From assembly GCF_026278245.1 (NCBI RefSeq), contig NZ_CP111079.1, positions 4,646,501 through 4,710,500 of the forward strand: DNA of 64,000 bases, given 5' to 3'. Positions 1-64,000 of this stretch are shown here, piece after piece (position 1 is the first letter of the stretch; each line of letters starts with the position of its first letter). The notes under the pieces are model-generated. The model was not told the DNA's origin, ran no database searches, and saw only the letters and a list, made by a program, of their open reading frames with translations. Source of the DNA: Pontibacter kalidii. Lineage in GTDB: Bacteria > Bacteroidota > Bacteroidia > Cytophagales > Hymenobacteraceae. The translations under genes and the position numbers were made by a program.

Positions 1-160
1 CAATAATCATATTTTTCCTCGCTTCTCTTTGGATTTAGGGTTGCAAATTTAAACAATCTTATACTTAATAATCAACTTGTTTGCTAAATATTTATCAAAC
101 AGCCTTGTTTTAGCCAGGAAAGCAGGGGAAAAGCCCTTAATTAGCCTCTCCCACGGCTTT

Positions 161-1300
161 TTACTTTAACATGGCCCTGGATATAACAAGCTTCTGTATC
201 TCGCTGGTTCCTTCACCTATGGTGCAAAGCTTTGCGTCGCGGTAGTACTTCTCAGCCGGGTAGTCTTTGGTAAAGCCATAGCCGCCAAAGATCTGCACCG
301 CCTCGTTGGCTACCCTTACCGATACTTCGGAGGCATACAGCTTGGCCATGGCCGATTCCTTGTTCACGTTCAGCCCACGGTTTTTCATGTCGGCGGCCTG
401 GTAGGTGAGCAAAGAGGCCGCCTCTACCTCGGTGGCCATGTCGGCCAGCTTAAAGGCAATGCCCTGGAAGCTGGAGATAGGCTTGTTGAACTGGTGGCGC
501 TCTTTCGAGTAAGCCAGCGCGGCATCCAATGCGCCCTGCGCAATGCCCAGCGAAAGTGCAGCAATCGAGATACGGCCGCCATCGAGCACCTTCATCGCCT
601 GAACGAAGCCATCGCCCACCTCACCCAGGATCTGGTCTTTGTGCACGCGGCAGTCTTGGAAGATAAGCTCCGTGGTCTCAGAGGCACGCATGCCCAGTTT
701 GTCTTCCTTGCGGCCGGCGCTAAAGCCCTCGGTGCCTTTCTCGATCACGAAAGCGGTCATGCCATGGGAGTCGCCTACCTCGCCAGTGCGCACGATCACC
801 ACCGCCACATTGCCCGACTTGCCGTGCGTGATAAAGTTCTTGGCGCCGTTGATCACCCAGTAGTCGCCGTCCTGCACCGCCACGGTGCGCATGTTGCCCG
901 CGTCTGAGCCCGTGTTTGGCTCCGTCAGGCCCCAGGCCCCGATCCACTCGGCGGTGGCTAGCTTAGGCAGGTACTTTCTTTTCTGCTCCTCGTTGCCGAA
1001 AGCCAGGATGTGGCCGGTGCAAAGCGAGTTATGCGCGGCCATAGAAAGGCCGATGGAGCCATCGATCTTGGAAAGTTCCGCGATGGCCGTAACGTACTCC
1101 AGGTAACCAAAGCCTGAGCCGCCATACTCTGCTGGCACGAGCACCCCCATCAGCCCCAGCTCTCCGAGTTTTTTAAATACCTCTACCGGAAACTCCTGAG
1201 ACTCGTCCCACTCCCGCATTTTAGGCTTGATGTGCTTGGCGCCAAAGTCACGGACCATGTCCGCAATCATGCGCTGGTTTTCTGTTGTTTTTAATTCCAT
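161..1300 (-). CDS. Acyl-CoA dehydrogenase
   Basis: FAD-dependent acyl-CoA dehydrogenase of 379 aa, the usual family length, oxidising an acyl-CoA to the trans-2-enoyl-CoA and passing electrons to ETF. The sequence shows the N-terminal helical domain, the FAD-binding middle segment GLTEPNTGSDAG (residues 124-135) and the C-terminal IGEGTSEIQ. The Glu near residue 363 in that last motif is the usual catalytic base of short/branched-chain members. The chain length and substrate cannot be read from sequence; a short-chain or glutaryl/isovaleryl-type enzyme is plausible. It is transcribed alone, divergently from the PHP phosphatase gene, across a 246-bp gap. Confidence 0.93.
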   Translation of the reverse strand: MELKTTENQRMIADMVRDFGAKHIKPKMREWDESQEFPVEVFKKLGELGLMGVLVPAEYGGSGFGYLEYVTAIAELSKIDGSIGLSMAAHNSLCTGHILAFGNEEQKRKYLPKLATAEWIGAWGLTEPNTGSDAGNMRTVAVQDGDYWVINGAKNFITHGKSGNVAVVIVRTGEVGDSHGMTAFVIEKGTEGFSAGRKEDKLGMRASETTELIFQDCRVHKDQILGEVGDGFVQAMKVLDGGRISIAALSLGIAQGALDAALAYSKERHQFNKPISSFQGIAFKLADMATEVEAASLLTYQAADMKNRGLNVNKESAMAKLYASEVSVRVANEAVQIFGGYGFTKDYPAEKYYRDAKLCTIGEGTSEIQKLVISRAMLK

Positions 1301-1546
1301 GTATAGTTTTGGGTTGTTAATTAAGGTGATGCGTAGCTTGTATAACGGTTTTGCCCTATCCGTTGTTTACAAAGCTATATAAATAAGGGCGGAGCAACAA
1401 TCATCTATATAGATTTAATCGTATGTAATAGAGCCGACTGCATGGCGGTAGCTTTATTTTGACCGTGATTTTAATTTCTGTTATTTTGAGGATTGTTTTG
1501 CTGTGCTGCCCTTTGCAGCAGGGCCACAGGAATCGGTTTGGGTAAG

Positions 1547-2296
1547 ATGATACAGTTTTTGAAGAACCTGTTTGGAGGGAATGAGCCTGCGCTGGAGGTC
1601 TCGCTTGGCGAGCTTGGCGCGGATATGCATTCGCACATTCTTCCGGGCATAGACGACGGCTCCGAAAGCCTGGCGCAGTCGCTGGAACTCGTGCAGGGGA
1701 TGAAGGAGCTGGGCTACCGCAAACTGATCATGACGCCGCACATCATGAGCGACTTCTACAAAAACACGCCGGAGATTATTCGCGAGAAGCTGCAGCTGCT
1801 GCGGCAGGCGGTAAAAGAGGCGGGTATAGAGATAGAGCTGGACTGCGCGGCGGAGTATTACCTGGACGAGGGCCTGCTCGATAAGCTCGACAACGATGAG
1901 GAGCTGCTGACCTTCGGCAAGAACTATCTCTTGTTCGAGACATCGTTCCTGAATGAGCCCCTGAACCTGCGGGAGACGATCTTTAAGATGCGCTCCAAGG
2001 GGTACCAGCCCGTGCTGGCGCACCCGGAGCGGTACACGTATTTCTATGGCAAGTTCGAGGAACTGGTGGCACTACGGGAGCATGGCGTGCTGTTTCAGCC
2101 CAACCTCAACTCGTTGGTCGGCTACTACTCCCCCGGTGCCAGGGATGTGGCCGAGCGGTTGGTAGAGCAGGGCTTAGTTGATTTTCTGGGCACCGACACC
2201 CATGGCATGAAGCATATCGCCACTTTGCACAAGGTGCTCGGTTCTAAGTACCTGGTTAAGGCACTGGCCTTGCCGCTGCGCAACAGGCAGCTCTAA
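1547..2296 (+). CDS. PHP-domain tyrosine-protein phosphatase (CpsB/CapC/YwqE-like)
   Basis: About 249 aa from the ATG at 1547. The frame opens 18 codons earlier at 1493, but those residues look unlike the family and the conserved part starts right after this Met. It is a metal-dependent PHP-fold phosphatase: DMHSHILPGIDDGS near the N-terminus, CAAEYYLDE in the middle, LAHPERY and LGTDTHG towards the C-terminus supply the metal-binding His/Asp residues. Characterised relatives dephosphorylate bacterial tyrosine kinases that control capsule or exopolysaccharide export. No kinase or polymer locus is next to it here, so that role is inferred. It is followed after 36 bp by an NAD-dependent reductase gene on the same strand. 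Confidence 0.85.
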   Translation: MIQFLKNLFGGNEPALEVSLGELGADMHSHILPGIDDGSESLAQSLELVQGMKELGYRKLIMTPHIMSDFYKNTPEIIREKLQLLRQAVKEAGIEIELDCAAEYYLDEGLLDKLDNDEELLTFGKNYLLFETSFLNEPLNLRETIFKMRSKGYQPVLAHPERYTYFYGKFEELVALREHGVLFQPNLNSLVGYYSPGARDVAERLVEQGLVDFLGTDTHGMKHIATLHKVLGSKYLVKALALPLRNRQL

Positions 2297-2332
2297 TTTT
2301 ACCTCATTTCATACGCTATACTTCCACAAACC

Positions 2333-3325
2333 ATGGTATTTGTAACGGGCGGCAGTGGCCTGATCGGCAGTTTTCTGATTCCGGAGCTCTTGCAGCGCGG
2401 GCACCAGGTAAAGGCGCTTTACCGCAACCAAATACCCGCTGTGGCCGGTGCAGACCAGGTGCAGTGGGTGGAGGGCGATATCCTGGACCCGGCCCTGCTG
2501 CGCGAGGCGCTGGTGGGTGTGAAGTATGTTTTCCATAGTGCCGGCTTGGTGTCGTACGCGCCGCAGGACGGAGAATTGCTGAAACAGGTGAACATAGAGG
2601 GCACCGCCAACCTGGTGGATGCCTGCCTGGAGGCCGGAGGTATAAAGCTCTGCCACGTGAGCTCGATCGCGGCGGTTGGCCGGCCCAAAAACACGGAGGT
2701 GCTCAACGAGGACGCCAAGTGGGACCCTGCGGCAGAGGTATCGGCTTATGCCAGCTCCAAGTACTTTGGGGAACTGGAAGTATGGCGCGGCGTGGCCGAG
2801 GGGTTGGATGCCGTTATCGTGAACCCCTCGATTATACTTGGCCCCGCCGACTGGAGCCGCAGCAGCACTCAACTGTTCCGGTACGTGTACAACGAACGCC
2901 CCTTTTATACCGCTGGCGAGGCCAACTTCGTGGATGTGCGCGATGTGGTGGAGGCTATGCTGCGCCTCGCCTTCTCGGACTTATCCGGGGAAAGGTTTAT
3001 CCTGAATGCGGAGCGGGTGAGCTACAAGAATTTTTTTGAGAAGGCGGCAGCCTGCTTCGGCAAGAGAGCGCCAGGCATGAGAGTGCCGTCGGCGCTGGCA
3101 GAAGTGGTGTGGCGGCTGGAGCATGCCCGCGCCTGGCTTACGGGCGCCCGCCCGCTCATCACCAAAGACACGGCCCGGGTATCCCGGAAAACCCACTTCT
3201 TCAGCAACGATAAGCTGCGGAAGGCGATCGGGTTTGAGTTCAGACCTGTTTCAGAGTCAGTGAATTGGGTTTGCCGGGAGTTGCAGGGGCAAATGAGCGC
3301 TGGCAGTCTGCAAGGGGGTAAATAA
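2333..3325 (+). CDS. NAD(P)-dependent epimerase/dehydratase (extended SDR)
   Basis: 330 aa extended short-chain dehydrogenase/reductase. The N-terminal nucleotide-binding motif TGGSGLIGSFL is at residues 4-14 and a SAYASSKYFGELEV segment holds the YxxxK catalytic pair. Overall it resembles dihydroflavonol-4-reductase-like and NDP-sugar epimerase-like proteins of Bacteroidota; the substrate is unknown. It lies 36 bp after the PHP phosphatase gene and 64 bp before the TPR gene, so all three may be co-transcribed. Confidence 0.85.
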   Translation: MVFVTGGSGLIGSFLIPELLQRGHQVKALYRNQIPAVAGADQVQWVEGDILDPALLREALVGVKYVFHSAGLVSYAPQDGELLKQVNIEGTANLVDACLEAGGIKLCHVSSIAAVGRPKNTEVLNEDAKWDPAAEVSAYASSKYFGELEVWRGVAEGLDAVIVNPSIILGPADWSRSSTQLFRYVYNERPFYTAGEANFVDVRDVVEAMLRLAFSDLSGERFILNAERVSYKNFFEKAAACFGKRAPGMRVPSALAEVVWRLEHARAWLTGARPLITKDTARVSRKTHFFSNDKLRKAIGFEFRPVSESVNWVCRELQGQMSAGSLQGGK

Positions 3326-3389
3326 ACTATTTGCAGTGTTATAATGTAGTAAGAAAAAGGCTGTTTGCGCAGCTTGTTGGATACCGGAG

Positions 3390-4787
3390 ATGAAAGAAAA
3401 CTTTGACGAACACAGCGAGGAGCTGGAACTGATACAGCGTTACGAGCGCATGCTCGGCAACAACGAAGCGGCTTTCTTCGACCTCACCGATTTTGAGTAT
3501 ATCATAGATCATTATACCGCAAACTTTGAATACAAGAAGGCGCTGGCGGCCTGTAACTCGGCCCTGGTGCAGTACCCGTTCTCTACGGAGCTGCAGATAG
3601 ACAAGGCGCAGCTGCTGGCCATGTCGGGTAGCTTCGAGGAGGCCCTTGTGCTGATTAATAAAGTGGCGGAGGTGGAGCCCGAGAACGCGGATGTGCAGCT
3701 GACGCGCGGTATTATCTATACCCAACGGGGGGAATTCCGCGATGCCATCGACTATTTTAAGAAGGCGCTGGCTTACGCTGATGACCGCGACGATATATAC
3801 TTCAACATTGCCCTGGCCTACCAGACCTGGGGCAAGCTGTCGTCGGCGGTGAAGTATTACAAGAAATGCGTGGAGCTGAACCCCGAGAACGAGGCAGCTA
3901 TGCAGGAGATACTCTACTGCCTGGATGTGACCAATACCGTGAGCGAGAATGTACCCTTCTTCCAGAAGTTTGTGGACGACGAGCCCTACTCGTATGTGGC
4001 CTGGTTTAACCTGGGCAACGTGTACAATAAGATGGGCGCCTACGATAAGGCCATTGCCGCCTACGACTACGCCACCATCATCCGCCCGGACTTTATCACG
4101 GCCTACAACAACATGGCCAACGCCCTGGTATACATGGGCGAGTATACCAAGGCCATCGAGGCCTTCAACGCCATGATCGAGCATGGGGAGCCGAACGCTG
4201 AGATCTACTGTAACATTGGCGAGTGCTATGAGAAAATGCAGCAATGGGACCTCTCGCGGCGCTACTACCAGAAGTCCGTGGACCTGGACCCGGAGATGGA
4301 CGAAGCCTGGTTCGGCATCGGTGTCATACTGGATGCACAGGGAAAGTGGTACGAGGCAGTGCACTTCTTCAAGAAAGCCGTGGAGCTGTACGACGACAGC
4401 GCCGATTACTGGGTGGCCCTGGCCGGTGCCGAATATCACGTAGGCCATGTGGTGTCGGCGCTGGAGAGCTATGAGCGGGCATCCGAGATCCGGCCCGACG
4501 ATAAGAATATCTACCTGAACTGGTCGGTTATACTTTATGAGCAGGGCAATTTTGAGGAGGCCACCGACATCATACTCAACGCCATAGAGCTGCAGCCAAA
4601 GGAGGCGGAGCTATACTATAGAGCCTGCGCCTACATGCTTTCTGCAGGAAAATACCGCGAAGCTTATAATTATCTGGAAAATGCGTTAATTTTGGACTTC
4701 GACAAGCACAGGCTGCTATTCGAGTTCTTTCCCGAGCTGGAGTCGCAGCGCGCATTAGCCCGATTAATAGATCAGTACCGCAAATAA
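3390..4787 (+). CDS. Tetratricopeptide repeat protein
   Basis: 465 aa built almost entirely of TPR units, about a dozen, from near residue 45 to 430. Typical A-x-x-x-G/A-x4-A-x-x-x-Y/F-x-x-A spacing recurs, for example in EAWFGIGVILDAQGKWYEA and YVAWFNLGNVYNKMGAYDKA. There is no signal peptide or membrane segment, so it is probably a cytoplasmic scaffold. The N-terminus (MKENFDEHSEELELIQRYE) is acidic. It ends 6 bp before the phosphosulfolactate synthase-like gene, which argues for coupled expression. No partner can be named from sequence. Confidence 0.88.
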   Translation: MKENFDEHSEELELIQRYERMLGNNEAAFFDLTDFEYIIDHYTANFEYKKALAACNSALVQYPFSTELQIDKAQLLAMSGSFEEALVLINKVAEVEPENADVQLTRGIIYTQRGEFRDAIDYFKKALAYADDRDDIYFNIALAYQTWGKLSSAVKYYKKCVELNPENEAAMQEILYCLDVTNTVSENVPFFQKFVDDEPYSYVAWFNLGNVYNKMGAYDKAIAAYDYATIIRPDFITAYNNMANALVYMGEYTKAIEAFNAMIEHGEPNAEIYCNIGECYEKMQQWDLSRRYYQKSVDLDPEMDEAWFGIGVILDAQGKWYEAVHFFKKAVELYDDSADYWVALAGAEYHVGHVVSALESYERASEIRPDDKNIYLNWSVILYEQGNFEEATDIILNAIELQPKEAELYYRACAYMLSAGKYREAYNYLENALILDFDKHRLLFEFFPELESQRALARLIDQYRK

Positions 4788-4793
4788 AATCAG

Positions 4794-5576
4794 ATGAATT
4801 ATACCCTTAAGAGCATTCCGGAGCGCGCGGCCAAGCCCCGTGAGCGTGGATTTACCATGGCCATGGACAAAGGCCTGAGCGTACGGGAGGTGGAGGACTT
4901 CCTGGAGGTAGCCGGAGAGTACGTAGATATTGTAAAACTGGGCTGGGCCACGTCTTTCGTTACGCCTAACCTTACCAAGAAGCTGGATGTCTACAGGGCT
5001 GCCGGTATCCCAACCTATTTCGGAGGTACCTTGTTTGAGGCGTTCATCGCCCGCAATCAGTTCGAGGACTACCGCCGGGTGCTGGACAAGTACCAAATGA
5101 CGTTTGCCGAGGTATCGGATGGCTCGCTGGATATGCCGCACGACGAAAAGTGCGCGTACATCGCCAAACTGGCAGAGCAGGTAACGGTGCTGTCGGAGGT
5201 GGGCTCCAAGGATGCCGAGAAGATCATTCCGCCCTACATGTGGATCAGGCTGATGAAGGCGGAACTGGAGGCCGGCGCCTGGAAGGTGATCGGGGAGGCC
5301 CGCGAGGGAGGTAATGTAGGCCTGTTCCGCTCTACCGGCGAGGTGCGTAGCGGCCTGGTGGAGGAGATCCTGACGCAGGTGCCTTTCGAGAAGATCTTGT
5401 GGGAGGCCCCGCAGAAGGCGCAGCAGGTATGGTTTATCAAACTGTTGGGCGCCAACGTGAACTTGGGTAACATTGCGCCAAGCGAAGTTATTCCGCTGGA
5501 GACGATCCGCCTGGGCCTGCGTGGCGACACGTTCGACCACTTCCTGAACATGGAAAAGGCAGGACAGAAGATATAA
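4794..5576 (+). CDS. Phosphosulfolactate synthase-like protein (ComA family)
   Basis: 260 aa, the typical length for ComA, which adds sulfite to phosphoenolpyruvate to give (R)-phosphosulfolactate, the first step of coenzyme M synthesis in methanogens. A TIM-barrel-like pattern is visible: DIVKLGWATSFVT, GIPTYFGGTLFEAF, FAEVSDGSLDMP, VLSEVGSKD, KVIGEAREGG, ILWEAPQKAQQ and NVNLGNIAPSEVIPLE. Bacteroidota do not make coenzyme M. A role in supplying sulfonated precursors, for example for the sulfonolipids this phylum produces, is inference only. It sits between the TPR and PopT-like genes and its stop codon overlaps an AAGTATAA word. Confidence 0.8.
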   Translation: MNYTLKSIPERAAKPRERGFTMAMDKGLSVREVEDFLEVAGEYVDIVKLGWATSFVTPNLTKKLDVYRAAGIPTYFGGTLFEAFIARNQFEDYRRVLDKYQMTFAEVSDGSLDMPHDEKCAYIAKLAEQVTVLSEVGSKDAEKIIPPYMWIRLMKAELEAGAWKVIGEAREGGNVGLFRSTGEVRSGLVEEILTQVPFEKILWEAPQKAQQVWFIKLLGANVNLGNIAPSEVIPLETIRLGLRGDTFDHFLNMEKAGQKI

Positions 5577-5595
5577 AGTATAAAATTGAAAGTAT

Positions 5596-5633
5596 AAATT
5601 GCCCGTCGGTGTGGCCGCACGGGCAATTTTTTG
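5596..5633 (+). terminator. Rho-independent terminator after the ComA-like gene
   Basis: An 11-bp stem of AAATTGCCCGT with ACGGGCAATTT, a 12-nt loop and a T run. Two AAGTATAA words (5576-5583 and 5590-5597) stand between the stop codon and the stem; the second overlaps its base. Confidence 0.85.
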
Positions 5634-5673
5634 TCTTATAGGATGCTACACCAAGTATAGCTGAATCAATTTT

Positions 5674-6627
5674 ATGGAAAGAAGATCGCTGAAAGAGTAT
5701 TTGTTGCTGTTCTCCAAAGGCATGGGCATGGGTGCTGCCGATGTGGTGCCCGGCGTCTCAGGCGGAACCATTGCCTTTATCACCGGCATCTACGAGGAGT
5801 TGTTGGGCTCCATTCGCTCTGTAAACGGGCAGGCCCTGAAGCTGCTGTTGCGCTTCGACCTGAAAGGGTTCTGGAAGCACATCAACGGGAACTTCCTGGT
5901 GGTGCTGCTGGCAGGAATCGGGGTGTCTTTCGCTTCCCTCTCAAGGCTGATTTTATACTTGCTAGAGTTTCACGCAGAGATGCTGTGGGCCTTTTTCTTT
6001 GGGCTGATCGTAGCCTCTGCTGTGGTGGTGGCCAAAAAGATTACCCGCTGGACCCTGGGCGTGGTGCTGGCCGGGCTGCTTGGCATTGCCATAGCCTATT
6101 ATATCACGGTGGCCACCCCGGCGCAAACGCCGGAGGCGTACTGGTTTGTGTTTTTGTCCGGTGCCATTGCTATCTGTGCTATGATTCTGCCGGGAATATC
6201 GGGTAGCTTTATACTTGTGCTGCTGGCTAAGTATGAGTACATCATGCTGGCGCTCAAGGATCTGAAGATAAGTATTATCCTTACGTTTGGGCTTGGCTGC
6301 GTTACCGGCATCCTTACTTTCTCGCATGTGCTGAACTGGATGCTCAGGAAGTACCATAACGTCACGGTGGCGTTGCTCACGGGCTTCATGGTCGGCTCCC
6401 TGAACAAGGTATGGCCCTGGAAACAAACGCTAGAAACCTACACCGACCGTCATGGCGAGGTGAAACCGCTGGTGCAGGAGAATGTGCTGCCAACCAATTA
6501 TGAGGCTATAACCGGTCATGATGCATACTTACTCTACGGTGCTCTGCTGGCCATTTTCGGGTTCCTGATGGTATACTTGCTGGACCGCTTCTCCAACGAT
6601 ACCGCTACCCAGCAGGTGCGGGTGTAA
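5674..6627 (+). CDS. DUF368 membrane protein, PopT-type polyprenyl-phosphate transporter
   Basis: 317 aa polytopic inner-membrane protein with about eight to nine hydrophobic segments. The family signature AADVVPGVSGGTIAFITGIYE lies near residues 21-41 and a second half-motif, ILPGISGSFILVLL, is near 173-186, the internal pseudo-repeat of DUF368. Characterised members recycle undecaprenyl phosphate across the membrane for peptidoglycan and surface polymer synthesis. That function is taken from the family and not shown here. It is followed after 18 bp by shikimate dehydrogenase. Confidence 0.9.
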   Translation: MERRSLKEYLLLFSKGMGMGAADVVPGVSGGTIAFITGIYEELLGSIRSVNGQALKLLLRFDLKGFWKHINGNFLVVLLAGIGVSFASLSRLILYLLEFHAEMLWAFFFGLIVASAVVVAKKITRWTLGVVLAGLLGIAIAYYITVATPAQTPEAYWFVFLSGAIAICAMILPGISGSFILVLLAKYEYIMLALKDLKISIILTFGLGCVTGILTFSHVLNWMLRKYHNVTVALLTGFMVGSLNKVWPWKQTLETYTDRHGEVKPLVQENVLPTNYEAITGHDAYLLYGALLAIFGFLMVYLLDRFSNDTATQQVRV

Positions 6628-6645
6628 CTCTCAAGTATAAATTAT

Positions 6646-7380
6646 ATGCGCAAATTCGGGCTCATTGGTAAAAAGCTTGGCCATTCCTTCTCCAAAAAAT
6701 ACTTTACCGAGAAGTATGAGCGGGAAGGCATAACTGACGCCGTTTATGGGCTGTACGAGCTGCCCGGGGTGCAAGCGCTTCCGGGGCTGTTGCAGCAGGA
6801 GCCGGAGCTGGTGGGCCTGAACGTAACGGTGCCCTACAAAGAGCAGGTAATCCCGTTGCTGGATGAGCTGGATGAGGCTGCCGCCGCCATCGGCGCCGTG
6901 AACACGATTAAGATAAGCGGCGGGCGCACCAAAGGGTATAACACCGACTATATCGGCTTCAGGAATTCCCTGGAGGAGTTTTATCCGGAGCAGGAGCGGG
7001 GGCAGGCGCTGGTGCTGGGCACAGGCGGTGCAGCCAAGGCCGTGTGGGCCGCGCTGGACGCGCTGGGCATCCCGTACCTGCGTGTTTCCAGGAAAGAGGC
7101 GGAGGGGCAGCTGAGCTACGCACAGCTAACGCCGGAGCTGCTGCTCAGCTATAACCTTGTCATCAACACTACGCCGCTGGGCATGTACCCCCACGTGCAG
7201 GAGCAGCCGCCGCTGCCGTATGAGCACATCACCGCCGGGCACTATTGCTACGATTTGGTGTACAATCCCATCCAAACGCTTTTTCTGCAGAGTTGCGCCG
7301 CCCAGGGGGCCAGCACACTCAACGGTTTGCCCATGCTGCACCTGCAGGCGGAAGCCGCCTGGGATATTTGGAATTCTTAA
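6646..7380 (+). CDS. aroE: Shikimate dehydrogenase
   Basis: 244 aa. It reduces 3-dehydroshikimate to shikimate with NADPH in the pathway to chorismate and aromatic amino acids. Visible motifs are KKLGHSFSKKYF at the shikimate-binding N-terminus, GLNVTVPYKEQV with the catalytic Lys (about residue 65), NTDYIGF, the glycine-rich nucleotide loop VLGTGGAAKAV and the C-terminal NGLPMLHLQAEAAW. It is slightly short for the family but complete. It sits 18 bp after the PopT-like gene; an AAGTATAA word (6633-6640) fills most of the gap. Confidence 0.95.
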   Translation: MRKFGLIGKKLGHSFSKKYFTEKYEREGITDAVYGLYELPGVQALPGLLQQEPELVGLNVTVPYKEQVIPLLDELDEAAAAIGAVNTIKISGGRTKGYNTDYIGFRNSLEEFYPEQERGQALVLGTGGAAKAVWAALDALGIPYLRVSRKEAEGQLSYAQLTPELLLSYNLVINTTPLGMYPHVQEQPPLPYEHITAGHYCYDLVYNPIQTLFLQSCAAQGASTLNGLPMLHLQAEAAWDIWNS

Positions 7381-7483
7381 TATTTAATATTACAATTGTC
7401 AAGGGTATAAAAAAGGCCGGGACAGTGCAACTTTACCCGGTGTTATATGCGTTTAAGTAGTACGAGCTCTTAAACCCTACTGC

Positions 7484-7870
7484 ATGACGCAACTATACAC
7501 CCTAAAACAAAAAGCACATTCGTTACATACTGATATCTACGCCCTGTACCTGGCTTACCGCGACAGCCGCGTGAGGTGGTATGTACAGGTGCTCCTGGCG
7601 GTTTCCATCGCCTACGCGGTTAGCCCGATTGACCTGTTGCCTGACCTGGTTCCGGTTTTCGGTTACCTGGATGATGTGGTGATTGTGGCGCTGGGCTTGT
7701 CGGTTTCGTACAGGCTGCTGCCCAAGGCGGTGCTGCAGGAGGCGAGGCTGCAGGCGTATGAGGAAATGGGGCAGTCCGTTCTGGCGATAAAGGCCATCAG
7801 TTATGCCTGGCTACTGCTGCTGACATTGCTCGGCATACTTTTTTACAAGTTCCTGCATCTACCCTATTAA
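7484..7870 (+). CDS. DUF1232 (YkvA-like) membrane protein
   Basis: 128 aa. The segment YRDSRVRWYVQVLLAVSIAYAVSPIDLLPDLVPVFGYLDD is the DUF1232 signature, with the invariant SPIDLLPD core, and is amphipathic to membrane-embedded. A second hydrophobic segment closes the protein (WLLLLTLLGILFYKF). No function is established for the family. It is expressed alone or as the tail of the preceding run and is followed by a strong terminator. Confidence 0.85.
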   Translation: MTQLYTLKQKAHSLHTDIYALYLAYRDSRVRWYVQVLLAVSIAYAVSPIDLLPDLVPVFGYLDDVVIVALGLSVSYRLLPKAVLQEARLQAYEEMGQSVLAIKAISYAWLLLLTLLGILFYKFLHLPY

Positions 7871-8298
7871 GGTATATAAGATCTTTTGAGCGAGGTTTAA
7901 GATGATTTACAACTACTAAAATGCTTGCTGCGAAAGAAGAAAGCCTCCCGCCCGGGAGGCTTTACTTTTTTAGGGGGTTTATACTTCGTGTGATCTGTGA
8001 TTCTTTTGCTCTCTTCTTTTGGATGAGTAGCCGTTTATACTTTCATTCGTTGTCCTGCTAAAACTTCCCGCTTAAAGTATAAACGCACTTTCTGGACCCT
8101 GTCTGGTACTTAAATCAGTAAACTTTAAAATAATCATAGCAGGTGCAGCTGTTGCTGCTATGGTATTTTCCTATCTTTACTCGCAGAAGCGGGTCTTTCC
8201 CAGAGGCTTGGCCCCTTCCTGAAAATATTTTTTGCCTGCTTGCAACCTTAAGTGCCTGGCAGGAATCATAGTATAAACAAACGTAAAGCAGGCGGCAT
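7871..8298. other. Intergenic region upstream of the ECF sigma gene
   Basis: 428 bp without a gene. It holds the terminator at 7939-7970, three AAGTATAA/TTATACTT words (7979-7986, 8035-8042, 8075-8082), a small hairpin CATAGCAG...CTGCTATG at 8135-8162 and an imperfect promoter-like TATCTTTA just after it. I see no open frame with coding character. Confidence 0.6.
7939..7970 (+). terminator. Rho-independent terminator after the DUF1232 gene
   Basis: Ten-base-pair stem AAAGCCTCCC / GGGAGGCTTT with a 4-nt loop, followed by a T-rich tract. It is nearly symmetric and could also act on the other strand. Confidence 0.85.
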
Positions 8299-8877
8299 TT
8301 GAAGCTTTTTACCAAACCAAAGTCAGATGAGGAGAGGCTCATAGAAGGGTGCATCGCGGGCAAGCGCGACATGCAGCGCCTGCTCTATGACCTTTATGCT
8401 AAAAAGATGATGGTGGTGTGCCTGCGTTACGCTCCCACTACCTTCGAAGCCGAGGATATCATGCAGGATGCCTTTATCAAGGTGTTCAACCATATCCAAA
8501 ACTTTAAGAAGGACTGCCCGCTGGAGTTCTGGATCCGCCGCATCATGGTGAACACCGCCCTGAAGCACCTGCGCAGCAAGCAACTGCTCACCGTGTCGCA
8601 TGAGGCGGAGGAGGTGGCCAACATCAGCTCCGGGGATATGAGCCTGAGCGACTATACCATGGACGAGCTCCTGGGCATGATACAGAGTCTGGCACCCCGC
8701 TACCGGATGGTATTTAACCTCTACGCGATAGAGGGCTACAACCACAAGGAGATCGGCGAGATGCTGGGCATATCGGAGGGAACTTCAAAATCACAATATT
8801 CGCGCGCCAGGGCCATACTGCAGAGTATGCTGCTGCGCCAGGAAGAAAAACTTAAGGAACATGTCATCAGCAACTAA
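8299..8877 (+). CDS. ECF-type RNA polymerase sigma factor
   Basis: 192 aa sigma-70 family factor with region 2 (YDLYAKKMMVVCLRYAPT...AEDIMQDAFIKVFNHI, residues about 30-70) and region 4 (GYNHKEIGEMLGISEGTSK, about 150-170, a helix-turn-helix). The start is a TTG; the first in-frame ATG is 25 codons later and would cut into region 2, so the TTG is preferred. The 3' end overlaps the next gene by 17 bp, so that product is the expected regulator of this factor. Confidence 0.92.
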   Translation: MKLFTKPKSDEERLIEGCIAGKRDMQRLLYDLYAKKMMVVCLRYAPTTFEAEDIMQDAFIKVFNHIQNFKKDCPLEFWIRRIMVNTALKHLRSKQLLTVSHEAEEVANISSGDMSLSDYTMDELLGMIQSLAPRYRMVFNLYAIEGYNHKEIGEMLGISEGTSKSQYSRARAILQSMLLRQEEKLKEHVISN

Positions 8878-10531
8878 CAATAAGCGCGGAGGGCTGGAGG
8901 AGGAGTTCCGCCGCCGCATGCAGGACGCTGAGGCTTCTCCGTCCGCAGACCTTTGGGCCCGCATAGACCACAGCCTGACCGTGCAGGAAAACGGGCAGTA
9001 CAAGCGGGGAATGCTTTTTTACAGGCAGCTGGCAGCCGCTTGCGTGACGCTGCTGCTGATAGCGGGTGGTTTTGCCGCCTACTATTTTGGCGGCCCTGCC
9101 GTGGCGCCTGTGGCCCAGGTGGAGCAGCCAAACCGAACTTTCGCCGCCGTACAACCTGCCAGGGAAGAAGCCGCTGCTACCAACGAAGCCATTGCCGCCG
9201 CCATGCAGGAGCCAGCATCAATAGAGCCTAAAGCCTTAGCGAGCCAAATTATAGCCAGGGCCGCAAAAGCTGGCAAAGAGCCAGTGGCTGCAAGTATAAA
9301 GTCAGAGACTACTGCCAACATCACTGCCGTTGCCACTACTACAGCCGCTACCCCCGACCCTGGCGCCTGGCATAGCGTGCCGGCCGGCAAGTACGGCATG
9401 GCCCCTCAGAACGCGCGGGGAGGCCGCGAAAGTATGGATGCCCGTAGTATGTTCTCCAGGCTCGAAAGTATGAGCCGGGTGTTTACAGAGCGCCCAAGCG
9501 GTGCTTCCAGGTTTGTTGCTGGCGGAGCGCCTGCCCTCGCCGGAGCGTCACATGAGGCTCCGGAAGATTTCAGGACACTGAACGAGATCGTGATGAACCG
9601 CATGAAGCAGCTGAAGGCAGAGCAGGAGGCGGTGCAGCAGATGTATAAATCAGAGAAAAAAGCACTGGCTACCGCTGCTGCCGATACAGAAAAAGAGAAT
9701 ACATCTGCTGGGAGATGGTCTTTGGGGATGGCCTATGCACCGAGCTACTTTGAGCAAAACATCGGCATCCCTTCCCAGATGATGGGTCCCATGAACAGCT
9801 TTGCTTCGTTTGCCCCCGCCACAGCCATGCAGCAGTCGGCCCGCATGATGGACGAGGCCCGCGAGGAGCATGAGGAGGAAGTGGAACCCGGCTTCTCATT
9901 CGGCATAGAGGCCAAGGCGGGCTTTAGGCTGGGCAAAAAATGGAAATTGCTGAGCGGCTTGGGCTTTACACAAAACACCGCCCGCTCCAAATCCAGCTAC
10001 GTGATACAGCAGTTCTGGCGCAGGCCGGGCACAGAGCAGGCCGAGTCGCCGGGGGCCACCACGATCTTTGTGCCGTCGCTTAGCAGCAACTACGCCTCCG
10101 ACTCGCTTAGCGTGGCCAAAACCGACGAGTTTAACGTGCTGTACCGCTACCGCCACCTTACCGTGCCGGTGGGCGTGCAGTACGAGGGCAACCTGGGCAA
10201 AGACTGGTTCTGGTTTGCCGGCGGTGGCGTAGCGGCCAACATCCTGCTCCAGACGTCTATCCTGGCCTCTGCCGCCGAGGTGCGCGATACGGACTACGAA
10301 CTCAACGACGACAACTCCCCGTTCCGTAAGCTGCAGTGGTCTGGCAACGTAACTGCCGGTGTGGGCAAGCGCCTTTCCAACAACCTGTCCATTGCCATCG
10401 GGCCGGAGTACAGGGGATACTTCGATACGATGCTTTCTTCGCCGGAGAAGGCGCAGGCGCCGCAGGGCAAGCCCTACACCATGGGCTTCAACATGGCCCT
10501 GAACTACGACATAGGACCGGGCCGCAGATAG
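8861..10531 (+). CDS. Anti-sigma-like inner-membrane protein with C-terminal beta-barrel-like domain
   Basis: 556 aa. Residues 1-50 are charged and cytoplasmic in character (EEEFRRRMQDAEASPSADLWARID), followed by one transmembrane helix at about 55-76, then a long Ala/Thr/Gln-rich linker to about 290. The C-terminal 260 residues look like an outer-membrane beta-barrel domain: alternating strands such as SFGIEAKAGFRLGKKWKLLSGLGFT and LTVPVGVQYEGNLGKDWFWFAGGGVAANILL, ending MGFNMALNYDIG. The layout of cytoplasmic head, TM helix and sigma-gene overlap fits an anti-sigma factor. How a barrel-like tail coexists with an inner-membrane helix is unresolved; it may span the periplasm. Confidence 0.75.
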   Translation: MSSATNNKRGGLEEEFRRRMQDAEASPSADLWARIDHSLTVQENGQYKRGMLFYRQLAAACVTLLLIAGGFAAYYFGGPAVAPVAQVEQPNRTFAAVQPAREEAAATNEAIAAAMQEPASIEPKALASQIIARAAKAGKEPVAASIKSETTANITAVATTTAATPDPGAWHSVPAGKYGMAPQNARGGRESMDARSMFSRLESMSRVFTERPSGASRFVAGGAPALAGASHEAPEDFRTLNEIVMNRMKQLKAEQEAVQQMYKSEKKALATAAADTEKENTSAGRWSLGMAYAPSYFEQNIGIPSQMMGPMNSFASFAPATAMQQSARMMDEAREEHEEEVEPGFSFGIEAKAGFRLGKKWKLLSGLGFTQNTARSKSSYVIQQFWRRPGTEQAESPGATTIFVPSLSSNYASDSLSVAKTDEFNVLYRYRHLTVPVGVQYEGNLGKDWFWFAGGGVAANILLQTSILASAAEVRDTDYELNDDNSPFRKLQWSGNVTAGVGKRLSNNLSIAIGPEYRGYFDTMLSSPEKAQAPQGKPYTMGFNMALNYDIGPGRR

Positions 10532-10611
10532 CCGATTATTTTTCCGGTAGCTTGCAACGCGCAGGTATACTTTGGGGTCATAAAAGTATAGAAGACAAAA
10601 GCCTGCTGCCT

Positions 10612-10716
10612 ATGAAACCACTGCTGAACCTGATGGAGCTATGCGCTTTTGCGGCGCGCGAAAACCTATATGGGTGGTACCTGCTGTTGGCGCTGCTGCT
10701 CTTTACCGTACTATAA
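10612..10716 (+). CDS. Possible 34-aa membrane peptide
   Basis: A short open frame from the ATG at 10612 to TAA. It encodes an N-terminal amphipathic stretch and a hydrophobic tail, YLLLALLLFTVL, that could insert in the membrane. It lies 80 bp after the barrel gene, with an AAGTATAG word just upstream. No homologue is recognised. The composition is plausible for a small membrane protein, but chance cannot be excluded. Confidence 0.3.
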   Translation: MKPLLNLMELCAFAARENLYGWYLLLALLLFTVL

Positions 10717-10798
10717 ATCCGCTGCCATCTTCTAAGCTATGAACAAAGCCTGCAGCTGCCAGGCAGGTCAATACCCTTAAATACCACCATCAGTAACC

Positions 10799-11179
10799 AT
10801 GAAAACCCTAGGCTGCATCACCATACTATACCTTTGCCTTGCCCTGCTGGCTTCGGGCTGTTCCAAAACAGCACCCGTGCCAGCCTGCACTACCGCAGAG
10901 GTTGTGGCTCAGGACTGCCAGCCTGGCTGGTTCATACTTAAGCTGGAGGATAACTCGGAGGAGGTGGCCGGCAAGAGCGGTGCTTATGTGGGGCAGTTGC
11001 ACGGTGGCTTTGTTACCACCCATAACCTGCCTGAACAGTACCGGGAGGTAGGTGCAAAAGTAAGCCTGCGCCTGGAACTAAGCGGCTCGGATGGCCCCCG
11101 CTGCACAGCCAACTACATGATGTACCCAGCCGTGAAGGTGGTGGACGTGTGCGGAAAGCCGGAGAGCGCGCAGCTATAA
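10799..11179 (+). CDS. Small lipoprotein of unknown function
   Basis: 126 aa with a type II signal peptide: a hydrophobic stretch followed by the lipobox LLASGC, Cys at residue 21. The mature part has several Cys residues (PACTTAEVVAQDCQPGW, GPRCTAN, VDVCGKP), suggesting disulfides. A beta-rich region (GWFILKLEDN...GAKVSLRLEL) is visible. I do not recognise a family. It follows the sigma/anti-sigma-like pair on the same strand and a terminator-like hairpin ends it. Confidence 0.75.
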   Translation: MKTLGCITILYLCLALLASGCSKTAPVPACTTAEVVAQDCQPGWFILKLEDNSEEVAGKSGAYVGQLHGGFVTTHNLPEQYREVGAKVSLRLELSGSDGPRCTANYMMYPAVKVVDVCGKPESAQL

Positions 11180-11230
11180 AAGTGAATTGTTAAGTGTAAT
11201 GTGATTGATTAACTAAGGTGAGCGAATACA

Positions 11231-11256
11231 GAAGGCCTGCATGGCGGGCCTTTTGT
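11231..11256 (+). terminator. Terminator-like hairpin after the small lipoprotein gene
   Basis: AAGGCC...GGGCCTT stem with a short loop, then TTTTGTTT. Confidence 0.65.
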
Positions 11257-11362
11257 TTGCCTCACGCCCAGGCCAAACGCTATTCTCTGCCGGTGCCGGT
11301 CTCCATGCCTCATGCGGTGCAATAATCTAAGGGGTTTGCAGTTTACAGAAGGTAATATCTTT

Positions 11363-11391
11363 CTGTTGAAGAAAATATAGTGTTATATTTG
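11363..11391 (+). promoter_or_regulatory. Candidate Bacteroidota promoter for the DUF4270-Kelch operon
   Basis: TATATTTG at 11384-11391 matches the -7 consensus TAnnTTTG of the phylum's primary sigma factor. An imperfect CTG/TTG -33 element lies upstream. The start codon is about 140 bp further on, implying a long leader. Confidence 0.45.
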
Positions 11392-11529
11392 AGGCTGAAT
11401 TAATTGTGGCTTTGTAGCTATAAATTAGTAAAGAATCTATACACGATGTTTCTCTTCATAATCGTTTGAGGTAAGCTTGCAAAAGCCACCACATTAGTTT
11501 GAGGAAAACCTGTTTTTCACGGTCATTAT

Positions 11530-12927
11530 ATGTTATTTCCCGCAACAAAATCTCTTTTGAAGAAAAAGTTCAATTACCTGTTTTACTGCCTGGGCGCGGT
11601 GCTGCTGCTGTCCTCCTGCGAGGACCCGAACGAGCTGGGCCTGGCGCTGGTAGAAGATAATGTGTCCGGCACGTTTACGGATACGCTGACCATTAACCTG
11701 TCCACGGTGATGGTGGATTCTATTGCCACTTCCGGAACAGGAAACATGGTGGTGGGGCAGTATACCACGCCGCAAACCGGCACCCTGCACGCCGCTACCT
11801 ACTTCCAGATAGGTCCTGGGGGTTCGCTGGCCGCACCGGCAGCGGAAGCCACCTACGACTCGCTGAAGCTGTTCCTGCCTACATCAGGATATTATTATGG
11901 TGATACCACGCAGGCTGTAACCTATAGCATACACGAGTTAAGCTCTACGCTCGCAGCGCGTGCGCTGCCGCCAACCATCCCGAATGAGGAGCCGAGTTCA
12001 TACTTCTACCAGAACCCCGCGCTTTACAACAAAACCAACGTAGCGGTGAAACCGGAGCCGATTGGAACGCATACTTTTGCGCCAAGACCGGTTAGAAAAG
12101 ATACGCTGGTCATAGACCTGAGCGACGAACTGGGCCAGCAGTGGTTCGACCTGCAAAAGGCCGGTGATGATAAACTGAAGGATAACGCCAACTTCACCGC
12201 ATTCTTTAAGGGCCTGGGCATCACTGCCACCAGCGGGAATGCCGTGCTTGGCTTCCCGGCGGCGGGCGCTTTGGTTACCCTTTACTATTCCGAGCCATCT
12301 GCCTCGGGCGGAGCCAGAACCGTTAAGATGTATACTTTCCCGCTGATCAACTCCAACCTGCAGTTTAACAAGCTAGACGGTGATTTCACGGGCAGCCCAC
12401 TGGAGGGCCTGCAGGAGAGCGGAGAGCTGCCAGCCAGCCAGACAAACGAAATCAGCGTGGCACAGGCCGGCACCGGCCTGATGATCAAGCTGGAGATACC
12501 ACACCTGGATAAGCTGAAAGAGAAGGTGAAGCCGGAGTTCATCAATAAGGTCACCCTGGTGGTGGAGCCGTTCAGAGGCGCTACGACGGTATACCCTTTC
12601 CCGGTGCCGTCATCAATGGGCCTGTACGAAACCGGCATGAGTGGTTTGCTGTACTCGCCGCTGGTGACAGAGTATAATCCAGACGGCCTTCTGCTGACCT
12701 CGAACTTCATCAAGTCCAGCGAAACGGCGACAGACGGGCGTTACGAATTCTCAGTTACCGAGTTCTTTATCAATAAGCTGAAGACGGATTACCGCACCAA
12801 CCTGCCGCTCTACCTGGCCCCAGCTGCATCTGAGTTCAAGAACGGCGTCAGCCGCCTGGTGGTGGGTGCCCAGAACCCGGCCATCAAAAACGTACGCCTC
12901 CGCATCTACTATACTACTATCCAATAA
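11530..12927 (+). CDS. DUF4270 lipoprotein
   Basis: 465 aa. A type II signal peptide ends in LLLSSC (Cys at about residue 30), followed by EDPNELGLALVEDN, the usual opening of DUF4270 proteins. The rest is beta-rich, with recurring segments such as TYDSLKLFLPTSGYYYGDT and VTLVVEPFRG. These are probably outer-membrane-anchored; the biochemical role is unknown. The next gene begins 9 bp after its stop, so the two lipoproteins are probably made together. Confidence 0.85.
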   Translation: MLFPATKSLLKKKFNYLFYCLGAVLLLSSCEDPNELGLALVEDNVSGTFTDTLTINLSTVMVDSIATSGTGNMVVGQYTTPQTGTLHAATYFQIGPGGSLAAPAAEATYDSLKLFLPTSGYYYGDTTQAVTYSIHELSSTLAARALPPTIPNEEPSSYFYQNPALYNKTNVAVKPEPIGTHTFAPRPVRKDTLVIDLSDELGQQWFDLQKAGDDKLKDNANFTAFFKGLGITATSGNAVLGFPAAGALVTLYYSEPSASGGARTVKMYTFPLINSNLQFNKLDGDFTGSPLEGLQESGELPASQTNEISVAQAGTGLMIKLEIPHLDKLKEKVKPEFINKVTLVVEPFRGATTVYPFPVPSSMGLYETGMSGLLYSPLVTEYNPDGLLLTSNFIKSSETATDGRYEFSVTEFFINKLKTDYRTNLPLYLAPAASEFKNGVSRLVVGAQNPAIKNVRLRIYYTTIQ

Positions 12928-12936
12928 TCTACTACT

Positions 12937-13941
12937 ATGAAAAATCCCTTTAAAAACTCACGCCTCTTTATGATGGTGGCCTTGCTGCTGTCGGTGGGCA
13001 TGCTTTCCTCCTGCGATAGCGACAGTGACGACGAAGTGCTGCTGGGAGAGTGGCAGAAGCGGTCTGACTTTGCCGGAGTGGCCCGCAGCAGCGCGGTATC
13101 CTTCGTGATCGACGGCAAAGCGTACGTGGGCACCGGCCACGATGGCTCCAGGCGCCTGAGCGACTTCTGGATGTTTGACCCGGCCATGAACAACTGGGTA
13201 AGGAAGGCCGATTTCCCGGGGGCAGCCCGTAGCGCCGCGGTGGGCTTCACGGCCAACGGCAAGGGCTACATTGGCACCGGTTACGACGGCACCAGTTACC
13301 TGAATGATTTCTACGAGTATGACCCTGCCGCTAATACCTGGACGCAGATCGAGGAATTCCCGGCCACAGCGCGTTACGGAGCCATTGCTATGTCTTTTGC
13401 TAACGCGGGCTATGTAGGCGCCGGCTTTGATGGCAATTACCAGAAAGACTTCTGGAAGTATGATCCGGCCTCCGCCACCTGGACGGAGCAGATCGGTCTG
13501 ATTGGTGCCAAGCGCGTGAACGGTTTTACATTTACGGTTAACGGCAAGGGCTACGTTGGCGGCGGCCAGAACAACAACGTGTACCAGACCGACCTGTTGG
13601 AGTTCGACCCTGCCACAGGCCAATGGAAAGAGCTGAAGACCCTCACGGAAGAGCAGCGCCCGGATAAGGTATTCCCTGGGGCGCGCACCTATGCCGCCAC
13701 CTTCTCCATCCACAACAACGCCTACCTGGTGGGAGGCACCAACGGCGCCCCGCTGAATGATGTCTGGAAGTTTGACCCTGCCACAGACACCTGGACGAAG
13801 CTTGGCGACTTTAAGGGAGGAATGCGACAGGCAGCCATAGGATTTGGCATTGGTGAGTTTGGCTACATCGGTCTCGGCAACACCGGCGCCCAGCGTTACG
13901 ACGACCTGTGGCAGCTAAACCCAACGGTGGTAAATGAATAA
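12937..13941 (+). CDS. Kelch-repeat lipoprotein
   Basis: 334 aa beta-propeller lipoprotein. The lipobox is GMLSSC with the Cys near residue 26, followed directly by DSDSDDE, an acidic tract like the known surface-export signal of Bacteroidota lipoproteins. Six Kelch-type blades follow, each with a G-x-G-Y-D-G turn and a W about 20 residues on, for example GYIGTGYDGTSYLNDFYEY and FDPATDTWTKLGDF. No catalytic residues are recognised, so a binding or adhesion role is likely. It is the second gene of the DUF4270 operon and ends at a strong terminator. Confidence 0.85.
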   Translation: MKNPFKNSRLFMMVALLLSVGMLSSCDSDSDDEVLLGEWQKRSDFAGVARSSAVSFVIDGKAYVGTGHDGSRRLSDFWMFDPAMNNWVRKADFPGAARSAAVGFTANGKGYIGTGYDGTSYLNDFYEYDPAANTWTQIEEFPATARYGAIAMSFANAGYVGAGFDGNYQKDFWKYDPASATWTEQIGLIGAKRVNGFTFTVNGKGYVGGGQNNNVYQTDLLEFDPATGQWKELKTLTEEQRPDKVFPGARTYAATFSIHNNAYLVGGTNGAPLNDVWKFDPATDTWTKLGDFKGGMRQAAIGFGIGEFGYIGLGNTGAQRYDDLWQLNPTVVNE

Positions 13942-13963
13942 TAGCTAATACATACCAGAAGCA

Positions 13964-13998
13964 GAATAGCCCGGCCAGCAAAGCCGGGCTATTTTTTT
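13964..13998 (+). terminator. Rho-independent terminator after the Kelch gene
   Basis: 11-bp perfect stem AATAGCCCGGC / GCCGGGCTATT, 7-nt loop, seven-T run. Confidence 0.92.
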
Positions 13999-14128
13999 AT
14001 ACTTGCCTGTAACCTAACTGGGCAGTAGCCGGTTATGCAGGTAGGATCTTTTGCCCTGGGTATAGCTAGACGTTGCATGGCATCAGGATACCTGGTACTT
14101 AGAATGATTTTCTGTAATGTAGTGCACT

Positions 14129-14160
14129 AAGCCTGTTGTTCTGCAGCAGGCTTTTTCTTT
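14129..14160 (+). terminator. Orphan terminator-like hairpin upstream of uvrB
   Basis: AAGCCTG...CAGGCTT stem followed by TTTTTCTTT. It is not directly preceded by a gene. Confidence 0.55.
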
Positions 14161-14274
14161 GCCCCTAGTCTTTTGCAGCTACCCTCGTACAGAGGGTATA
14201 ATTTGGCGCCAGGATAAACTTACGGCAAATTTTAACTGTTATAGTTTATCTTTACTATTCTGTAAAACAAGCGA

Positions 14275-16302
14275 ATGGATTTTAGACTTACATCAGAGTT
14301 CGAGCCGACCGGCGACCAGCCCAAGGCCATTGCACAACTCACAGAAGGTATAAATAACGGGGAGCCTGCACAGGTTTTGCTGGGTGCCACAGGAACCGGT
14401 AAAACCTTTACCATGGCCAACGTGATCAAGAACACCGGCAAGCCGACGCTGGTGCTGTGCCACAACAAGACGCTGGCCGCCCAGTTGTACGGCGAGTTCA
14501 AGCAGTTCTTTCCCGATAACGCCGTGGAGTACTTTATCTCCTACTACGACTACTACCAGCCGGAGGCCTACATTGCTTCTTCAGATGTATTTATCGAGAA
14601 AGACCTTCAAATAAACGAGGAGATTGAGAAACTGCGGTTGCATACCACTTCGGCGCTGCTGTCGGGTCGCCGCGACATCGTGGTGGTGGCCTCCGTGTCG
14701 TGCATCTACGGTATCGGCAACCCCGAGGAGTTTGGCAAGAACGTGATTCACCTGGCGCCCGGGCAGCGCTATAGCCGTAATAATTTATTATATACCTTCG
14801 TGCAGATCCTCTACAGCCGCACCGAGGCCGAGTTCACACGTGGAACATTCCGGGTGAAGGGCGACACGGTGGATATTTTCCCGGCTTACGCGGATTTTGC
14901 CTACCGTTTATACTTCTTCGGCGACGAGCTGGAGCAGATACACCGCATCGACCCGCAGTCGGGTAAAAAGCTGTCGGATGAGAAAGCCGTCACGCTGTAC
15001 CCGGCCAACCTCTTCGTAACCGGTAAAGACACGCTGCAGCAGGCCATCTCGGAGATTCAGTACGACATGGTGGCGCAGCATGAGTACTTTTTGAAGGAGG
15101 ACAGGCCGGCAGAAGCCAAGCGCATTAAGGAACGAACCGAGTTCGACCTGGAGATGATCCGCGAGCTGGGCTACTGCTCGGGTATCGAGAACTATTCCCG
15201 CTACTTCGACCGCCGCGCGCCGGGTGCCCGCCCGTTCTGTCTGCTCGATTATTTTCCGGACGACTTCCTGATGGTAATTGACGAGAGCCACGTAACGGTA
15301 CCGCAGGTGCGCGCCATGTGGGGAGGCGACAGATCGAGGAAAGTGGCGCTGGTAGAGTATGGCTTCCGGCTCCCGGCCGCCATGGACAACCGCCCGCTCA
15401 CCTTCAACGAGTTCGAGAGTATGATGCACCAGGTGGTGTTTGTGAGCGCCACGCCCGGCGATTACGAGATACAGAAATCCGAAGGGGTTATTGTAGAGCA
15501 GATCATCCGGCCAACCGGCCTGCTGGACCCTGAGATCGAGATCAGGCCAAGTACAAACCAGGTGGACGACCTGCTCGATGAGATCGATGAGCGTGTGAAG
15601 CAAGGTGCCCGCGTGTTGGTGACCACGCTTACCAAGCGTATGTCGGAGGAGCTGACCAAGTACCTGGAGCGCCTCAACATAAAGGTAAAGTACCTGCACT
15701 CCGAGGTGAAAACGCTGGACCGGGTGGAGATTCTGCGGGAACTGCGCTTAGGCATCATTGACGTGCTGATAGGTGTGAACCTGCTGCGCGAAGGCCTGGA
15801 CTTACCGGAAGTGAGTTTAGTGGCTATATTGGATGCGGATAAAGAAGGCTTCCTGCGCGACCAACGCTCGCTGATACAGACTATGGGCCGCGCCGCCCGA
15901 AACGAGAAAGGCAAAGTGATTATGTATGCCGACCGAATGACGGGCTCCATGCAACGCGCGATCGATGAGACCAATCGCCGGCGCGCTACGCAGATGGCCT
16001 ATAACGAAGAGCACGGCATCACCCCACGCACCATCCTTAAGACAAGTGACGAAATTCACGGCCAAACCTCTGTTGCAGACTCTAAAAAGAAAGAGGTGAA
16101 AATGTACGCCGGTCCGGAGGAAGTGTCTATCGCTGCCGAGCCGATTATCCAGACCATGAAACGCGAGGAGCTGGAAAAGCTGGTCAAGAAGACCGAGAAG
16201 CAGATGGAGGCCGCCGCCAAAGACCTCGACTTTCTGCAGGCCGCCAAGTATAGAGACGAGCTGGCGGAGCTGCGAAAGCTGCTGAAGACGAAGCGAGACT
16301 AA
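14275..16302 (+). CDS. uvrB: Excinuclease ABC subunit B
   Basis: 675 aa, full length. UvrB is the damage-verifying helicase-like subunit of nucleotide excision repair, loaded by UvrA and then binding UvrC. Walker A is GATGTGKTFT (residues 38-47). The damage-probing beta-hairpin region YYDYYQPEAYI follows near residue 90, and the helicase C-terminal motifs appear in GVNLLREGLDLPEVSLVAILDADKEGF. The UVR domain that contacts UvrC closes the protein (LEKLVKKTEKQMEAAAKDLDF). It is transcribed alone. Confidence 0.98.
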   Translation: MDFRLTSEFEPTGDQPKAIAQLTEGINNGEPAQVLLGATGTGKTFTMANVIKNTGKPTLVLCHNKTLAAQLYGEFKQFFPDNAVEYFISYYDYYQPEAYIASSDVFIEKDLQINEEIEKLRLHTTSALLSGRRDIVVVASVSCIYGIGNPEEFGKNVIHLAPGQRYSRNNLLYTFVQILYSRTEAEFTRGTFRVKGDTVDIFPAYADFAYRLYFFGDELEQIHRIDPQSGKKLSDEKAVTLYPANLFVTGKDTLQQAISEIQYDMVAQHEYFLKEDRPAEAKRIKERTEFDLEMIRELGYCSGIENYSRYFDRRAPGARPFCLLDYFPDDFLMVIDESHVTVPQVRAMWGGDRSRKVALVEYGFRLPAAMDNRPLTFNEFESMMHQVVFVSATPGDYEIQKSEGVIVEQIIRPTGLLDPEIEIRPSTNQVDDLLDEIDERVKQGARVLVTTLTKRMSEELTKYLERLNIKVKYLHSEVKTLDRVEILRELRLGIIDVLIGVNLLREGLDLPEVSLVAILDADKEGFLRDQRSLIQTMGRAARNEKGKVIMYADRMTGSMQRAIDETNRRRATQMAYNEEHGITPRTILKTSDEIHGQTSVADSKKKEVKMYAGPEEVSIAAEPIIQTMKREELEKLVKKTEKQMEAAAKDLDFLQAAKYRDELAELRKLLKTKRD

Positions 16303-16379
16303 GGCAAGTCAGAGAGTTTAGGAGTTGGAGAGACGCAATTGCGTCTTAAGAGTTAGAAAGTATAAAAAGGAAGTATAAA

Positions 16380-16428
16380 ATCAGAAAAGCACCTGCGGCC
16401 TGGGCTGTAGGTGCTTTTCTGATTTTAT
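16380..16428 (+). terminator. Terminator after uvrB
   Basis: 15-bp perfect stem running from ATCAGAAAAGCACCT to its complement AGGTGCTTTTCTGAT, then TTTTAT. It would function on both strands. Confidence 0.88.
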
Positions 16429-16627
16429 AGAGTAGGGTTAGGTGCAGCAAGAGGCCTGGTTTTCCTGCTCCTGTCTCACACGGAGCAGGAGCAGGGCCAG
16501 GTTTTCATCATAGTTTTATTTGGTAGCAGAAAAAGGTAGTAGTCTGAAAGCTGGCAGCTTTAGTGCCGGCTTCCGATAATAAGATGCCTAAACTGCGGCG
16601 GGGGTTGCAAGAGCTATAAAATTTTTT

Positions 16628-16685
16628 CAAATAAAACAGAAGAGGCATCCGCAGCTACTAGCCAGCCAGCGGGTGCCTCTTCTGT
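16628..16685 (-). terminator. Terminator after the fasciclin gene
   Basis: On the minus strand, ACAGAAGAGGCA pairs with TGCCTCTTCTGT (12 bp) and is followed by TTTTATTTG. Confidence 0.8.
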
Positions 16686-16711
16686 CAGCGTTATACCTAC
16701 TACTTTTATAC

Positions 16712-17269
16712 TTATTGCGGCAGCAGCACTTTGTCGATCACATGGATCACGCCGTTTGATGTCGGGATAGATGCCACGATATTGGCGCCGTTCACAGTCA
16801 CCTTGCCATCTTTCACGCCCATGGTTACGCGACCGCCGTTTACCTGGCCCAGGCTCTGGCCATCTTCAAATCTGTCGGCATTCAGCACGCCTACATACAC
16901 GTGGTACTGCAGGATGTTGCGGAGGTCGCTACGTTTCTCGGGCTTCAGCAGGCCGTCTACTGTGCCGGCAGGCAGTTGCTCGAAGGCCTCATCGGTGGGC
17001 GCGAACACGGTGAATGGCCCGGCGTTGGTGAGAACGTCTACCAGCCCGGCTGTTTTAACGGCTGTTACCAGCGTGGTGTGGTCGGGGGAGGCGGCGGCTA
17101 CCTGCACCACGTTCTTCTGCGACTCCTCGTCCTGTACGGCAGATTGGCCTCCGGTGGCTGTGGCTTCATGTTGTACTTCTTGTTTAGTAGTCTGTTCTTC
17201 CGAAGAACTGCATGCGGCCAGCACAGCACCTGTCGCTATCACGAAGGCCATTGGTAAGATCCTTTTCAT
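16712..17269 (-). CDS. Fasciclin (FAS1) domain lipoprotein
   Basis: 185 aa from the Met at 17269; the frame opens 15 codons earlier, but the signal peptide MKRILPMAFVIATGAVLAAC starts here. The lipobox LAAC makes it a lipoprotein. After a low-complexity linker, residues about 55-185 form one FAS1 domain: TLVTAVKTAGLVDVL, then GPFTVFAPTDEAFEQLP, then the conserved NILQYHVYVG and GVIHVIDKVLLP. FAS1 domains mediate cell-surface adhesion. It is expressed alone; its stop codon overlaps an AAGTATAA word. Confidence 0.9.
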   Translation of the reverse strand: MKRILPMAFVIATGAVLAACSSSEEQTTKQEVQHEATATGGQSAVQDEESQKNVVQVAAASPDHTTLVTAVKTAGLVDVLTNAGPFTVFAPTDEAFEQLPAGTVDGLLKPEKRSDLRNILQYHVYVGVLNADRFEDGQSLGQVNGGRVTMGVKDGKVTVNGANIVASIPTSNGVIHVIDKVLLPQ

Positions 17270-17516
17270 ATCCTTTAGTTTGAAGTGTATTGTAAGTACA
17301 ATATTGCTACACAAACACTTAAGGAAATATGATTTTGGTTAGCCGCGAAAATGACTTTGGTTAGAATTTGTAGGAGGGAAGGGAGAGGATTTAATATATA
17401 GTTTATATCTTGATGTGGCTATACTTTGGAGCTTGCACTGAGTTTACATAGCCTACTCATAAGACAGATATATGTTATAGTAATGTATATATCGTAGTTG
17501 TACCACATTTATAAGT

Positions 17517-18191
17517 ATGAAAAACCTGACATTATTGATAGCCGTGCTTCTTACTACTTTTGTGGCAACAGCGCAGGTAGCTATTATTCAGGATAAGGAC
17601 GGGTACACCAATGTTAGGGAGAAACCGAATGGACAATCACAGGTTATTCATAAACTATACAGTAATGAAGCCTTCTGGTTTGACTATGAAGAAGGTCATG
17701 ATACAAACGAGTGGATTCCTGTCTACATACCTATAAATGCCTTCTCCTTCAGTTCTTCGCAGCCTGACTACATCGAAGGGTTCATACATAAGTCAAGGCT
17801 ACAGCCGCTGGAAAAGCTACAGCCCTACCAAGGTACAGATTTTAAATTTGAATATCTTCTGGAGCCCTTTAAGCTCAATAACCGAATTGTTGAAAAGCAT
17901 GAAGGGAAGTGGGTAAAAACAATTGCAGGCAGACCCGTATGGGGAACGGACGGAAACTTTCCAAGAACACAAGTAAAAGGGGTTACTGCCATAGTTGAGG
18001 GAAAGAAGGTTGAAATAAACACACCTCTCTACAGCGACATCTACGAATGCACGAACACCTTCAAGGTCTATAAGAATGGTGATTCTTATATCGTGTACCA
18101 ATGGAACAGCGATGGAGCTGGTGCTTATCAGGTTGTGTGGGTCTTTACTAAAGATGGACTGAAGCAAAGGCTGGTAGGGACTATGATATGA
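17517..18191 (+). CDS. Secreted protein with N-terminal SH3-like domain
   Basis: 224 aa. A cleavable signal peptide (MKNLTLLIAVLLTTFVATAQ) is followed by a segment like bacterial SH3 domains: VAIIQDKDGYTNVREKPNGQ through IEGFIHKSRLQPL, residues about 21-100. The remaining 120 residues are unrecognised and beta-rich, ending YQVVWVFTKDGLKQRLVGTMI. It is probably periplasmic or surface-located. Base composition is more AT-rich than its neighbours, which may point to transfer. Confidence 0.7.
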   Translation: MKNLTLLIAVLLTTFVATAQVAIIQDKDGYTNVREKPNGQSQVIHKLYSNEAFWFDYEEGHDTNEWIPVYIPINAFSFSSSQPDYIEGFIHKSRLQPLEKLQPYQGTDFKFEYLLEPFKLNNRIVEKHEGKWVKTIAGRPVWGTDGNFPRTQVKGVTAIVEGKKVEINTPLYSDIYECTNTFKVYKNGDSYIVYQWNSDGAGAYQVVWVFTKDGLKQRLVGTMI

Positions 18192-18275
18192 AGAAGAACA
18201 AGGTACAACTAGCTAACAAAGCATAAAAGACCTCCTTCGGCTTAGCCTCGCACACCTCATCTACAAGTCTATCCC

Positions 18276-20483
18276 CTACAGCAACAACAACCCCTTCTCC
18301 CGCAAATCGAACCAGCTCGGCGAGCTGAGGAACTCCGAGAAGTTCAGGTGTGCCTCTGCTGGGAAACTTTCCTCCAGTTGCTTTAATGTGATGGATTCCG
18401 GATAGTCGGGCGTTACTTTCTGTAGCATATCAAATAACCATTGGCCTATAGTAGCGGTGGTTTTCACCTCAAAGTCCTCGCCTTTCTCGAAGAAGGTGAG
18501 CAGGCAGCGCTCAAGGGTCTGGCCTTTTTGCGCGATTATGGTAAAGTCGATGGCCGGCGTGTTGCCCAGCCAGAGCACGCGCGCGTTGGGTCGGGTGCTG
18601 TCGGGGCGGTGCGGGGCAGAGATGGCCTCGGCAATCAGGTTGGGACTCTCCGTGGTGCGCGGCACTTTAAAATCAAACCAGAAGGAGAGCTTCTCCTCCA
18701 GGCCTACGCCGTGCATGTAATTGTAGAGTGCCTTGGCCAGTCCCTCGCCAAACAACGTATGGTCGGTGCCCTTGGGGTCGTCGTGCCACAGGTCGTTGTT
18801 GGCGAAATCGCCTTCGGGCGGGCCCACCTTCACCACGCCATACTTCTCCGGGTTCTTGCCGATGGGGCTGTGTGCCGTCATGCTGAAGCGGTGCCAGTAA
18901 CCTGACTGGATCACGCCGGTTTCAAACAGCTGCCGCACCACCTCCAGCGAGTCTATCGTCTCCTGGGCCGTTTGTGTTGGGAAGCCATACATGAGGTAGG
19001 CGTGCACCATAATGCCCGCCTGCGTAAAGCTATCGGTTACGCGGGCCACCTGCTCTATACTGACGCCTTTGGCCATGAGCTGCAGCAGCCTATCCGAGGC
19101 CACCTCCAGGCCACCCGACACGGCAATACAGCCTGAGGCAGCCAGCAGGCGGCACAAATCAGGCGTAAAGGTCTTCTCAAAGCGGATGTTCCCCCACCAG
19201 CTGATCTTCACGCCACGACGAATCAGCTCGATGGCCATGTCGCGGAGTGGAGCAGGCGGGGCGGCCTCGTCTACAAAATGGAAGCCAGTTTGGCCGGTCT
19301 GGGCGATGATCTGCTCGATGCGGTCTACCAGCAGCGTGGCCGGGGCCACATCGTAACGGTTGATATAATCCAGCGTAACGTCGCAGAACGAGCAGCGTTT
19401 CCAGTAGCAGCCGTGGGCGATGGTGAGCTTATTCCAGCGGCCATCGCTCCAGAGGCGGTGCATCGGGTTGATCACGTCTATCACCGACAGGTAATCAGGC
19501 AAAGGCAGGTCGCTGTAATCGGGCGTGCCTACTTCGTTGTGCGGAATATCCGGGTCGGTGCAGCCGTTCAGGTACTTTACCTCGCCATCGGCAAGTATAA
19601 ACGTGCGCTGCAGCTGCCCGGCCCCGCGCTCGCCCTGCAGGTGCTCGAGCAGTTTTAGCCATGGACCTTCGCCGTCGTCCAGCGTCACGAAATCAATATA
19701 CTTAAACAGGCGCGGCTCGCGCAGGCTGCGCAGTTCCGTATTAGGGTAGCCGCCGCCCATCGCTGTTTTTATACTTGGGTAGTGCTCCTTAATATACTTG
19801 GCCATGCGCAGGCCGCCATACAGGTTGCCCGGAAAAGGGATGGAGAAGCCCACCACATCAGGCTGTACCTGTTGCAGGCGCTCTTCCAATAGCTCCAGTA
19901 ACATAAGGTCCACGAGGCTCGGCTGTTCCTGCAGCGCCTCCTCCAGCGGATCGAAGGACGTGGCTGAAAGAGCCAGCTTCTCGGCATAGCGGCTAAAGGC
20001 AAAGTAGGGTGAAATGGTTTCCTTGATCAGGTCGCCCAGATCCTCTAAGTATAAAGTAGCCAGGTAGCGGGCCCTGTCGGTAATGCCCATACTTCCGAAA
20101 GCCCAGTCGATGTCCTCCACCTGATCGAAGCGCGATGCCTCGGGCAGAAAGCGGCTGTAGCTGATCTGCTGTGCCAGCGTGTGGTCCTTGTTCTGTAGAA
20201 AGCGGATGACCGGCTCTATGGTATTCAGGTAGTCGCGCTTCAGATGCAAAATGCGGAGGCTGTTGTCGGAGAGCTCGTAATCGCCCTGCTCTATCGCCTC
20301 AAAAATACGCTGAAGCCCTTTACGGGAGAACATGCGCAGCACCAGCTCTATGCCCAAATCGGCCTGCACCACCTTATAGCCGCGGCCGGTTAAAAAGCCT
20401 TTGAGGTAGGCGGTGGCGGGGTATGGCGTGTTCAGTTGGGTGAGCGGTGGCGTTATGAGCAGGATGGTTGGCTTCTTCTCCAA
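18276..20483 (-). CDS. B12-binding-type radical SAM protein
   Basis: 735 aa. The N-terminus (TILLITPPLTQLNTPYPATAYLKGFL) and the segment PDVVGFSIPFPGNLYGGLRMAKYIKEHYP resemble the cobalamin-binding fold of B12-dependent radical SAM enzymes. A central HGCYWKRCSFCDV places the cluster-binding cysteines at about 359, 364 and 367, that is C-x4-C-x2-C and not the commoner C-x3-C-x2-C. Radical SAM barrel segments follow (GFHFVDEAAPP, GGLEVASDRLLQLMAKGV, VHAYLMYGFPTQT). Substrate unknown. It stands alone, 1.7 kb from the riboswitch-controlled B12 uptake genes. Confidence 0.85.
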   Translation of the reverse strand: MEKKPTILLITPPLTQLNTPYPATAYLKGFLTGRGYKVVQADLGIELVLRMFSRKGLQRIFEAIEQGDYELSDNSLRILHLKRDYLNTIEPVIRFLQNKDHTLAQQISYSRFLPEASRFDQVEDIDWAFGSMGITDRARYLATLYLEDLGDLIKETISPYFAFSRYAEKLALSATSFDPLEEALQEQPSLVDLMLLELLEERLQQVQPDVVGFSIPFPGNLYGGLRMAKYIKEHYPSIKTAMGGGYPNTELRSLREPRLFKYIDFVTLDDGEGPWLKLLEHLQGERGAGQLQRTFILADGEVKYLNGCTDPDIPHNEVGTPDYSDLPLPDYLSVIDVINPMHRLWSDGRWNKLTIAHGCYWKRCSFCDVTLDYINRYDVAPATLLVDRIEQIIAQTGQTGFHFVDEAAPPAPLRDMAIELIRRGVKISWWGNIRFEKTFTPDLCRLLAASGCIAVSGGLEVASDRLLQLMAKGVSIEQVARVTDSFTQAGIMVHAYLMYGFPTQTAQETIDSLEVVRQLFETGVIQSGYWHRFSMTAHSPIGKNPEKYGVVKVGPPEGDFANNDLWHDDPKGTDHTLFGEGLAKALYNYMHGVGLEEKLSFWFDFKVPRTTESPNLIAEAISAPHRPDSTRPNARVLWLGNTPAIDFTIIAQKGQTLERCLLTFFEKGEDFEVKTTATIGQWLFDMLQKVTPDYPESITLKQLEESFPAEAHLNFSEFLSSPSWFDLREKGLLLL

Positions 20484-20783
20484 GATAAGTCAGCTTTAAA
20501 GTATGAATATGGCGGCGGCAGGGCCAAAGCACAAAAGTACGGATAATGGCGCACAATTAAGAGCCGCCCTTATGCAACAGCCGGGGTAGGGGTAGAGGTT
20601 CACCCTGCTCTTTTATAGAGGCAGCACTGCGATGAAAAAAGTGATGGAGGTGTGTTTTATACTTAAAATATATTTTATATAAAGTATTTGGTATTTATTA
20701 TTTAGCTGATTATATTTGTTTGATGAAAGATAATTGCTGCTGAGGAAGTTAACCGCTACACCGCCATGCAAAAGCCCGCTACC

Positions 20784-21098
20784 ATGAACACCCTGAAAAC
20801 CCTGCAGATGGTACTGACCACGCTGCTATTGGTACTTGCCATACTTGCTCTGCATTGGCAGGAGGGCGTTGGTCAGAAAAGCCGGGTGGCGGATGGCGAC
20901 CCAAAGGAGGAAGCTGCGCCTGTTAAGGAGCCGGTGTACGCGGATTGCTGCTTGCAGCACGCCTTGCAGGCTGCGGAGGGCGGAGATACCTTCACCGGTC
21001 AGATCCACCTCAAGCATGTGGAACAGGTGTTTCAGCTCGGGACTCTGATGCTGCTGGAGGCTGACTCTGCCAGGCACATTGCGGCGTCTCTTAATTAA
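20784..21098 (+). CDS. Small single-pass membrane or secreted protein
   Basis: About 104 aa from the ATG at 20784 (an upstream in-frame ATG at 20766 adds six residues). The N-terminal hydrophobic segment MVLTTLLLVLAILAL may be an uncleaved anchor. The rest is hydrophilic with a CC pair (YADCCLQHALQAAEGG). No family is recognised. A strong terminator follows at 21133. Confidence 0.6.
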   Translation: MNTLKTLQMVLTTLLLVLAILALHWQEGVGQKSRVADGDPKEEAAPVKEPVYADCCLQHALQAAEGGDTFTGQIHLKHVEQVFQLGTLMLLEADSARHIAASLN

Positions 21099-21132
21099 AG
21101 GATCCCCCTTACCAACTAATACCCTGTAAAGC

Positions 21133-21166
21133 AAAAGCCTGCGTTGTTATACGCAGGCTTTTTTTA
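21133..21166 (+). terminator. Rho-independent terminator
   Basis: AAAAGCCTGCG / CGCAGGCTTTT, 11 bp, 8-nt loop, T run; it ends the small membrane-protein gene and faces the oppositely oriented gene at 21195. Confidence 0.9.
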
Positions 21167-21194
21167 TTTCCCCGGAGGTATAGGTTGTCCATCT

Positions 21195-21419
21195 TTACTT
21201 CAGTACTTTATCCACAGCTTTGCTAACGCCCGGTACGATGGCCAGCACCGTGAGCGAGAGCAGCACGAAGAGCACAAAGAAACTGCGCAGCAAGCGCCCC
21301 GGAAAGTCGGCGTGCAGGCCGAACGTATAGAGCTCCAGCGCTAATGCCAGCAGCAGGCAGCTAAGGGCGATGAGCAGCAGCTTGCGGCGCAGCTGTGGTT
21401 TAAGGATCGGCTTTGGCAT
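21195..21419 (-). CDS. Small two-TM membrane protein
   Basis: 74 aa. A basic N-terminus (MPKPILKPQLRRK) is followed by two hydrophobic helices, LLLIALSCLLLALALELYTF and SFFVLFVLLSLTVLAIV, and a short basic tail. No family is recognised. It is convergent with the preceding gene. Confidence 0.6.
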   Translation of the reverse strand: MPKPILKPQLRRKLLLIALSCLLLALALELYTFGLHADFPGRLLRSFFVLFVLLSLTVLAIVPGVSKAVDKVLK

Positions 21420-21471
21420 AGCAGGCGTTGTTTACACCCAAAGATAGGGAAGCGGCAGACATATTAGAAAA

Positions 21472-21630
21472 TCAGGAATGGCCTTTTTCTGCCTCGCTCT
21501 CCTCTTCGGCATCTGGCTGCTGCTCCGGCTCCGGTGGCGGTGCCTGCTTGTCCTGCCGCACTTTCTCTATGTCCGACGAGTCGTCTTTGGTGTTTTCCCT
21601 GGGCGGTTGTTTTGGCTTGTTCTCCTCCAT
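21472..21630 (-). CDS. Small acidic hydrophilic protein
   Basis: 52 aa from the ATG at 21630, MEENKPKQPPRENTKDDSSD through EEESEAEKGHS. It is entirely charged, Pro/Gln/Glu-rich and probably disordered. The frame extends far upstream, but that part lacks coding character. It resembles in composition the tiny proteins encoded at 29.1-29.9 kb. An AAGTATAA word lies just upstream. Confidence 0.45.
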   Translation of the reverse strand: MEENKPKQPPRENTKDDSSDIEKVRQDKQAPPPEPEQQPDAEEESEAEKGHS

Positions 21631-21782
21631 GGCAAGTATAAGGTATCGTTCTAGGCTAATGTACGGGTAAGGCTTCTCATCGGTGTAGTTTTCAACAATA
21701 AACTCTGCCCAGACGTACACTCTCATAAGCCACAGCCAGGTACAGCTGGTATAGGCAAGTATGTTTAACTGGAATAGTTTAG

Positions 21783-22079
21783 ATGATGAATACACAAAAG
21801 ATAAGATCAGCTTTTTTTGCACTGATAGCCACAGCTGTGGCCACTTTTGGCTTGGCAGCCTGCGACACCGGCACCAGCCCCGGCGAGACGAACGTTGAAC
21901 GAAGCGATCATGTTGACGAAGGGAGTATAGTGGGCGATAATGATGAGAACCGGGTAGAAGCGGAGCGCGATACCATGGAGCAGCCTTATGAGCGCGCCGA
22001 GGAAGGCTCTGCCGTGCATGCCGGCGATGGCACAGGCGAAGGCACAGAACGCGACGATGTGAAGAAGGAGGATCAGTAG
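21783..22079 (+). CDS. Small acidic lipoprotein
   Basis: 98 aa. Signal peptide with lipobox FGLAAC (Cys near residue 27), then a highly acidic disordered tail rich in Glu, Asp and Gly (ERSDHVDEGSIVGDNDENR). No family is recognised. It is divergent from the small acidic protein at 21472-21630 across about 150 bp and ends at the palindromic terminator shared with the BtuG-like gene. Confidence 0.65.
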   Translation: MMNTQKIRSAFFALIATAVATFGLAACDTGTSPGETNVERSDHVDEGSIVGDNDENRVEAERDTMEQPYERAEEGSAVHAGDGTGEGTERDDVKKEDQ

Positions 22080-22095
22080 CGGCTAACCTACAGGC

Positions 22096-22152
22096 AAGTA
22101 TAAACAAAGCAGCCTGCCCCGGTTTTCGGAGCAGGCTGCTTTGTTTATACTT
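22096..22152. terminator. Bidirectional terminator with AAGTATAA at both ends
   Basis: Two 22-nt arms (22096-22117 and 22131-22152) are perfect inverse complements around a 13-nt loop. The arms start and end with AAGTATAA / TTATACTT and include a GC-rich core AGCAGCCTGC. It separates convergent genes and should stop transcription from both sides. Confidence 0.85.
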
Positions 22153-22177
22153 AATAAGGCATGTAATGTAGACAGAC

Positions 22178-23287
22178 TTAGTTGAACATAAAGCCGTTCG
22201 GGCCAATGCCCGCTTTAAAACTGCTGACCTGTGTGCCGTCCGGGCTGTATACATATACAGTGCCGTCGCCAGACCAGTTGTTATGATCACCTCCGTAGAT
22301 ATTACCCGTTTCCGGATCTACGCCCATGCCATGAAAGCTTCTATCAATGATCACGGTGCTGCTCAGGCTGGAAGCATTGATGTCCTGCACCAAGGTTTTG
22401 CCGTCATAGTTAAAGTATAGCTTATCGCCGCTTCCGTTGATAGCCAGGTTTGCGGGCATGGTTCTGTTGCTGTCAAAGGTAAAGGTCTGCACGTTCTGAG
22501 TGGTCAGCGTCACCCTGTTAAGGGCTCCCGCAGTTGTCAGCGTGTAGTCTATCGCAGACCAATCGGAAGTATACATAACTTTACCTGCACTCAGCACCCA
22601 AAGGTTTTTGTTGCGGTCCAGGACCAGGTTAGTAGGAGAGTCGGATACGGTGATGGTGTTCTCCACCGCGTCTGTTGCCGTGTTGATAACCGTAATCGTG
22701 TTCTCCCCGCTATTGGCCACATACAGTTTGCTATCGACAAGTATAAGTTCTTCAGGCTGTGGGCCTACCGGTATGCTTTTAGTTATCTGCATCGTTTTTA
22801 AATCGATAACCGACACCCGGCCCGGCTCGCCATATACAACCCACTCGGTTACATAAGCTTTGTCGGCATCCAGGGCTGCAAAGTAGCGGGGCTGCTTCAG
22901 GTTTTCCAGCACAGCCTCCGTCTTGAAAGTATAGGCGTTTACCACCTCAATCTTGTTGCTATTGTTTACCGTGATGTAAGCGCGGTCCTCCACCAGGTCC
23001 AGGTCCGTCAACACATCGCCTAATGGTCTATCCGCATTGGCTTTGCTGAAGATATTATTGGCAACCGTGTGCCCGGCACTGTCGCTCATGAAGGAAACGG
23101 AGGCGTTGGTGTGCGTGTAGTTTCCCTCGTTCAGTACAAATACGCCCTTCTGGTCATATGGCCCCCGAACCTCGACAGGGAGTTCCGGTTCTACATCATT
23201 TTTGTCGTCGCAACTGGTAAAGCCAATGGAGGTAAGAGCCAGCGTGGCTGCCAGGAAAAAGCTGCGGAAAAAATTGGTTTTTTTCAT
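22178..23287 (-). CDS. BtuG-like surface beta-propeller lipoprotein (DUF5074/YncE-like)
   Basis: 369 aa. The lipobox IGFTSC (Cys at about 26) is followed by DDKND, an acidic surface-export-type tract. The body is a seven-bladed YncE-like propeller: GVFVLNEGNYTHTNASVSF, KLYVANSGENTITVINTATD, NLWVLSAG and others. In Bacteroides, BtuG propellers of this type sit in cobalamin-riboswitch operons with BtuB, bind B12 very tightly and hand it to BtuB. Here the gene follows the BtuB-like gene by 22 bp under the riboswitch, so a BtuG role is the best inference. Confidence 0.82.
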   Translation of the reverse strand: MKKTNFFRSFFLAATLALTSIGFTSCDDKNDVEPELPVEVRGPYDQKGVFVLNEGNYTHTNASVSFMSDSAGHTVANNIFSKANADRPLGDVLTDLDLVEDRAYITVNNSNKIEVVNAYTFKTEAVLENLKQPRYFAALDADKAYVTEWVVYGEPGRVSVIDLKTMQITKSIPVGPQPEELILVDSKLYVANSGENTITVINTATDAVENTITVSDSPTNLVLDRNKNLWVLSAGKVMYTSDWSAIDYTLTTAGALNRVTLTTQNVQTFTFDSNRTMPANLAINGSGDKLYFNYDGKTLVQDINASSLSSTVIIDRSFHGMGVDPETGNIYGGDHNNWSGDGTVYVYSPDGTQVSSFKAGIGPNGFMFN

Positions 23288-23309
23288 TATGGTTTAAGTA
23301 AGAGTATAA

Positions 23310-25229
23310 TTAAGGAATAATAAAGCGTAGGCTGAACGTATAGCCGCGTGGCGGCATGGCCCGGTAAGCCATGGTTTGGTAGGCGGCATTGGTTAGGTTG
23401 TCGGAGCGGAGCGTGAGCAGCAGCGTGTTTTGCCCCAGTTGTAGTTTCCGGCTCAGGGAAAGGTTCAGAAGCATAAAGTCGTCGAGGTGGCTGGTTTCGG
23501 AGTTGGAGGTATAGCGCAGGCCGGTGTAGTTTAAATTGCCCAACAGGCTCCAGTTTTTATAGTTGGCATCCGCAGCAAGTATGGCTTTGTGGCGCGGCAC
23601 ATACATGAGCTGCTTGCCTTTGTCGCTTCCGCTGCCCTCGTATACTGCTGCCTGTACCGACGAGGTATACGTATAGCCAGCCGTGGAACGGAGCTTGAGA
23701 TCGCCGAGCGTGGCGGTGGCTGTGGTGCTGAGTTCTATCCCCTTGCTCTCCACTTTCTGCAGGTTGGTCGGGCGCCAGAGGCCGGTGCGATTCGGGGCCC
23801 ACTGAATCCAGTCGTCAATGAGCATGTAGTAGCCGGTAGCTTCTGTTTCTAATAGGAAGGTGTTGCCCTGCACGAGCACGTGGCGCAGGCCGAGTTCGTA
23901 GTTCCAGCCCTGCTCCGGCTTCAGGTCGGGGTTGCCGGCCCCTGCCCAGAAGCGGTCGTTGAGGGTGGGCACGCGGTAACTGCCGCTGGCATTACCTTTG
24001 AGCGATACCTGGTGCCGGTTGCTGTTCAAAAACTTCCAGTTAAAGCCCAGTGCCGGAGTTAATGGCGGATTATAGTTTTCGACAAGTGCCTGGCGCAAGT
24101 TCAGGGTAAGTTGCAGGGGCTGCACCGGGTCGTAGCGGAAAAGGGCGAACAAGGAAGCGCGGCTTTCCTCTTGCTCACTGGCGTAGCCATCATTCCTTGC
24201 CACAAAATGCTGCAGGTTAACTCCACCGCGCAGGCTCCAGCGCTCGCCATAGGTATAGGTCTGCTCCGCCTGCAACTGGTAGGTATCCACATCCGCCTTT
24301 GAGTCGGTGCTATTATCGGTATAGTGCAGGAGATCGTTAAAGTAGGCCAGCTTCACGTCTGTTTGCCCCAGTTGGCTCTGGTGTTGCAGCGCTGCCATCA
24401 GGCGCAGGCTTTCGTCCAGCTGCATGGCATTGGTATTCACAGAACCCATGGCCGGCTGCAGCTCCCGGTCCGAGAAGGTATACCAGCCATGCAGGCTCAA
24501 CTCGGTGCTGGGGGAGATCTGCCAGTTCAGATCCTGCGTAAGCCCGTGCTGCTGCACCTGCGCGTGCTCCTGCCGTACTTCGGGCGTGCCAAATCGGCTC
24601 AGGTCTCTGTAGGTAAAGTTGTTTTTTGCCAGGTTCCCGTAGGCGCTGAGGGCATAGCTGAAGTCCTTGCTGCCGTAGCCCAGGCTGCCGCTGCCAAAGT
24701 ATTTTCCAAAGCTGCCTGTCTCCAGCTTCAGGTCACCGCCAAAACCTTCAATGTTATACTTGGGAGAATTTAGAAGCACAGCTCCGCCTATGGCCCCGCT
24801 GCCATAGGTAGCCGCAGCCGCGCCGTGCTGCAGGGCCACATCCCCGATGCCGCTCAGGGGTAAGACAGAGAAATCGGCTTGCCCTAGGATAGGAGAAGCG
24901 ATGTGGAGCCCGTTCCAGAGTACAGCCGTTTGGGAGGCATTAGTGCCCCGGAAAGCCACCGTAGAACTTCCGCTGGCGCCATAGGTTTTAAAGTAAAGGG
25001 GAGTGCGGGCCTGCAGGGCCTCGGCCAGAGAGCCGGAGCTATAGGTGCTCAGGAAGGCGCTATCGAGCTGCACCACGCGGCTGCCGGCGGCGTACACCTC
25101 AGCGGGCTTGCCAAATACCTCCACGGTGCGCAGTTCGTAAGCAGTGGTATCCTGCTGCGCCAGGGCAACGGCAGGTATAGTGCCCAGGCAGGCGCAAAGC
25201 CATACTTTCAGGAAAGAGAATTTTGCCAA
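23310..25229 (-). CDS. btuB: TonB-dependent outer-membrane cobalamin receptor (BtuB-like)
   Basis: 639 aa with a signal peptide ending ALAQQ. A plug domain follows (YELRTVEVFGKPAEVY, then SSTVAFRGTNASQTAVLWNGLHI and YGSGAIGGAVLLNS), then a beta-barrel of about 22 strands ending GYTFSLRFIIP with the terminal aromatic-type strand. It imports a substrate using TonB energy. Because its transcript begins with a cobalamin riboswitch, B12 or a cobinamide is the likely ligand. It heads the two-gene operon with the BtuG-like propeller. Confidence 0.92.
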   Translation of the reverse strand: MAKFSFLKVWLCACLGTIPAVALAQQDTTAYELRTVEVFGKPAEVYAAGSRVVQLDSAFLSTYSSGSLAEALQARTPLYFKTYGASGSSTVAFRGTNASQTAVLWNGLHIASPILGQADFSVLPLSGIGDVALQHGAAAATYGSGAIGGAVLLNSPKYNIEGFGGDLKLETGSFGKYFGSGSLGYGSKDFSYALSAYGNLAKNNFTYRDLSRFGTPEVRQEHAQVQQHGLTQDLNWQISPSTELSLHGWYTFSDRELQPAMGSVNTNAMQLDESLRLMAALQHQSQLGQTDVKLAYFNDLLHYTDNSTDSKADVDTYQLQAEQTYTYGERWSLRGGVNLQHFVARNDGYASEQEESRASLFALFRYDPVQPLQLTLNLRQALVENYNPPLTPALGFNWKFLNSNRHQVSLKGNASGSYRVPTLNDRFWAGAGNPDLKPEQGWNYELGLRHVLVQGNTFLLETEATGYYMLIDDWIQWAPNRTGLWRPTNLQKVESKGIELSTTATATLGDLKLRSTAGYTYTSSVQAAVYEGSGSDKGKQLMYVPRHKAILAADANYKNWSLLGNLNYTGLRYTSNSETSHLDDFMLLNLSLSRKLQLGQNTLLLTLRSDNLTNAAYQTMAYRAMPPRGYTFSLRFIIP

Positions 25230-25344
25230 AATACAGTGTGCTTACATCCCGAAGCATACTTAAGGGCAGAAAGGCAGGAACAGCGATCGCGCTAAAGTAT
25301 AGCGGTGGCCGTGCAGCTTTTTACCCGAAAGCATACGACAAATT

Positions 25345-25530
25345 CAGTGTCGGACTGGCAGGTCTCCTGGCTCTCTTCAGTTAGCGCGCCTTCCCATGCA
25401 GCGTGCGCCGCACAGTGGCCAAGGTGTTGGCTAACCCTTTTTAAGAAGATGACAGTTGCGGGAACAGCGCAGGACTCACACCTGCTTCCCTTTTAAGGCC
25501 ATAAAACGGCAGTTTTACGGCCACCAATCT
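25345..25530 (-). ncRNA. Cobalamin riboswitch
   Basis: On the minus strand upstream of the BtuB-like gene. The B12-box AGCCAGGAGACCTGCC (complement of 25357-25372) is exact. Further upstream in the RNA lie the conserved core pieces GGGAAGCAGGTG, GAGTCCTGCGCTGTTCCCGC and AACTG (about 25449-25495), and GGTGGCC opens the 5' end. The element ends about 115 bp before the start codon. Cobalamin binding should switch the operon off. Confidence 0.93.
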
Positions 25531-25535
25531 AAAGG

Positions 25536-25543
25536 CAAAGGTA
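25536..25543 (-). promoter_or_regulatory. Candidate -7 element for the riboswitch operon
   Basis: TACCTTTG on the minus strand fits TAnnTTTG and would start transcription right at the 5' end of the riboswitch. The -33 element is weak. Confidence 0.5.
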
Positions 25544-25585
25544 GGGAACATTTTTCATTTATCAGTTACCAACTACCATTGCTGT

Positions 25586-25593
25586 TAACTTTG
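25586..25593 (+). promoter_or_regulatory. Candidate -7 element for the alkylpurine glycosylase gene
   Basis: TAACTTTG fits TAnnTTTG, 53 bp before the GTG start. No clear TTTG lies 19-20 bp upstream, so support is modest. Confidence 0.35.
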
Positions 25594-25645
25594 AACTTAA
25601 GAGCACGTACCCCAACAACGAATAACGAGTAACCAATAACTAATC

Positions 25646-26245
25646 GTGAAGCTACCGAAGGAGTTTTATACCCGCCCCGATGTGGTGCAGTTGGCGCAGG
25701 AACTGCTGGGTAAGCGCTTGTATACTTGTGTGGATGGCATGCTTACCGGCGGGATGATTGTGGAGACGGAGGCCTACTCCGGAGAGAACGACCGCGCCTG
25801 CCATGCCCACCTCAACCGCCGCACCGCGCGCACCGAGATCATGTACCAGGAGGGTGGGGTGGCCTATGTATACTTAATCTACGGCATGTACCACCTCTTC
25901 AACATCATCACCAACAAGAAAGACAAAGCCGACGCCGTACTGATACGCGCCATAGAGCCGGAAATGGGGGTGGAGGAGATGGTGCTGCGCCGGGGCTTCC
26001 AAAGTATAAAGCCAAACCTGACGGCCGGGCCGGGAGTGTTAAGTATAGCCCTCGGGATAGACAGGAAGCTCTACGGCGCCAATCTCACCGGTGACACCAT
26101 CTGGCTGGAGGACAAAGGCACCGTGTTGCCTGAAGAGAGTATAGCCACCGGCCCACGCATCGGCGTAGAATACGCCGGCGAGGACGCCCAGCTGCCCTGG
26201 CGCTTCTGGGTGAAGGGGAATAAATGGGTGAGTAAGAAGAGGTGA
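25646..26245 (+). CDS. DNA-3-methyladenine glycosylase (AAG/MPG family)
   Basis: 199 aa, GTG start. It removes alkylated purines such as 3-methyladenine in base excision repair. Family motifs are ELLGKRLYTCVDGMLTGGMI, VETEAYSGENDRACHA with the catalytic Glu (about residue 42), RTARTEIMYQEGGVAYVYLIYGMYHLFNIIT and TAGPGVLSIALGI. Two AAGTATA-type words fall inside the reading frame (QSIKP and LSIA codons). It is a single gene, next to the repeat-rich region. Confidence 0.95.
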   Translation: MKLPKEFYTRPDVVQLAQELLGKRLYTCVDGMLTGGMIVETEAYSGENDRACHAHLNRRTARTEIMYQEGGVAYVYLIYGMYHLFNIITNKKDKADAVLIRAIEPEMGVEEMVLRRGFQSIKPNLTAGPGVLSIALGIDRKLYGANLTGDTIWLEDKGTVLPEESIATGPRIGVEYAGEDAQLPWRFWVKGNKWVSKKR

Positions 26246-26347
26246 GGTCTTTCGTATAGCTGTGGTTTCTACTTCATACTTGCCTGGCTGAGCCATACTT
26301 TATACTTCCCTGGCGCAAGCGTAGGCTTGTGCCTCTCTTAGCTCCTG

Positions 26348-26438
26348 CTTCCCGCATTTTGAAACAAGCTATACTTGATAGCTGCCGTTCATCCACCAGA
26401 CATACATCCCTACTATCGTTGTATCTATGCTTTGGTGC
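26348..26438 (+). repeat. Diverged direct repeat, copy 1
   Basis: About two-thirds identical to 26568-26655. Shared blocks are CCGCA, AAGCTATACTT, TAGCTGCC, ATCCAC, CTATCGTT and GGTGC, in the same order and spacing. Confidence 0.55.
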
Positions 26439-26469
26439 ACCTTTTCCTGCGCTGCATTCTCCGCTGGCG

Positions 26470-26484
26470 CGAGTTTGCAACTCG
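26470..26484. repeat. Short palindrome CGAGTT-TGC-AACTCG
   Basis: 6-bp arms around TGC. A sister palindrome with the same design lies 31 bp on. Confidence 0.5.
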
Positions 26485-26500
26485 TGTCCTGCTATGGTGT

Positions 26501-26515
26501 CGGGTTCGCAACCCG
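26501..26515. repeat. Short palindrome CGGGTT-CGC-AACCCG
   Basis: 6-bp arms around CGC; differs from the palindrome at 26470 by compensating changes in both arms. Confidence 0.5.
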
Positions 26516-26567
26516 GCTGGATCGCAGTGCCATGCTTTATACTTCGGCTATACTTCACTAGCACCTA

Positions 26568-26655
26568 CTTTCCGCAACTGGAACCAAGCTATACTTAGTA
26601 GCTGCCTCTGATCCACGGCCTTACCAACCTATCGTTTCATCTCTGGCTGTGGTGC
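26568..26655 (+). repeat. Diverged direct repeat, copy 2
   Basis: Partner of 26348-26438, offset by 220 bp. Confidence 0.55.
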
Positions 26656-26796
26656 CCTCACGGCCGGGAGGCCTCGTCCTTTGGCATCGCGCTGTGTACA
26701 TTCCCTGCCCTCGTGCCTCGGGCTGCCTCCGGCACCAGAAATCTACAAGGCGCTCAACCCAAGGACTGGGAACAGATCCGATAGCCACTGCCCTTG

Positions 26797-26902
26797 CTGT
26801 CATCTCGACCTTTGGGAGAGATCTCTTTAAAATTCCAGATAGATCTCTCACAGCTACGCTGGCTCTCCTCGGCTCCCGCCTCAAGAGTACTCGAGATGAC
26901 AG
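26797..26902. repeat. 106-bp element with perfect 12-bp terminal inverted repeats
   Basis: CTGTCATCTCGA at 26797-26808 and its exact complement TCGAGATGACAG at 26891-26902. Inside is a nested inverted pair, AGAGATCT (26817-26824) and AGATCTCT (26841-26848). It carries no gene. The design suits a non-autonomous MITE- or REP-like dispersed repeat. Confidence 0.6.
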
Positions 26903-26920
26903 GTGAAGTAGTAAGTATGG

Positions 26921-26957
26921 CTCCCCTCCTTGGATAAGGAGGGGCAGGGGTGGTTGG
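26921..26957. repeat. C-rich/G-rich hairpin repeat, unit A
   Basis: CCCCTCCTT-GGAT-AAGGAGGGG, a 9-bp perfect stem, followed by CAGGGGTGGTTGGA. Confidence 0.6.
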
Positions 26958-26972
26958 ACCCGGTGCTACAGA

Positions 26973-27002
26973 TTCCCCTCCTCGGAGGGGCTGGGGGTGG
27001 GT
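26973..27002. repeat. C-rich/G-rich hairpin repeat, unit B
   Basis: CCCCTCC-TC-GGAGGGG followed by CTGGGGGTGGG; same orientation as unit A. Confidence 0.6.
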
Positions 27003-27075
27003 TTACACTTTGTAGGGGCTTTCAGGCTTTACCCTCAGCCATGGAGTTTATAATTGAGCACTGGCAGCTACAGGA

Positions 27076-27105
27076 TTCCCTTCCTTAGACAGGGAGGTAG
27101 GGGGA
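27076..27105. repeat. C-rich/G-rich hairpin repeat, unit C (degenerate)
   Basis: TTCCCTTCCTTAGACAGGGAGG followed by TAGGGGGAA; a worn copy of the same pattern. Confidence 0.5.
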
Positions 27106-27208
27106 ATCGGAACCGGAGCTTGAACGGAAATCCCCTACTTTGAGAATGGCTGAGGTAGAAAGCTATGTATTACCGAAGAAAACCCCTGGGACTTACTCCT
27201 TGTGTTGT

Positions 27209-27688
27209 TCAGGAGGCAGCAGGAGGCGCATCCATACTTTTGTGCATGATGGTGATGCCGTTTTTGCCGACCAGTTTGGTGTACACGCGCCAGCCGAGCT
27301 CATAGTAAAAGCTTACCCTGTCGGTAGCCACCAGGTATAAATCTGCAAAGCCTGCCTGCCGGGCATGCTGCTCCAGTGCCTGCACCAGTTGCTTACCCAC
27401 GCCCTGCCCCCGGTACTCAGGCAGCACGTAGAGCGCGCCCAGCCACGGCTTCAGGTCGGGCAGCGCGTCCACGCCGTCGTTCTCGATCAGTAGCACGGAG
27501 CCCACTGGCTTTTCGCCGTCCAGTGCCACAAACGCTGCCGGGAAAGGCTGCGCCTGCAGATGCTCGCGCAGGGGCGCCTTCACCACCTCGGCGGTATTGC
27601 CGGGCTTCTGCCACCACTGCCGGTAAATCCAGTCGGCCACAGTGTCGAAGTGCTGGGGGGCCTCGTACAGGTATTTGATCACAAACAT
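27209..27688 (-). CDS. GNAT family N-acetyltransferase
   Basis: 159 aa. Acetyl-CoA-binding motif A is in YVLPEYRGQGVGKQLVQALEQHARQAG (the Q/R-x-x-G-x-G/A loop, about residues 90-115), with the upstream beta-strand PVGSVLLIEND and the downstream DLYLVATDRVSFYYELGW. Substrate unknown. It is a single gene, transcribed towards the repeat region. Confidence 0.88.
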   Translation of the reverse strand: MFVIKYLYEAPQHFDTVADWIYRQWWQKPGNTAEVVKAPLREHLQAQPFPAAFVALDGEKPVGSVLLIENDGVDALPDLKPWLGALYVLPEYRGQGVGKQLVQALEQHARQAGFADLYLVATDRVSFYYELGWRVYTKLVGKNGITIMHKSMDAPPAAS

Positions 27689-27818
27689 TGCCTTCGCTTC
27701 TATCGCTTACCCTACCATCCTTTTCAGGCATGAAGGGAGAAGCAATATAGCTACAAAAGGCCGTTGGGCAAAGATGGGATGTTAAGAAAATGAAATGTTT
27801 TATAGGCTGGCGCAGGTA

Positions 27819-28973
27819 CTATTTAGCCGGGAAAAGCAGCCTCAGCGCCTGGGGCATCCGCTTGCCCCAGGCCGACTCAAAGTGCTTGGCCTTTTCATCC
27901 TTGACCCAGGTGTAGTCCTTGCCTTCGCGGTAGCCTTGTTGCTTCAGCGCCTGCAGCATCTCGTCTATGCCCGGCTGCAGCTGCTCCTCCAGCTCCACGC
28001 CCCCGTTATCGATATAAAAAAATAGTGGCTTCTTCCTGCCCTTGTACGCCAGCACGTCATCCACGTAATCGATGTCATACACCTTGAAGGCTGGCGACAT
28101 ACAGATGGCTTTAGAGAAAACATCGGGGTGCTCCCAGGCCAGCATAAAGGCAACGGTGCCGCCCGCCGAGGAGCCGCCGGTGGCGGTATGCTTTGCGCCT
28201 GGCCTGGTGCGGTAGGTGCTGTCGATAAAGGACTTCACGGTGTTCACCACATATGCCACGTATGCTGCGCCTTGCTCGCCGGGCACGTACTCCTGCATGC
28301 GGTTTTCGGTATTGTTGATGCCTACAATAATAATCGGTTCCATTTCTCCGGCACGGATCAGGCTATCGGCCGTCTCATCCAGGCGCCAATCCACGCCGAA
28401 GGAACTGGTAGTGGGGTCGAAGAGGTTCTGGCCGTCGTGCATGTAGAGTACCGGGTAGCGTTTCTTCCTTTCCTGCTCATAGTTGGGGGGCAGCCACACC
28501 ACCAGGTCGCGGGCAGGTACGGCAGTGCTTTTGCCCACTTTCTCGTGATAGGCTATGTTGCCTGTCACGCCTCCTCCCCTGACAGGCGCCTTGCTGTTGC
28601 CGCTGCGCCAGTGCATTACCTGGTTCTTTACCTGCAGGCTGCTCTCCACCTTCACGGTGAAGTTGGGGAGCGGGCTTCCGGTGCTGTCGGTGGCCTCCTG
28701 CTCCCAGCTGCCGAGGGTATACTTGTACTCCAGCAGCATCGGGTCGCGCAACAGGATCTCTTTCTCCCAGGTGGCGTCGCCGGTGCGCTCCATCTCTACT
28801 TTGGCCGGGTTCCAGTTGCCAAGCTCGGGGGCGTTGCCGGTAATGTATACCTGCGCTGTGTCGGGCAGGCCAGGGGTGTGCAGCATGAATGTCACCACTT
28901 TTTCGGTTGGGGCCTGTGCCGGGGCAGCCATCGTACAGAGCAGTAAAAGCAGGAGCAGGATTGCGTTTTTCAT
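27819..28973 (-). CDS. Secreted esterase with N-terminal carbohydrate-binding-type domain
   Basis: 384 aa from the Met at 28973, where a signal peptide begins (MKNAILLLLLLLCTMAAPAQA); the frame is open 26 codons further. Residues about 25-125 resemble a CBM20-like starch-binding fold (VTFMLHTPGLPDTAQVYITGNAPELGNWNP). The rest is an esterase-D-type alpha/beta hydrolase: YPVLYMHDGQNLFD, then the nucleophile elbow in TGGSSAGGTVAFMLAWEHPD, and a late KHFESAW with the likely catalytic His. Related proteins are siderophore or carbohydrate-ester esterases. The substrate is not predictable. Confidence 0.85.
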   Translation of the reverse strand: MKNAILLLLLLLCTMAAPAQAPTEKVVTFMLHTPGLPDTAQVYITGNAPELGNWNPAKVEMERTGDATWEKEILLRDPMLLEYKYTLGSWEQEATDSTGSPLPNFTVKVESSLQVKNQVMHWRSGNSKAPVRGGGVTGNIAYHEKVGKSTAVPARDLVVWLPPNYEQERKKRYPVLYMHDGQNLFDPTTSSFGVDWRLDETADSLIRAGEMEPIIIVGINNTENRMQEYVPGEQGAAYVAYVVNTVKSFIDSTYRTRPGAKHTATGGSSAGGTVAFMLAWEHPDVFSKAICMSPAFKVYDIDYVDDVLAYKGRKKPLFFYIDNGGVELEEQLQPGIDEMLQALKQQGYREGKDYTWVKDEKAKHFESAWGKRMPQALRLLFPAK

Positions 28974-29037
28974 AGTCGTAGGCGCTGAAGTATGGATACA
29001 GGAAAGATAAGCATAATCGAAGAGATGTGTAAAGCAA

Positions 29038-29068
29038 AACAGCCACAGCATCGGGTGCTGTGGCTGTT
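29038..29068 (-). terminator. Terminator after the small hydrophilic protein genes
   Basis: 13-bp stem AACAGCCACAGCA / TGCTGTGGCTGTT with a 5-nt loop; on the minus strand it is followed by TTGCTTT. Confidence 0.75.
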
Positions 29069-29090
29069 TAGGGGAGTATAGTGTCTGAAG

Positions 29091-29276
29091 CTAGCTTTTA
29101 CGCTTCTTGCTTTCACGATCCTGCTCGTTGTCGGTGCGGGCCTGCGGGGTCTTTCCGGTTTGCTTGGAGCTCGTCACATCGCGCTCCAGGCTGTTGCCAA
29201 TGTCTTTCCTGTTGCCTTTGCTCTTATCGGCCAGGTCGTGCTTTTTATTTTTATCTTGATCTTTCATCGTGCTCAT
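29091..29276 (-). CDS. Tiny hydrophilic protein, probably disordered
   Basis: 61 aa (or 58 from the second Met), MSTMKDQDKNKKHDLADKSKG onward. It is rich in Lys, Asp, Gln, Arg and Ser with no hydrophobic core and looks like a stress or desiccation-type disordered protein. No family is assigned. Its MKDQDKN start closely matches that of the next upstream gene. Confidence 0.6.
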   Translation of the reverse strand: MSTMKDQDKNKKHDLADKSKGNRKDIGNSLERDVTSSKQTGKTPQARTDNEQDRESKKRKS

Positions 29277-29294
29277 CGGTTAAATTAAAACGGC

Positions 29295-29564
29295 TTACTC
29301 CTCAGCAGAGCTCTGGTCTTTGTTGCCCGCATCCTCGGATCCGGCTTTGACACTTTGCCAGCCCTTGCCCTGCGAAGGCTTGTTCTGGTTGCCTGCCTTG
29401 GAAGCGGTGCGGTTTTGGGCCATAGGATTGTTGGGATTGTTGTTGCTGTTTCGCAGAGAGTTCTCCACGGCCAGTCGGTTGCCTTTCTTGCCCGCCTCAA
29501 AAGATTTCTCAGGGTTACTAGCGAAGCCATGGAATTCCCAGCTTCTGTTTTTCTGATCTTTCAT
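29295..29564 (-). CDS. Small hydrophilic protein with KGG-like stress motif
   Basis: 89 aa. GFASNPEKSFEAGKKGNRLAVEN resembles the glycine/lysine repeat of the stress-induced KGG (GsiB-like) family, and the rest is Asn/Gln/Ser-rich and disordered. It starts MKDQKNRSW, like its neighbour. It lies 18 bp upstream of the gene at 29091-29276, so the two are probably co-transcribed. Confidence 0.65.
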   Translation of the reverse strand: MKDQKNRSWEFHGFASNPEKSFEAGKKGNRLAVENSLRNSNNNPNNPMAQNRTASKAGNQNKPSQGKGWQSVKAGSEDAGNKDQSSAEE

Positions 29565-29661
29565 CCGTTCTCATGTATTTATTGGTGAAACATAAGGCCT
29601 TCTGTCTGAGGCCGTCCTACAGTGTACGGCAGTTGGCTGTGCATGTTTTGTTACCGCCGGC

Positions 29662-29883
29662 TCAGTACCGCTTGTCGCTGTTCTCCTCTGCATCTTTGCC
29701 TGTGCGGATGTTGGTGATGCCGCCCCCGGTGCCCCCTACAGTGGGGGAGGTGGCATCGCCCTGCGAACTTGTGCTGCTTCCCTTCACGGATTTGCCGGTT
29801 TTCATGGTGCGGGGCGCTTTGCTGGCTTCCTGCTTCTTTCCCTTTGGCTGCGGTTGCTGGTCCTCGTCTTTCTCCTGTTTCAT
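29662..29883 (-). CDS. Tiny hydrophilic Gly/Lys-rich protein
   Basis: 73 aa, MKQEKDEDQQPQPKGKKQEA through TVGGTGGGITNIRTGKDAEE. Disordered and basic at the start, Gly/Thr-rich after it. Third member of the minus-strand group of tiny hydrophilic proteins, 97 bp upstream of the KGG-like gene. No family is recognised. Confidence 0.55.
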   Translation of the reverse strand: MKQEKDEDQQPQPKGKKQEASKAPRTMKTGKSVKGSSTSSQGDATSPTVGGTGGGITNIRTGKDAEENSDKRY

Positions 29884-29968
29884 AGCCTATCGTATTAAAA
29901 GTATAACGGCCATACCTGGGGCACGGCATTTATCCGTTGTACGCACTGCAAACAGGCTTGTTGAGGAG

Positions 29969-31156
29969 TTAGGCTTTCTCGCAGATGAGCACGATGGGTT
30001 TCTGGTGCCTGTCGGTGGTGAAGAACAGGTACGTATGGCCACCTTCCTTGATACCTGTTTTGCGGCGGATGTCGGCCACGGACTCGGGGAAGTTGCGCAC
30101 GGTGATGTTGGCTTTTTTCTGCGGCAGCTGTTTCAGCAGTTCCTTTTTGTTGTAACGGCTCACGGCCAGGCACCGGAAGCTTCGGCCCGGGAACTGGGGT
30201 AGTAGTTGCGCTGAGGTATACAGGTGGCTGTTGGGGTGCAGTTTGCATAGCTGCAGGTGCTGGCCCAGGTAGCGGTAAGCACCGGCTTTAAGTAGGGCAG
30301 CGTTGGGCTCGTACACAAACTCCTGCGGATCGGTATAGGTTGGCACGGCGGCATCTTCCTGGGCGCGGGTAAGGGTAAGCAGCTGCGGTTCGGCGTTTAC
30401 CAGCAGGTTTACAGCGGTGCGGGGCACATCGGCAAGGGCAGGGGATGTGGGCTTGAGCAAGTATAAAACCTCCTTCACCTCGTTCTGCAGCGCTACCACC
30501 CACACGTGTTCCACGTGGCCCAGTTCCTGCAGCGCCTGCTCAATGTCCAGCATGGGCGATGTTTTCAGCAATACGGCATCGGCTTTTTGGAAGAGCAGCG
30601 GCAGCAGGTGCAGCACGTCCGGCTCGCAGTCCTGCAGCAGGTGCAGCTTCTGGTCGTGGTGGCCGCGGCGGGCGGGGTCCAGGTACAGTACATCGGCCCT
30701 ACCTTCAAATGTATGGAGGAAGTCCTCGGCGGTGGCGTTTATACTTTGGATGTTGGCAGCGCCCAGCAACCCGAAGTTATACCTGGCCACCTCCTGCAGC
30801 TCCAGGTGCTGTTCCACGTGCACCACCTCCGCAAAGCGACGGGCAAAGTAGAAGCTGTCTACCCCAAAGCCTCCTGTCAGGTCCACCAGCAGCCTGCCAC
30901 CTACCAGGCTGGCCTTGTAAGCGGCCGTTACCTCCGACGAGCTTTGCTCCACCGACAGCGACACCGGAAACACCGCCTGCGGGTGTGCTGCCCAGGTAGG
31001 CAGCTTCTGGGTCGCCTTCTGCCGCGCCTTAATCTGCTGCACCAACTCCTGCACCGGCAGCTGCGGGTAGCGGCCGGCCTGCAGCATCAGCTGGGCCACG
31101 TCTTGCTGTTGGTGCCGAAGTATAAAGTCCTGCTCCTCGGGGGTAAAAATGCGCAT
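29969..31156 (-). CDS. THUMP-like class I SAM-dependent methyltransferase
   Basis: 395 aa. The SAM-binding motif is LVDLTGGFGVDSFYFARRF (about residues 88-106), followed by EVVHVEQH (motif II) and DVLYLDPARRG (motif IV, about 153-163). The C-terminal FRCLAVSRYNKKELLKQLPQKK and VADIRRKTGIKEGG match the THUMP-like domain of a Bacteroidota family annotated as class I methyltransferases. The RNA or protein target is unknown. It is a single gene, ending close to the group of tiny hydrophilic proteins. Confidence 0.85.
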   Translation of the reverse strand: MRIFTPEEQDFILRHQQQDVAQLMLQAGRYPQLPVQELVQQIKARQKATQKLPTWAAHPQAVFPVSLSVEQSSSEVTAAYKASLVGGRLLVDLTGGFGVDSFYFARRFAEVVHVEQHLELQEVARYNFGLLGAANIQSINATAEDFLHTFEGRADVLYLDPARRGHHDQKLHLLQDCEPDVLHLLPLLFQKADAVLLKTSPMLDIEQALQELGHVEHVWVVALQNEVKEVLYLLKPTSPALADVPRTAVNLLVNAEPQLLTLTRAQEDAAVPTYTDPQEFVYEPNAALLKAGAYRYLGQHLQLCKLHPNSHLYTSAQLLPQFPGRSFRCLAVSRYNKKELLKQLPQKKANITVRNFPESVADIRRKTGIKEGGHTYLFFTTDRHQKPIVLICEKA

Positions 31157-31315
31157 GGCTGCTTTGTTTCTGTGCTTCCGGCAAAGATACTTAAATCAAA
31201 AAGAGACCACCGTAAAATATTTTGTTTAATTTTTTTTGATAAAAGTTAAACAAAACTTCCCAAGAGCAGTTTATACCTTAAATAAAACAAATTTTAAACT
31301 TTAAATTTTAAGGCT

Positions 31316-32011
31316 ATGAAGTATTGGATGAAAATGACAGTGCTAGCGGTAGTGCCAATGCTGTTCCTGGCAAGTTGCGATGACGACGATGATGATGTAG
31401 TGCTGGAGGTGGATAACGCCGAAGTGATGGTGGTGCATGCCTCCCCCGACGCCCCCGGCGTTGACCTGCTGATCAACGATGTGAAGGTGAATTCCTCCGC
31501 CCTTACTTATCCTAACAACACAGGTTATCTGGAGGTGCCTGCTGGTATGCAGAACGTGAAGGTGAACGCCGCCGGCACCGCTACTACCGTGATAGAGGCG
31601 GACCTGGACCTGGAGCAGGATAAGGATTACACGGTGTTCGCCATCAATACCCTGGATAATATTGAGCCGTTGGTGCTGGAGGATGACCTGACCGATCCGG
31701 CCGCCGGTATGGCGCACGTGCGCTTCGTGCACCTGTCGCCGGATGCACCGGCAGTGGATATTGCGGTGGCCGGAGGCCCAGTGCTGTTCAGCAACAGGGC
31801 CTTTAAGTCTGCCACCGACTTTACCCCGGTTGCAGCCGGAACCTATACGTTAGAAGTTCGCCCTGCCGGCACCATGACCGTAGCGCTTACCATTCCCGAC
31901 GTGGAGCTACGGGACGGCTTTATTTACACCGTATTTGCAAAAGGCTTCCTGCAGGCTCCGGAGGGCAACAACAATACCCTGGGAGCAGAGATCATTGTGA
32001 ACGAAGAGTAA
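31316..32011 (+). CDS. DUF4397 lipoprotein
   Basis: 231 aa. Signal peptide with lipobox FLASC (Cys near 21) followed by six consecutive Asp, a strong surface-export-type tag. Two DUF4397 repeats follow: ARVMVVHASPDAPGVDLLIND-like (about residues 35-55) and VRFVHLSPDAPAVDIAVAGG (about 138-157), each with the conserved H-x-SPDAP-x-VD core. Probably an adhesion or matrix protein on the cell surface; no activity is known. It ends at a strong terminator. Confidence 0.88.
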   Translation: MKYWMKMTVLAVVPMLFLASCDDDDDDVVLEVDNAEVMVVHASPDAPGVDLLINDVKVNSSALTYPNNTGYLEVPAGMQNVKVNAAGTATTVIEADLDLEQDKDYTVFAINTLDNIEPLVLEDDLTDPAAGMAHVRFVHLSPDAPAVDIAVAGGPVLFSNRAFKSATDFTPVAAGTYTLEVRPAGTMTVALTIPDVELRDGFIYTVFAKGFLQAPEGNNNTLGAEIIVNEE

Positions 32012-32036
32012 GAAACTCCTCTACTACCTATAGCTG

Positions 32037-32072
32037 CAGCGCCTGCCATATGTTGGCAGGCGCTGTTTTTTT
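32037..32072 (+). terminator. Rho-independent terminator after the DUF4397 gene
   Basis: 12-bp stem CAGCGCCTGCCA / TGGCAGGCGCTG, 5-nt loop, seven-T run. Confidence 0.92.
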
Positions 32073-32111
32073 GATGCTTGCCACCCGCCACAGGCTATAA
32101 ACCAGTTAGTA

Positions 32112-32142
32112 TTGATGAACTGCAACAAATTGCGTAAATTTG
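32112..32142 (+). promoter_or_regulatory. Promoter of ahcY
   Basis: TTG (32112-32114) and TAAATTTG (32135-32142) with a 20-bp spacer, a good match to the Bacteroidota -33/-7 consensus, 25 bp before the start codon. Confidence 0.75.
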
Positions 32143-32167
32143 TGTTTTAATTGAAAAAACGAGAAAG

Positions 32168-33475
<1,308 letters not shown>

Positions 33476-33510
33476 GTATAACTGCTATTAAATAAGCATA
33501 AAGTAAAGAG

Positions 33511-33547
33511 AGGCCAGCGCTGCAAAGCACTGGCCTTTTTCTTTTTA
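33511..33547 (+). terminator. Terminator after ahcY
   Basis: AGGCCAG-C-GCT...AGC-A-CTGGCCT stem with a following T-rich tract. Confidence 0.8.
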
Positions 33548-33589
33548 GTAGTAGCATGATAATGCCTGCCGGTGCGGCAGCGTTTTTAC

Positions 33590-34336
33590 TTAGATGATGT
33601 TAAACCGCGACATCAGCGCCTTCTTGTAGGATTTTCCTATCGGGATCTCGCCTTTGGAGAACACCACGGAGTTTTCCTCCAGCGCCTCGATCTTATCGAG
33701 GTTGGCAATGTAGGAGCGGTGCACCCGCACAAAGTTCTGCGACGGCAGCTTCTGCTCCATATCCTTCAGGGTAGAGCTTACCAGGTACTTCTGATCAGCG
33801 GTAACGATAAAGGAATAGTTGTCATAAGCTTCCACCCAAAGGATATCATTGTAATGCACTTTTATGATCCGGTGCTTCACCTTCACAAAGATATAGTCGG
33901 TGGCTACGTCCTTGTCCTTTGCGTTATGGTTAGCGCCGTTGGCAGGCTTGCTGTCTTTATGGTTGCTGTCGTGCTTGTAGAGAGCAATCTCAATGGCTGA
34001 TCGCAGGCTCTTCTCATCAAAGGGTTTCACAAGGAACCCATCGGGCTCGGTCTTTTTGGCGCGGTCGATGGTGGCCGGGTCAGCATAGGCGGTGAGGTAA
34101 ATAAAGGGAATACCGAATTCCTCGCGGATGCGAGAGCCAATATCCACGCCATCGGCATCGCCTCGCAGGTTGATGTCCAGCAGTACCAGGTCGGGATGGG
34201 TTTCCCGTATCATGTCGATCGTGTCCTCTCCTGTATCTATGGCGCACGTCTCATAACCTAATTCTTCCAGGCTTGCCGCAAGATCTTCCGCGATGATGAC
34301 CTCATCTTCCGATATAAGGATTTTAGGTTTTGTCAT
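33590..34336 (-). CDS. LytTR-family response regulator
   Basis: 248 aa. A receiver domain (residues 1-125) with the acidic pair ED at 10-11, phospho-acceptor Asp54 in LVLLDINLRG, Thr in YLTAYAD and the switch Lys in FLVKPFDE. After a Lys/Asn-rich linker, a LytTR DNA-binding domain fills about 150-248 (IIKVHYNDILWVEAYDNYSF, FVRVHRSYIANLDKIEALEEN). Partner of the sensor kinase encoded 29 bp upstream. Confidence 0.95.
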   Translation of the reverse strand: MTKPKILISEDEVIIAEDLAASLEELGYETCAIDTGEDTIDMIRETHPDLVLLDINLRGDADGVDIGSRIREEFGIPFIYLTAYADPATIDRAKKTEPDGFLVKPFDEKSLRSAIEIALYKHDSNHKDSKPANGANHNAKDKDVATDYIFVKVKHRIIKVHYNDILWVEAYDNYSFIVTADQKYLVSSTLKDMEQKLPSQNFVRVHRSYIANLDKIEALEENSVVFSKGEIPIGKSYKKALMSRFNII

Positions 34337-34365
34337 AGCATTAGGTACATACGTAAAAAAAAATA

Positions 34366-37341
34366 TTATGATGGCAAAACAAAATAAAATATTGATTTTG
34401 TGCCATGGTTGTTATAAAAACTAATGTTCCCATCAAGCTTTCTGCTTAGCGACTGCACCAGCTTCAGCCCAAACGATTGCCCAGTTTGTTGTTTCTCAAA
34501 GAAGTCCTCTGGCAGGCCGCGCCCGTTATCACTGATGGTCAGCGTATACTGCACCTCGTCGTGTCGTATCAATTCAATGCGCAGCACACCGTTCTCTCCT
34601 CTCGGGAAAGCATATTTTAGGGTGTTGGATACTAGTTCGTTTACAATTAATCCTAACGTAATAGCGGCGTCTAAGTCTACTTTTGTATAAGGAATGTCTA
34701 ATTCTAACTCAACTCTATCCATACTTACGCCATAGGAGGCATAAAGGCTTTCGCAAATCTCCAGAAAGTACTCCTCCAGGCTGATCTGCTCCAGGTCGTC
34801 GTGGCGGTAAAGGCGCTCGTGCAGCAGCGACATGGAGCGCACCCGGCTTCGCAGCGCCTGCATCACGTCTTTAGCTTCGGGGTCCTGCACGTGGCGGGCC
34901 TGCAGGTTCAGCATGCTGATCACGATCTGCAGGTTGTTCTTTACGCGGTGGTGGATCTCCTGCAGCAGAATCTCCTTTTCGCGGTTCTGGCGCTCCAGCA
35001 AGCGGGTACGGTGGTCTACCTTCATCTCCAGCAGGGAATTCATCTTTACCAAACTCCGCTCGCGCAGGCGCACCACACTCAGCACGGCCCCGGCAAACAC
35101 CAGCAGTAGCACGCCCACAAACCACTCGCGGCGCCAGATGGGCGGCACAATAGAGAAAGAATAAGTAAGCGGCTCAGGCGTCCAGTCGCCGTCGGTGTTG
35201 CGGGCCAGCAGCTCAAAGGTGTACTCCCCCGGCGCTAGGTTGGCATAGGTGGTAAAAGACCGCTCCGTTACCTGCGACCAGGTATCGTCGTACCCCTTTA
35301 GCCTGTACTTGTAAACCACCTGCTCGGGGTCCGAGAGGGAGATGCCGTGGAAGTTGAACGAGAGGTGATTCTGGGTGTGGGGCAGGCGCAGGTCCTGAGG
35401 TAGACCCGTGATGCTGTCCAGGCTGTAGCCGAGGGCCTGCCAGTCGGTGGGGTTGGAGTGTAGCAGCACATTGGTAAGCACCAGTTGAGGGTATAGGGGC
35501 TGCTGGCGATCCAGGTGCGGCAGGTAATGTGTCAGGCCCTTGGTAGTGCCAAACCACATGTGGCCGTCCGCTGTCTGCAGCATGGCGTTGTCGCATACCT
35601 CCTGCCCCCTGAAGCCGCTGGGACTGGTGTAGAGGCGGTACGCAAACTTGCCCTGCTGGCGCAGCAACGGCAGTTGCACCTTCAGCAGCTCGCGGTTGGT
35701 GGCAACCCACAGGTTGTCTTTTTCATCTGCATACACGCTCTTGATGGCCTCGTTCGGGAATCCTTCGGAGGAAGTATAAAGCGTTGGCTTGTTGTTCTGT
35801 AGCAGTAGCAGCCCACTATTGAAGGCGGCAAAGTATAGCACCCCCGTTTCATCCTCGGTGATGGAGCGAATTTCGGTTAGGTGGAGCCCCTTTAGCTCCT
35901 GCGGCTGCACCAGGCGCCCCTGCTCCACCAGGAAGGCCCCCTGGTCGGCCCCTACCCACAGCCTGCCTTTGCTGTCGCGGAAGATGGTGTTGGCTTTGAT
36001 ACTGCCATCGGCGTAGGGAATAAGCCTGAGCGAGTCCTGGGCAAGCGTAACCACGCCGCCGGCCGTGGCAAAGTACAGCTTGCCGTCGGGGCCGGTGGCG
36101 GCCTGGAAAACATCGGGGGCAGGGAGGCCCTGCTCGGCGGCGTAGCGCCTGGGGGCGCCACTGCCCAGGCGCCAGATGCCGTTGCTGGTACTCACCCACA
36201 TCTCCTCGGCCACAGGCAGGAAACTGTAGATCGTGGCGCCGCGCGGCCACGGTGTGGAGGCCTGCCACTCCGGCCCCTGCGGGAGCATCCGGGCCAGTTC
36301 CCCTTCGTCGGTGCCAAACCACACCGTGCCGTTGCCGTCCCGGCCTACAGCCGTTACGCGTGGCTCCGAGATCGCGCCAAAATCAAAGTAATGCACAAAC
36401 CAGGGCGCCCTGTACTGCTGCAAACCGTAGCCGTTCGTGCCAATCCATACATTGCCCTCTGTGTCGGCGGCCAGTGCTGTGATGCGGCTGGTGCGCAGGC
36501 CGCTGCGGCGGGTAATGTAGGTGAAGCTGCTGCCGTCATACTTCAGCAGGCCGTTGCGCTGCAGGCCTATCCAAAGGTTATCGTAGCTGTCGTGAGTGAA
36601 GCTGGTGATGTGGCTGTTGCCGAGCTGCCCGGGCAGCTGCGGCAGGCTAAGGGCGCCGCCGCTGATTTTCGCCAGGCCCGCCGCCGTGCCGACCCAGACG
36701 GTGCCGCTTTTGTCGCAGGTGATGGCTGTGACATGGTCATGCGGCAGGCCGCTGTTTGTGGAGCTGTAGCGGAAGATCTCGCTTTCCGACACGTTGTAGG
36801 CGCCGCTATCCTGTGTTCCGGCCCACAGGTCACCGGAGGGCGTATGGATGATAGTAGTGTAGCTGATGTCGGGAAGCGCGCCATACTTCTCCACGCTGGT
36901 GTCGGTGAGGTAGTAAACGCCGTTGCCGGTGGCCAGCCATACTTTGCCGTCCTTGTCCTCGGAAATGCCGGCGATGCTCTGCGCATCCAACCCCTGGTCC
37001 GGGCCATATTGCTTAAACGAGGAGCGATCAAAAAGCTGCAGCCCGGCATCGGTAGTGCCAATCCAGAGGCGGTGGCGGCTATCTACGTACAAGGTGGCGA
37101 TGTTGTGGCTGCTCAGGCCGTCATCCTTGGTGTAAGTATGGAAATTGATGCCGTTAAACCGGCTGAGGCCCGCCCGGGTGGCCAGCCAGAGAAACCCGTT
37201 GTGGTCCTGCTGTATGGCCATCACCTGCGACTGCGGCAAACCCTGCTCCAGTGTCCAGCTGCGAATGTTGTACTGCTGCGCATACGCGATAGCAGTAGCC
37301 AGGAGCAGGCACAGGATAAGGATGATACGCGATAAGTACAT
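34366..37341 (-). CDS. Propeller-type sensor histidine kinase (reg_prop, Y_Y_Y, HisKA_2)
   Basis: 991 aa from the Met at 37341 (an upstream Met at 37356 adds five residues). Signal peptide ending AYAQ, then a large beta-propeller region of reg_prop repeats (about 30-640, with WLATRAGLSRFNG, WIGTTDAGLQLFD and similar), a Y_Y_Y domain (about 660-730), a single TM helix (about 740-757) and a cytoplasmic HisKA_2 dimerisation segment with HHRVKNNLQIVISM (His near residue 795). The ATPase domain has NELVSNTLKYAFP and DNGRGLP. In related Bacteroidota systems such sensors detect polysaccharides; the signal here is unknown. Confidence 0.93.
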   Translation of the reverse strand: MYLSRIILILCLLLATAIAYAQQYNIRSWTLEQGLPQSQVMAIQQDHNGFLWLATRAGLSRFNGINFHTYTKDDGLSSHNIATLYVDSRHRLWIGTTDAGLQLFDRSSFKQYGPDQGLDAQSIAGISEDKDGKVWLATGNGVYYLTDTSVEKYGALPDISYTTIIHTPSGDLWAGTQDSGAYNVSESEIFRYSSTNSGLPHDHVTAITCDKSGTVWVGTAAGLAKISGGALSLPQLPGQLGNSHITSFTHDSYDNLWIGLQRNGLLKYDGSSFTYITRRSGLRTSRITALAADTEGNVWIGTNGYGLQQYRAPWFVHYFDFGAISEPRVTAVGRDGNGTVWFGTDEGELARMLPQGPEWQASTPWPRGATIYSFLPVAEEMWVSTSNGIWRLGSGAPRRYAAEQGLPAPDVFQAATGPDGKLYFATAGGVVTLAQDSLRLIPYADGSIKANTIFRDSKGRLWVGADQGAFLVEQGRLVQPQELKGLHLTEIRSITEDETGVLYFAAFNSGLLLLQNNKPTLYTSSEGFPNEAIKSVYADEKDNLWVATNRELLKVQLPLLRQQGKFAYRLYTSPSGFRGQEVCDNAMLQTADGHMWFGTTKGLTHYLPHLDRQQPLYPQLVLTNVLLHSNPTDWQALGYSLDSITGLPQDLRLPHTQNHLSFNFHGISLSDPEQVVYKYRLKGYDDTWSQVTERSFTTYANLAPGEYTFELLARNTDGDWTPEPLTYSFSIVPPIWRREWFVGVLLLVFAGAVLSVVRLRERSLVKMNSLLEMKVDHRTRLLERQNREKEILLQEIHHRVKNNLQIVISMLNLQARHVQDPEAKDVMQALRSRVRSMSLLHERLYRHDDLEQISLEEYFLEICESLYASYGVSMDRVELELDIPYTKVDLDAAITLGLIVNELVSNTLKYAFPRGENGVLRIELIRHDEVQYTLTISDNGRGLPEDFFEKQQTGQSFGLKLVQSLSRKLDGNISFYNNHGTKSIFYFVLPS

Positions 37342-37623
37342 TGTCAGTCTCCACACAAAAGCCCAGGTGGCAGGTGTCTCTTTCCAAGGTCCAACACAGG
37401 AGCAGTTAAAGTATAAATGCTTACGCAGGAAAGGGTAAAAAGTATGGCGGCAAGGGTTACATTTTAATGGCGATGAGAAACAACTTCCTTGTAAATGGTA
37501 TACTTTTGATGGGTGAGGGGAACAACCCAGGAATTTATTTAGCTTTGAAGTATAAATGATCCGGCTTCATCCGGTATCAGAAATGATGAAAGATACTTGC
37601 CTCCTTTACCGAAGCCCCCTGTT

Positions 37624-38394
37624 ATGCCTGTAAAACTTTCTGTTGTTGTGATCACCTTTAACGAGGAGCGCAACATTGCCCGCTGCCTGGAGTCCGTCAA
37701 AAACGTGGCGGATGAGATCGTGGTGGTGGACTCCTTCTCCACAGACCGCACCAGAGAGATCAGCCTTCGCTACGGCGCCAAGTTCATGGAACATCCCTTT
37801 GAGGGGCACATCGAGCAGAAGAACTATGCCCTCACGCAGGCCTCATACCCGCACGTGCTGTCGCTGGACGCGGATGAGGCGCTGACATCCGAGCTGGAGC
37901 AGGCGGTGCTGGCGGCTAAAAACAACTGGCAGGCCGATGCCTATGGTATGAACCGCCTCACCAACTACTGCGGCAAGTGGATCCACCACTCCGGCTGGTA
38001 CCCCGACACTAAAGTTCGCCTCTTCGACCGCAGTAAAGCTGTATGGGGCGGCGAGAACCCGCACGATAAGATCATTCTTAGTAAAGGAGCCACACTGCAG
38101 CACCTTCGCGGCGATTTACTGCACTACTCTTATTATAGCGTGTCGCAGCACCTGGGGCAGATCAATAAATTTACGGATGCGTCGTCCAAGGCCATGGCCC
38201 GGGACGGGAAGACCGTATCGCTGCCCATGGTGATCTTAAAGCCGCTGTTTCGCTTTTTCAGGGCCTATGTATTAAAGCGTGGCTTTCTGGACGGGCCGGA
38301 GGGATTTATTATCTCGGTATCGTCGGCTGTGTCGGTATACTATAAGTACGTGAAGCTGTATATGCACAACCGGCAGCAGCGGAGGCAGGGGTAA
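37624..38394 (+). CDS. Glycosyltransferase family 2
   Basis: 256 aa from the ATG at 37624 (a TTG nine codons upstream is less likely). GT-A fold: LSVVVITFNEERNIARCLES, EIVVVDSFSTDRT, then the DxD-type VLSLDADEAL. It resembles WaaE/KdtX-type transferases that build lipopolysaccharide core or related envelope glycans. The C-terminus has a hydrophobic/basic helix that may dock on the membrane (VILKPLFRFFRAYVLKRG). It is convergent with the GT4 gene, leaving only 9 bp between their stop codons. Confidence 0.88.
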   Translation: MPVKLSVVVITFNEERNIARCLESVKNVADEIVVVDSFSTDRTREISLRYGAKFMEHPFEGHIEQKNYALTQASYPHVLSLDADEALTSELEQAVLAAKNNWQADAYGMNRLTNYCGKWIHHSGWYPDTKVRLFDRSKAVWGGENPHDKIILSKGATLQHLRGDLLHYSYYSVSQHLGQINKFTDASSKAMARDGKTVSLPMVILKPLFRFFRAYVLKRGFLDGPEGFIISVSSAVSVYYKYVKLYMHNRQQRRQG

Positions 38395-38403
38395 AACGCC
38401 CGT

Positions 38404-39498
38404 TTATACTTTCTGCAGCACCTCTTTATAGACTGCCAGCGTGCGCAAGGCCGTGTTCCTTTTGGAGAACTCCTGCAGCAGCGTGGAGGCCCCCTGAATA
38501 ACCTTGTTTCGGGTGGCGCTGTCCATCAGCACCTGATGCACCTTCTCCGCAAGTATGGCTGGGGATTTTATCGGCGCAAGCAGGCCGGTTTCCGTATCCC
38601 GTACAATCTCGGGGATGCCTCCGGCTTTGGTGGCCACCACGGGCACCTGGCAGGCAAAGGCATCCAGAATGGTGGTTCCCAATCCTTCCGTTTCGGAGGT
38701 AACCAGCATTACATCCAGCTCAGGCATCAGCTGTGGGATGTCTTTTCTAAAGCCCGTGAAGATGATGTACCGCTGTAGGTTTTTTTGCTGCACGTAGGCT
38801 TCTATATCCTGGCGCAGCGGGCCATCTCCTATGATAAAAAACATGGCATCAGGGTGCTGCCGCAGCACCAGTTCGGCGGTGTCCACAAAAGTATAATAGT
38901 CTTTATGCGGGGCGATGGCTGATATGTTGCCGATAAGCGGGGCAGTTGGTGACAGGTTAAATTCGCGGTAGAGCCGGCCTGTTTTAGAGCTGTTGGCAAA
39001 CCGGCTAAGGTCTACGCCGCTGTACACTGTCACGCACAGCTCGGGGTGCCGCAGGCTCTCCGATACAACCTCTTTGATTTTATCCGAGACGCAGACAACG
39101 CGTTTAACGCCGCCATAGTTATACTTTAGCCGCGAGAGCAGGTTCCTCTTCACAGGAAAATCGACACGCCGGCTAAGTATGATGGGCAGTTTATTGCCAA
39201 GCACATGCGACAGCACGCTGATGGCATGGGCATGGCCGCTGTGCACATGCAGTAACTCGATACGATGCTGGCTGCTGTAGGCCTTTACCCGGAGCGCCGT
39301 AACGACATCAAACTCGTTTGCAAAGGGCAAGGCCGTGTGCGGGAGCTGCTGTTGCTGGCAATATGTATGAAAGGCAGAGCCCTTGCGGCACGCCACAAAG
39401 CTCTCTACCCCCTCCTGCCTCAGTTCCTCTATCAGATAGGCCACCTGTTGCTCGCCGCCTCTCCATGTTTTCTCTGATACCAGATGTAATACGCGCAT
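38404..39498 (-). CDS. Glycosyltransferase family 4
   Basis: 364 aa GT-B fold enzyme. Acceptor-side segments are RVLHLVSEKTWRGGEQQVAYL and LLHVHSGHAHAISVL. The NDP-sugar site has FIIGDGPLRQDIEAYV and the E-x7-E-type signature SETEGLGTTILDAFACQVPVVATKAGGIPEIV (about residues 270-300). It probably adds a sugar to a surface glycan or lipid-linked precursor. The stop codon is the TAA of an AAGTATAA word. Confidence 0.9.
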   Translation of the reverse strand: MRVLHLVSEKTWRGGEQQVAYLIEELRQEGVESFVACRKGSAFHTYCQQQQLPHTALPFANEFDVVTALRVKAYSSQHRIELLHVHSGHAHAISVLSHVLGNKLPIILSRRVDFPVKRNLLSRLKYNYGGVKRVVCVSDKIKEVVSESLRHPELCVTVYSGVDLSRFANSSKTGRLYREFNLSPTAPLIGNISAIAPHKDYYTFVDTAELVLRQHPDAMFFIIGDGPLRQDIEAYVQQKNLQRYIIFTGFRKDIPQLMPELDVMLVTSETEGLGTTILDAFACQVPVVATKAGGIPEIVRDTETGLLAPIKSPAILAEKVHQVLMDSATRNKVIQGASTLLQEFSKRNTALRTLAVYKEVLQKV

Positions 39499-39558
39499 CC
39501 CCGTTGGGTTAATTTTTACTGTTGTATAGCGTGCCCGCAGGCATTTAGACCATCAAAG

Positions 39559-40305
39559 TTAGTCAGCCTTTCTGGCTCTGACAATCATTGTTTCCCCAAA
39601 CATAACGGCCTTGGAGTGCATCTGCGAGATAACCTCCCTGTTCTTCTCCCGCTGGCTTTGGTCTTTCTCCTCTTTGTGGTAAACCGCTTTCGTGGTGAGG
39701 TAAGACAGCGGCACCAGTGGCAGGTACAGCCACGAGGCAAACTTGGTCTGGTTCGTTGTGATGGTGTCAATCCTGTAATTGCTGGAGTGCAGGAGGTAAC
39801 GCATCTCGGGGTAGGAAACCATGGCAATGTGGTGGGAGGGGTTGGGCCGCTGCTCATCCAAAGGGGTTTTGCACTTGTTATGATGCCCCGTTAAAAGCCA
39901 CCTGAACCTGGAGTGGAAGGAGCTGATGTTGGGGGTGGAAACTATAAAGCAGCCTCCGGGCTTTAGCACCCTGTTCACCTCTTTGGCAAAATCGAACTGC
40001 TTGCTGATATGCTCAATGCCATCGATGCACACCACCACATCCAGTGAGTCATCCTCAAAGGGCAGCGGCTTGGTCATATCGCCCTGGATAAACTGGTCGT
40101 GTGCTATCTGCAGGCCATTCACAACATCCACGCTCAGCACATTATTATAGCCATTGTCTTTCAGGCGCTGCGTAAAGGCGCCGGCGCCGGAGGGAATGTC
40201 AAGTATACGAGCGTGCTTATTCGGGGGCAGCAGGTTAAACACGGTCTCGTGGGTGTTCCTGGAGGTGTTGATCGGAATTCCTTTGTAACTTCTTCTCATA
40301 AACAA
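39559..40305 (-). CDS. Class I SAM-dependent methyltransferase
   Basis: 248 aa. Motif I ILDIPSGAGAFTQRL (about residues 34-48), motif II VLSVDVVNG, motif IV DVVVCIDGIEHISKQFD and post-motif GGCFIVSTPNISSFHSR match the Methyltransf_11/23 type. A membrane-associating hydrophobic stretch (WLYLPLVPLSYLTTKAVY) near the C-terminus suggests a lipid or glycolipid substrate. It is next to the two glycosyltransferase genes, 60 bp upstream of the GT4 on the same strand. Confidence 0.85.
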   Translation of the reverse strand: MFMRRSYKGIPINTSRNTHETVFNLLPPNKHARILDIPSGAGAFTQRLKDNGYNNVLSVDVVNGLQIAHDQFIQGDMTKPLPFEDDSLDVVVCIDGIEHISKQFDFAKEVNRVLKPGGCFIVSTPNISSFHSRFRWLLTGHHNKCKTPLDEQRPNPSHHIAMVSYPEMRYLLHSSNYRIDTITTNQTKFASWLYLPLVPLSYLTTKAVYHKEEKDQSQREKNREVISQMHSKAVMFGETMIVRARKAD

Positions 40306-40606
40306 GCATTCGTTGGTGCAATTATAGATTGAGCCCGCTGCACCTATACAAGCAAGTACAAAACAGGCGTATCAATATATAAATTGTACATGAAGATGCC
40401 TAAAACTAAAGGCTGGGCCGGAATTTACGGAACAAGTGGTTAAAAATGGCGCAACTTTAAAAATGCTACGTATAAAACCTTACGCCACGTTTGAGAGCAT
40501 AAACTGCAACCCTAAAGCGCCAAGCGTGGTATGTAATTAAAATTCCTATATTTGCGTCTAACGCGCGATGGAGGGCTTCACCAAAGTACAAAATCCAGTA
40601 AAGTAG
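40306..40606. other. Intergenic region between the methyltransferase gene and rpoE-type sigma gene
   Basis: 301 bp, AT-rich, divergent genes on both sides. The sigma gene's promoter-like element TATATTTG lies at 40547-40554; nothing else stands out. Confidence 0.6.
40547..40554 (+). promoter_or_regulatory. Candidate -7 element for the ECF sigma operon
   Basis: TATATTTG fits TAnnTTTG, 52 bp before the start codon. A TTTG -33 element is not clear, so a second sigma factor might be used. Confidence 0.5.
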
Positions 40607-41200
40607 ATGAGCGATCAAACAGGTAAACAGCTGAGTAAGGAGGAAAAAGACGCACGGTTCGAGGCCGAGTTGCTGCCCGTGCTCGACCCCCTGTACAATT
40701 TTGCCTACAGGCTTACCTTAGACGAGGACGACGCCAACGATCTGGTGCAGGAGACTTATCTCAAGGCGTATCGCTTTTTCGACTATTTCGAGCAAGGAAC
40801 TAATGCAAAAGCGTGGCTGTTCCGAATCCTGAAGAACTCCTTCATTAACGAGTTCCGGAAAAAGAGCAAGCAGCCCGCCAAAGTAGACTATAGCGAGGTA
40901 GAGGGGTATTACAACACCGACGACGTTGAGGGAGAGGGCGGGGTGGCGACCACCACCGACATGCGCACCGAAAGTGTGCAGGACCTGATCGGCGACGAGG
41001 TGGCCAGTGCCCTGAACGCACTCCCTGTTGACTTCAGGACCGTGATCATACTTTGCGACCTGGAGGGGTTTACTTACGAGGAGATGGCCAAGATACTGGA
41101 CATCCCCATTGGCACCGTTCGCTCAAGGCTGCACAGAGCCCGGAACTCTTTGAAAGAGAAGTTGGAAAAGTATGCGAAAAGCATGGGATATAACAGTTAG
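40607..41200 (+). CDS. RpoE-like ECF sigma factor
   Basis: 197 aa. Region 2 is LDPLYNFAYRLTLDEDDANDLVQETYLKAYRFF (about residues 28-60) with the RNAP-binding helix AKAWLFRILKNSFINEFRK. Region 4 is FTYEEMAKILDIPIGTVRSRLHRAR (about 155-180). First gene of a run with a zinc anti-sigma factor 27 bp downstream. Confidence 0.95.
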   Translation: MSDQTGKQLSKEEKDARFEAELLPVLDPLYNFAYRLTLDEDDANDLVQETYLKAYRFFDYFEQGTNAKAWLFRILKNSFINEFRKKSKQPAKVDYSEVEGYYNTDDVEGEGGVATTTDMRTESVQDLIGDEVASALNALPVDFRTVIILCDLEGFTYEEMAKILDIPIGTVRSRLHRARNSLKEKLEKYAKSMGYNS

Positions 41201-41227
41201 ACAAGAAATTTAAGAGTTTGAGCTAAG

Positions 41228-41509
41228 ATGGAAGCAAAATTTACAGAAGCGTATCCAAAGGCAGCGGATGGAGCCAGGGAGACTGAATGCGGAAAAGTGT
41301 CCGACATGTTGGACCTGATGATTGACGGTGAAGCCTCCTGTGAGGAGCAAAGGTTCTTTAACGACCACATTGAGGAGTGTGTCAGTTGCTTTGAGAACCA
41401 TCAGAAACAAAAGCTCTTGAAAGGGTTGGTCTCCGGCCACCTGAAGCGCGTGATTGTCCCACAAAGCCTGGTGCAGTCAATTAAAGCGAGGATTCAAGAA
41501 ACGTTATAA
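41228..41509 (+). CDS. Zinc-binding anti-sigma factor
   Basis: 93 aa. The centre has the ZAS motif H-x3-C-x2-C in HIEECVSC (about residues 55-62), which with an upstream residue coordinates Zn in anti-sigma domains. There is no transmembrane helix, so it is soluble. Placement right after the ECF sigma gene and 6 bp before gmk supports sequestration of that sigma factor. Confidence 0.85.
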   Translation: MEAKFTEAYPKAADGARETECGKVSDMLDLMIDGEASCEEQRFFNDHIEECVSCFENHQKQKLLKGLVSGHLKRVIVPQSLVQSIKARIQETL

Positions 41510-41515
41510 CCCCTA

Positions 41516-42100
41516 ATGCAAGGCAAGATTATTATCTTCTCGGCGCCGTCCGGCGCCGGCAAAACCACTATTGTAAAGCACCTGCTCAGCACAAACCCAC
41601 AGCTGAGCTTTTCAATTTCGGCCTGCACCCGCGATAAGCGCGGCCGCACCGAGGAGAATGGCAAAGACTACTACTTCATAACACCGGAGGATTTCAAGAA
41701 GAAGATCGCCAACGATGAGTTCGTGGAGTGGGAGGAAGTATACGAGGGCGCTTTTTACGGCACGCTCAAGTCTGAGATAGAGCGCATCTGGAAAAGCGGC
41801 AAGCATGTGATACTGGACGTAGACGTAAAAGGAGGATTAAGTATAAAGCATTTTTACAAAGAAAGAGCGCTGGCCGTTTTCGTGAAGCCACCAAGTATAG
41901 ACGAGCTGGCCAAGCGCCTGACCGCCCGCAACACCGACTCGGCCTCCAGCATCAGCAGCCGCGTTTTCAAGGCAAAGTTTGAGATGGGTTTTGAGGACCA
42001 GTTCGATGAGGTGATCGTGAACGATGACCTGGAGCGTGCCTGTGCCGAAGCCCAGAAACTGGTAAACGATTTCCTCAAGTCAGAACCTGCGATCGTATGA
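41516..42100 (+). CDS. gmk: Guanylate kinase
   Basis: 194 aa. Phosphorylates GMP to GDP with ATP. Walker A is SAPSGAGKTT (residues 8-17), and the GMP-binding part includes STRDKR-like SACTRDKRGRTEENGKDYYF and FVEWEEVYEGAFYGT. Third gene of the sigma/anti-sigma run; its TGA overlaps the ATG of nadD (ATGA at 42097). Confidence 0.97.
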   Translation: MQGKIIIFSAPSGAGKTTIVKHLLSTNPQLSFSISACTRDKRGRTEENGKDYYFITPEDFKKKIANDEFVEWEEVYEGAFYGTLKSEIERIWKSGKHVILDVDVKGGLSIKHFYKERALAVFVKPPSIDELAKRLTARNTDSASSISSRVFKAKFEMGFEDQFDEVIVNDDLERACAEAQKLVNDFLKSEPAIV

Positions 42101-42669
42101 AGGTAGGGCTGCTTTTTGGCTCCTTCAACCCCATCCACATCGGGCATCTTATACTTGCCAATTTCATGGCCACCAACACCGACCTGGACACGGTGTGGCT
42201 GGTGGTGTCGCCGCAGAACCCGTTCAAGCCCAGCAACACGCTGCAGCACGAGTTCGACCGGCTGCACATGGTAAGCCTGGCGATAGCGGATAACCCGAAC
42301 CTGGGCGTGTCGAACATTGAGTTCAGCATGCCTAAGCCGAGTTACACGATCGACACGCTCACCTACCTCCAGGAGAAGTACCCGAGCTACGAGTTTGTGC
42401 TGATCATGGGGGAGGACAACCTGCCGCTGTTTCCGAAGTGGAAGAACTATGAGCGTATTCTGGAGTACCACAAAGTATACGTGTACCCGCGCACCGGCTC
42501 CATCACCACTGATTTGCCGGACATGCCCAATGTAAGCTTTGTGAAGGCACCCATCCTGGATATCTCGGCAACCTTTATCCGACAGTGCATCCGCGAGGAG
42601 AAAAGTATCAAGTACCTGCTCCCCGACGAGGTGGCTGAGTACATTAAGGTGCACCGGCTGTACCAGTAG
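42097..42669 (+). CDS. nadD: Nicotinate-nucleotide adenylyltransferase
   Basis: 190 aa. Makes deamido-NAD from nicotinate mononucleotide and ATP. The nucleotidyltransferase signature FGSFNPIHIGHL (residues 7-18) and the SATFIRQCIREEKSIKYLLP signature near the C-terminus are typical of NadD. Translationally coupled to gmk by a 4-bp overlap. Confidence 0.97.
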   Translation: MKVGLLFGSFNPIHIGHLILANFMATNTDLDTVWLVVSPQNPFKPSNTLQHEFDRLHMVSLAIADNPNLGVSNIEFSMPKPSYTIDTLTYLQEKYPSYEFVLIMGEDNLPLFPKWKNYERILEYHKVYVYPRTGSITTDLPDMPNVSFVKAPILDISATFIRQCIREEKSIKYLLPDEVAEYIKVHRLYQ

Positions 42670-42730
42670 CTTTTCTCGTATCAGGTAGCAGGATATACGT
42701 AGCACGACCAATTTATAACTTGAAAGAAAA

Positions 42731-42770
42731 ACAGAAAAGGCCTTCGATCTTGATCGAAGGCCTTTTCTGT
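42731..42770. terminator. Bidirectional terminator between nadD and frr
   Basis: 19-bp perfect stem from ACAGAAAAGG to its complement CCTTTTCTGT around a 2-nt loop, serving both the nadD and frr transcripts. Confidence 0.9.
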
Positions 42771-42806
42771 AATCGTGCTACTTGATACGTGCTACGAGAT
42801 ACGCAT

Positions 42807-43370
42807 TTAGATCGTCATGATCTCCGCCTCTTTCTTAGAGAGCAGCTCGTCAATCTTCACGATGTAGTTGTCTGTCAGCTTCTGCACCTTGCCCTCGGCG
42901 TCGCGAACGGCGTCTTCGGCAGTGCCCTCTTTCTGTAGCTTCCTCAGGGTGTCGTTCACATCCTTGCGGATATTGCGGATGCTGATCTTGCCGTTTTCCG
43001 TCTCAGCTTTCACCTGCTTCACCAGGTCACGGCGGCGCTCCTCGGTTAGGGCCGGGATGCTCAGGCGTACCGCGTCAGCCTCTTGCTGCGGGTTCAGGCC
43101 CAGGTCGCTGTTCTTGATGGCTTTGTTGATCTCGCCCAGCATGTTCTTCTCCCATGGCTTGATGAGCAGGGTGCGCGCATCCGGCGCAGCAATGTTCGCC
43201 ACCTGAGAGATAGGGGTTGGGTTTCCGTAATAATCTACGCGCAGGTGCTCGACCATGGCAGGCGAGGCCTTGCCTGCTCTGATTTTAGACAGTTCGTTGC
43301 CGGTGTGCTGCACCGCCTTCTGCATAGACTCCTCTGCCTCGCTTAGGTAAAACTGAATTTCTTCCGTCAT
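42807..43370 (-). CDS. frr: Ribosome recycling factor
   Basis: 187 aa, the usual length. With EF-G it splits post-termination ribosomes. Core signature: KIRAGKASPAMVEHLRVDYYGNPTPISQVANI, then the RNP region ARTLLIKPWE and LPALTEERRRDLVKQVK-type helix. Downstream of pyrH on the minus strand, the usual order. Confidence 0.97.
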   Translation of the reverse strand: MTEEIQFYLSEAEESMQKAVQHTGNELSKIRAGKASPAMVEHLRVDYYGNPTPISQVANIAAPDARTLLIKPWEKNMLGEINKAIKNSDLGLNPQQEADAVRLSIPALTEERRRDLVKQVKAETENGKISIRNIRKDVNDTLRKLQKEGTAEDAVRDAEGKVQKLTDNYIVKIDELLSKKEAEIMTI

Positions 43371-43419
43371 ATCGGTTTACTTATTGAGTTCTGAAAAATT
43401 TAGGGTCAAAAATAGCAAA

Positions 43420-44196
43420 TTATATTTTATCAGTCTTAGCGCTTGGCTGCAGTTTGTCTACGGTTTCCTTCAGCGTGTCGCCCAGGTCGTCCATACTTAC
43501 CAGGGTACCCACCTGCTCGCCTTCCACCAGTCGCTTCAGGTTGCCCGGCGTGTTCATGTCGAAAACGATGATCGGCAGGCCATTCTCCTTGCAGAGCGTA
43601 AAGGCGGTCATGTCCATCACGTTCAGGCCTTTTTCAAATACATCCTTAAACGAGATGTTTCGGTAGAAAACAGCATCGGGGTCCTTCTCCGGGTCAGCAG
43701 AGTAGATGCCGTCCACGCGGGTGCCTTTCAATACCACGTCCGCCTCAATCTCAATGGCCCGGAGCGAGGCGGCTGAGTCCGTGGTGAAGTATGGGTTGCC
43801 GGTGCCGGCCCCGAAGATCACCACGCGGCCTTTTTCCAGGTGGCGCACCGCACGGCGGCGGATGTAGGGCTCGCATACCTGCTGGATGTTGATGCCCGAG
43901 AGCAGGCGCGTGTACACGCCCAGCTTTTCCAGAGCGCTCTGCAGCGCCATGCTGTTGATCACCGTGGCCAACATGCCCATGTAGTCTCCCTGCACACGGT
44001 CCAGGCCAACCTGCTCGGCCTGCACGCCCCTGAAGATGTTGCCTCCGCCTATCACCACGGCCACCTCTACACCAAGGGCGGCTACTTCTTTAATCTCTTT
44101 GGCATACTGCAGCAGTCTGTTAGAGTCAATGCCATACTGCTGCTCGCCCATCAGCGCCTCGCCACTCAGCTTCAGCAAAATTCGTTTATACTTCAC
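43420..44196 (-). CDS. pyrH: UMP kinase
   Basis: 258 aa from the GTG at 44196, which gives the canonical [17 protein letters not shown] start; the frame extends 13 codons further upstream. Phosphorylates UMP to UDP. Glycine-rich [11 protein letters not shown], the [20 protein letters not shown] helix and the nucleotide-binding [17 protein letters not shown] and [19 protein letters not shown] segments are present. frr follows 49 bp on. Confidence 0.96.
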
Positions 44197-44240
44197 GGTA
44201 AACTCTCTGTATAGGTTATGAATTCTTTTTAACACAACAA

Positions 44241-44262
44241 AGCGGCTACCGTGGCAGCCGCT
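44241..44262 (-). terminator. Terminator-like hairpin downstream of the biotin carrier gene
   Basis: AGCGGCT...AGCCGCT stem with a short loop; on the minus strand it is followed by TTGTTG, then pyrH. It lies between the two genes. Confidence 0.6.
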
Positions 44263-44277
44263 TATGCAAACATAAGG

Positions 44278-44778
44278 TTAGTGGAACAGGATCAGGACCT
44301 GGTTTTTCTCCACGTTCTGCCTTACCTGCACCTTCACCTCCTTCACCACGCCATCGCCCGGCGACTTGAGGATGTTCTCCATCTTCATGGCCTCCAGGAT
44401 CATGATCGGGTCGCCCTTCTTCACCTCCTGGCCCGGCTGCACCTTCACGTCAAGTATAAGCCCCGGCATCGGCGCTTTTACGTCGTTTACCTTGTGGGCG
44501 TTGGCGTTGCTCATGCCTAGCTTGTCGAGCAGCAGGTCGAAGCGGTCTTTCACGCTAACGGTTTGTAGCGCGCCGTTTATCTTAAAGGTAAAGGATTTTT
44601 CCTGGTAGTTAGCTGAAACCACCTCTGCGGTAAAGGAGCGTGCGCCCCTGATGATGTGAAACGTGTTAGGCCCGATAGGGGAGATGTCCCAGTCGAAAGG
44701 AGTATTGTTGAGAAGTATAGTATCTTTTTGGATATCAACCTGCCATGTTTTGCCGTTACCGGTTTTTACCTGGAGCAT
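44278..44778 (-). CDS. Biotin/lipoyl-carrier domain protein (acetyl/propionyl-CoA carboxylase-type)
   Basis: 166 aa. The C-terminal 65 residues form a biotinyl domain with ILEAMKMENILKSP; Lys132 of EAMKM is the expected biotinylation site. The N-terminal 100 residues (TGNGKTWQVDIQKDTILLNN) match the BT-type domain found next to the biotin carrier in acyl-CoA carboxylases. A carboxylase or decarboxylase partner is not nearby. Confidence 0.88.
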   Translation of the reverse strand: MLQVKTGNGKTWQVDIQKDTILLNNTPFDWDISPIGPNTFHIIRGARSFTAEVVSANYQEKSFTFKINGALQTVSVKDRFDLLLDKLGMSNANAHKVNDVKAPMPGLILDVKVQPGQEVKKGDPIMILEAMKMENILKSPGDGVVKEVKVQVRQNVEKNQVLILFH

Positions 44779-44865
44779 CTTCTTTTCGTGTGGTTTCGAC
44801 CTTAAAGTTAGTGTTTTCTCAGAGTAATTTTAGAACTTCACCTCAAATTTTAAAACTTTCAGCGC

Positions 44866-47409
44866 ATGAATCATAGGTTTCTGAATATAGTTGGCCTTGC
44901 CGCTGCCATGGCACTTACCGGAGGTTGCAGCACCAACAAATCAGTTGTAGACGCAAAAGCCCCGCTTCCAGCCGTTGCAAAGCCCGGTGCACCGGCGGGC
45001 GCAGTGCCTGCATGGGCGCCTAAGAAGCATGCCTTCAACCCCTCGCGCACCCGTGAGCACGACCTGCTGCACACCACCCTGCGCGTCAGCTTCGACTGGG
45101 AAAAGCAGTACCTGCACGGCCTGGCCGAACTTACCCTGAAACCATACTTTTACCCTCAGAACCGGCTCACGCTCGATGCCAAGGGCATGGATATCCACAG
45201 CGTGCACCTGATGCAGGGCTACGACGGTACGGCGCTGGAGTACAAGTATGACGGGCAGAAACTGACCATCGACTTGGGCAAGGAGTACACCCGCGACGAG
45301 GAGTATAAAATAGAGATAGACTACACGGCCAAGCCAAACGAGCTGGCAGCCGGAGGCTCCGATGCCATCACCGAAGATAAAGGCCTGTACTTTATCAACC
45401 CGCTGGGGGAGGAACCGAACAAGCCGCAGCAGATCTGGACCCAGGGCGAAACGGAAGCGAGCTCTGCCTGGTTCCCGACCATCGATGCCCCGAACGAGCG
45501 CATGACCCAGGACATCTACATCACCATTGATCCAAAGTATACCACGCTCTCCAACGGCACCTTCGTTTACTCACGGCAGAACGCCGACGGCACCAAGACC
45601 GACTACTGGAAGCAGGAAAAGCCGCATGCACCCTACCTGGCCATGCTGGCCATTGGCGAGTATGCCGTGGTGGAGGATAGGTGGCGCGACGTGGAGGTGA
45701 ATTACTATGTGGAGCCGGCGTATGAGAAAACGGCCAAGAAAATCTTTGGCAACACGCCGGAAATGATGGAGTTCTTCTCCCAGAAGCTGGGCGTGGACTA
45801 TCCCTGGGCCAAGTACGCGCAGGTAGTGGTGCGCGATTTTGTGTCCGGAGCGATGGAAAACACTTCGGCTTCTACCTTTATGGAAGACCTGCAGCTGAAT
45901 GAGCGTGAGCTGCTTGACAAGAGCTGGGACGGCATCATCGCCCACGAGCTGTTCCACCAGTGGTTCGGCGACCTGGTTACCACCGAGTCATGGGCCAACC
46001 TGCCACTGAACGAGGCTTTCGCCAATTACTCGGAGTACCTGTGGGCCGAGCACAAGTATGGCGCCGACGAGGCCGCCTACCTGAACATGGAGGAACTGGA
46101 GCAGTACCTGGATGAGGCGGAGACAAAGCGTGAGCCGCTCATCCGCTACTACTACAACGACCGCGAGGATATGTTCGACAGCCACTCTTACGCTAAGGGC
46201 GGCCGCGTGCTGCACATGCTGCGCAAGCTCGTTGGCGATGATGCCTGGTGGGCTTCCCTTAACTTATACTTGACCCGCAACAAGTACAGCGATGTGGAGG
46301 TGGCGGAGCTGCGCATGGCCTTCGAGGATGTGACAGGCAAGGACCTGATGTGGTTCTTTGACCAATGGTTTATGAAGCCAGGACACCCGGAACTACTGGT
46401 GACGCAGCGCTACAACAAAGGACAGCTACAGCTAAACGTGCAGCAGCTGCAGGACACAGCCTATACGCCTGTTTACCGCCTGCCCCTGCAGGTAGCCATC
46501 TGGACGGAAGGTAAAAAACAGCTGCACCCGATCGTGGTCGAGAAGGCCAGCCAGACCTTTACGTTTGACGTGGCCACGCAGCCGCAGCTGGTGCTGTTCG
46601 ACGCGGAGCAGCAACTACTGGGAACGGTGGAGCACGAGAAGACAGAGGAGGAGCTGCTATTCCAATTCCGCCATGCCGGGCACCTGGCTCCAAAGCTGGA
46701 GACGCTGTCGGAGCTGCAGGAGCAGGTAAGTCGCCCACAGGTGCAAAGTATCTACAAAGAGGCCCTTAAGGATGAGTACTGGGCGGTGCGCAGCACAGCG
46801 CTAAGTATGCTGAGCAGGCTAAAAGAAGGGCAGGCGGCATCGCTGGAGCCAACGATAAAGCAGATGGCCGTACAGGATAAGAAGGGGTCGGTGCGCGCCG
46901 AAGCCATACTTGCCCTGGCAGGCTGGGGCGGAAGCAGGCATCAGGACTTGTTCAGGCAGGCCCTAAGCGACAGCTCGTACCAGGTAGCTGCGGCAGCCAT
47001 ACTTGCCTATGCCAGCACGGGTGCCGCCGATGCGAAGCAGCGGATGGCCCAGTTTGAAGACGAAAGCAACGAGGAAGTGGTACTGGCGCTAGCCACCATC
47101 TATGCCGTGCAGGCAGGGCCGGAGAAGTATGACTGGTTCATGCAGAAACTGAAATCCGCCAGCGGTGGGGAGTTATACTACCTGCTGCAAAGCTTTGGCG
47201 CCTACCTGGCCAGCAACAGCCAGACCAACACGCCGGAGGTGATCGCCATGCTGGGCGAGATAGCACAAGAGCACCGTCTGTACTACGTCCGGGCCGCTGC
47301 CTATCAGGCGCTTATGGTGATGTCGGAGAAGCCGGAGGTGGAGCGGCTGATGCAGGAAATAAAGGCGCAGGAGAAGGATGAGCGCCTGCTGCAGATGTAT
47401 GGAAAGTAG
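44866..47409 (+). CDS. M1 family aminopeptidase (lipoprotein)
   Basis: 847 aa. Lipobox LTGGC (Cys near residue 21) after a signal peptide. The M1 exopeptidase motif GAMEN (about residues 328-332) and the zinc motif HELFH (His360, Glu361, His364) with Glu383 in NEAFANYSEYL are intact, so it should cleave N-terminal residues from peptides outside or in the periplasm. After residue 600 the sequence turns into HEAT/ARM-like repeats (AEAILALAGWGGSRHQDLFRQAL). It is transcribed alone. Confidence 0.95.
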   Translation: MNHRFLNIVGLAAAMALTGGCSTNKSVVDAKAPLPAVAKPGAPAGAVPAWAPKKHAFNPSRTREHDLLHTTLRVSFDWEKQYLHGLAELTLKPYFYPQNRLTLDAKGMDIHSVHLMQGYDGTALEYKYDGQKLTIDLGKEYTRDEEYKIEIDYTAKPNELAAGGSDAITEDKGLYFINPLGEEPNKPQQIWTQGETEASSAWFPTIDAPNERMTQDIYITIDPKYTTLSNGTFVYSRQNADGTKTDYWKQEKPHAPYLAMLAIGEYAVVEDRWRDVEVNYYVEPAYEKTAKKIFGNTPEMMEFFSQKLGVDYPWAKYAQVVVRDFVSGAMENTSASTFMEDLQLNERELLDKSWDGIIAHELFHQWFGDLVTTESWANLPLNEAFANYSEYLWAEHKYGADEAAYLNMEELEQYLDEAETKREPLIRYYYNDREDMFDSHSYAKGGRVLHMLRKLVGDDAWWASLNLYLTRNKYSDVEVAELRMAFEDVTGKDLMWFFDQWFMKPGHPELLVTQRYNKGQLQLNVQQLQDTAYTPVYRLPLQVAIWTEGKKQLHPIVVEKASQTFTFDVATQPQLVLFDAEQQLLGTVEHEKTEEELLFQFRHAGHLAPKLETLSELQEQVSRPQVQSIYKEALKDEYWAVRSTALSMLSRLKEGQAASLEPTIKQMAVQDKKGSVRAEAILALAGWGGSRHQDLFRQALSDSSYQVAAAAILAYASTGAADAKQRMAQFEDESNEEVVLALATIYAVQAGPEKYDWFMQKLKSASGGELYYLLQSFGAYLASNSQTNTPEVIAMLGEIAQEHRLYYVRAAAYQALMVMSEKPEVERLMQEIKAQEKDERLLQMYGK

Positions 47410-47446
47410 GCGGCAGGAAATTTTTTCGCATTTTTTTGCATGAATA

Positions 47447-47477
47447 TTTGACTTGAAACAAAAAGGGCTTAATTTTG
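47447..47477 (+). promoter_or_regulatory. Promoter of the tRNA-tuf transcription unit
   Basis: TTTG (47447-47450), 19-bp spacer, TAATTTTG (47470-47477): a strong match to the Bacteroidota consensus, 80 bp before tRNA-Tyr. Confidence 0.85.
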
Positions 47478-47558
47478 CATCTCCTTAGAACAAAGAACAC
47501 GGCAAAGGCAGTGGATCGCTAAGGGAAAGTTCTGCTGATTTGATGTAGAATTAGCTTC

Positions 47559-47641
47559 GGGGAGATTCCAGAGCGGCCAAATGGGACGGACTGTAACTCC
47601 GTTGTCTTACGACTTCGCAGGTTCGAATCCTGCTCTCCCCA
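47559..47641 (+). tRNA. tRNA-Tyr (anticodon GTA)
   Basis: 83 nt class II tRNA. Acceptor GGGGAGA pairs with TCTCCCC, anticodon GTA is in the CTGTAAC loop and GGTTCGAATCC is the T arm. A long variable arm is present. The CCA end is not encoded. Confidence 0.95.
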
Positions 47642-47732
47642 CAGTTTGATTTAGAGTAACTGAATGAGCGAATGAGTTAGGTGATTTTTTTTTCACCCCT
47701 TCAAAATTTGATCATTCAGAATTGTAAAGTAA

Positions 47733-47805
47733 GCGGGAGTAGCTCAGTTGGTAGAGCGATAGCCTTCCAAGCTATAGGCCGCGAGTTCGACCCTCGTCTC
47801 CCGCT
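47733..47805 (+). tRNA. tRNA-Gly (anticodon TCC)
   Basis: 73 nt. Acceptor GCGGGAG / CTCCCGC, D arm AGCTCAGTTGGTAGAGC, anticodon TCC in CTTCCAA, T arm GAGTTCGACCCTC. CCA is not encoded. Confidence 0.96.
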
Positions 47806-47912
47806 CTTTAAAGTCAGAAATGCTTGCTAATAAGAACTGGAGAAGGAAATTCATGCAGATGAGCTTCCTTTTTAGTGTAAATAGAGGTGTGGTTTTTCTG
47901 ACGGATTTAAAA

Positions 47913-47984
47913 GCCGACGTAGCTCAGGGGTAGAGTACTTCCTTGGTAAGGAAGGGGTCGTGGGTTCAATTCCCATCGTTGGCT
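47913..47984 (+). tRNA. tRNA-Thr (anticodon GGT)
   Basis: 72 nt. Acceptor GCCGACG / CGTTGGC, anticodon GGT in CTTGGTAA, T arm GGGTTCAATTCCC. CCA is not encoded. It runs into the tuf leader 73 bp on. Confidence 0.95.
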
Positions 47985-48057
47985 CACAGTCCGTTACGTG
48001 TATATTTAAAAGCGCGACATAAACTTAAACGTTTTAACCTTAATTTAATATCATACA

Positions 48058-49245
<1,188 letters not shown>

Positions 49246-49256
49246 TACTATGTTTC

Positions 49257-49296
49257 AAACCCGATCTTGAAAGTTTTTTGAGATCGGGTTTGTTTT
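49257..49296 (+). terminator. Terminator after tuf
   Basis: 11-bp perfect stem AAACCCGATCT / AGATCGGGTTT with a short loop and GTTTTC. It overlaps the -33 element of the next promoter. Confidence 0.88.
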
Positions 49297-49319
49297 CATA
49301 AAACTTATGAATAAATTTG
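49289..49319 (+). promoter_or_regulatory. Promoter for tRNA-Trp and secE-nusG-rpl operon
   Basis: TTTG (49289-49292), 19-bp spacer, TAAATTTG (49312-49319). Strong consensus match, 32 bp before tRNA-Trp. Confidence 0.82.
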
Positions 49320-49350
49320 CACTCCAATTAAAATTGGCGTGCATTTTTTT

Positions 49351-49423
49351 ACGGGTGTAGCTCAATTGGTAGAGTAGTGGTCTCCAAAACCATTGGCTGG
49401 GAGTTCGAGTCTCTCCACCCGTG
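49351..49423 (+). tRNA. tRNA-Trp (anticodon CCA)
   Basis: 73 nt. Acceptor ACGGGTG / CACCCGT, anticodon CCA in TCTCCAAAA, T arm GAGTTCGAGTCTC. CCA end not encoded. secE begins 31 bp downstream. Confidence 0.95.
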
Positions 49424-49454
49424 CAATTTTTTTCACTATCTGGTAAGCGAAGCG

Positions 49455-49646
49455 ATGAGCAATATTAGAACTTATATTAACGACACTGTCGAGGAGATGA
49501 AGAACAAGGTCTCCTGGCCTTCATACGGGGAGTTGCAGAATAGCTCTGTGCTGGTGTTGATAGGTTCCCTGATTTTCGCTTTGGTTGTTGGTGCTATGGA
49601 CTTTGGGTTCGATACAGTGCTGACATGGTTTTACAACCAGTTTTAA
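49455..49646 (+). CDS. secE: Preprotein translocase subunit SecE
   Basis: 63 aa from the ATG at 49455 (the frame extends back through the tRNA). NKVSWPSYGEL is the conserved cytosolic amphipathic helix, followed by a single TM helix, VLVLIGSLIFALVVGAMDFGF, as expected for the short bacterial SecE that clamps SecY. It precedes nusG by 11 bp. Confidence 0.95.
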   Translation: MSNIRTYINDTVEEMKNKVSWPSYGELQNSSVLVLIGSLIFALVVGAMDFGFDTVLTWFYNQF

Positions 49647-49657
49647 ATTAGAGATAC

Positions 49658-50218
49658 ATGACTGATTTAAAGTGGTATGTAGTGCGCGCCGTTAGTGGCC
49701 AGGAGAAAAAAGCGAAAGCTTACCTGGAGAATGAAATCATGCGCCACAATCTCGGAGAATATGTTCCGCAGGTGCTTATCCCTGCCGAGAAAGTATACGA
49801 GATGCGTGGCGGGAAGAAAAGAATCAGAGAGCGTAGCTTCTTTCCAGGCTATGTGCTGGTTCATGCGGACCTTTCGCACGGTGAAGCAGAGCACATCATC
49901 ATCAGTACGCCTGGGGTGATCGGATTCCTGGGAACAGATGAGAAGGGCTCACCTAGCAAGAAGCCAGTTCCATTGCGTCAGTCGGAGGTGAACAGGATCC
50001 TGGGCACCGTAGACGAGGCAGAAGAGCAGGCAGAAGTGCTGGATACGCCGTTTGTAGTGGGAGAGATCGTGAAGGTAATGGATGGTCCGTTCAGCGGTTT
50101 TTCCGGTACAGTGGAGGAAGTGTTCGAGGAGCGTAAGAAGCTTAACGTGATGGTGAAAATTTTCGGAAGAAATACACCGGTTGAGCTGAACTACATGCAA
50201 GTAGAAAAAGAATCGTAG
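49658..50218 (+). CDS. nusG: Transcription termination/antitermination protein NusG
   Basis: 186 aa. NGN domain (WYVVRAVSGQEKKAKAYLENE; FFPGYVLVHADL) and a C-terminal KOW (FVVGEIVKVMDGPFSGFSGTVEEV). It binds RNA polymerase and couples it to ribosomes or Rho. Standard position between secE and rplK. Confidence 0.98.
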   Translation: MTDLKWYVVRAVSGQEKKAKAYLENEIMRHNLGEYVPQVLIPAEKVYEMRGGKKRIRERSFFPGYVLVHADLSHGEAEHIIISTPGVIGFLGTDEKGSPSKKPVPLRQSEVNRILGTVDEAEEQAEVLDTPFVVGEIVKVMDGPFSGFSGTVEEVFEERKKLNVMVKIFGRNTPVELNYMQVEKES

Positions 50219-50230
50219 TAAATACATAGA

Positions 50231-50674
50231 ATGGCAAAGGAAATAAAAGGTTACCTGAAACTTCAGGTAAAGGGAGGTGCCGCGAATCCATCGCCACCGA
50301 TTGGACCTGCACTTGGTTCTAAAGGTCTTAACATCATGGAGTTCTGTAAGCAGTTTAATGCCAGAACCCAGGATAAGCCGGGACAAGTGTTACCAGTGTT
50401 GATTACAATATACGCAGATAAGTCTTTCGACTTCGTTATTAAGACGCCCCCTGCTCCGGTATTGTTAATGGATGCTGCTAAGATTAAGGGTGGTTCAAAA
50501 GAGCCAAACCGTAACAAGGTAGGTTCAGTTACATGGGATCAGGTTCGTGAGATAGCGGAACTGAAGATGCCTGATTTAAATGCTTTCGAACTGGATGCAG
50601 CTATGAAGATGGTTGCCGGTACAGCTAGAAGCATGGGTATCACAGTTTCTGGTACAGCTCCGTGGAACGCTTAA
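50231..50674 (+). CDS. rplK: 50S ribosomal protein L11
   Basis: 147 aa. [35 protein letters not shown] and the C-terminal rRNA-binding [23 protein letters not shown] are typical. Part of the GTPase-associated centre. Confidence 0.99.
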
Positions 50675-50690
50675 TAACAGTTAAAGGATA

Positions 50691-51383
50691 ATGGCGAAGA
50701 TTTCAAAAAATAGAAAAGCGGCTTTAGCCAAAGCCGATCTAGCAAAAGAGTATTCTTTAACAGATGCCGCTTCAGTTGTAAAGGACATTACCTTCACAAA
50801 ATTTGATGCCTCTGTTGATATTGATGTACGTTTGGGCGTAGATCCACGCAAGGCCGATCAAATGGTTCGTGGAATTGTAACGCTGCCGCACGGAACTGGT
50901 AAAGAAGTAAAGGTACTTGCGTTAGTTACTCCTGACAAAGAGCAGGAGGCAAAGGACGCTGGCGCTGACTACGTTGGTCTGGATGACTATATCCAGAAGA
51001 TCGAGAAAGGCTGGACAGATGTGGATGTGATCATCACCATGCCTGCCGTAATGGCCAAAGTTGGTCGTCTTGGTAGAATCCTGGGCCCTCGTAACCTGAT
51101 GCCAAACCCTAAGTCGGGTACAGTAACTCAGGATGTAGCTAAAGCCGTTAAAGAGGTTAAAGCTGGTAAGATCGACTTTAAAGTTGACAAGTTCGGTATC
51201 ATCCACACGAGTGTTGGTAAAGTTTCCTTCTCTGCAGAGCAGCTTGCTGCCAACGCAAACGAGGTAATTCAGACACTTAACCGTCTGAAGCCTTCCTCCG
51301 CTAAAGGTACTTACATCAAGAGCATCACATTGTCTAGCACAATGAGCCCGGCCGTAATCGTTGACAAGAACGCAACTATCTAA
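50691..51383 (+). CDS. rplA: 50S ribosomal protein L1
   Basis: 230 aa. Forms the L1 stalk. Signature [29 protein letters not shown] is present; the C-terminus [21 protein letters not shown] is standard. Family members often repress their own operon; no leader target was checked here. Confidence 0.99.
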
Positions 51384-51387
51384 GAAA

Positions 51388-51912
51388 ATGACCAGGGAAG
51401 AAAAAGAGATAATTGTTAAAGACCTGAGCGAGAAGCTAGCTAACACAAACTACTTCTATATTACTGATGCCTCCACTATGAGCGTAGCTGGCATCAACGC
51501 GTTCAGAAGAATGGCATTCGATCGTGGTATCGAATACAAAGTGTATAAGAATACACTTATCAAGAAAGCGCTGGATACTTTAGAAGCTGATACTTCTGCG
51601 CTTGATGATGTTTTAAAGGGCGCTTCCGGTATCCTGTTCTCGCAAGAGTCAGGCAATGCACCAGCAAAACTGATTCAGGACTTCAGAAAGAAAGGCAATC
51701 CGCTACCTCTCCTTAAAGGTGCTTTTATCGACAGTGGTATCTTCATTGGCGATGAGCAGCTGAAGACACTCACAGAGATCAAGTCTAAGGACGAGCTGAT
51801 TGGCGAGATCATCGGTCTTCTTCAGTCGCCTGCTAAGAATGTGGTTTCGGCCCTTCAGAGCAGCGGCGGTAAGCTAGCGGGTATCTTGAAAACATTATCA
51901 GAAAAAGAATAA
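51388..51912 (+). CDS. rplJ: 50S ribosomal protein L10
   Basis: 174 aa from the ATG at 51388, 5 bp after the rplA stop; an earlier in-frame Met would overlap rplA by 23 bp. EEKEIIVKDLSEKLANTNYFYITDAS and FRRMAFDRGIEYKVYKNTLIKKALD are the typical L10 N-terminus. Anchors the L7/L12 stalk. Confidence 0.97.
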   Translation: MTREEKEIIVKDLSEKLANTNYFYITDASTMSVAGINAFRRMAFDRGIEYKVYKNTLIKKALDTLEADTSALDDVLKGASGILFSQESGNAPAKLIQDFRKKGNPLPLLKGAFIDSGIFIGDEQLKTLTEIKSKDELIGEIIGLLQSPAKNVVSALQSSGGKLAGILKTLSEKE

Positions 51913-51956
51913 TTTAAAAAAACGTAATCAATAAGTAACTTTTAATTTCTATAAAA

Positions 51957-52337
51957 ATGGCAGATTTGAAAGCATTCGCTGAGCAGTTAGTAAACTTGAC
52001 TGTTAAAGAAGTTAACGAACTAGCTACTATCCTTAAGGATGAGTATGGCATTGAGCCTGCTGCTGCTGCTCCAGTGATGGTTGCTGGTGGTGGTGCTGCT
52101 GAAGGAGGAGCTGCTGCAGAAGAGAAAACTTCTTTTGACGTAATCCTTAAGTCAGCTGGTGCTCAGAAACTAGCAGTAGTTAAGCTTGTAAAAGAGCTGA
52201 CTGGTCTTGGTCTGAAAGAGGCTAAAGAATTAGTTGACAGCGCTCCTAAAGCACTGAAAGAAGGTGTTGACAAGAACGAAGCTGAATCACTGAAGAAATC
52301 TTTGGAAGAAGCTGGTGCTGAAGTGGAGGTAAAATAA
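51957..52337 (+). CDS. rplL: 50S ribosomal protein L7/L12
   Basis: 126 aa. N-terminal dimerisation helix, Ala/Gly-rich hinge ([16 protein letters not shown]) and C-terminal factor-binding domain [39 protein letters not shown]. It ends before a leader hairpin and rpoB. Confidence 0.99.
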
Positions 52338-52360
52338 TCCCGCTTTATCAACATACTGAG

Positions 52361-52400
52361 AACAGGTAGACCTGGCATATTCGTCAGGTCTTTTCCTGTT
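52361..52400 (+). promoter_or_regulatory. rplL-rpoB attenuator-like hairpin
   Basis: Two-part stem AACAGG.../CCTGTT outside GACCTG/CAGGTC, followed by TTTGTAT. It lies in the 160-bp gap before rpoB, the usual position of the L7/L12-rpoB attenuator, and could reduce read-through into rpoBC. Confidence 0.65.
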
Positions 52401-52497
52401 TGTATACAGATTCAAATTAATTGGATCTTTTTTTTGCCCACAGCTGTTTTGGACTCTGTGTGCTTGTAAATGATTATAAACGTAAAATTCCAAAGCT

Positions 52498-55400
52498 TTG
52501 GCTAAGAATAAAACGACAGATAGAATCAATTTTGCCTCTATAAAGTCGGTGATTGACTATCCTGACTTTCTGGATGTTCAGGTGCAGTCATTCCAGGACT
52601 TCTTTCAGCTGGAGACCCCGGCTGAGAATAGAGCGCAAGAAGGATTGTTCAAGGTGTTTGCCGAGAACTTTCCTATCTCAGATTCACGCGAGAACTTCGT
52701 ACTGGAGTTTATCGACTATCATATAGATCCTCCAAAATACTCTGTTGATGAAAGTATTGACAGGGGCCTTACCTACTCTGTTCCGCTAAAAGCAAAGCTT
52801 CGCCTGATCTGCAACGATGAGGACAACGAGGATTTTGAGACGATTGAACAGGAGGTGTTCTTAGGCAACATCCCATACATGACAGAAAAAGGCTCCTTTG
52901 TGATCAATGGGGCTGAGCGTGTTATTGTATCTCAGTTGCACCGCTCTCCGGGGGTATTCTTTGCGCAGAGCAAGCATACCAACGGAACGAAGCTTTATTC
53001 TGCCAGAATCATCCCTTTCAAAGGCTCCTGGGTTGAATTCGCGACAGACGTGAACAACGTGATGTACGCGTATATTGACCGCAAGAAGAAATTCCCGGTA
53101 ACGACGCTGCTACGTGCCATCGGCTACGGTACAGATAAAGACATCCTGGATCTTTTCGGACTGTCTGAGGAGGTGCCGGCAGATAAGAACACCCTGAAGA
53201 ACTCCATCGGACGCAGACTTGCTGCCCGTGTTCTGCGAACATGGACGGAAGACTTCGTGGATGAGGATACAGGAGAGGTTGTTTCTATCGACCGTAACGA
53301 AGTGCTTTTAGAGCGTGACTCTGAAATCACTCCAGAAGATATAGATGTAATACTTGACTCGGGCGTGCAGTCTATCATCCTGCACCGCGAGAATGTGAAC
53401 ATCGCTGATTACGCCATTATTTATAACACGCTTCAGAAGGATAACTCTAACTCTGAGAAAGAAGCGGTAGAGCAGATCTACCGTCAGCTTCGTAACACAG
53501 AGGCTCCGGATGAAGAAACAGCACGTGATATTATCCAAAAGCTGTTCTTCTCCGATAAGCGTTATGACCTTGGAGAAGTAGGTCGCTACAGAATCAACAA
53601 GAAGCTCGGCCTGGATACAAACTGGGATGCGAAGGTTCTGACTAACGAGGACATCGTCCTGATCGTGAAATACCTGATCGGATTGATAAACTCCAAGGCT
53701 GTAGTAGATGATATTGACCACCTGAGCAACCGCCGTGTAAGAACGGTAGGGGAGCAGCTGTATGCGCAGTTCGGCGTTGGTCTGGCCCGTATGGCCCGTA
53801 CCATTAAGGAGCGCATGAACGTGCGGGATAACGAAGATTTCAAGCCAGTTGACCTGATCAACGCGCGTACGCTGTCTTCGGTGATCAACTCGTTCTTTGG
53901 AACCAACCAGCTGTCTCAGTTCATGGACCAGACGAACCCGCTGGCAGAGGTGACGCATAAGCGTCGTGTATCTGCACTCGGGCCAGGCGGTCTGTCAAGG
54001 GAGCGTGCGGGTTTTGAGGTTCGCGACGTACACTACACGCACTATGGCCGTCTGTGTACCATCGAGACACCAGAAGGACCGAACATCGGTCTGATTTCCT
54101 CGCTTTGCGTACACGCCCGCGTAAACCACATGGGCTTTATCGAAACTCCATACCGAAAGGTTGTAGAAGGTAAGGTACAGGTGGATGGCACGGTAGAGTA
54201 CCTGACTGCTGAGGAAGAGGATACGCATCACATCGCTCAGGCTAACGCGCTGATCGACGAGGAGGGTAACTTCATCAATGAAAGAGTGAAAGGTAGATTT
54301 GAGGGTGACTTCCCGGTGGAAGAACCATCAACCTATACTTATATGGACATTGCGCCGAACCAGATCGTATCGGTGGCAGCCTCTCTGATCCCGTTCCTGG
54401 AGCATGATGACGCTAACCGTGCCCTGATGGGCTCGAACATGCAGCGCCAGGCAGTGCCTCTTCTGAAGCCGGAAGCCCCGATCGTGGGTACAGGCCTGGA
54501 GAGAAGAGCCGCTATTGACTCAAGAGCACTGGTGATCGCAGAAGGAGACGGAGTGATCGACTTTGTAGACGCGAACAAGATCGTTGTCAAGTATGATCTT
54601 ACGGAAGAGGAGAAGCTGGTTTCTTTTGATGCGGAGTATGTTACCTACAAGCTGGTTAAATTCAGAAGAACAAACCAGGATACCTGCATTAACCTGACAC
54701 CGCTAGTTAAGAAAGGACAGCGCGTAACCAAGGGAGAGCCACTTTGCGAAGGCTATGCCACAAATGAGGGTGAACTGGCCATCGGAAGAAACATGCAGGT
54801 AGCGTTCATGCCATGGCAAGGGTATAACTTCGAGGATGCGATCGTAATTTCTGAGCGCGTGGTTCGCGATGATATCTTTACTTCTATCCACATCGAGGAA
54901 TTTGAGCTGGAGGTACGTGAGACGAAGCGTGGAGAGGAAGAACTGACCTCAGAGATTCCGAACGTGAGCGAAGAGGCTGTTCGTAACCTGGATGAGAATG
55001 GTATTATCCGCATCGGTGCAGAGGTTCGTGAGGGAGACATCCTGATCGGCAAGATCACGCCGAAAGGAGAGACAGACCCAACACCGGAGGAGAAACTGCT
55101 TCGTGCGATCTTCGGTGATAAGGCTGGTGACGTGAAGGATGCCTCGCTTAAGGCGCCGCCATCACTGAACGGTGTGGTTATCGAGACCAAGCTGTTCTCC
55201 CGTCCTAAGAAAGACAAGAACCTGCGCGCCAAGTCCAAGAAAGAGGTGGAAGAGCTGAAGGTGAAGTATGCCAAGGAGCTGACCGTTATCAAGAACGTGA
55301 TGGTGGACAAGCTGGTGGCATTGCTGGAAGGCAAAACTTCACAGGGTATCCGCCACAAGTTCGGAGACGAAATCCTGAGCAAAGGCGTGAAGTTCTCGCG

Positions 55401-56370
55401 CAAGAATATCACAGAGGCCTTGTTCCCGGAGAAGAACCCTTACAAGGACGAAAGCAACTACGCAGTTCCGGAAGAGGTGAACATGTTTAAGGACCTTATC
55501 CTGGAAAACTGGAGCGCAGACGAGAAGGTGAACAGCATGCTGGTGGAGCTGGTGAAGAACTATAACAAGCGCCGCAATATCGTTTCAGCACACTTTAAGC
55601 GCGAGCGTTTCACGCTGGAGGTGGGAGACGAACTGCCAGCAGGCATCGTGCAGCTTGCCAAAGTGTACATCGCTAAGAAGCGTAAGCTGAAAGTGGGGGA
55701 TAAGATGGCCGGCCGTCACGGTAACAAGGGTATCGTAGCCCGTATCGTGCGCGACGAGGACATGCCATTCCTGGAGGATGGAACGCCAATGGATATCGTT
55801 CTGAACCCACTGGGTGTGCCTTCAAGGATGAACATCGGTCAGATCTACGAGACGGTGCTTGGATGGGCAGGTTTGAAGTTGGGCCGCAAGTACGCGACGC
55901 CAATTTTCGACGGTGCCACGGAAGACCAGGTGTCCGCAGAATTGGCAGAGGCTGGCTTGCCTAAGTTCGGAAGAACATACCTCTACGATGGTTTATCAGG
56001 CGACAGATTCGACCAGCCGGTTACAGTGGGTGTGATTTACATGCTGAAGCTGGGCCATTTGGTTGATGATAAGATGCACGCCCGTTCTATCGGTCCATAC
56101 TCGCTCATCACACAGCAACCATTGGGTGGTAAGGCCCAGTTCGGTGGTCAGCGTTTCGGTGAGATGGAGGTGTGGGCACTGGAGGCCTTTGGTGCTTCCA
56201 ACGTGCTGCAAGAGATACTTACAGTGAAGTCAGACGACGTGATAGGCCGAGCAAAAGCCTACGAGGCTATTGTAAAAGGCGACGTGCTGCCAAAGCCAAA
56301 TATACCGGAATCATTCAACGTACTGATTCACGAGTTAAGAGGCCTGGCTCTAGAGATAACACTGGAGTAG
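52498..56370 (+). CDS. rpoB: RNA polymerase beta subunit
   Basis: 1290 aa. The start is a TTG giving [28 protein letters not shown], which matches the conserved opening; no ATG nearby fits. Rifampicin-region [26 protein letters not shown] (about residues 472-497), then [15 protein letters not shown] and [10 protein letters not shown]. Near-complete family length. Confidence 0.99.
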
Positions 56371-56381
56371 TAAAGTATAAA

Positions 56382-56415
56382 GCAAAGCGCTGCGGCATGA
56401 GCCAAAGCGCTTTGC
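56382..56415 (+). promoter_or_regulatory. Intergenic hairpin between rpoB and rpoC
   Basis: GCAAAGCGCT / AGCGCTTTGC perfect 10-bp stem with a 14-nt loop and no T run. AAGTATAA-type words flank both arms. Perhaps RNA processing or partial attenuation; not a classic terminator. Confidence 0.5.
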
Positions 56416-56473
56416 ATACTTATACTGGTTAAGCTGTAAGGCATATTCATTGTATCGACATTATTCTAATAAT

Positions 56474-59400
56474 ATGGCATTTGCGAAAAACAAAAAGCTA
56501 ACTCAGGACTTCTCAAAAGTTACGATCAGCTTGGCTTCTCCGGAGTCAATCCTGGAGCGTTCCAACGGAGAGGTAGTAAAACCTGAGACCATAAACTATA
56601 GAACCTATAAGCCTGAAATGGGTGGCCTGTTCTGCGAAAGAATTTTCGGGCCCGTAAAGGACTGGGAATGCCACTGCGGAAAGTATAAAAGAATCAGATA
56701 CAAAGGCATCATCTGCGACCGTTGCGGCGTGGAGGTGACCGAAAAGAAAGTGCGCCGCGAGCGTATGGGCCACATTGAATTGGTGGTTCCAGTAGCGCAC
56801 ATCTGGTACTTCAAATCCCTTCCAAACAAAATAGGTTATCTGCTGGGTTTGCCAACCAAGAAGCTTGACCAGATCATCTATTATGAAAGATATGTAGTTA
56901 TCCAGCCAGGCATTTTGGCAGAGGACGGCGTGAACACGCTGGACTTCCTGACAGAAGATGAGTACCTGGACATGGTGGATAAGCTGCCACGCGAGAACCA
57001 GGTGTTGGATAACAACGACCCGAACAAGTTCATCGCCAAAATGGGTGCTGACGCTCTGCAAATGCTGCTGGAGCGCATTAACCTGGATGACCTTTCTTAC
57101 GAGCTGCGTCACGCTGCTGCACATGAGACTTCTCAGCAACGTAAAGCAGAGGCGTTAAAGCGTCTACGTGTTGTGGAGGCTTTCCGTGATGCGACAACAA
57201 GAATTGAGAACAGACCAGAGTGGATGATCATCCGCATGGTGCCCGTTATTCCGCCGGAGCTTCGTCCGCTTGTTCCGTTGGATGGTGGCCGTTTCGCGAC
57301 CTCTGACTTGAACGACCTGTACCGACGCGTTATTATCCGTAACAACCGTCTGAAGCGTCTGATCGAGATCAAAGCGCCTGAGGTAATCCTTCGTAATGAG
57401 AAGCGTATGCTCCAGGAAGCGGTAGACTCCCTGTTCGACAACTCACGTAAAGTGAACGCTGTTCGTGCAGAAGGCAACCGTGCGCTCAAGTCACTTTCTG
57501 ACATGCTGAAAGGTAAGCAGGGTCGTTTCCGTCAGAACTTGCTTGGTAAGCGTGTGGACTACTCCGGCCGTTCGGTAATTGTGGTTGGTCCTGAACTGAA
57601 GCTGCACGAGTGCGGTCTGCCAAAGAACATGGCAGCTGAGCTCTTCAAGCCGTTCATCATCCGCAAGCTGATTGAAAGAGGAATCGTTAAGACGGTAAAG
57701 TCAGCAAAGAAAATAGTTGACCGTAAGGACCCTGTCGTTTGGGATATCCTGGAGAACGTGCTGAAAGGCCACCCGGTACTCCTAAACCGTGCCCCTACCC
57801 TACACAGATTAGGTATTCAGGCCTTCCAGCCAAAACTGATTGAAGGTAAGGCGATCCAGCTGCATCCACTGGTGTGTACGGCATTCAACGCCGACTTTGA
57901 CGGTGACCAGATGGCGGTGCACGTTCCACTGGGACCTGCTGCTGTACTGGAAGCCTCGATGCTGATGCTTGCTTCGCACAACATCCTGAACCCTGCAAAC
58001 GGTGCCCCTATTGCGGTGCCGTCTCAGGACATGGTGCTAGGGTTATACTATGTAACCAAAGGAAAGCGCAGCACAGAGAATGAAACAATAGCCGGCGAAG
58101 GCATGAGCTTCTACTCTGCGGAGGAAGTGATCATCGCCATCAACGAAGGAAGAATATCGAAGCATGCATACATCAAGGTAAGAACCAAGGTGAGGAATGA
58201 GAAAGGCGAACTGGAACTGAAACTGATAGAGACAGTTGCCGGACGCGTTATCTTCAACCAGTTCGTGCCTGAGCAGGTAGGTTACCTGGATGAACTGCTG
58301 ACAAAGAAAAAACTGCAGCAGGTAATCTCCAGGGTGTTCAAAGAAACGGGCATGGCTCGTACTGCTCAGTTCCTGGACGATATCAAGACACTTGGATTCC
58401 AGTCTGCCTATAAAGGTGGTCTTTCAATGGGTCTGGGTGATATCAATATCCCGGCTGAGAAAGAAATTCTGGTTGAGCAGGCTAAGAAAGATGTAGATGC
58501 CGTTTGGCAGAACTACTCTATGGGTCTGATCACGGATAACGAGCGTTACAACCAGGTAATTGATATCTGGACACGTATCAACAACCAGATCACTGAAACG
58601 CTGATGCGCCGCCTGGAGAATGAGGATCAGGGCTTCAACTCTATCTTCATGATGATGCACTCCGGAGCCCGTGGTTCAAGAGAGCAGATCCGTCAGCTGG
58701 GTGGTATGCGTGGTCTGATGGCCAAGCCTCAGAAATCGCTTCAGGGATCAGTAGGCGAGATCATCGAAAACCCGATCCTTTCTAACTTTAAGGAAGGACT
58801 GGATGTAATCGAGTACTTCATCTCTACCCACGGTGCACGTAAAGGTCTTGCCGATACGGCCCTTAAAACGGCTGACGCCGGTTACCTGACCCGTCGTCTG
58901 GTAGACGTGTCTCAGGACGTGATCGTGAACGAGGAAGATTGCGGTACGCTGCGTGGCCTGGAAGTAAGTGCGCTGAAAGACAACGAGGACATCGTGGAGT
59001 CGCTGTCAGAGCGAATTCTCGGTCGAGTGGCTGTACATGATGTGTATGATCCAATCACGAATGAGCTGATCGTTGAGTCTGGTACAGAGATCACGGAGGA
59101 CGTTGCGCGTGACATTGAGAATACGGCAATTGAGTCTGTGGAAATACGCTCTGTGCTGACTTGTGAGTCTAAGCGTGGCATATGTGCCAAGTGCTACGGC
59201 CGTAACTTGGCAACAGGATTTATGGTGCAGAAGGGAGAGGCTGTTGGTGTAATTGCCGCACAGTCTATCGGTGAGCCTGGTACACAGCTGACACTCCGCA
59301 CCTTCCACGTAGGTGGTACAGCTTCTAACATTGCGGTAGAGGCAACCATCATGGCGAAGTTCGGCGGTAAGATCGAGTTCGAGGACATCCGCTCACTGGA

Positions 59401-60790
59401 TACAGTGAATAACGAAGGGGAGCCGGTGAAAGTAGTAATGGGTCGTTCAGGCGAGCTTAAAGTCGTAGACCCTAACACGGGCAAACTGCTGATCAGCAAC
59501 CACGTGCCGTATGGCTCCTTCCTGCATGTAAATGAAGGACAGGTCGTAGAGAAGGGGGCTGTTCTATGTAATTGGGACCCATACAATGCGGTTATACTTT
59601 CAGAGTTTGACGGTGAGATTTCTTACGAGTCGATTATTGAAGGTGTAACATACCGTGAGGAGTCTGATGAGCAGACAGGATACCGGGAGAAAGTGATTGT
59701 TGATACAAAAGACAAAACACAGAACCCGGCCATCGTGGTTACTCCGAAGAATGGCGAGCCAAAAGGCTATAACATTCCGGTGGGAGCTCACCTGACAGTA
59801 GAGAATGGTGAGAAGATCAAGGCTGGCCAAATCCTGGTGAAGATCCCGCGTGCGATCGGTAAAACACGAGACATCACGGGTGGTCTGCCACGCGTTACTG
59901 AATTGTTTGAGGCCCGAAACCCATCTAACCCGGCGGTAGTGTCTGAGATTGATGGTGTGGTAACCTATGGCAGTGTGAAGCGCGGTAACCGTGAAATCTT
60001 CATTGAGTCTAAGGACGGTGTGAAGAAGAAGTATATGGTGCCGCTTTCTAAGCACATCCTGGTGCAGGATAATGACTTTATCCGTGCCGGTATGCCTCTG
60101 TCAGACGGTGCTATTACGCCAACAGACATTCTGAATATCCAGGGACCGGGTGCCGTGCAAGAGTACCTGGTAAATGAGATACAGGAAGTATATCGTCTGC
60201 AGGGTGTGAAAATCAACGACAAGCACATAGAGGTGGTAGTTCGCCAGATGATGCAGAAAGTTGTTGTCGTTGACCCGGGTGATACAAGCTTCCTGGAGCA
60301 TCAGACCGTGGATAAGATCACCTTCATGGAGGAGAACGACCACATTATCGACATGAAAGTTGTGGAAGATGCCGGTGACTCAACCAACCTGAAGCCGGGC
60401 CAGATAGTAACGCCACGCAGGCTGCGCGACGAGAACTCCAGCCTGAAGCGCCGCGACCTAAAACTAGTGACCGTGCGTGACGCACAGCCATCTGTTTCAC
60501 GTCCGACGCTGCAAGGTATCACACAGGCTTCCTTGGGTACGCAAAGCTTTATCTCTGCGGCCTCGTTCCAGGAAACAACAAAAGTACTGAGCGAAGCAGC
60601 GATCAAAGGTAAGGCGGATGAACTGCTCGGCCTGAAAGAGAACGTGATCGTAGGCCACCTGATTCCTGCTGGTACTGGTCTGAGAGAATACCAGAATCTG
60701 ATAGTAGGAAGCAAGGAAGAGTACGAGGCGCTTGTCGAGTCGAAAAAAACATCGGCAAAAACAAGACAGCAGGAACTACAAAACAAATAA
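56474..60790 (+). CDS. rpoC: RNA polymerase beta' subunit
   Basis: 1438 aa from the ATG at 56474 (an upstream TTG adds eight residues). Zinc finger 1 [20 protein letters not shown] (about residues 66-85), active-site [12 protein letters not shown] (residues 472-483), trigger-loop region [12 protein letters not shown]-like and zinc site 2 [16 protein letters not shown] are present. Complete. A DUF3467 gene follows 6 bp later. Confidence 0.99.
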
Positions 60791-60796
60791 GTAGCT

Positions 60797-61114
60797 ATGG
60801 CAGAAGATCTGCAGAAACAGAATCAAATCAATATCGAGCTATCTGAAGAGGTGGCCGAGGGCGAGTATGCAAACCTTGCCATGATCGCTCATTCGAGCAG
60901 CGAGTTTGTGATTGATTTTATAAGATTGATGCCAGGCCTGCCAAAAGCGAAAGTCAAATCAAGAATAGTTATCACACCAGAGCATGCCAAAAGACTTTTG
61001 GCTGCTCTGGCCGATAACGTCAAAAAATTTGAGTCCAGCTTCGGCGAGATAAAACAGTCTCAGGACACTCCCTCTTTCCCGATGAACTTCGGGGGAACAG
61101 TGGGAGAGGCCTAA
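60797..61114 (+). CDS. DUF3467 protein
   Basis: 105 aa. Signature EVAEGEYANLAMIAHSSSEFVIDFIRLMPGLPKAKVKSRIVITPEHAKRLL. DUF3467 genes commonly follow rpoC in this phylum; the function is unestablished. Co-transcribed with rpoC on spacing. The short size and helical character suggest a small regulatory or structural partner. Confidence 0.92.
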   Translation: MAEDLQKQNQINIELSEEVAEGEYANLAMIAHSSSEFVIDFIRLMPGLPKAKVKSRIVITPEHAKRLLAALADNVKKFESSFGEIKQSQDTPSFPMNFGGTVGEA

Positions 61115-61140
61115 GATGCAGAGAATTAATGAATTAAAAT

Positions 61141-61172
61141 TTTGAATTTGCAAAGCGAATTTTATACCTTTG
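61141..61172 (+). promoter_or_regulatory. Promoter of the rpsL-rpsG-fusA operon
   Basis: TTTG (61141-61144), 20-bp spacer, TACCTTTG (61165-61172). A near-ideal Bacteroidota promoter, 46 bp before rpsL. Confidence 0.88.
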
Positions 61173-61218
61173 CAGACCAAAAATAAAAGTGGAAAAATCT
61201 ATAATTAACAAATTATAA

Positions 61219-61632
61219 ATGCCTACTATACAGCAATTAGTAAGAAAGGGAAGAGAAAAGTTAACATATAACTCGAAGTCTCCGGCCCTAGATTCATGCC
61301 CGCAGCGCCGTGGAGTATGTACAAGAGTATATACTACTACGCCTAAGAAGCCAAACTCAGCTATGCGTAAAGTAGCCAGAGTTAGACTCACAAACGGCAA
61401 AGAAGTGAACGCCTATATCCCTGGTGAAGGACATAACCTTCAGGAGCACTCCATCGTGCTGATCAGGGGCGGTAGAGTAAAAGATCTTCCAGGCGTACGT
61501 TACCATATCGTACGCGGAGCTCTGGATACAGCCGGTGTAAACGGTCGTCTTCAGTCACGCTCTAAGTATGGTGCGAAGAGACCTAAGCCAGGACAGGCGG
61601 CAGCAGCTGCAGGAAAAGGTAAAAAGAAATAA
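61219..61632 (+). CDS. rpsL: 30S ribosomal protein S12
   Basis: 137 aa. [30 protein letters not shown] and [19 protein letters not shown] are the streptomycin-region signatures. First gene of the str operon. Confidence 0.99.
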
Positions 61633-61650
61633 TCATAGCGTTTTAATACA

Positions 61651-62118
61651 ATGAGAAAAGCAAAGCCAAAAAGTAGAATACTCCTTCCTGATCCTAAATA
61701 TAAAGAGACCCTGGTAACACGTTTCGTTAACTACCTGATGGAAGACGGAAAGAAAAGTGTTGCCTACGGTATCTTCTACGATGCTGTAGAAATAGTAGAG
61801 CAAAGAACAAAAGAAAACGGTCTTGAGACTTGGAAGAAGGCATTGAACAACATCATGCCTAGCGTCGAAGTTAAAAGCCGCAGGGTTGGGGGTGCTACTT
61901 TTCAAGTGCCGACTGAGGTTCGACCGGACCGCAGAGTATCTCTTGGTATCAAGTGGATGATATCATACGCTCGCAAGAGAGGTGAGAAGACAATGAAAGA
62001 CAGATTAGCAGGTGAGATTATTGCAGCTGCTAAGGGTGAAGGTGCTGCCGTGAAGAAAAAAGACGATACGCACAGAATGGCAGAAGCGAACAAAGCATTC
62101 TCACACTTTAGATTTTAA
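61651..62118 (+). CDS. rpsG: 30S ribosomal protein S7
   Basis: 155 aa. [22 protein letters not shown] and the [22 protein letters not shown] signature. Nucleates the 30S head. It starts 18 bp after rpsL and stops 3 bp before fusA. Confidence 0.99.
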
Positions 62119-62121
62119 TCA

Positions 62122-64000
62122 ATGGCAAGAGATTTAAGATATACAAGAAATATCGGTATTGCCGCACATATTGATGCTGGTAAAACCACTACTACGGAAC
62201 GTATTCTTTACTATACGGGTAAATCACACAAGTTAGGTGAGGTACACGAAGGTGGTGCTACTACAGACTGGATGGAGCAGGAGCAGGAGAGAGGTATTAC
62301 CATTACTTCAGCCGCTGTAACTGTAAACTGGCCATACAGAGGTAATGATTACCATATCAACATCATTGATACGCCTGGACACGTGGACTTTACCGTAGAG
62401 GTGAACCGTTCCCTGCGTGTACTGGATGGTCTGGTATTCCTATTTAGTGCAGTAGATGGTGTAGAACCACAGTCTGAAACGAACTGGCGACTGGCAGACA
62501 ACTATAAAGTAGCCCGTATCGGTTTCGTAAATAAAATGGACCGTTCAGGCGCTGATTTTCTAGCCGTTTGTAAGCAAGTAAAAGAAATGCTTGGCAGCAA
62601 TGCTGTAGCACTTCAGTTGCCAATTGGATCAGAAGATAACTTCAAAGGTGTAGTTGACCTGGTGAACTTCCGTGGTATAGTTTGGAATGAATCAGATAAG
62701 GGTATGACCTTTACTGAAGTGCCTATTCCTGATGATATGATGGAAGAAGCTGAAGAATACAGAGAGAAGCTGCTGGAAGCTGTAGCTGAGTACGATGAGT
62801 CGTTGATGGAAAAATACTTTGACGATCCAAACTCTATAACAGAGGATGAAATTCTTGCTGCGCTTCGAGCTGCTACCATTGACCTGGCAATTGTGCCGAT
62901 GCTCTGCGGTTCTTCATTCAAGAACAAAGGGGTTCAGACAATGCTGGATTATGTGATGGCGCTTTGTCCATCTCCATTAGATAAAGAAAGCATCAAAGGT
63001 ACAAATCCTGATACTGGTGAAGAAATAGCTCGCAAACCAAGTGTTAATGAGCCATTTGCTGGTCTTGGATTCAAGATCGCAACAGATCCATATGTAGGGC
63101 GTCTTTGCTTTGTTAGAGCTTATTCAGGGGTTCTTGAGTCAGGTTCTTATGTGTTTAATACACGTTCGAACAACAAGGAGCGTATCTCCCGTATTTTCCA
63201 GATGCATGCCAATAAGCAGAACCAGATTGAAAGGCTGGAGGCTGGAGATATCGGTGCAGTAGTAGGCTTTAAGGACATCAAAACCGGTGACACGCTGTGC
63301 GATCAGAATGCTAAAATCGTACTGGAGTCTATGGAATTCCCTGAGCCGGTTATTGGATATGCCATTGAGCCTAAGTCTCAGGCTGACTCAGATAAAATGG
63401 GTATGGCTATTGCCAAACTTATTGAAGAGGATCCGACGCTGCAGGTTAACACAGACGAGGAAACTGGTCAGACGATCCTGCGTGGTATGGGTGAACTTCA
63501 CCTGGAGATCATCATTGACCGTATGAAGCGTGAGTTCAAGGTAGAACTGAACCAGGGTGCGCCGCAGGTGGCTTACAAAGAGACTATCACGAAAAGCGTT
63601 GAGCACCGTGAGGTATTCAAGAAGCAGTCGGGTGGTCGTGGTAAGTTTGCCGACATCGTGTTCGAAATGGGACCACGTGAGGACGGCAAGCAAGGCCTGG
63701 AGTTCGTTAACGGTATCGTGGGTGGTGTGATTCCAAGAGAATTCATCCCAGCTGTGCAGAAAGGCTTCGAAGATGCTATGAAGAACGGCATTCTGGCTGG
63801 CTTCCCGATAGACTCCATGAAGGTGCGTCTGTTCCATGGTTCTTTCCACGATGTGGACTCTGATTCACTATCATTTGAATTAGCTGCTCGTCAAGGTTTC
63901 AAAGAGGCTGGTAAGCAGTGTGCCCCTAAACTTCTGGAGCCAATTATGGCCGTTGACGTTGTTACACCAGACGAGTACACTGGTCCGGTAACAGGCGACT
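62122..64000 (+). CDS. fusA: Elongation factor G (3' truncated by window edge)
   Basis: Open from the ATG at 62122 to the right edge, 626 codons so far, without a stop. Opening [24 protein letters not shown] contains G1; [15 protein letters not shown] is the effector region; [12 protein letters not shown] is G3 and [10 protein letters not shown] is G4. Translocase for mRNA-tRNA movement. About 70 residues are missing. Confidence 0.98.

What the first reader, a model, noticed from the sequence alone, without database searches (positions are those of the whole stretch)
1..64000. A pervasive 8-mer, AAGTATAA / TTATACTT, far above chance
Reading both strands I find almost 50 exact copies, for example 59-66, 5576-5583, 5590-5597, 7979-7986, 8035-8042, 8075-8082, 9292-9299, 16358-16365, 16371-16378, 22096-22103, 22145-22152 and 33474-33481; one-base variants (GTATACTT, CATACTT, AAGTATAG) are just as frequent. 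At this base composition about one exact copy is expected in the whole window. In genes it appears as ATA-CTT (Ile-Leu) or AGT-ATA (Ser-Ile) codons despite ATC being the usual Ile codon, so the DNA word itself looks selected. It clusters at stop codons and in or beside terminator hairpins, as neisserial and Haemophilus uptake words do. DNA-uptake, segregation, nucleoid or RNA-processing signals are all possible.
Basis: partly seen in the sequence, partly recalled or inferred. Interest (0 to 1): 0.85.

Follow-up and report, generated by a model that had tools for sequence, protein, structure and literature searches.

The report
Uptake-like DNA words in Pontibacter
The chromosome of this environmental bacterium (a Pontibacter) is peppered with over five thousand copies of one eight-letter DNA word whose spelling differs between groups of relatives, which looks like a 'self' tag for taking up kin DNA, in a lineage where I found neither a report of such a tag nor the pilus that normally helps to read one.

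Summary
AAGTATAA occurs 49 times in the window and 5,271 times in the 5.05 Mb genome, against 112 for the reversed word. The organism is a Pontibacter (Bacteroidota). Codon use does not explain it: 212 coding copies against 18.7 after synonymous shuffling. It lies on both strands about equally, is densest at gene ends, and is at background on the resident plasmid (4 in 73.8 kb). Relatives use one- or two-base 'dialects' that follow the species tree: AACTATAG (6,288-8,208 copies in four species), AGGTATAG (3,608-5,222 in ten), and GGGGTAGGG in a Hymenobacter. All centre on TA; five species show no such word in 86-103 kb each. Of three known classes of abundant words (Chi, HIP, uptake sequences), uptake sequences fit best. 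ComEC, DprA and an HhH-protein match are in 40 of 40 genomes, but no convincing pilus motor or ComP/GspH pilin was found. Best reading: a DNA uptake sequence read by an unidentified, pilus-independent receptor. Competence and uptake are untested and no receptor was found. About a fifth of copies lie in a REP-like repeat.

The parts
59..66 (-). word copy, intergenic
2832..2839 (-). word copy, in called gene 2333-3325 (+)
4528..4535 (-). word copy, in called gene 3390-4787 (+)
5576..5583 (+). word copy starting on the last base of called gene 4794-5576 (+)
5590..5597 (+). word copy, intergenic, same-facing pair with 5576
5953..5960 (-). word copy, in called gene 5674-6627 (+)
6209..6216 (-). word copy, in called gene 5674-6627 (+)
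6633..6640 (+). word copy, intergenic, just after a stop codon
7979..7986 (-). word copy, intergenic cluster
8035..8042 (-). word copy, intergenic cluster
8075..8082 (+). word copy, intergenic cluster
9292..9299 (+). word copy, in called gene 8861-10531 (+)
13997..14004 (-). word copy, intergenic
14908..14915 (-). word copy, in uvrB-like gene 14275-16302 (+); one similar flank elsewhere in the sample
16358..16365 (+). word copy, intergenic pair
16371..16378 (+). word copy, intergenic pair
16706..16713 (-). word copy at the edge of called gene 16712-17251 (-)
19593..19600 (+). word copy, in called gene 18276-20483 (-)
19769..19776 (-). word copy, in called gene 18276-20483 (-)
20047..20054 (+). 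word copy, in called gene 18276-20483 (-)
20657..20664 (-). word copy, intergenic
21634..21641 (+). word copy, in called gene 21472-21726 (-)
22096..22103 (+). word copy, intergenic
22145..22152 (-). word copy, intergenic
22739..22746 (+). word copy, in called gene 22178-23287 (-)
24754..24761 (-). word copy, in called gene 23310-25229 (-)
26002..26009 (+). word copy, in called gene 25646-26245 (+)
26300..26307 (-). word copy, intergenic, flanks similar to 8 places in the sample (dispersed repeat)
26537..26544 (-). word copy, intergenic, flanks similar to 10 places in the sample (dispersed repeat)
29899..29906 (+). word copy, intergenic
30459..30466 (+). word copy, in called gene 29969-31156 (-)
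30739..30746 (-). word copy, in called gene 29969-31156 (-)
31118..31125 (+). word copy, in called gene 29969-31156 (-)
32186..32193 (+). word copy, in called gene 32168-33475 (+)
33474..33481 (+). word copy overlapping the end of called gene 32168-33475 (+)
35772..35779 (+). word copy, in called gene 34366-37341 (-)
37409..37416 (+). word copy, intergenic
37548..37555 (+). word copy, intergenic
38404..38411 (-). word copy at the 3' end of called gene 38404-39498 (-)
38889..38896 (+). word copy, in called gene 38404-39498 (-)
39119..39126 (-). word copy, in called gene 38404-39498 (-)
41839..41846 (+). word copy, in called gene 41516-42100 (+)
42149..42156 (-). word copy, in called gene 42097-42669 (+)
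44186..44193 (-). word copy, intergenic
44452..44459 (+). word copy, in called gene 44278-44778 (-)
46264..46271 (-). word copy, in gene 44866-47409 (+), M1 aminopeptidase by my reading
56373..56380 (+). word copy, intergenic, just after gene 52498-56370 (+), rpoB by my reading
56681..56688 (+). word copy, in gene 56474-60790 (+), rpoC by my reading
59592..59599 (-). word copy, in gene 56474-60790 (+), rpoC by my reading

Best explanation
AAGTATAA (core AAGTAT followed by two purines) is most likely a DNA uptake sequence. The model: a surface or periplasmic receptor in Pontibacter recognises the word on free double-stranded DNA; the DNA passes the outer membrane without a type IV pilus, is handled by an HhH (ComEA-like) protein and ComEC, and is recombined with the help of DprA and RecA. 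Because fragments carrying the word enter more often, recombination keeps writing new copies into the chromosome wherever they do little harm (gene ends, tolerant codons). When the receptor's specificity shifts in a lineage, the words drift to a new dialect; when uptake is lost, they decay. Shown here: the words, their sharpness, distribution and dialects, the ComEC/DprA/HhH matches, and the lack of convincing pilus-gene matches. Inferred: natural competence, word-biased uptake, the receptor, and the drive.
For: Copy number and density like known uptake words: 5,271 copies, about one per kb; Neisseriaceae dialects have 2,245-5,918 copies in the passages read (PMC3630211). Sharp non-palindromic specificity: single substitutions in the first six letters are 1.0-4.2 times expectation against 34 for the word. 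Not codon bias. Both orientations in genes (96 sense, 110 antisense). Dialects with a constant TA that follow the tree: 8 changes on a 40-row tree against a shuffled mean of 21.8, and an isolate with two dialects in near-equal density at the base of the AACTATAG clade. Dialects share the very same position at 2 of 77 coding word sites (see caveat in the report). Background level on the resident plasmid, 4 copies vs 3.9 expected. Coding words are kept more than other coding 8-mers: 105 of 158 against about 73 expected, summed by hand over five species pairs. ComEC and DprA matches and a 304-352 aa frame with HhH motifs in 40 of 40 genomes (three motifs confirmed in the own protein). In the same phylum Riemerella columbina prefers its own DNA (PMC7965970) and R. 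anatipestifer transforms although no pilus homologue was found (PMC8459023). Named species with no or weak word have larger genomes (median 5.9 vs 4.6 Mb), as expected if transformation purges inserted DNA (that expectation is recalled).
Against: No uptake or transformation datum for a Pontibacter was seen (listing). The usual machinery is missing: pilus ATPase matches are short (38-66 of 370 positions) and only 2 of 40 genomes pass the cut-off, barely (25.3 and 25.0 bits vs 24.9); the one such frame I read looks like a helicase; no ComP or GspH pilin in own and 18 congeners. No receptor was found: the Riemerella barrel is reported only from Flavobacteriaceae and DUF5689 does not track the word. 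ComEC, DprA and the HhH protein also occur in species that lack the word, and strain HSC-14F20 has full word numbers although its comEC and dprA matches run over stop codons. Spacing is clustered, not more even than random (CV 1.2-1.3). Intergenic words turn over like neutral DNA (65 of 108 conserved; 58 expected from all intergenic 8-mers, 69 from AT-rich ones), and coding words of the AACTATAG pair are not kept above background (7 of 24). One unnamed congener of 5.5 Mb (G021) holds 2,537 copies, against the genome-size trend.
Confidence: 0.62

Rival explanations
1. A Chi-like recombination signal: AddAB pauses at the word when processing broken ends, and selection for repair enriches it. Dialects would reflect changes in AddB.
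For: A PDDEXK-nuclease frame of about 970-1,040 aa, AddB-like by my reading, is in 40 of 40 genomes. Chi is one of the three known classes of abundant words (PMC4390886).
Against: No orientation bias with replication: stretches with positive GC skew hold 111 + and 91 -, the others 123 + and 121 - (summed by hand; the origin was not located and the skew is weak). Dialect-diagnostic columns in AddB are not unusual (12 of 446 variable columns; five control genes 0-0.049; a weak test). Species without the word keep the gene. Thirty-fold enrichment and preference for gene ends are unlike Chi (recalled).
Confidence: 0.12
2. A genome-identity or nucleoid mark read inside the cell, for example by a chromosome-organising, segregation or self/non-self defence protein.
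For: Words cover the sampled chromosome and are at background on the plasmid. An excess of close same-facing pairs remains after repeats are removed (29 vs 7 under 30 bp).
Against: No orientation or replichore pattern in the samples. Absent or weak in three lineages of the tree. Drifting dialects are not expected of an essential architecture protein.
Confidence: 0.12
3. A mutational or repair bias like that discussed for HIP1 (methyltransferase-linked), with no function.
For: HIP-like palindromes are also abundant in some Hymenobacteraceae loci. Words are a genome-wide trait that can be gained and lost.
Against: The word is not a palindrome and is sharp at A, T and G positions alike, which repair of a methylated cytosine alone could not write. 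Coding copies are kept above background in four of five pairs. The plasmid shows no excess, though it may be a recent arrival.
Confidence: 0.07
4. A by-product of a dispersed REP-like repeat that carries the word.
For: 109 of 505 sampled AAGTATAA copies have similar flanks elsewhere in the sample; the examples printed are a hairpin-rich intergenic repeat.
Against: 396 of 505 copies have no similar flank in the 484 kb sample; 206 repeat-free copies lie in called coding sequence.
Confidence: 0.03
5. An RNA-level signal (terminator, processing site).
For: Density is highest after stop codons and in convergent intergenic DNA.
Against: Orientation is near even with respect to transcription in genes (96 vs 110) and within 60 bases after stops (59 vs 52 for AAGTATA[AG]). 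Words are not inside hairpins more than controls.
Confidence: 0.02

Closest known systems
DNA uptake sequences (DUS) of Neisseriaceae and their dialects (PMC3630211, passages)
   Same: Short non-palindromic word in thousands of copies with dialects that follow the core-genome tree, a constant core (CTG there, TA here), a genome with two dialects, and some relatives without any.
   Different: 8-9 letters, not 10-12 (length recalled); Bacteroidota; no convincing pilus motor or ComP-like pilin; close opposite-facing pairs are not favoured; uptake not demonstrated.
Uptake signal sequences (USS) of Pasteurellaceae
   Same: Short word about once per kb, one sharp core with softer flanking letters (recalled).
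   Different: Different word and phylum; no pilus machinery found here.
Pilus-less natural transformation of Riemerella (Flavobacteriaceae), PMC8459023 and PMC7965970
   Same: Same phylum; ComEC, DprA and an HhH protein; no pilus homologue found; R. columbina prefers its own DNA.
   Different: The 10-mers I saw in the published k-mer table are A-rich and the authors leave their role open; the RS04915 barrel is reported only from Flavobacteriaceae, and DUF5689 matches in Pontibacter do not track the word.
HIP1 of cyanobacteria (PMC4390886, passages)
   Same: Extremely abundant octamer, gained and lost between relatives.
   Different: HIP1 is a palindrome tied to methyltransferases; this word is not a palindrome.
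Chi sites
   Same: Abundant non-palindromic octamer; AddB-like protein present.
   Different: No replication-strand skew in the samples, intergenic preference, dialects within a genus.

Membership tests
DNA uptake sequence (DUS/USS) | Short non-palindromic word strongly over-represented over the chromosome | tested here: met
   5,271 vs 112 for the reversed word; 510 vs 15.0 in samples
DNA uptake sequence (DUS/USS) | Works as DNA: on both strands, not explained by codons | tested here: met
   96 sense vs 110 antisense; 212 vs 18.7 synonymous shuffle
DNA uptake sequence (DUS/USS) | Dialects that follow species phylogeny with a constant core | tested here: met
DNA uptake sequence (DUS/USS) | Host is naturally transformable | not testable with these tools
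   ComEC, DprA and HhH matches in 40 of 40 genomes, which does not show competence
DNA uptake sequence (DUS/USS) | The word raises DNA uptake or transformation | not testable with these tools
   needs an experiment
Type IV pilus / ComP-based DUS system of Neisseriaceae | Pilus ATPase and a ComP-type pilin receptor | tested here: not met
   PF00437: 39 of 40 with short matches only, 2 of 40 just over the cut-off; PF16732: 0 in own and 18 congeners, 2 of 10 other-family genomes below the cut-off; PF12019: 0 of 29. The pilin families were not searched in the named genomes G039-G077
Chi site | Oriented with replication | tested here: not met
   111/91 and 123/121 by GC-skew group, sampled stretches only
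HIP1-like iterated palindrome | Palindromic | tested here: not met
   AAGTATAA is not its own reverse complement; AAGTATAC, the half of the palindrome AAGTATACTT, is 7.9-fold against 34-fold

The most novel reading that the evidence does not exclude
Hymenobacteraceae have a self-DNA recognition system for natural transformation that evolved apart from the pilus-based ones: an unknown outer-membrane or surface receptor that reads a TA-centred octamer, with three strong dialects in Pontibacter, one in Hymenobacter and weaker ones in Botryobacter and strain E15-1, that act as barriers between lineages, and that is lost in lineages whose genomes then grow.
Probability: 0.5. Interest if true: 0.88.

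Novelty: new variant of a known kind. Interest (0 to 1): 0.8.

Why it matters
Uptake words are, as far as I recall and could search, described only in Pasteurellaceae and Neisseriaceae, both with type IV pili. A family of such words in Bacteroidota, with dialects, would mean that sequence-specific DNA uptake arose independently in a group whose outer-membrane DNA entry route is unknown. It would give a tractable way to find that route (whatever binds the word), might explain how Riemerella columbina prefers its own DNA, and would mark recombination barriers between species directly in their genomes.

Tried and rejected
Terminator or RNA role: rejected on near-even orientation and hairpin controls. 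Repeat hitch-hiking: rejected as the main cause. Codon use: rejected. Chi: disfavoured. DUF5689 (a domain of the Riemerella protein RS04920): in 15 of 40 genomes, in two size classes that do not track the word; in the five loci I read it lies in a gene of about 360-410 aa with neighbours that look like SusD/SusC genes (my reading; one neighbour unclear) or in a much longer frame. ComEC as the specificity protein: very variable (683 of 872 alignment columns) with no dialect-diagnostic column by my criterion. Neighbours of the HhH gene: none of the own or P. populi neighbours tracks the word in 20 stretches, one of them only 10.6 kb. Words in 14 other families of the order: AAGTATAA is at or below its reversed control in 13 of 14 and 266 vs 265 in one; 8-40 kb of each shows no TA-centred word of this kind, while four samples (G026, G027, G029, G030) show other enriched words that I did not follow. 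Literature: no report of this word or of an uptake word in Pontibacter or Cytophagales in the listings, which show the best 10-20 papers each; the library holds open-licence papers only.

Limits: genes were called by my own simple script, which misses some genes, so some 'intergenic' copies may be coding. The sampled 464 kb include 20 kb of plasmid. The genome-size test leaves out P. harenae (weak word), puts E15-1 and Botryobacter (weaker words of their own) with the no-word group, leaves out the Hymenobacter, uses rounded sizes, and is not corrected for phylogeny. Names rpoB, rpoC and aminopeptidase are my reading of sequence and gene order.

Full report
WHAT IS THERE. The window holds 49 exact AAGTATAA/TTATACTT (26 and 23), against 1.4 expected from composition and 2.0 from an order-2 Markov model; it is the commonest 8-mer. 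The window lies at 4,646,501-4,710,500 of a 4.98 Mb chromosome with a 73.8 kb second contig, taken as a plasmid. The whole genome has 2,681 + 2,590 copies; the reversed word has 51 + 61. A homologue scan with the protein of window 44866-47409 (M1 aminopeptidase by my reading) places it in Pontibacter, nearest P. flavimaris (91% identity), and the tree agrees.

SHAPE OF THE WORD. In 464 kb of samples (20 kb of them plasmid) AAGTATAA is 449 vs 14.9 expected and AAGTATAAA 286 vs 4.7; flanks carry little information beyond one base before and after. Each single change in the first six letters drops enrichment from 34-fold to 1.0-4.2-fold; position 7 tolerates G (10.7) and position 8 G (17.0) and C (7.9). 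So the core is AAGTAT followed by two purines.

NOT CODONS. With codons shuffled among synonymous positions within each gene, coding copies fall from 212 to 18.7 (sd 4.1, highest of 50 shuffles 27). Intergenic copies are 283 vs 10.6 expected; the reversed word is 1 vs 6.4 and 6 vs 5.0. The two other main dialects behave alike: AACTATAG 101 vs 10.6 in genes and 139 vs 3.3 between; AGGTATAG 190 vs 11.2 and 162 vs 3.1.

WHERE IT SITS. After removal of copies near repeats (387 left): 166 intergenic (1.83 per kb), 96 sense and 110 antisense in genes (0.52 per kb), 15 at gene edges; convergent gaps 5.5 per kb, tandem 3.1, divergent 1.4. Words thus are sparse in promoter-side DNA and dense at gene ends. 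There is no replication skew in the samples (111/91 and 123/121 by GC-skew group, summed). Spacing is somewhat clustered (CV 1.23), with an excess of same-facing pairs under 30 bp (29 vs 7). The plasmid is at background: 4 vs 3.9 expected. The 19 sampled 20 kb chromosome stretches range from 8 to 36 copies, median 20; the two lowest have the lowest GC of these samples, as acquired islands would.

DISPERSED REPEAT. 109 of 505 sampled copies have similar flanks elsewhere in the sample; the examples printed are a hairpin-rich intergenic repeat that carries several words between its hairpins. In the window three copies are of this kind (26300, 26537, and weakly 14908). It accounts for part of the close clusters but not for the 396 copies without similar flanks.

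DIALECTS. Three words dominate different species. AACTATAG whole-genome: 6,292, 6,288, 7,489 and 8,208 in P. populi, P. fetidus, P. burrus and strain Tf4; 2,617 in uncultured isolate 903; 907 in P. vulgaris; 476 in P. harenae; 28-315 in the other 33 of 40. AGGTATAG: 3,608-5,222 in 10 of 40; 106-751 in the other 30. AAGTATAA in 24 unnamed congeners: 12 with 1,201-7,030 copies and 12 with 276-788, the latter still above their reversed-word counts of 108-299; named AAGTATAA species were counted in 42.5 kb each only, at 0.96-2.04 AAGTATA[AG] per kb apart from P. harenae at 0.52. Weaker words: GGTAT[AG]G in strain E15-1 (CTATACC 57 vs 9.5) and GAGGTAGA in Botryobacter (18 vs 1.5); GGGGTAGGG in Hymenobacter UV11 (69 vs 0.9 in 102 kb), with CTACCCC or CCTACCCC also enriched in three other Hymenobacter loci (L060, L067, L068). 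All centre on TA. P. diazotrophicus, P. silvestris, P. qinzhouensis, P. beigongshangensis and P. pamirensis show no such word in 86-103 kb each, at most a faint AAGTATA[AG] excess (19 vs 7.4, 24 vs 13.2, 8 vs 5.7, 6 vs 3.9, 21 vs 8.0), and P. ummariensis has only weak signals.

EVOLUTION. On a tree of 40 rows AGGTATAG is one clade (support 100), AACTATAG plus the two-dialect isolate 903 another (100), and AAGTATAA is spread over the rest with word-less lineages among them; 8 changes in all, shuffled mean 21.8, with Botryobacter and E15-1 labelled word-less there. Isolate 903 has both words at about 1.3 per kb. At 2 of 77 coding word sites two dialects share the same position. One is an rpoB Thr codon, ACC in all ten AGGTATAG species and ACT in the seven AAGTATAA species that carry their word there; the other is AAGTATAA in eight species and AACTATAA in two, with Leu/Val. 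Caveat: at the first site the protein constrains the letters, and some species of another or no dialect show AAGTATAA/G or AGGTATAA there too (P. ummariensis, Botryobacter, P. populi, E15-1, P. anaerobius), so this is weak support. In five species pairs, coding words are conserved more often than coding 8-mers in general (105 of 158 against about 73 expected, summed): above background in four pairs, only slightly in one of them (12 of 19 vs 0.51), and not in the AACTATAG pair (7 of 24 vs 0.32). Intergenic words are not (65 of 108; 58-69 expected). In a word-less pair AAGTATA[AG] is unremarkable in genes (4 of 9). That is a picture of steady gain and loss with upkeep, not of fixed individual sites. 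Named genomes with a strong word are 3.8-5.2 Mb (n = 30), those with none or a weak one 5.2-6.5 Mb (n = 8), p = 2e-5 without correction for kinship, P. harenae left out; an unnamed congener of 5.5 Mb with 2,537 copies goes against it.

MACHINERY. ComEC and DprA match in 40 of 40 genomes, with frames broken by stops in one (G071) and a short ComEC frame in another (G070). A 304-352 aa frame with HhH_3 matches is in 40 of 40; the own protein has three motifs. The pilus/secretion ATPase family gives only short matches in 39 of 40 genomes, two just over the cut-off; the one frame I read looks like a superfamily-1 helicase (my reading). ComP_DUS and GspH pilins were not found in own and 18 congeners. 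R. anatipestifer, in the same phylum, is competent although no pilus homologue was found and needs ComEC, DprA, ComF, RecA, an HhH protein and proteins predicted in the outer membrane (PMC8459023: abstract, passages and two sections read); R. columbina prefers its own DNA (PMC7965970: passages). TonB mutants of R. anatipestifer transform less (PMC8383284: passages).

READING. A source I read in passages names three classes of extremely abundant bacterial words: Chi sites, uptake sequences and HIP palindromes (PMC4390886). The word fails the palindrome and orientation tests and meets the uptake-sequence features that sequence alone can test, except that spacing is not even. The pilus-based system that reads uptake words elsewhere was not found, so I do not file it as a member of those systems; I say it works like an uptake sequence, with an unknown reader. 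Confidence 0.62.

WHAT IS NOT SHOWN. Competence, uptake bias, the receptor and the cause of word loss are inferred. The competence genes present do not separate word-bearing from word-less species.

Noticed in passing
window 26300-26544 and samples such as L002:14779-14890, L013:10348-10386: A dispersed hairpin-rich REP-like intergenic repeat whose linkers carry several copies of the word, often in the same direction.
   Followed up: partly
L081, L085, L076, L036: Abundant palindromic or near-palindromic words in single Hymenobacteraceae loci: GGGGCCCC (L081), ACCTAGGT (L085), CACCTAGG (L076), TGCCGGCA (L036); HIP-like (palindromes are counted on both strands there, so counts are doubled).
   Followed up: no
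G071 (Pontibacter sp. HSC-14F20; L174 holds its comEC stretch): Both the comEC and the dprA matches run over stop codons in this genome, although its AGGTATAG words are at full number (5,041); recent loss or assembly errors.
   Followed up: no
own-genome samples L001-L020 and window (pooled): A 12-mer family around TAAGAATTAATAAGTAAG recurs 18 times, probably a local tandem array; the stretch was not located.
   Followed up: no
P. beigongshangensis and P. qinzhouensis samples (L050, L169, L227, L294, L295; L048, L167, L226, L292, L293): AATTATTC enriched (24 vs 2.5 and 18 vs 3.2), and CCTCCGGA 28 vs 3.1 in P. beigongshangensis; perhaps a separate repeat or word of this clade.
   Followed up: no
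window 25340-25543 (-): Cobalamin riboswitch, 97.8 bits.
   Followed up: no
L141-L180 (ComEC stretches): ComEC is very variable in Pontibacter: 683 of 872 alignment columns vary in the compared dialect groups.
   Followed up: partly
L233 (G027:C1:1-20000): A 9-mer (GAGTACTCC) is counted 217 times in 20 kb (both strands) of another family's genome, probably a large tandem array.
   Followed up: no
L100: CTCCGTTA 15 vs 0.2 and CCTGTAGC 12 vs 0.2 expected in 14 kb of an uncultured Bacteroidetes contig, probably a local repeat.
   Followed up: no
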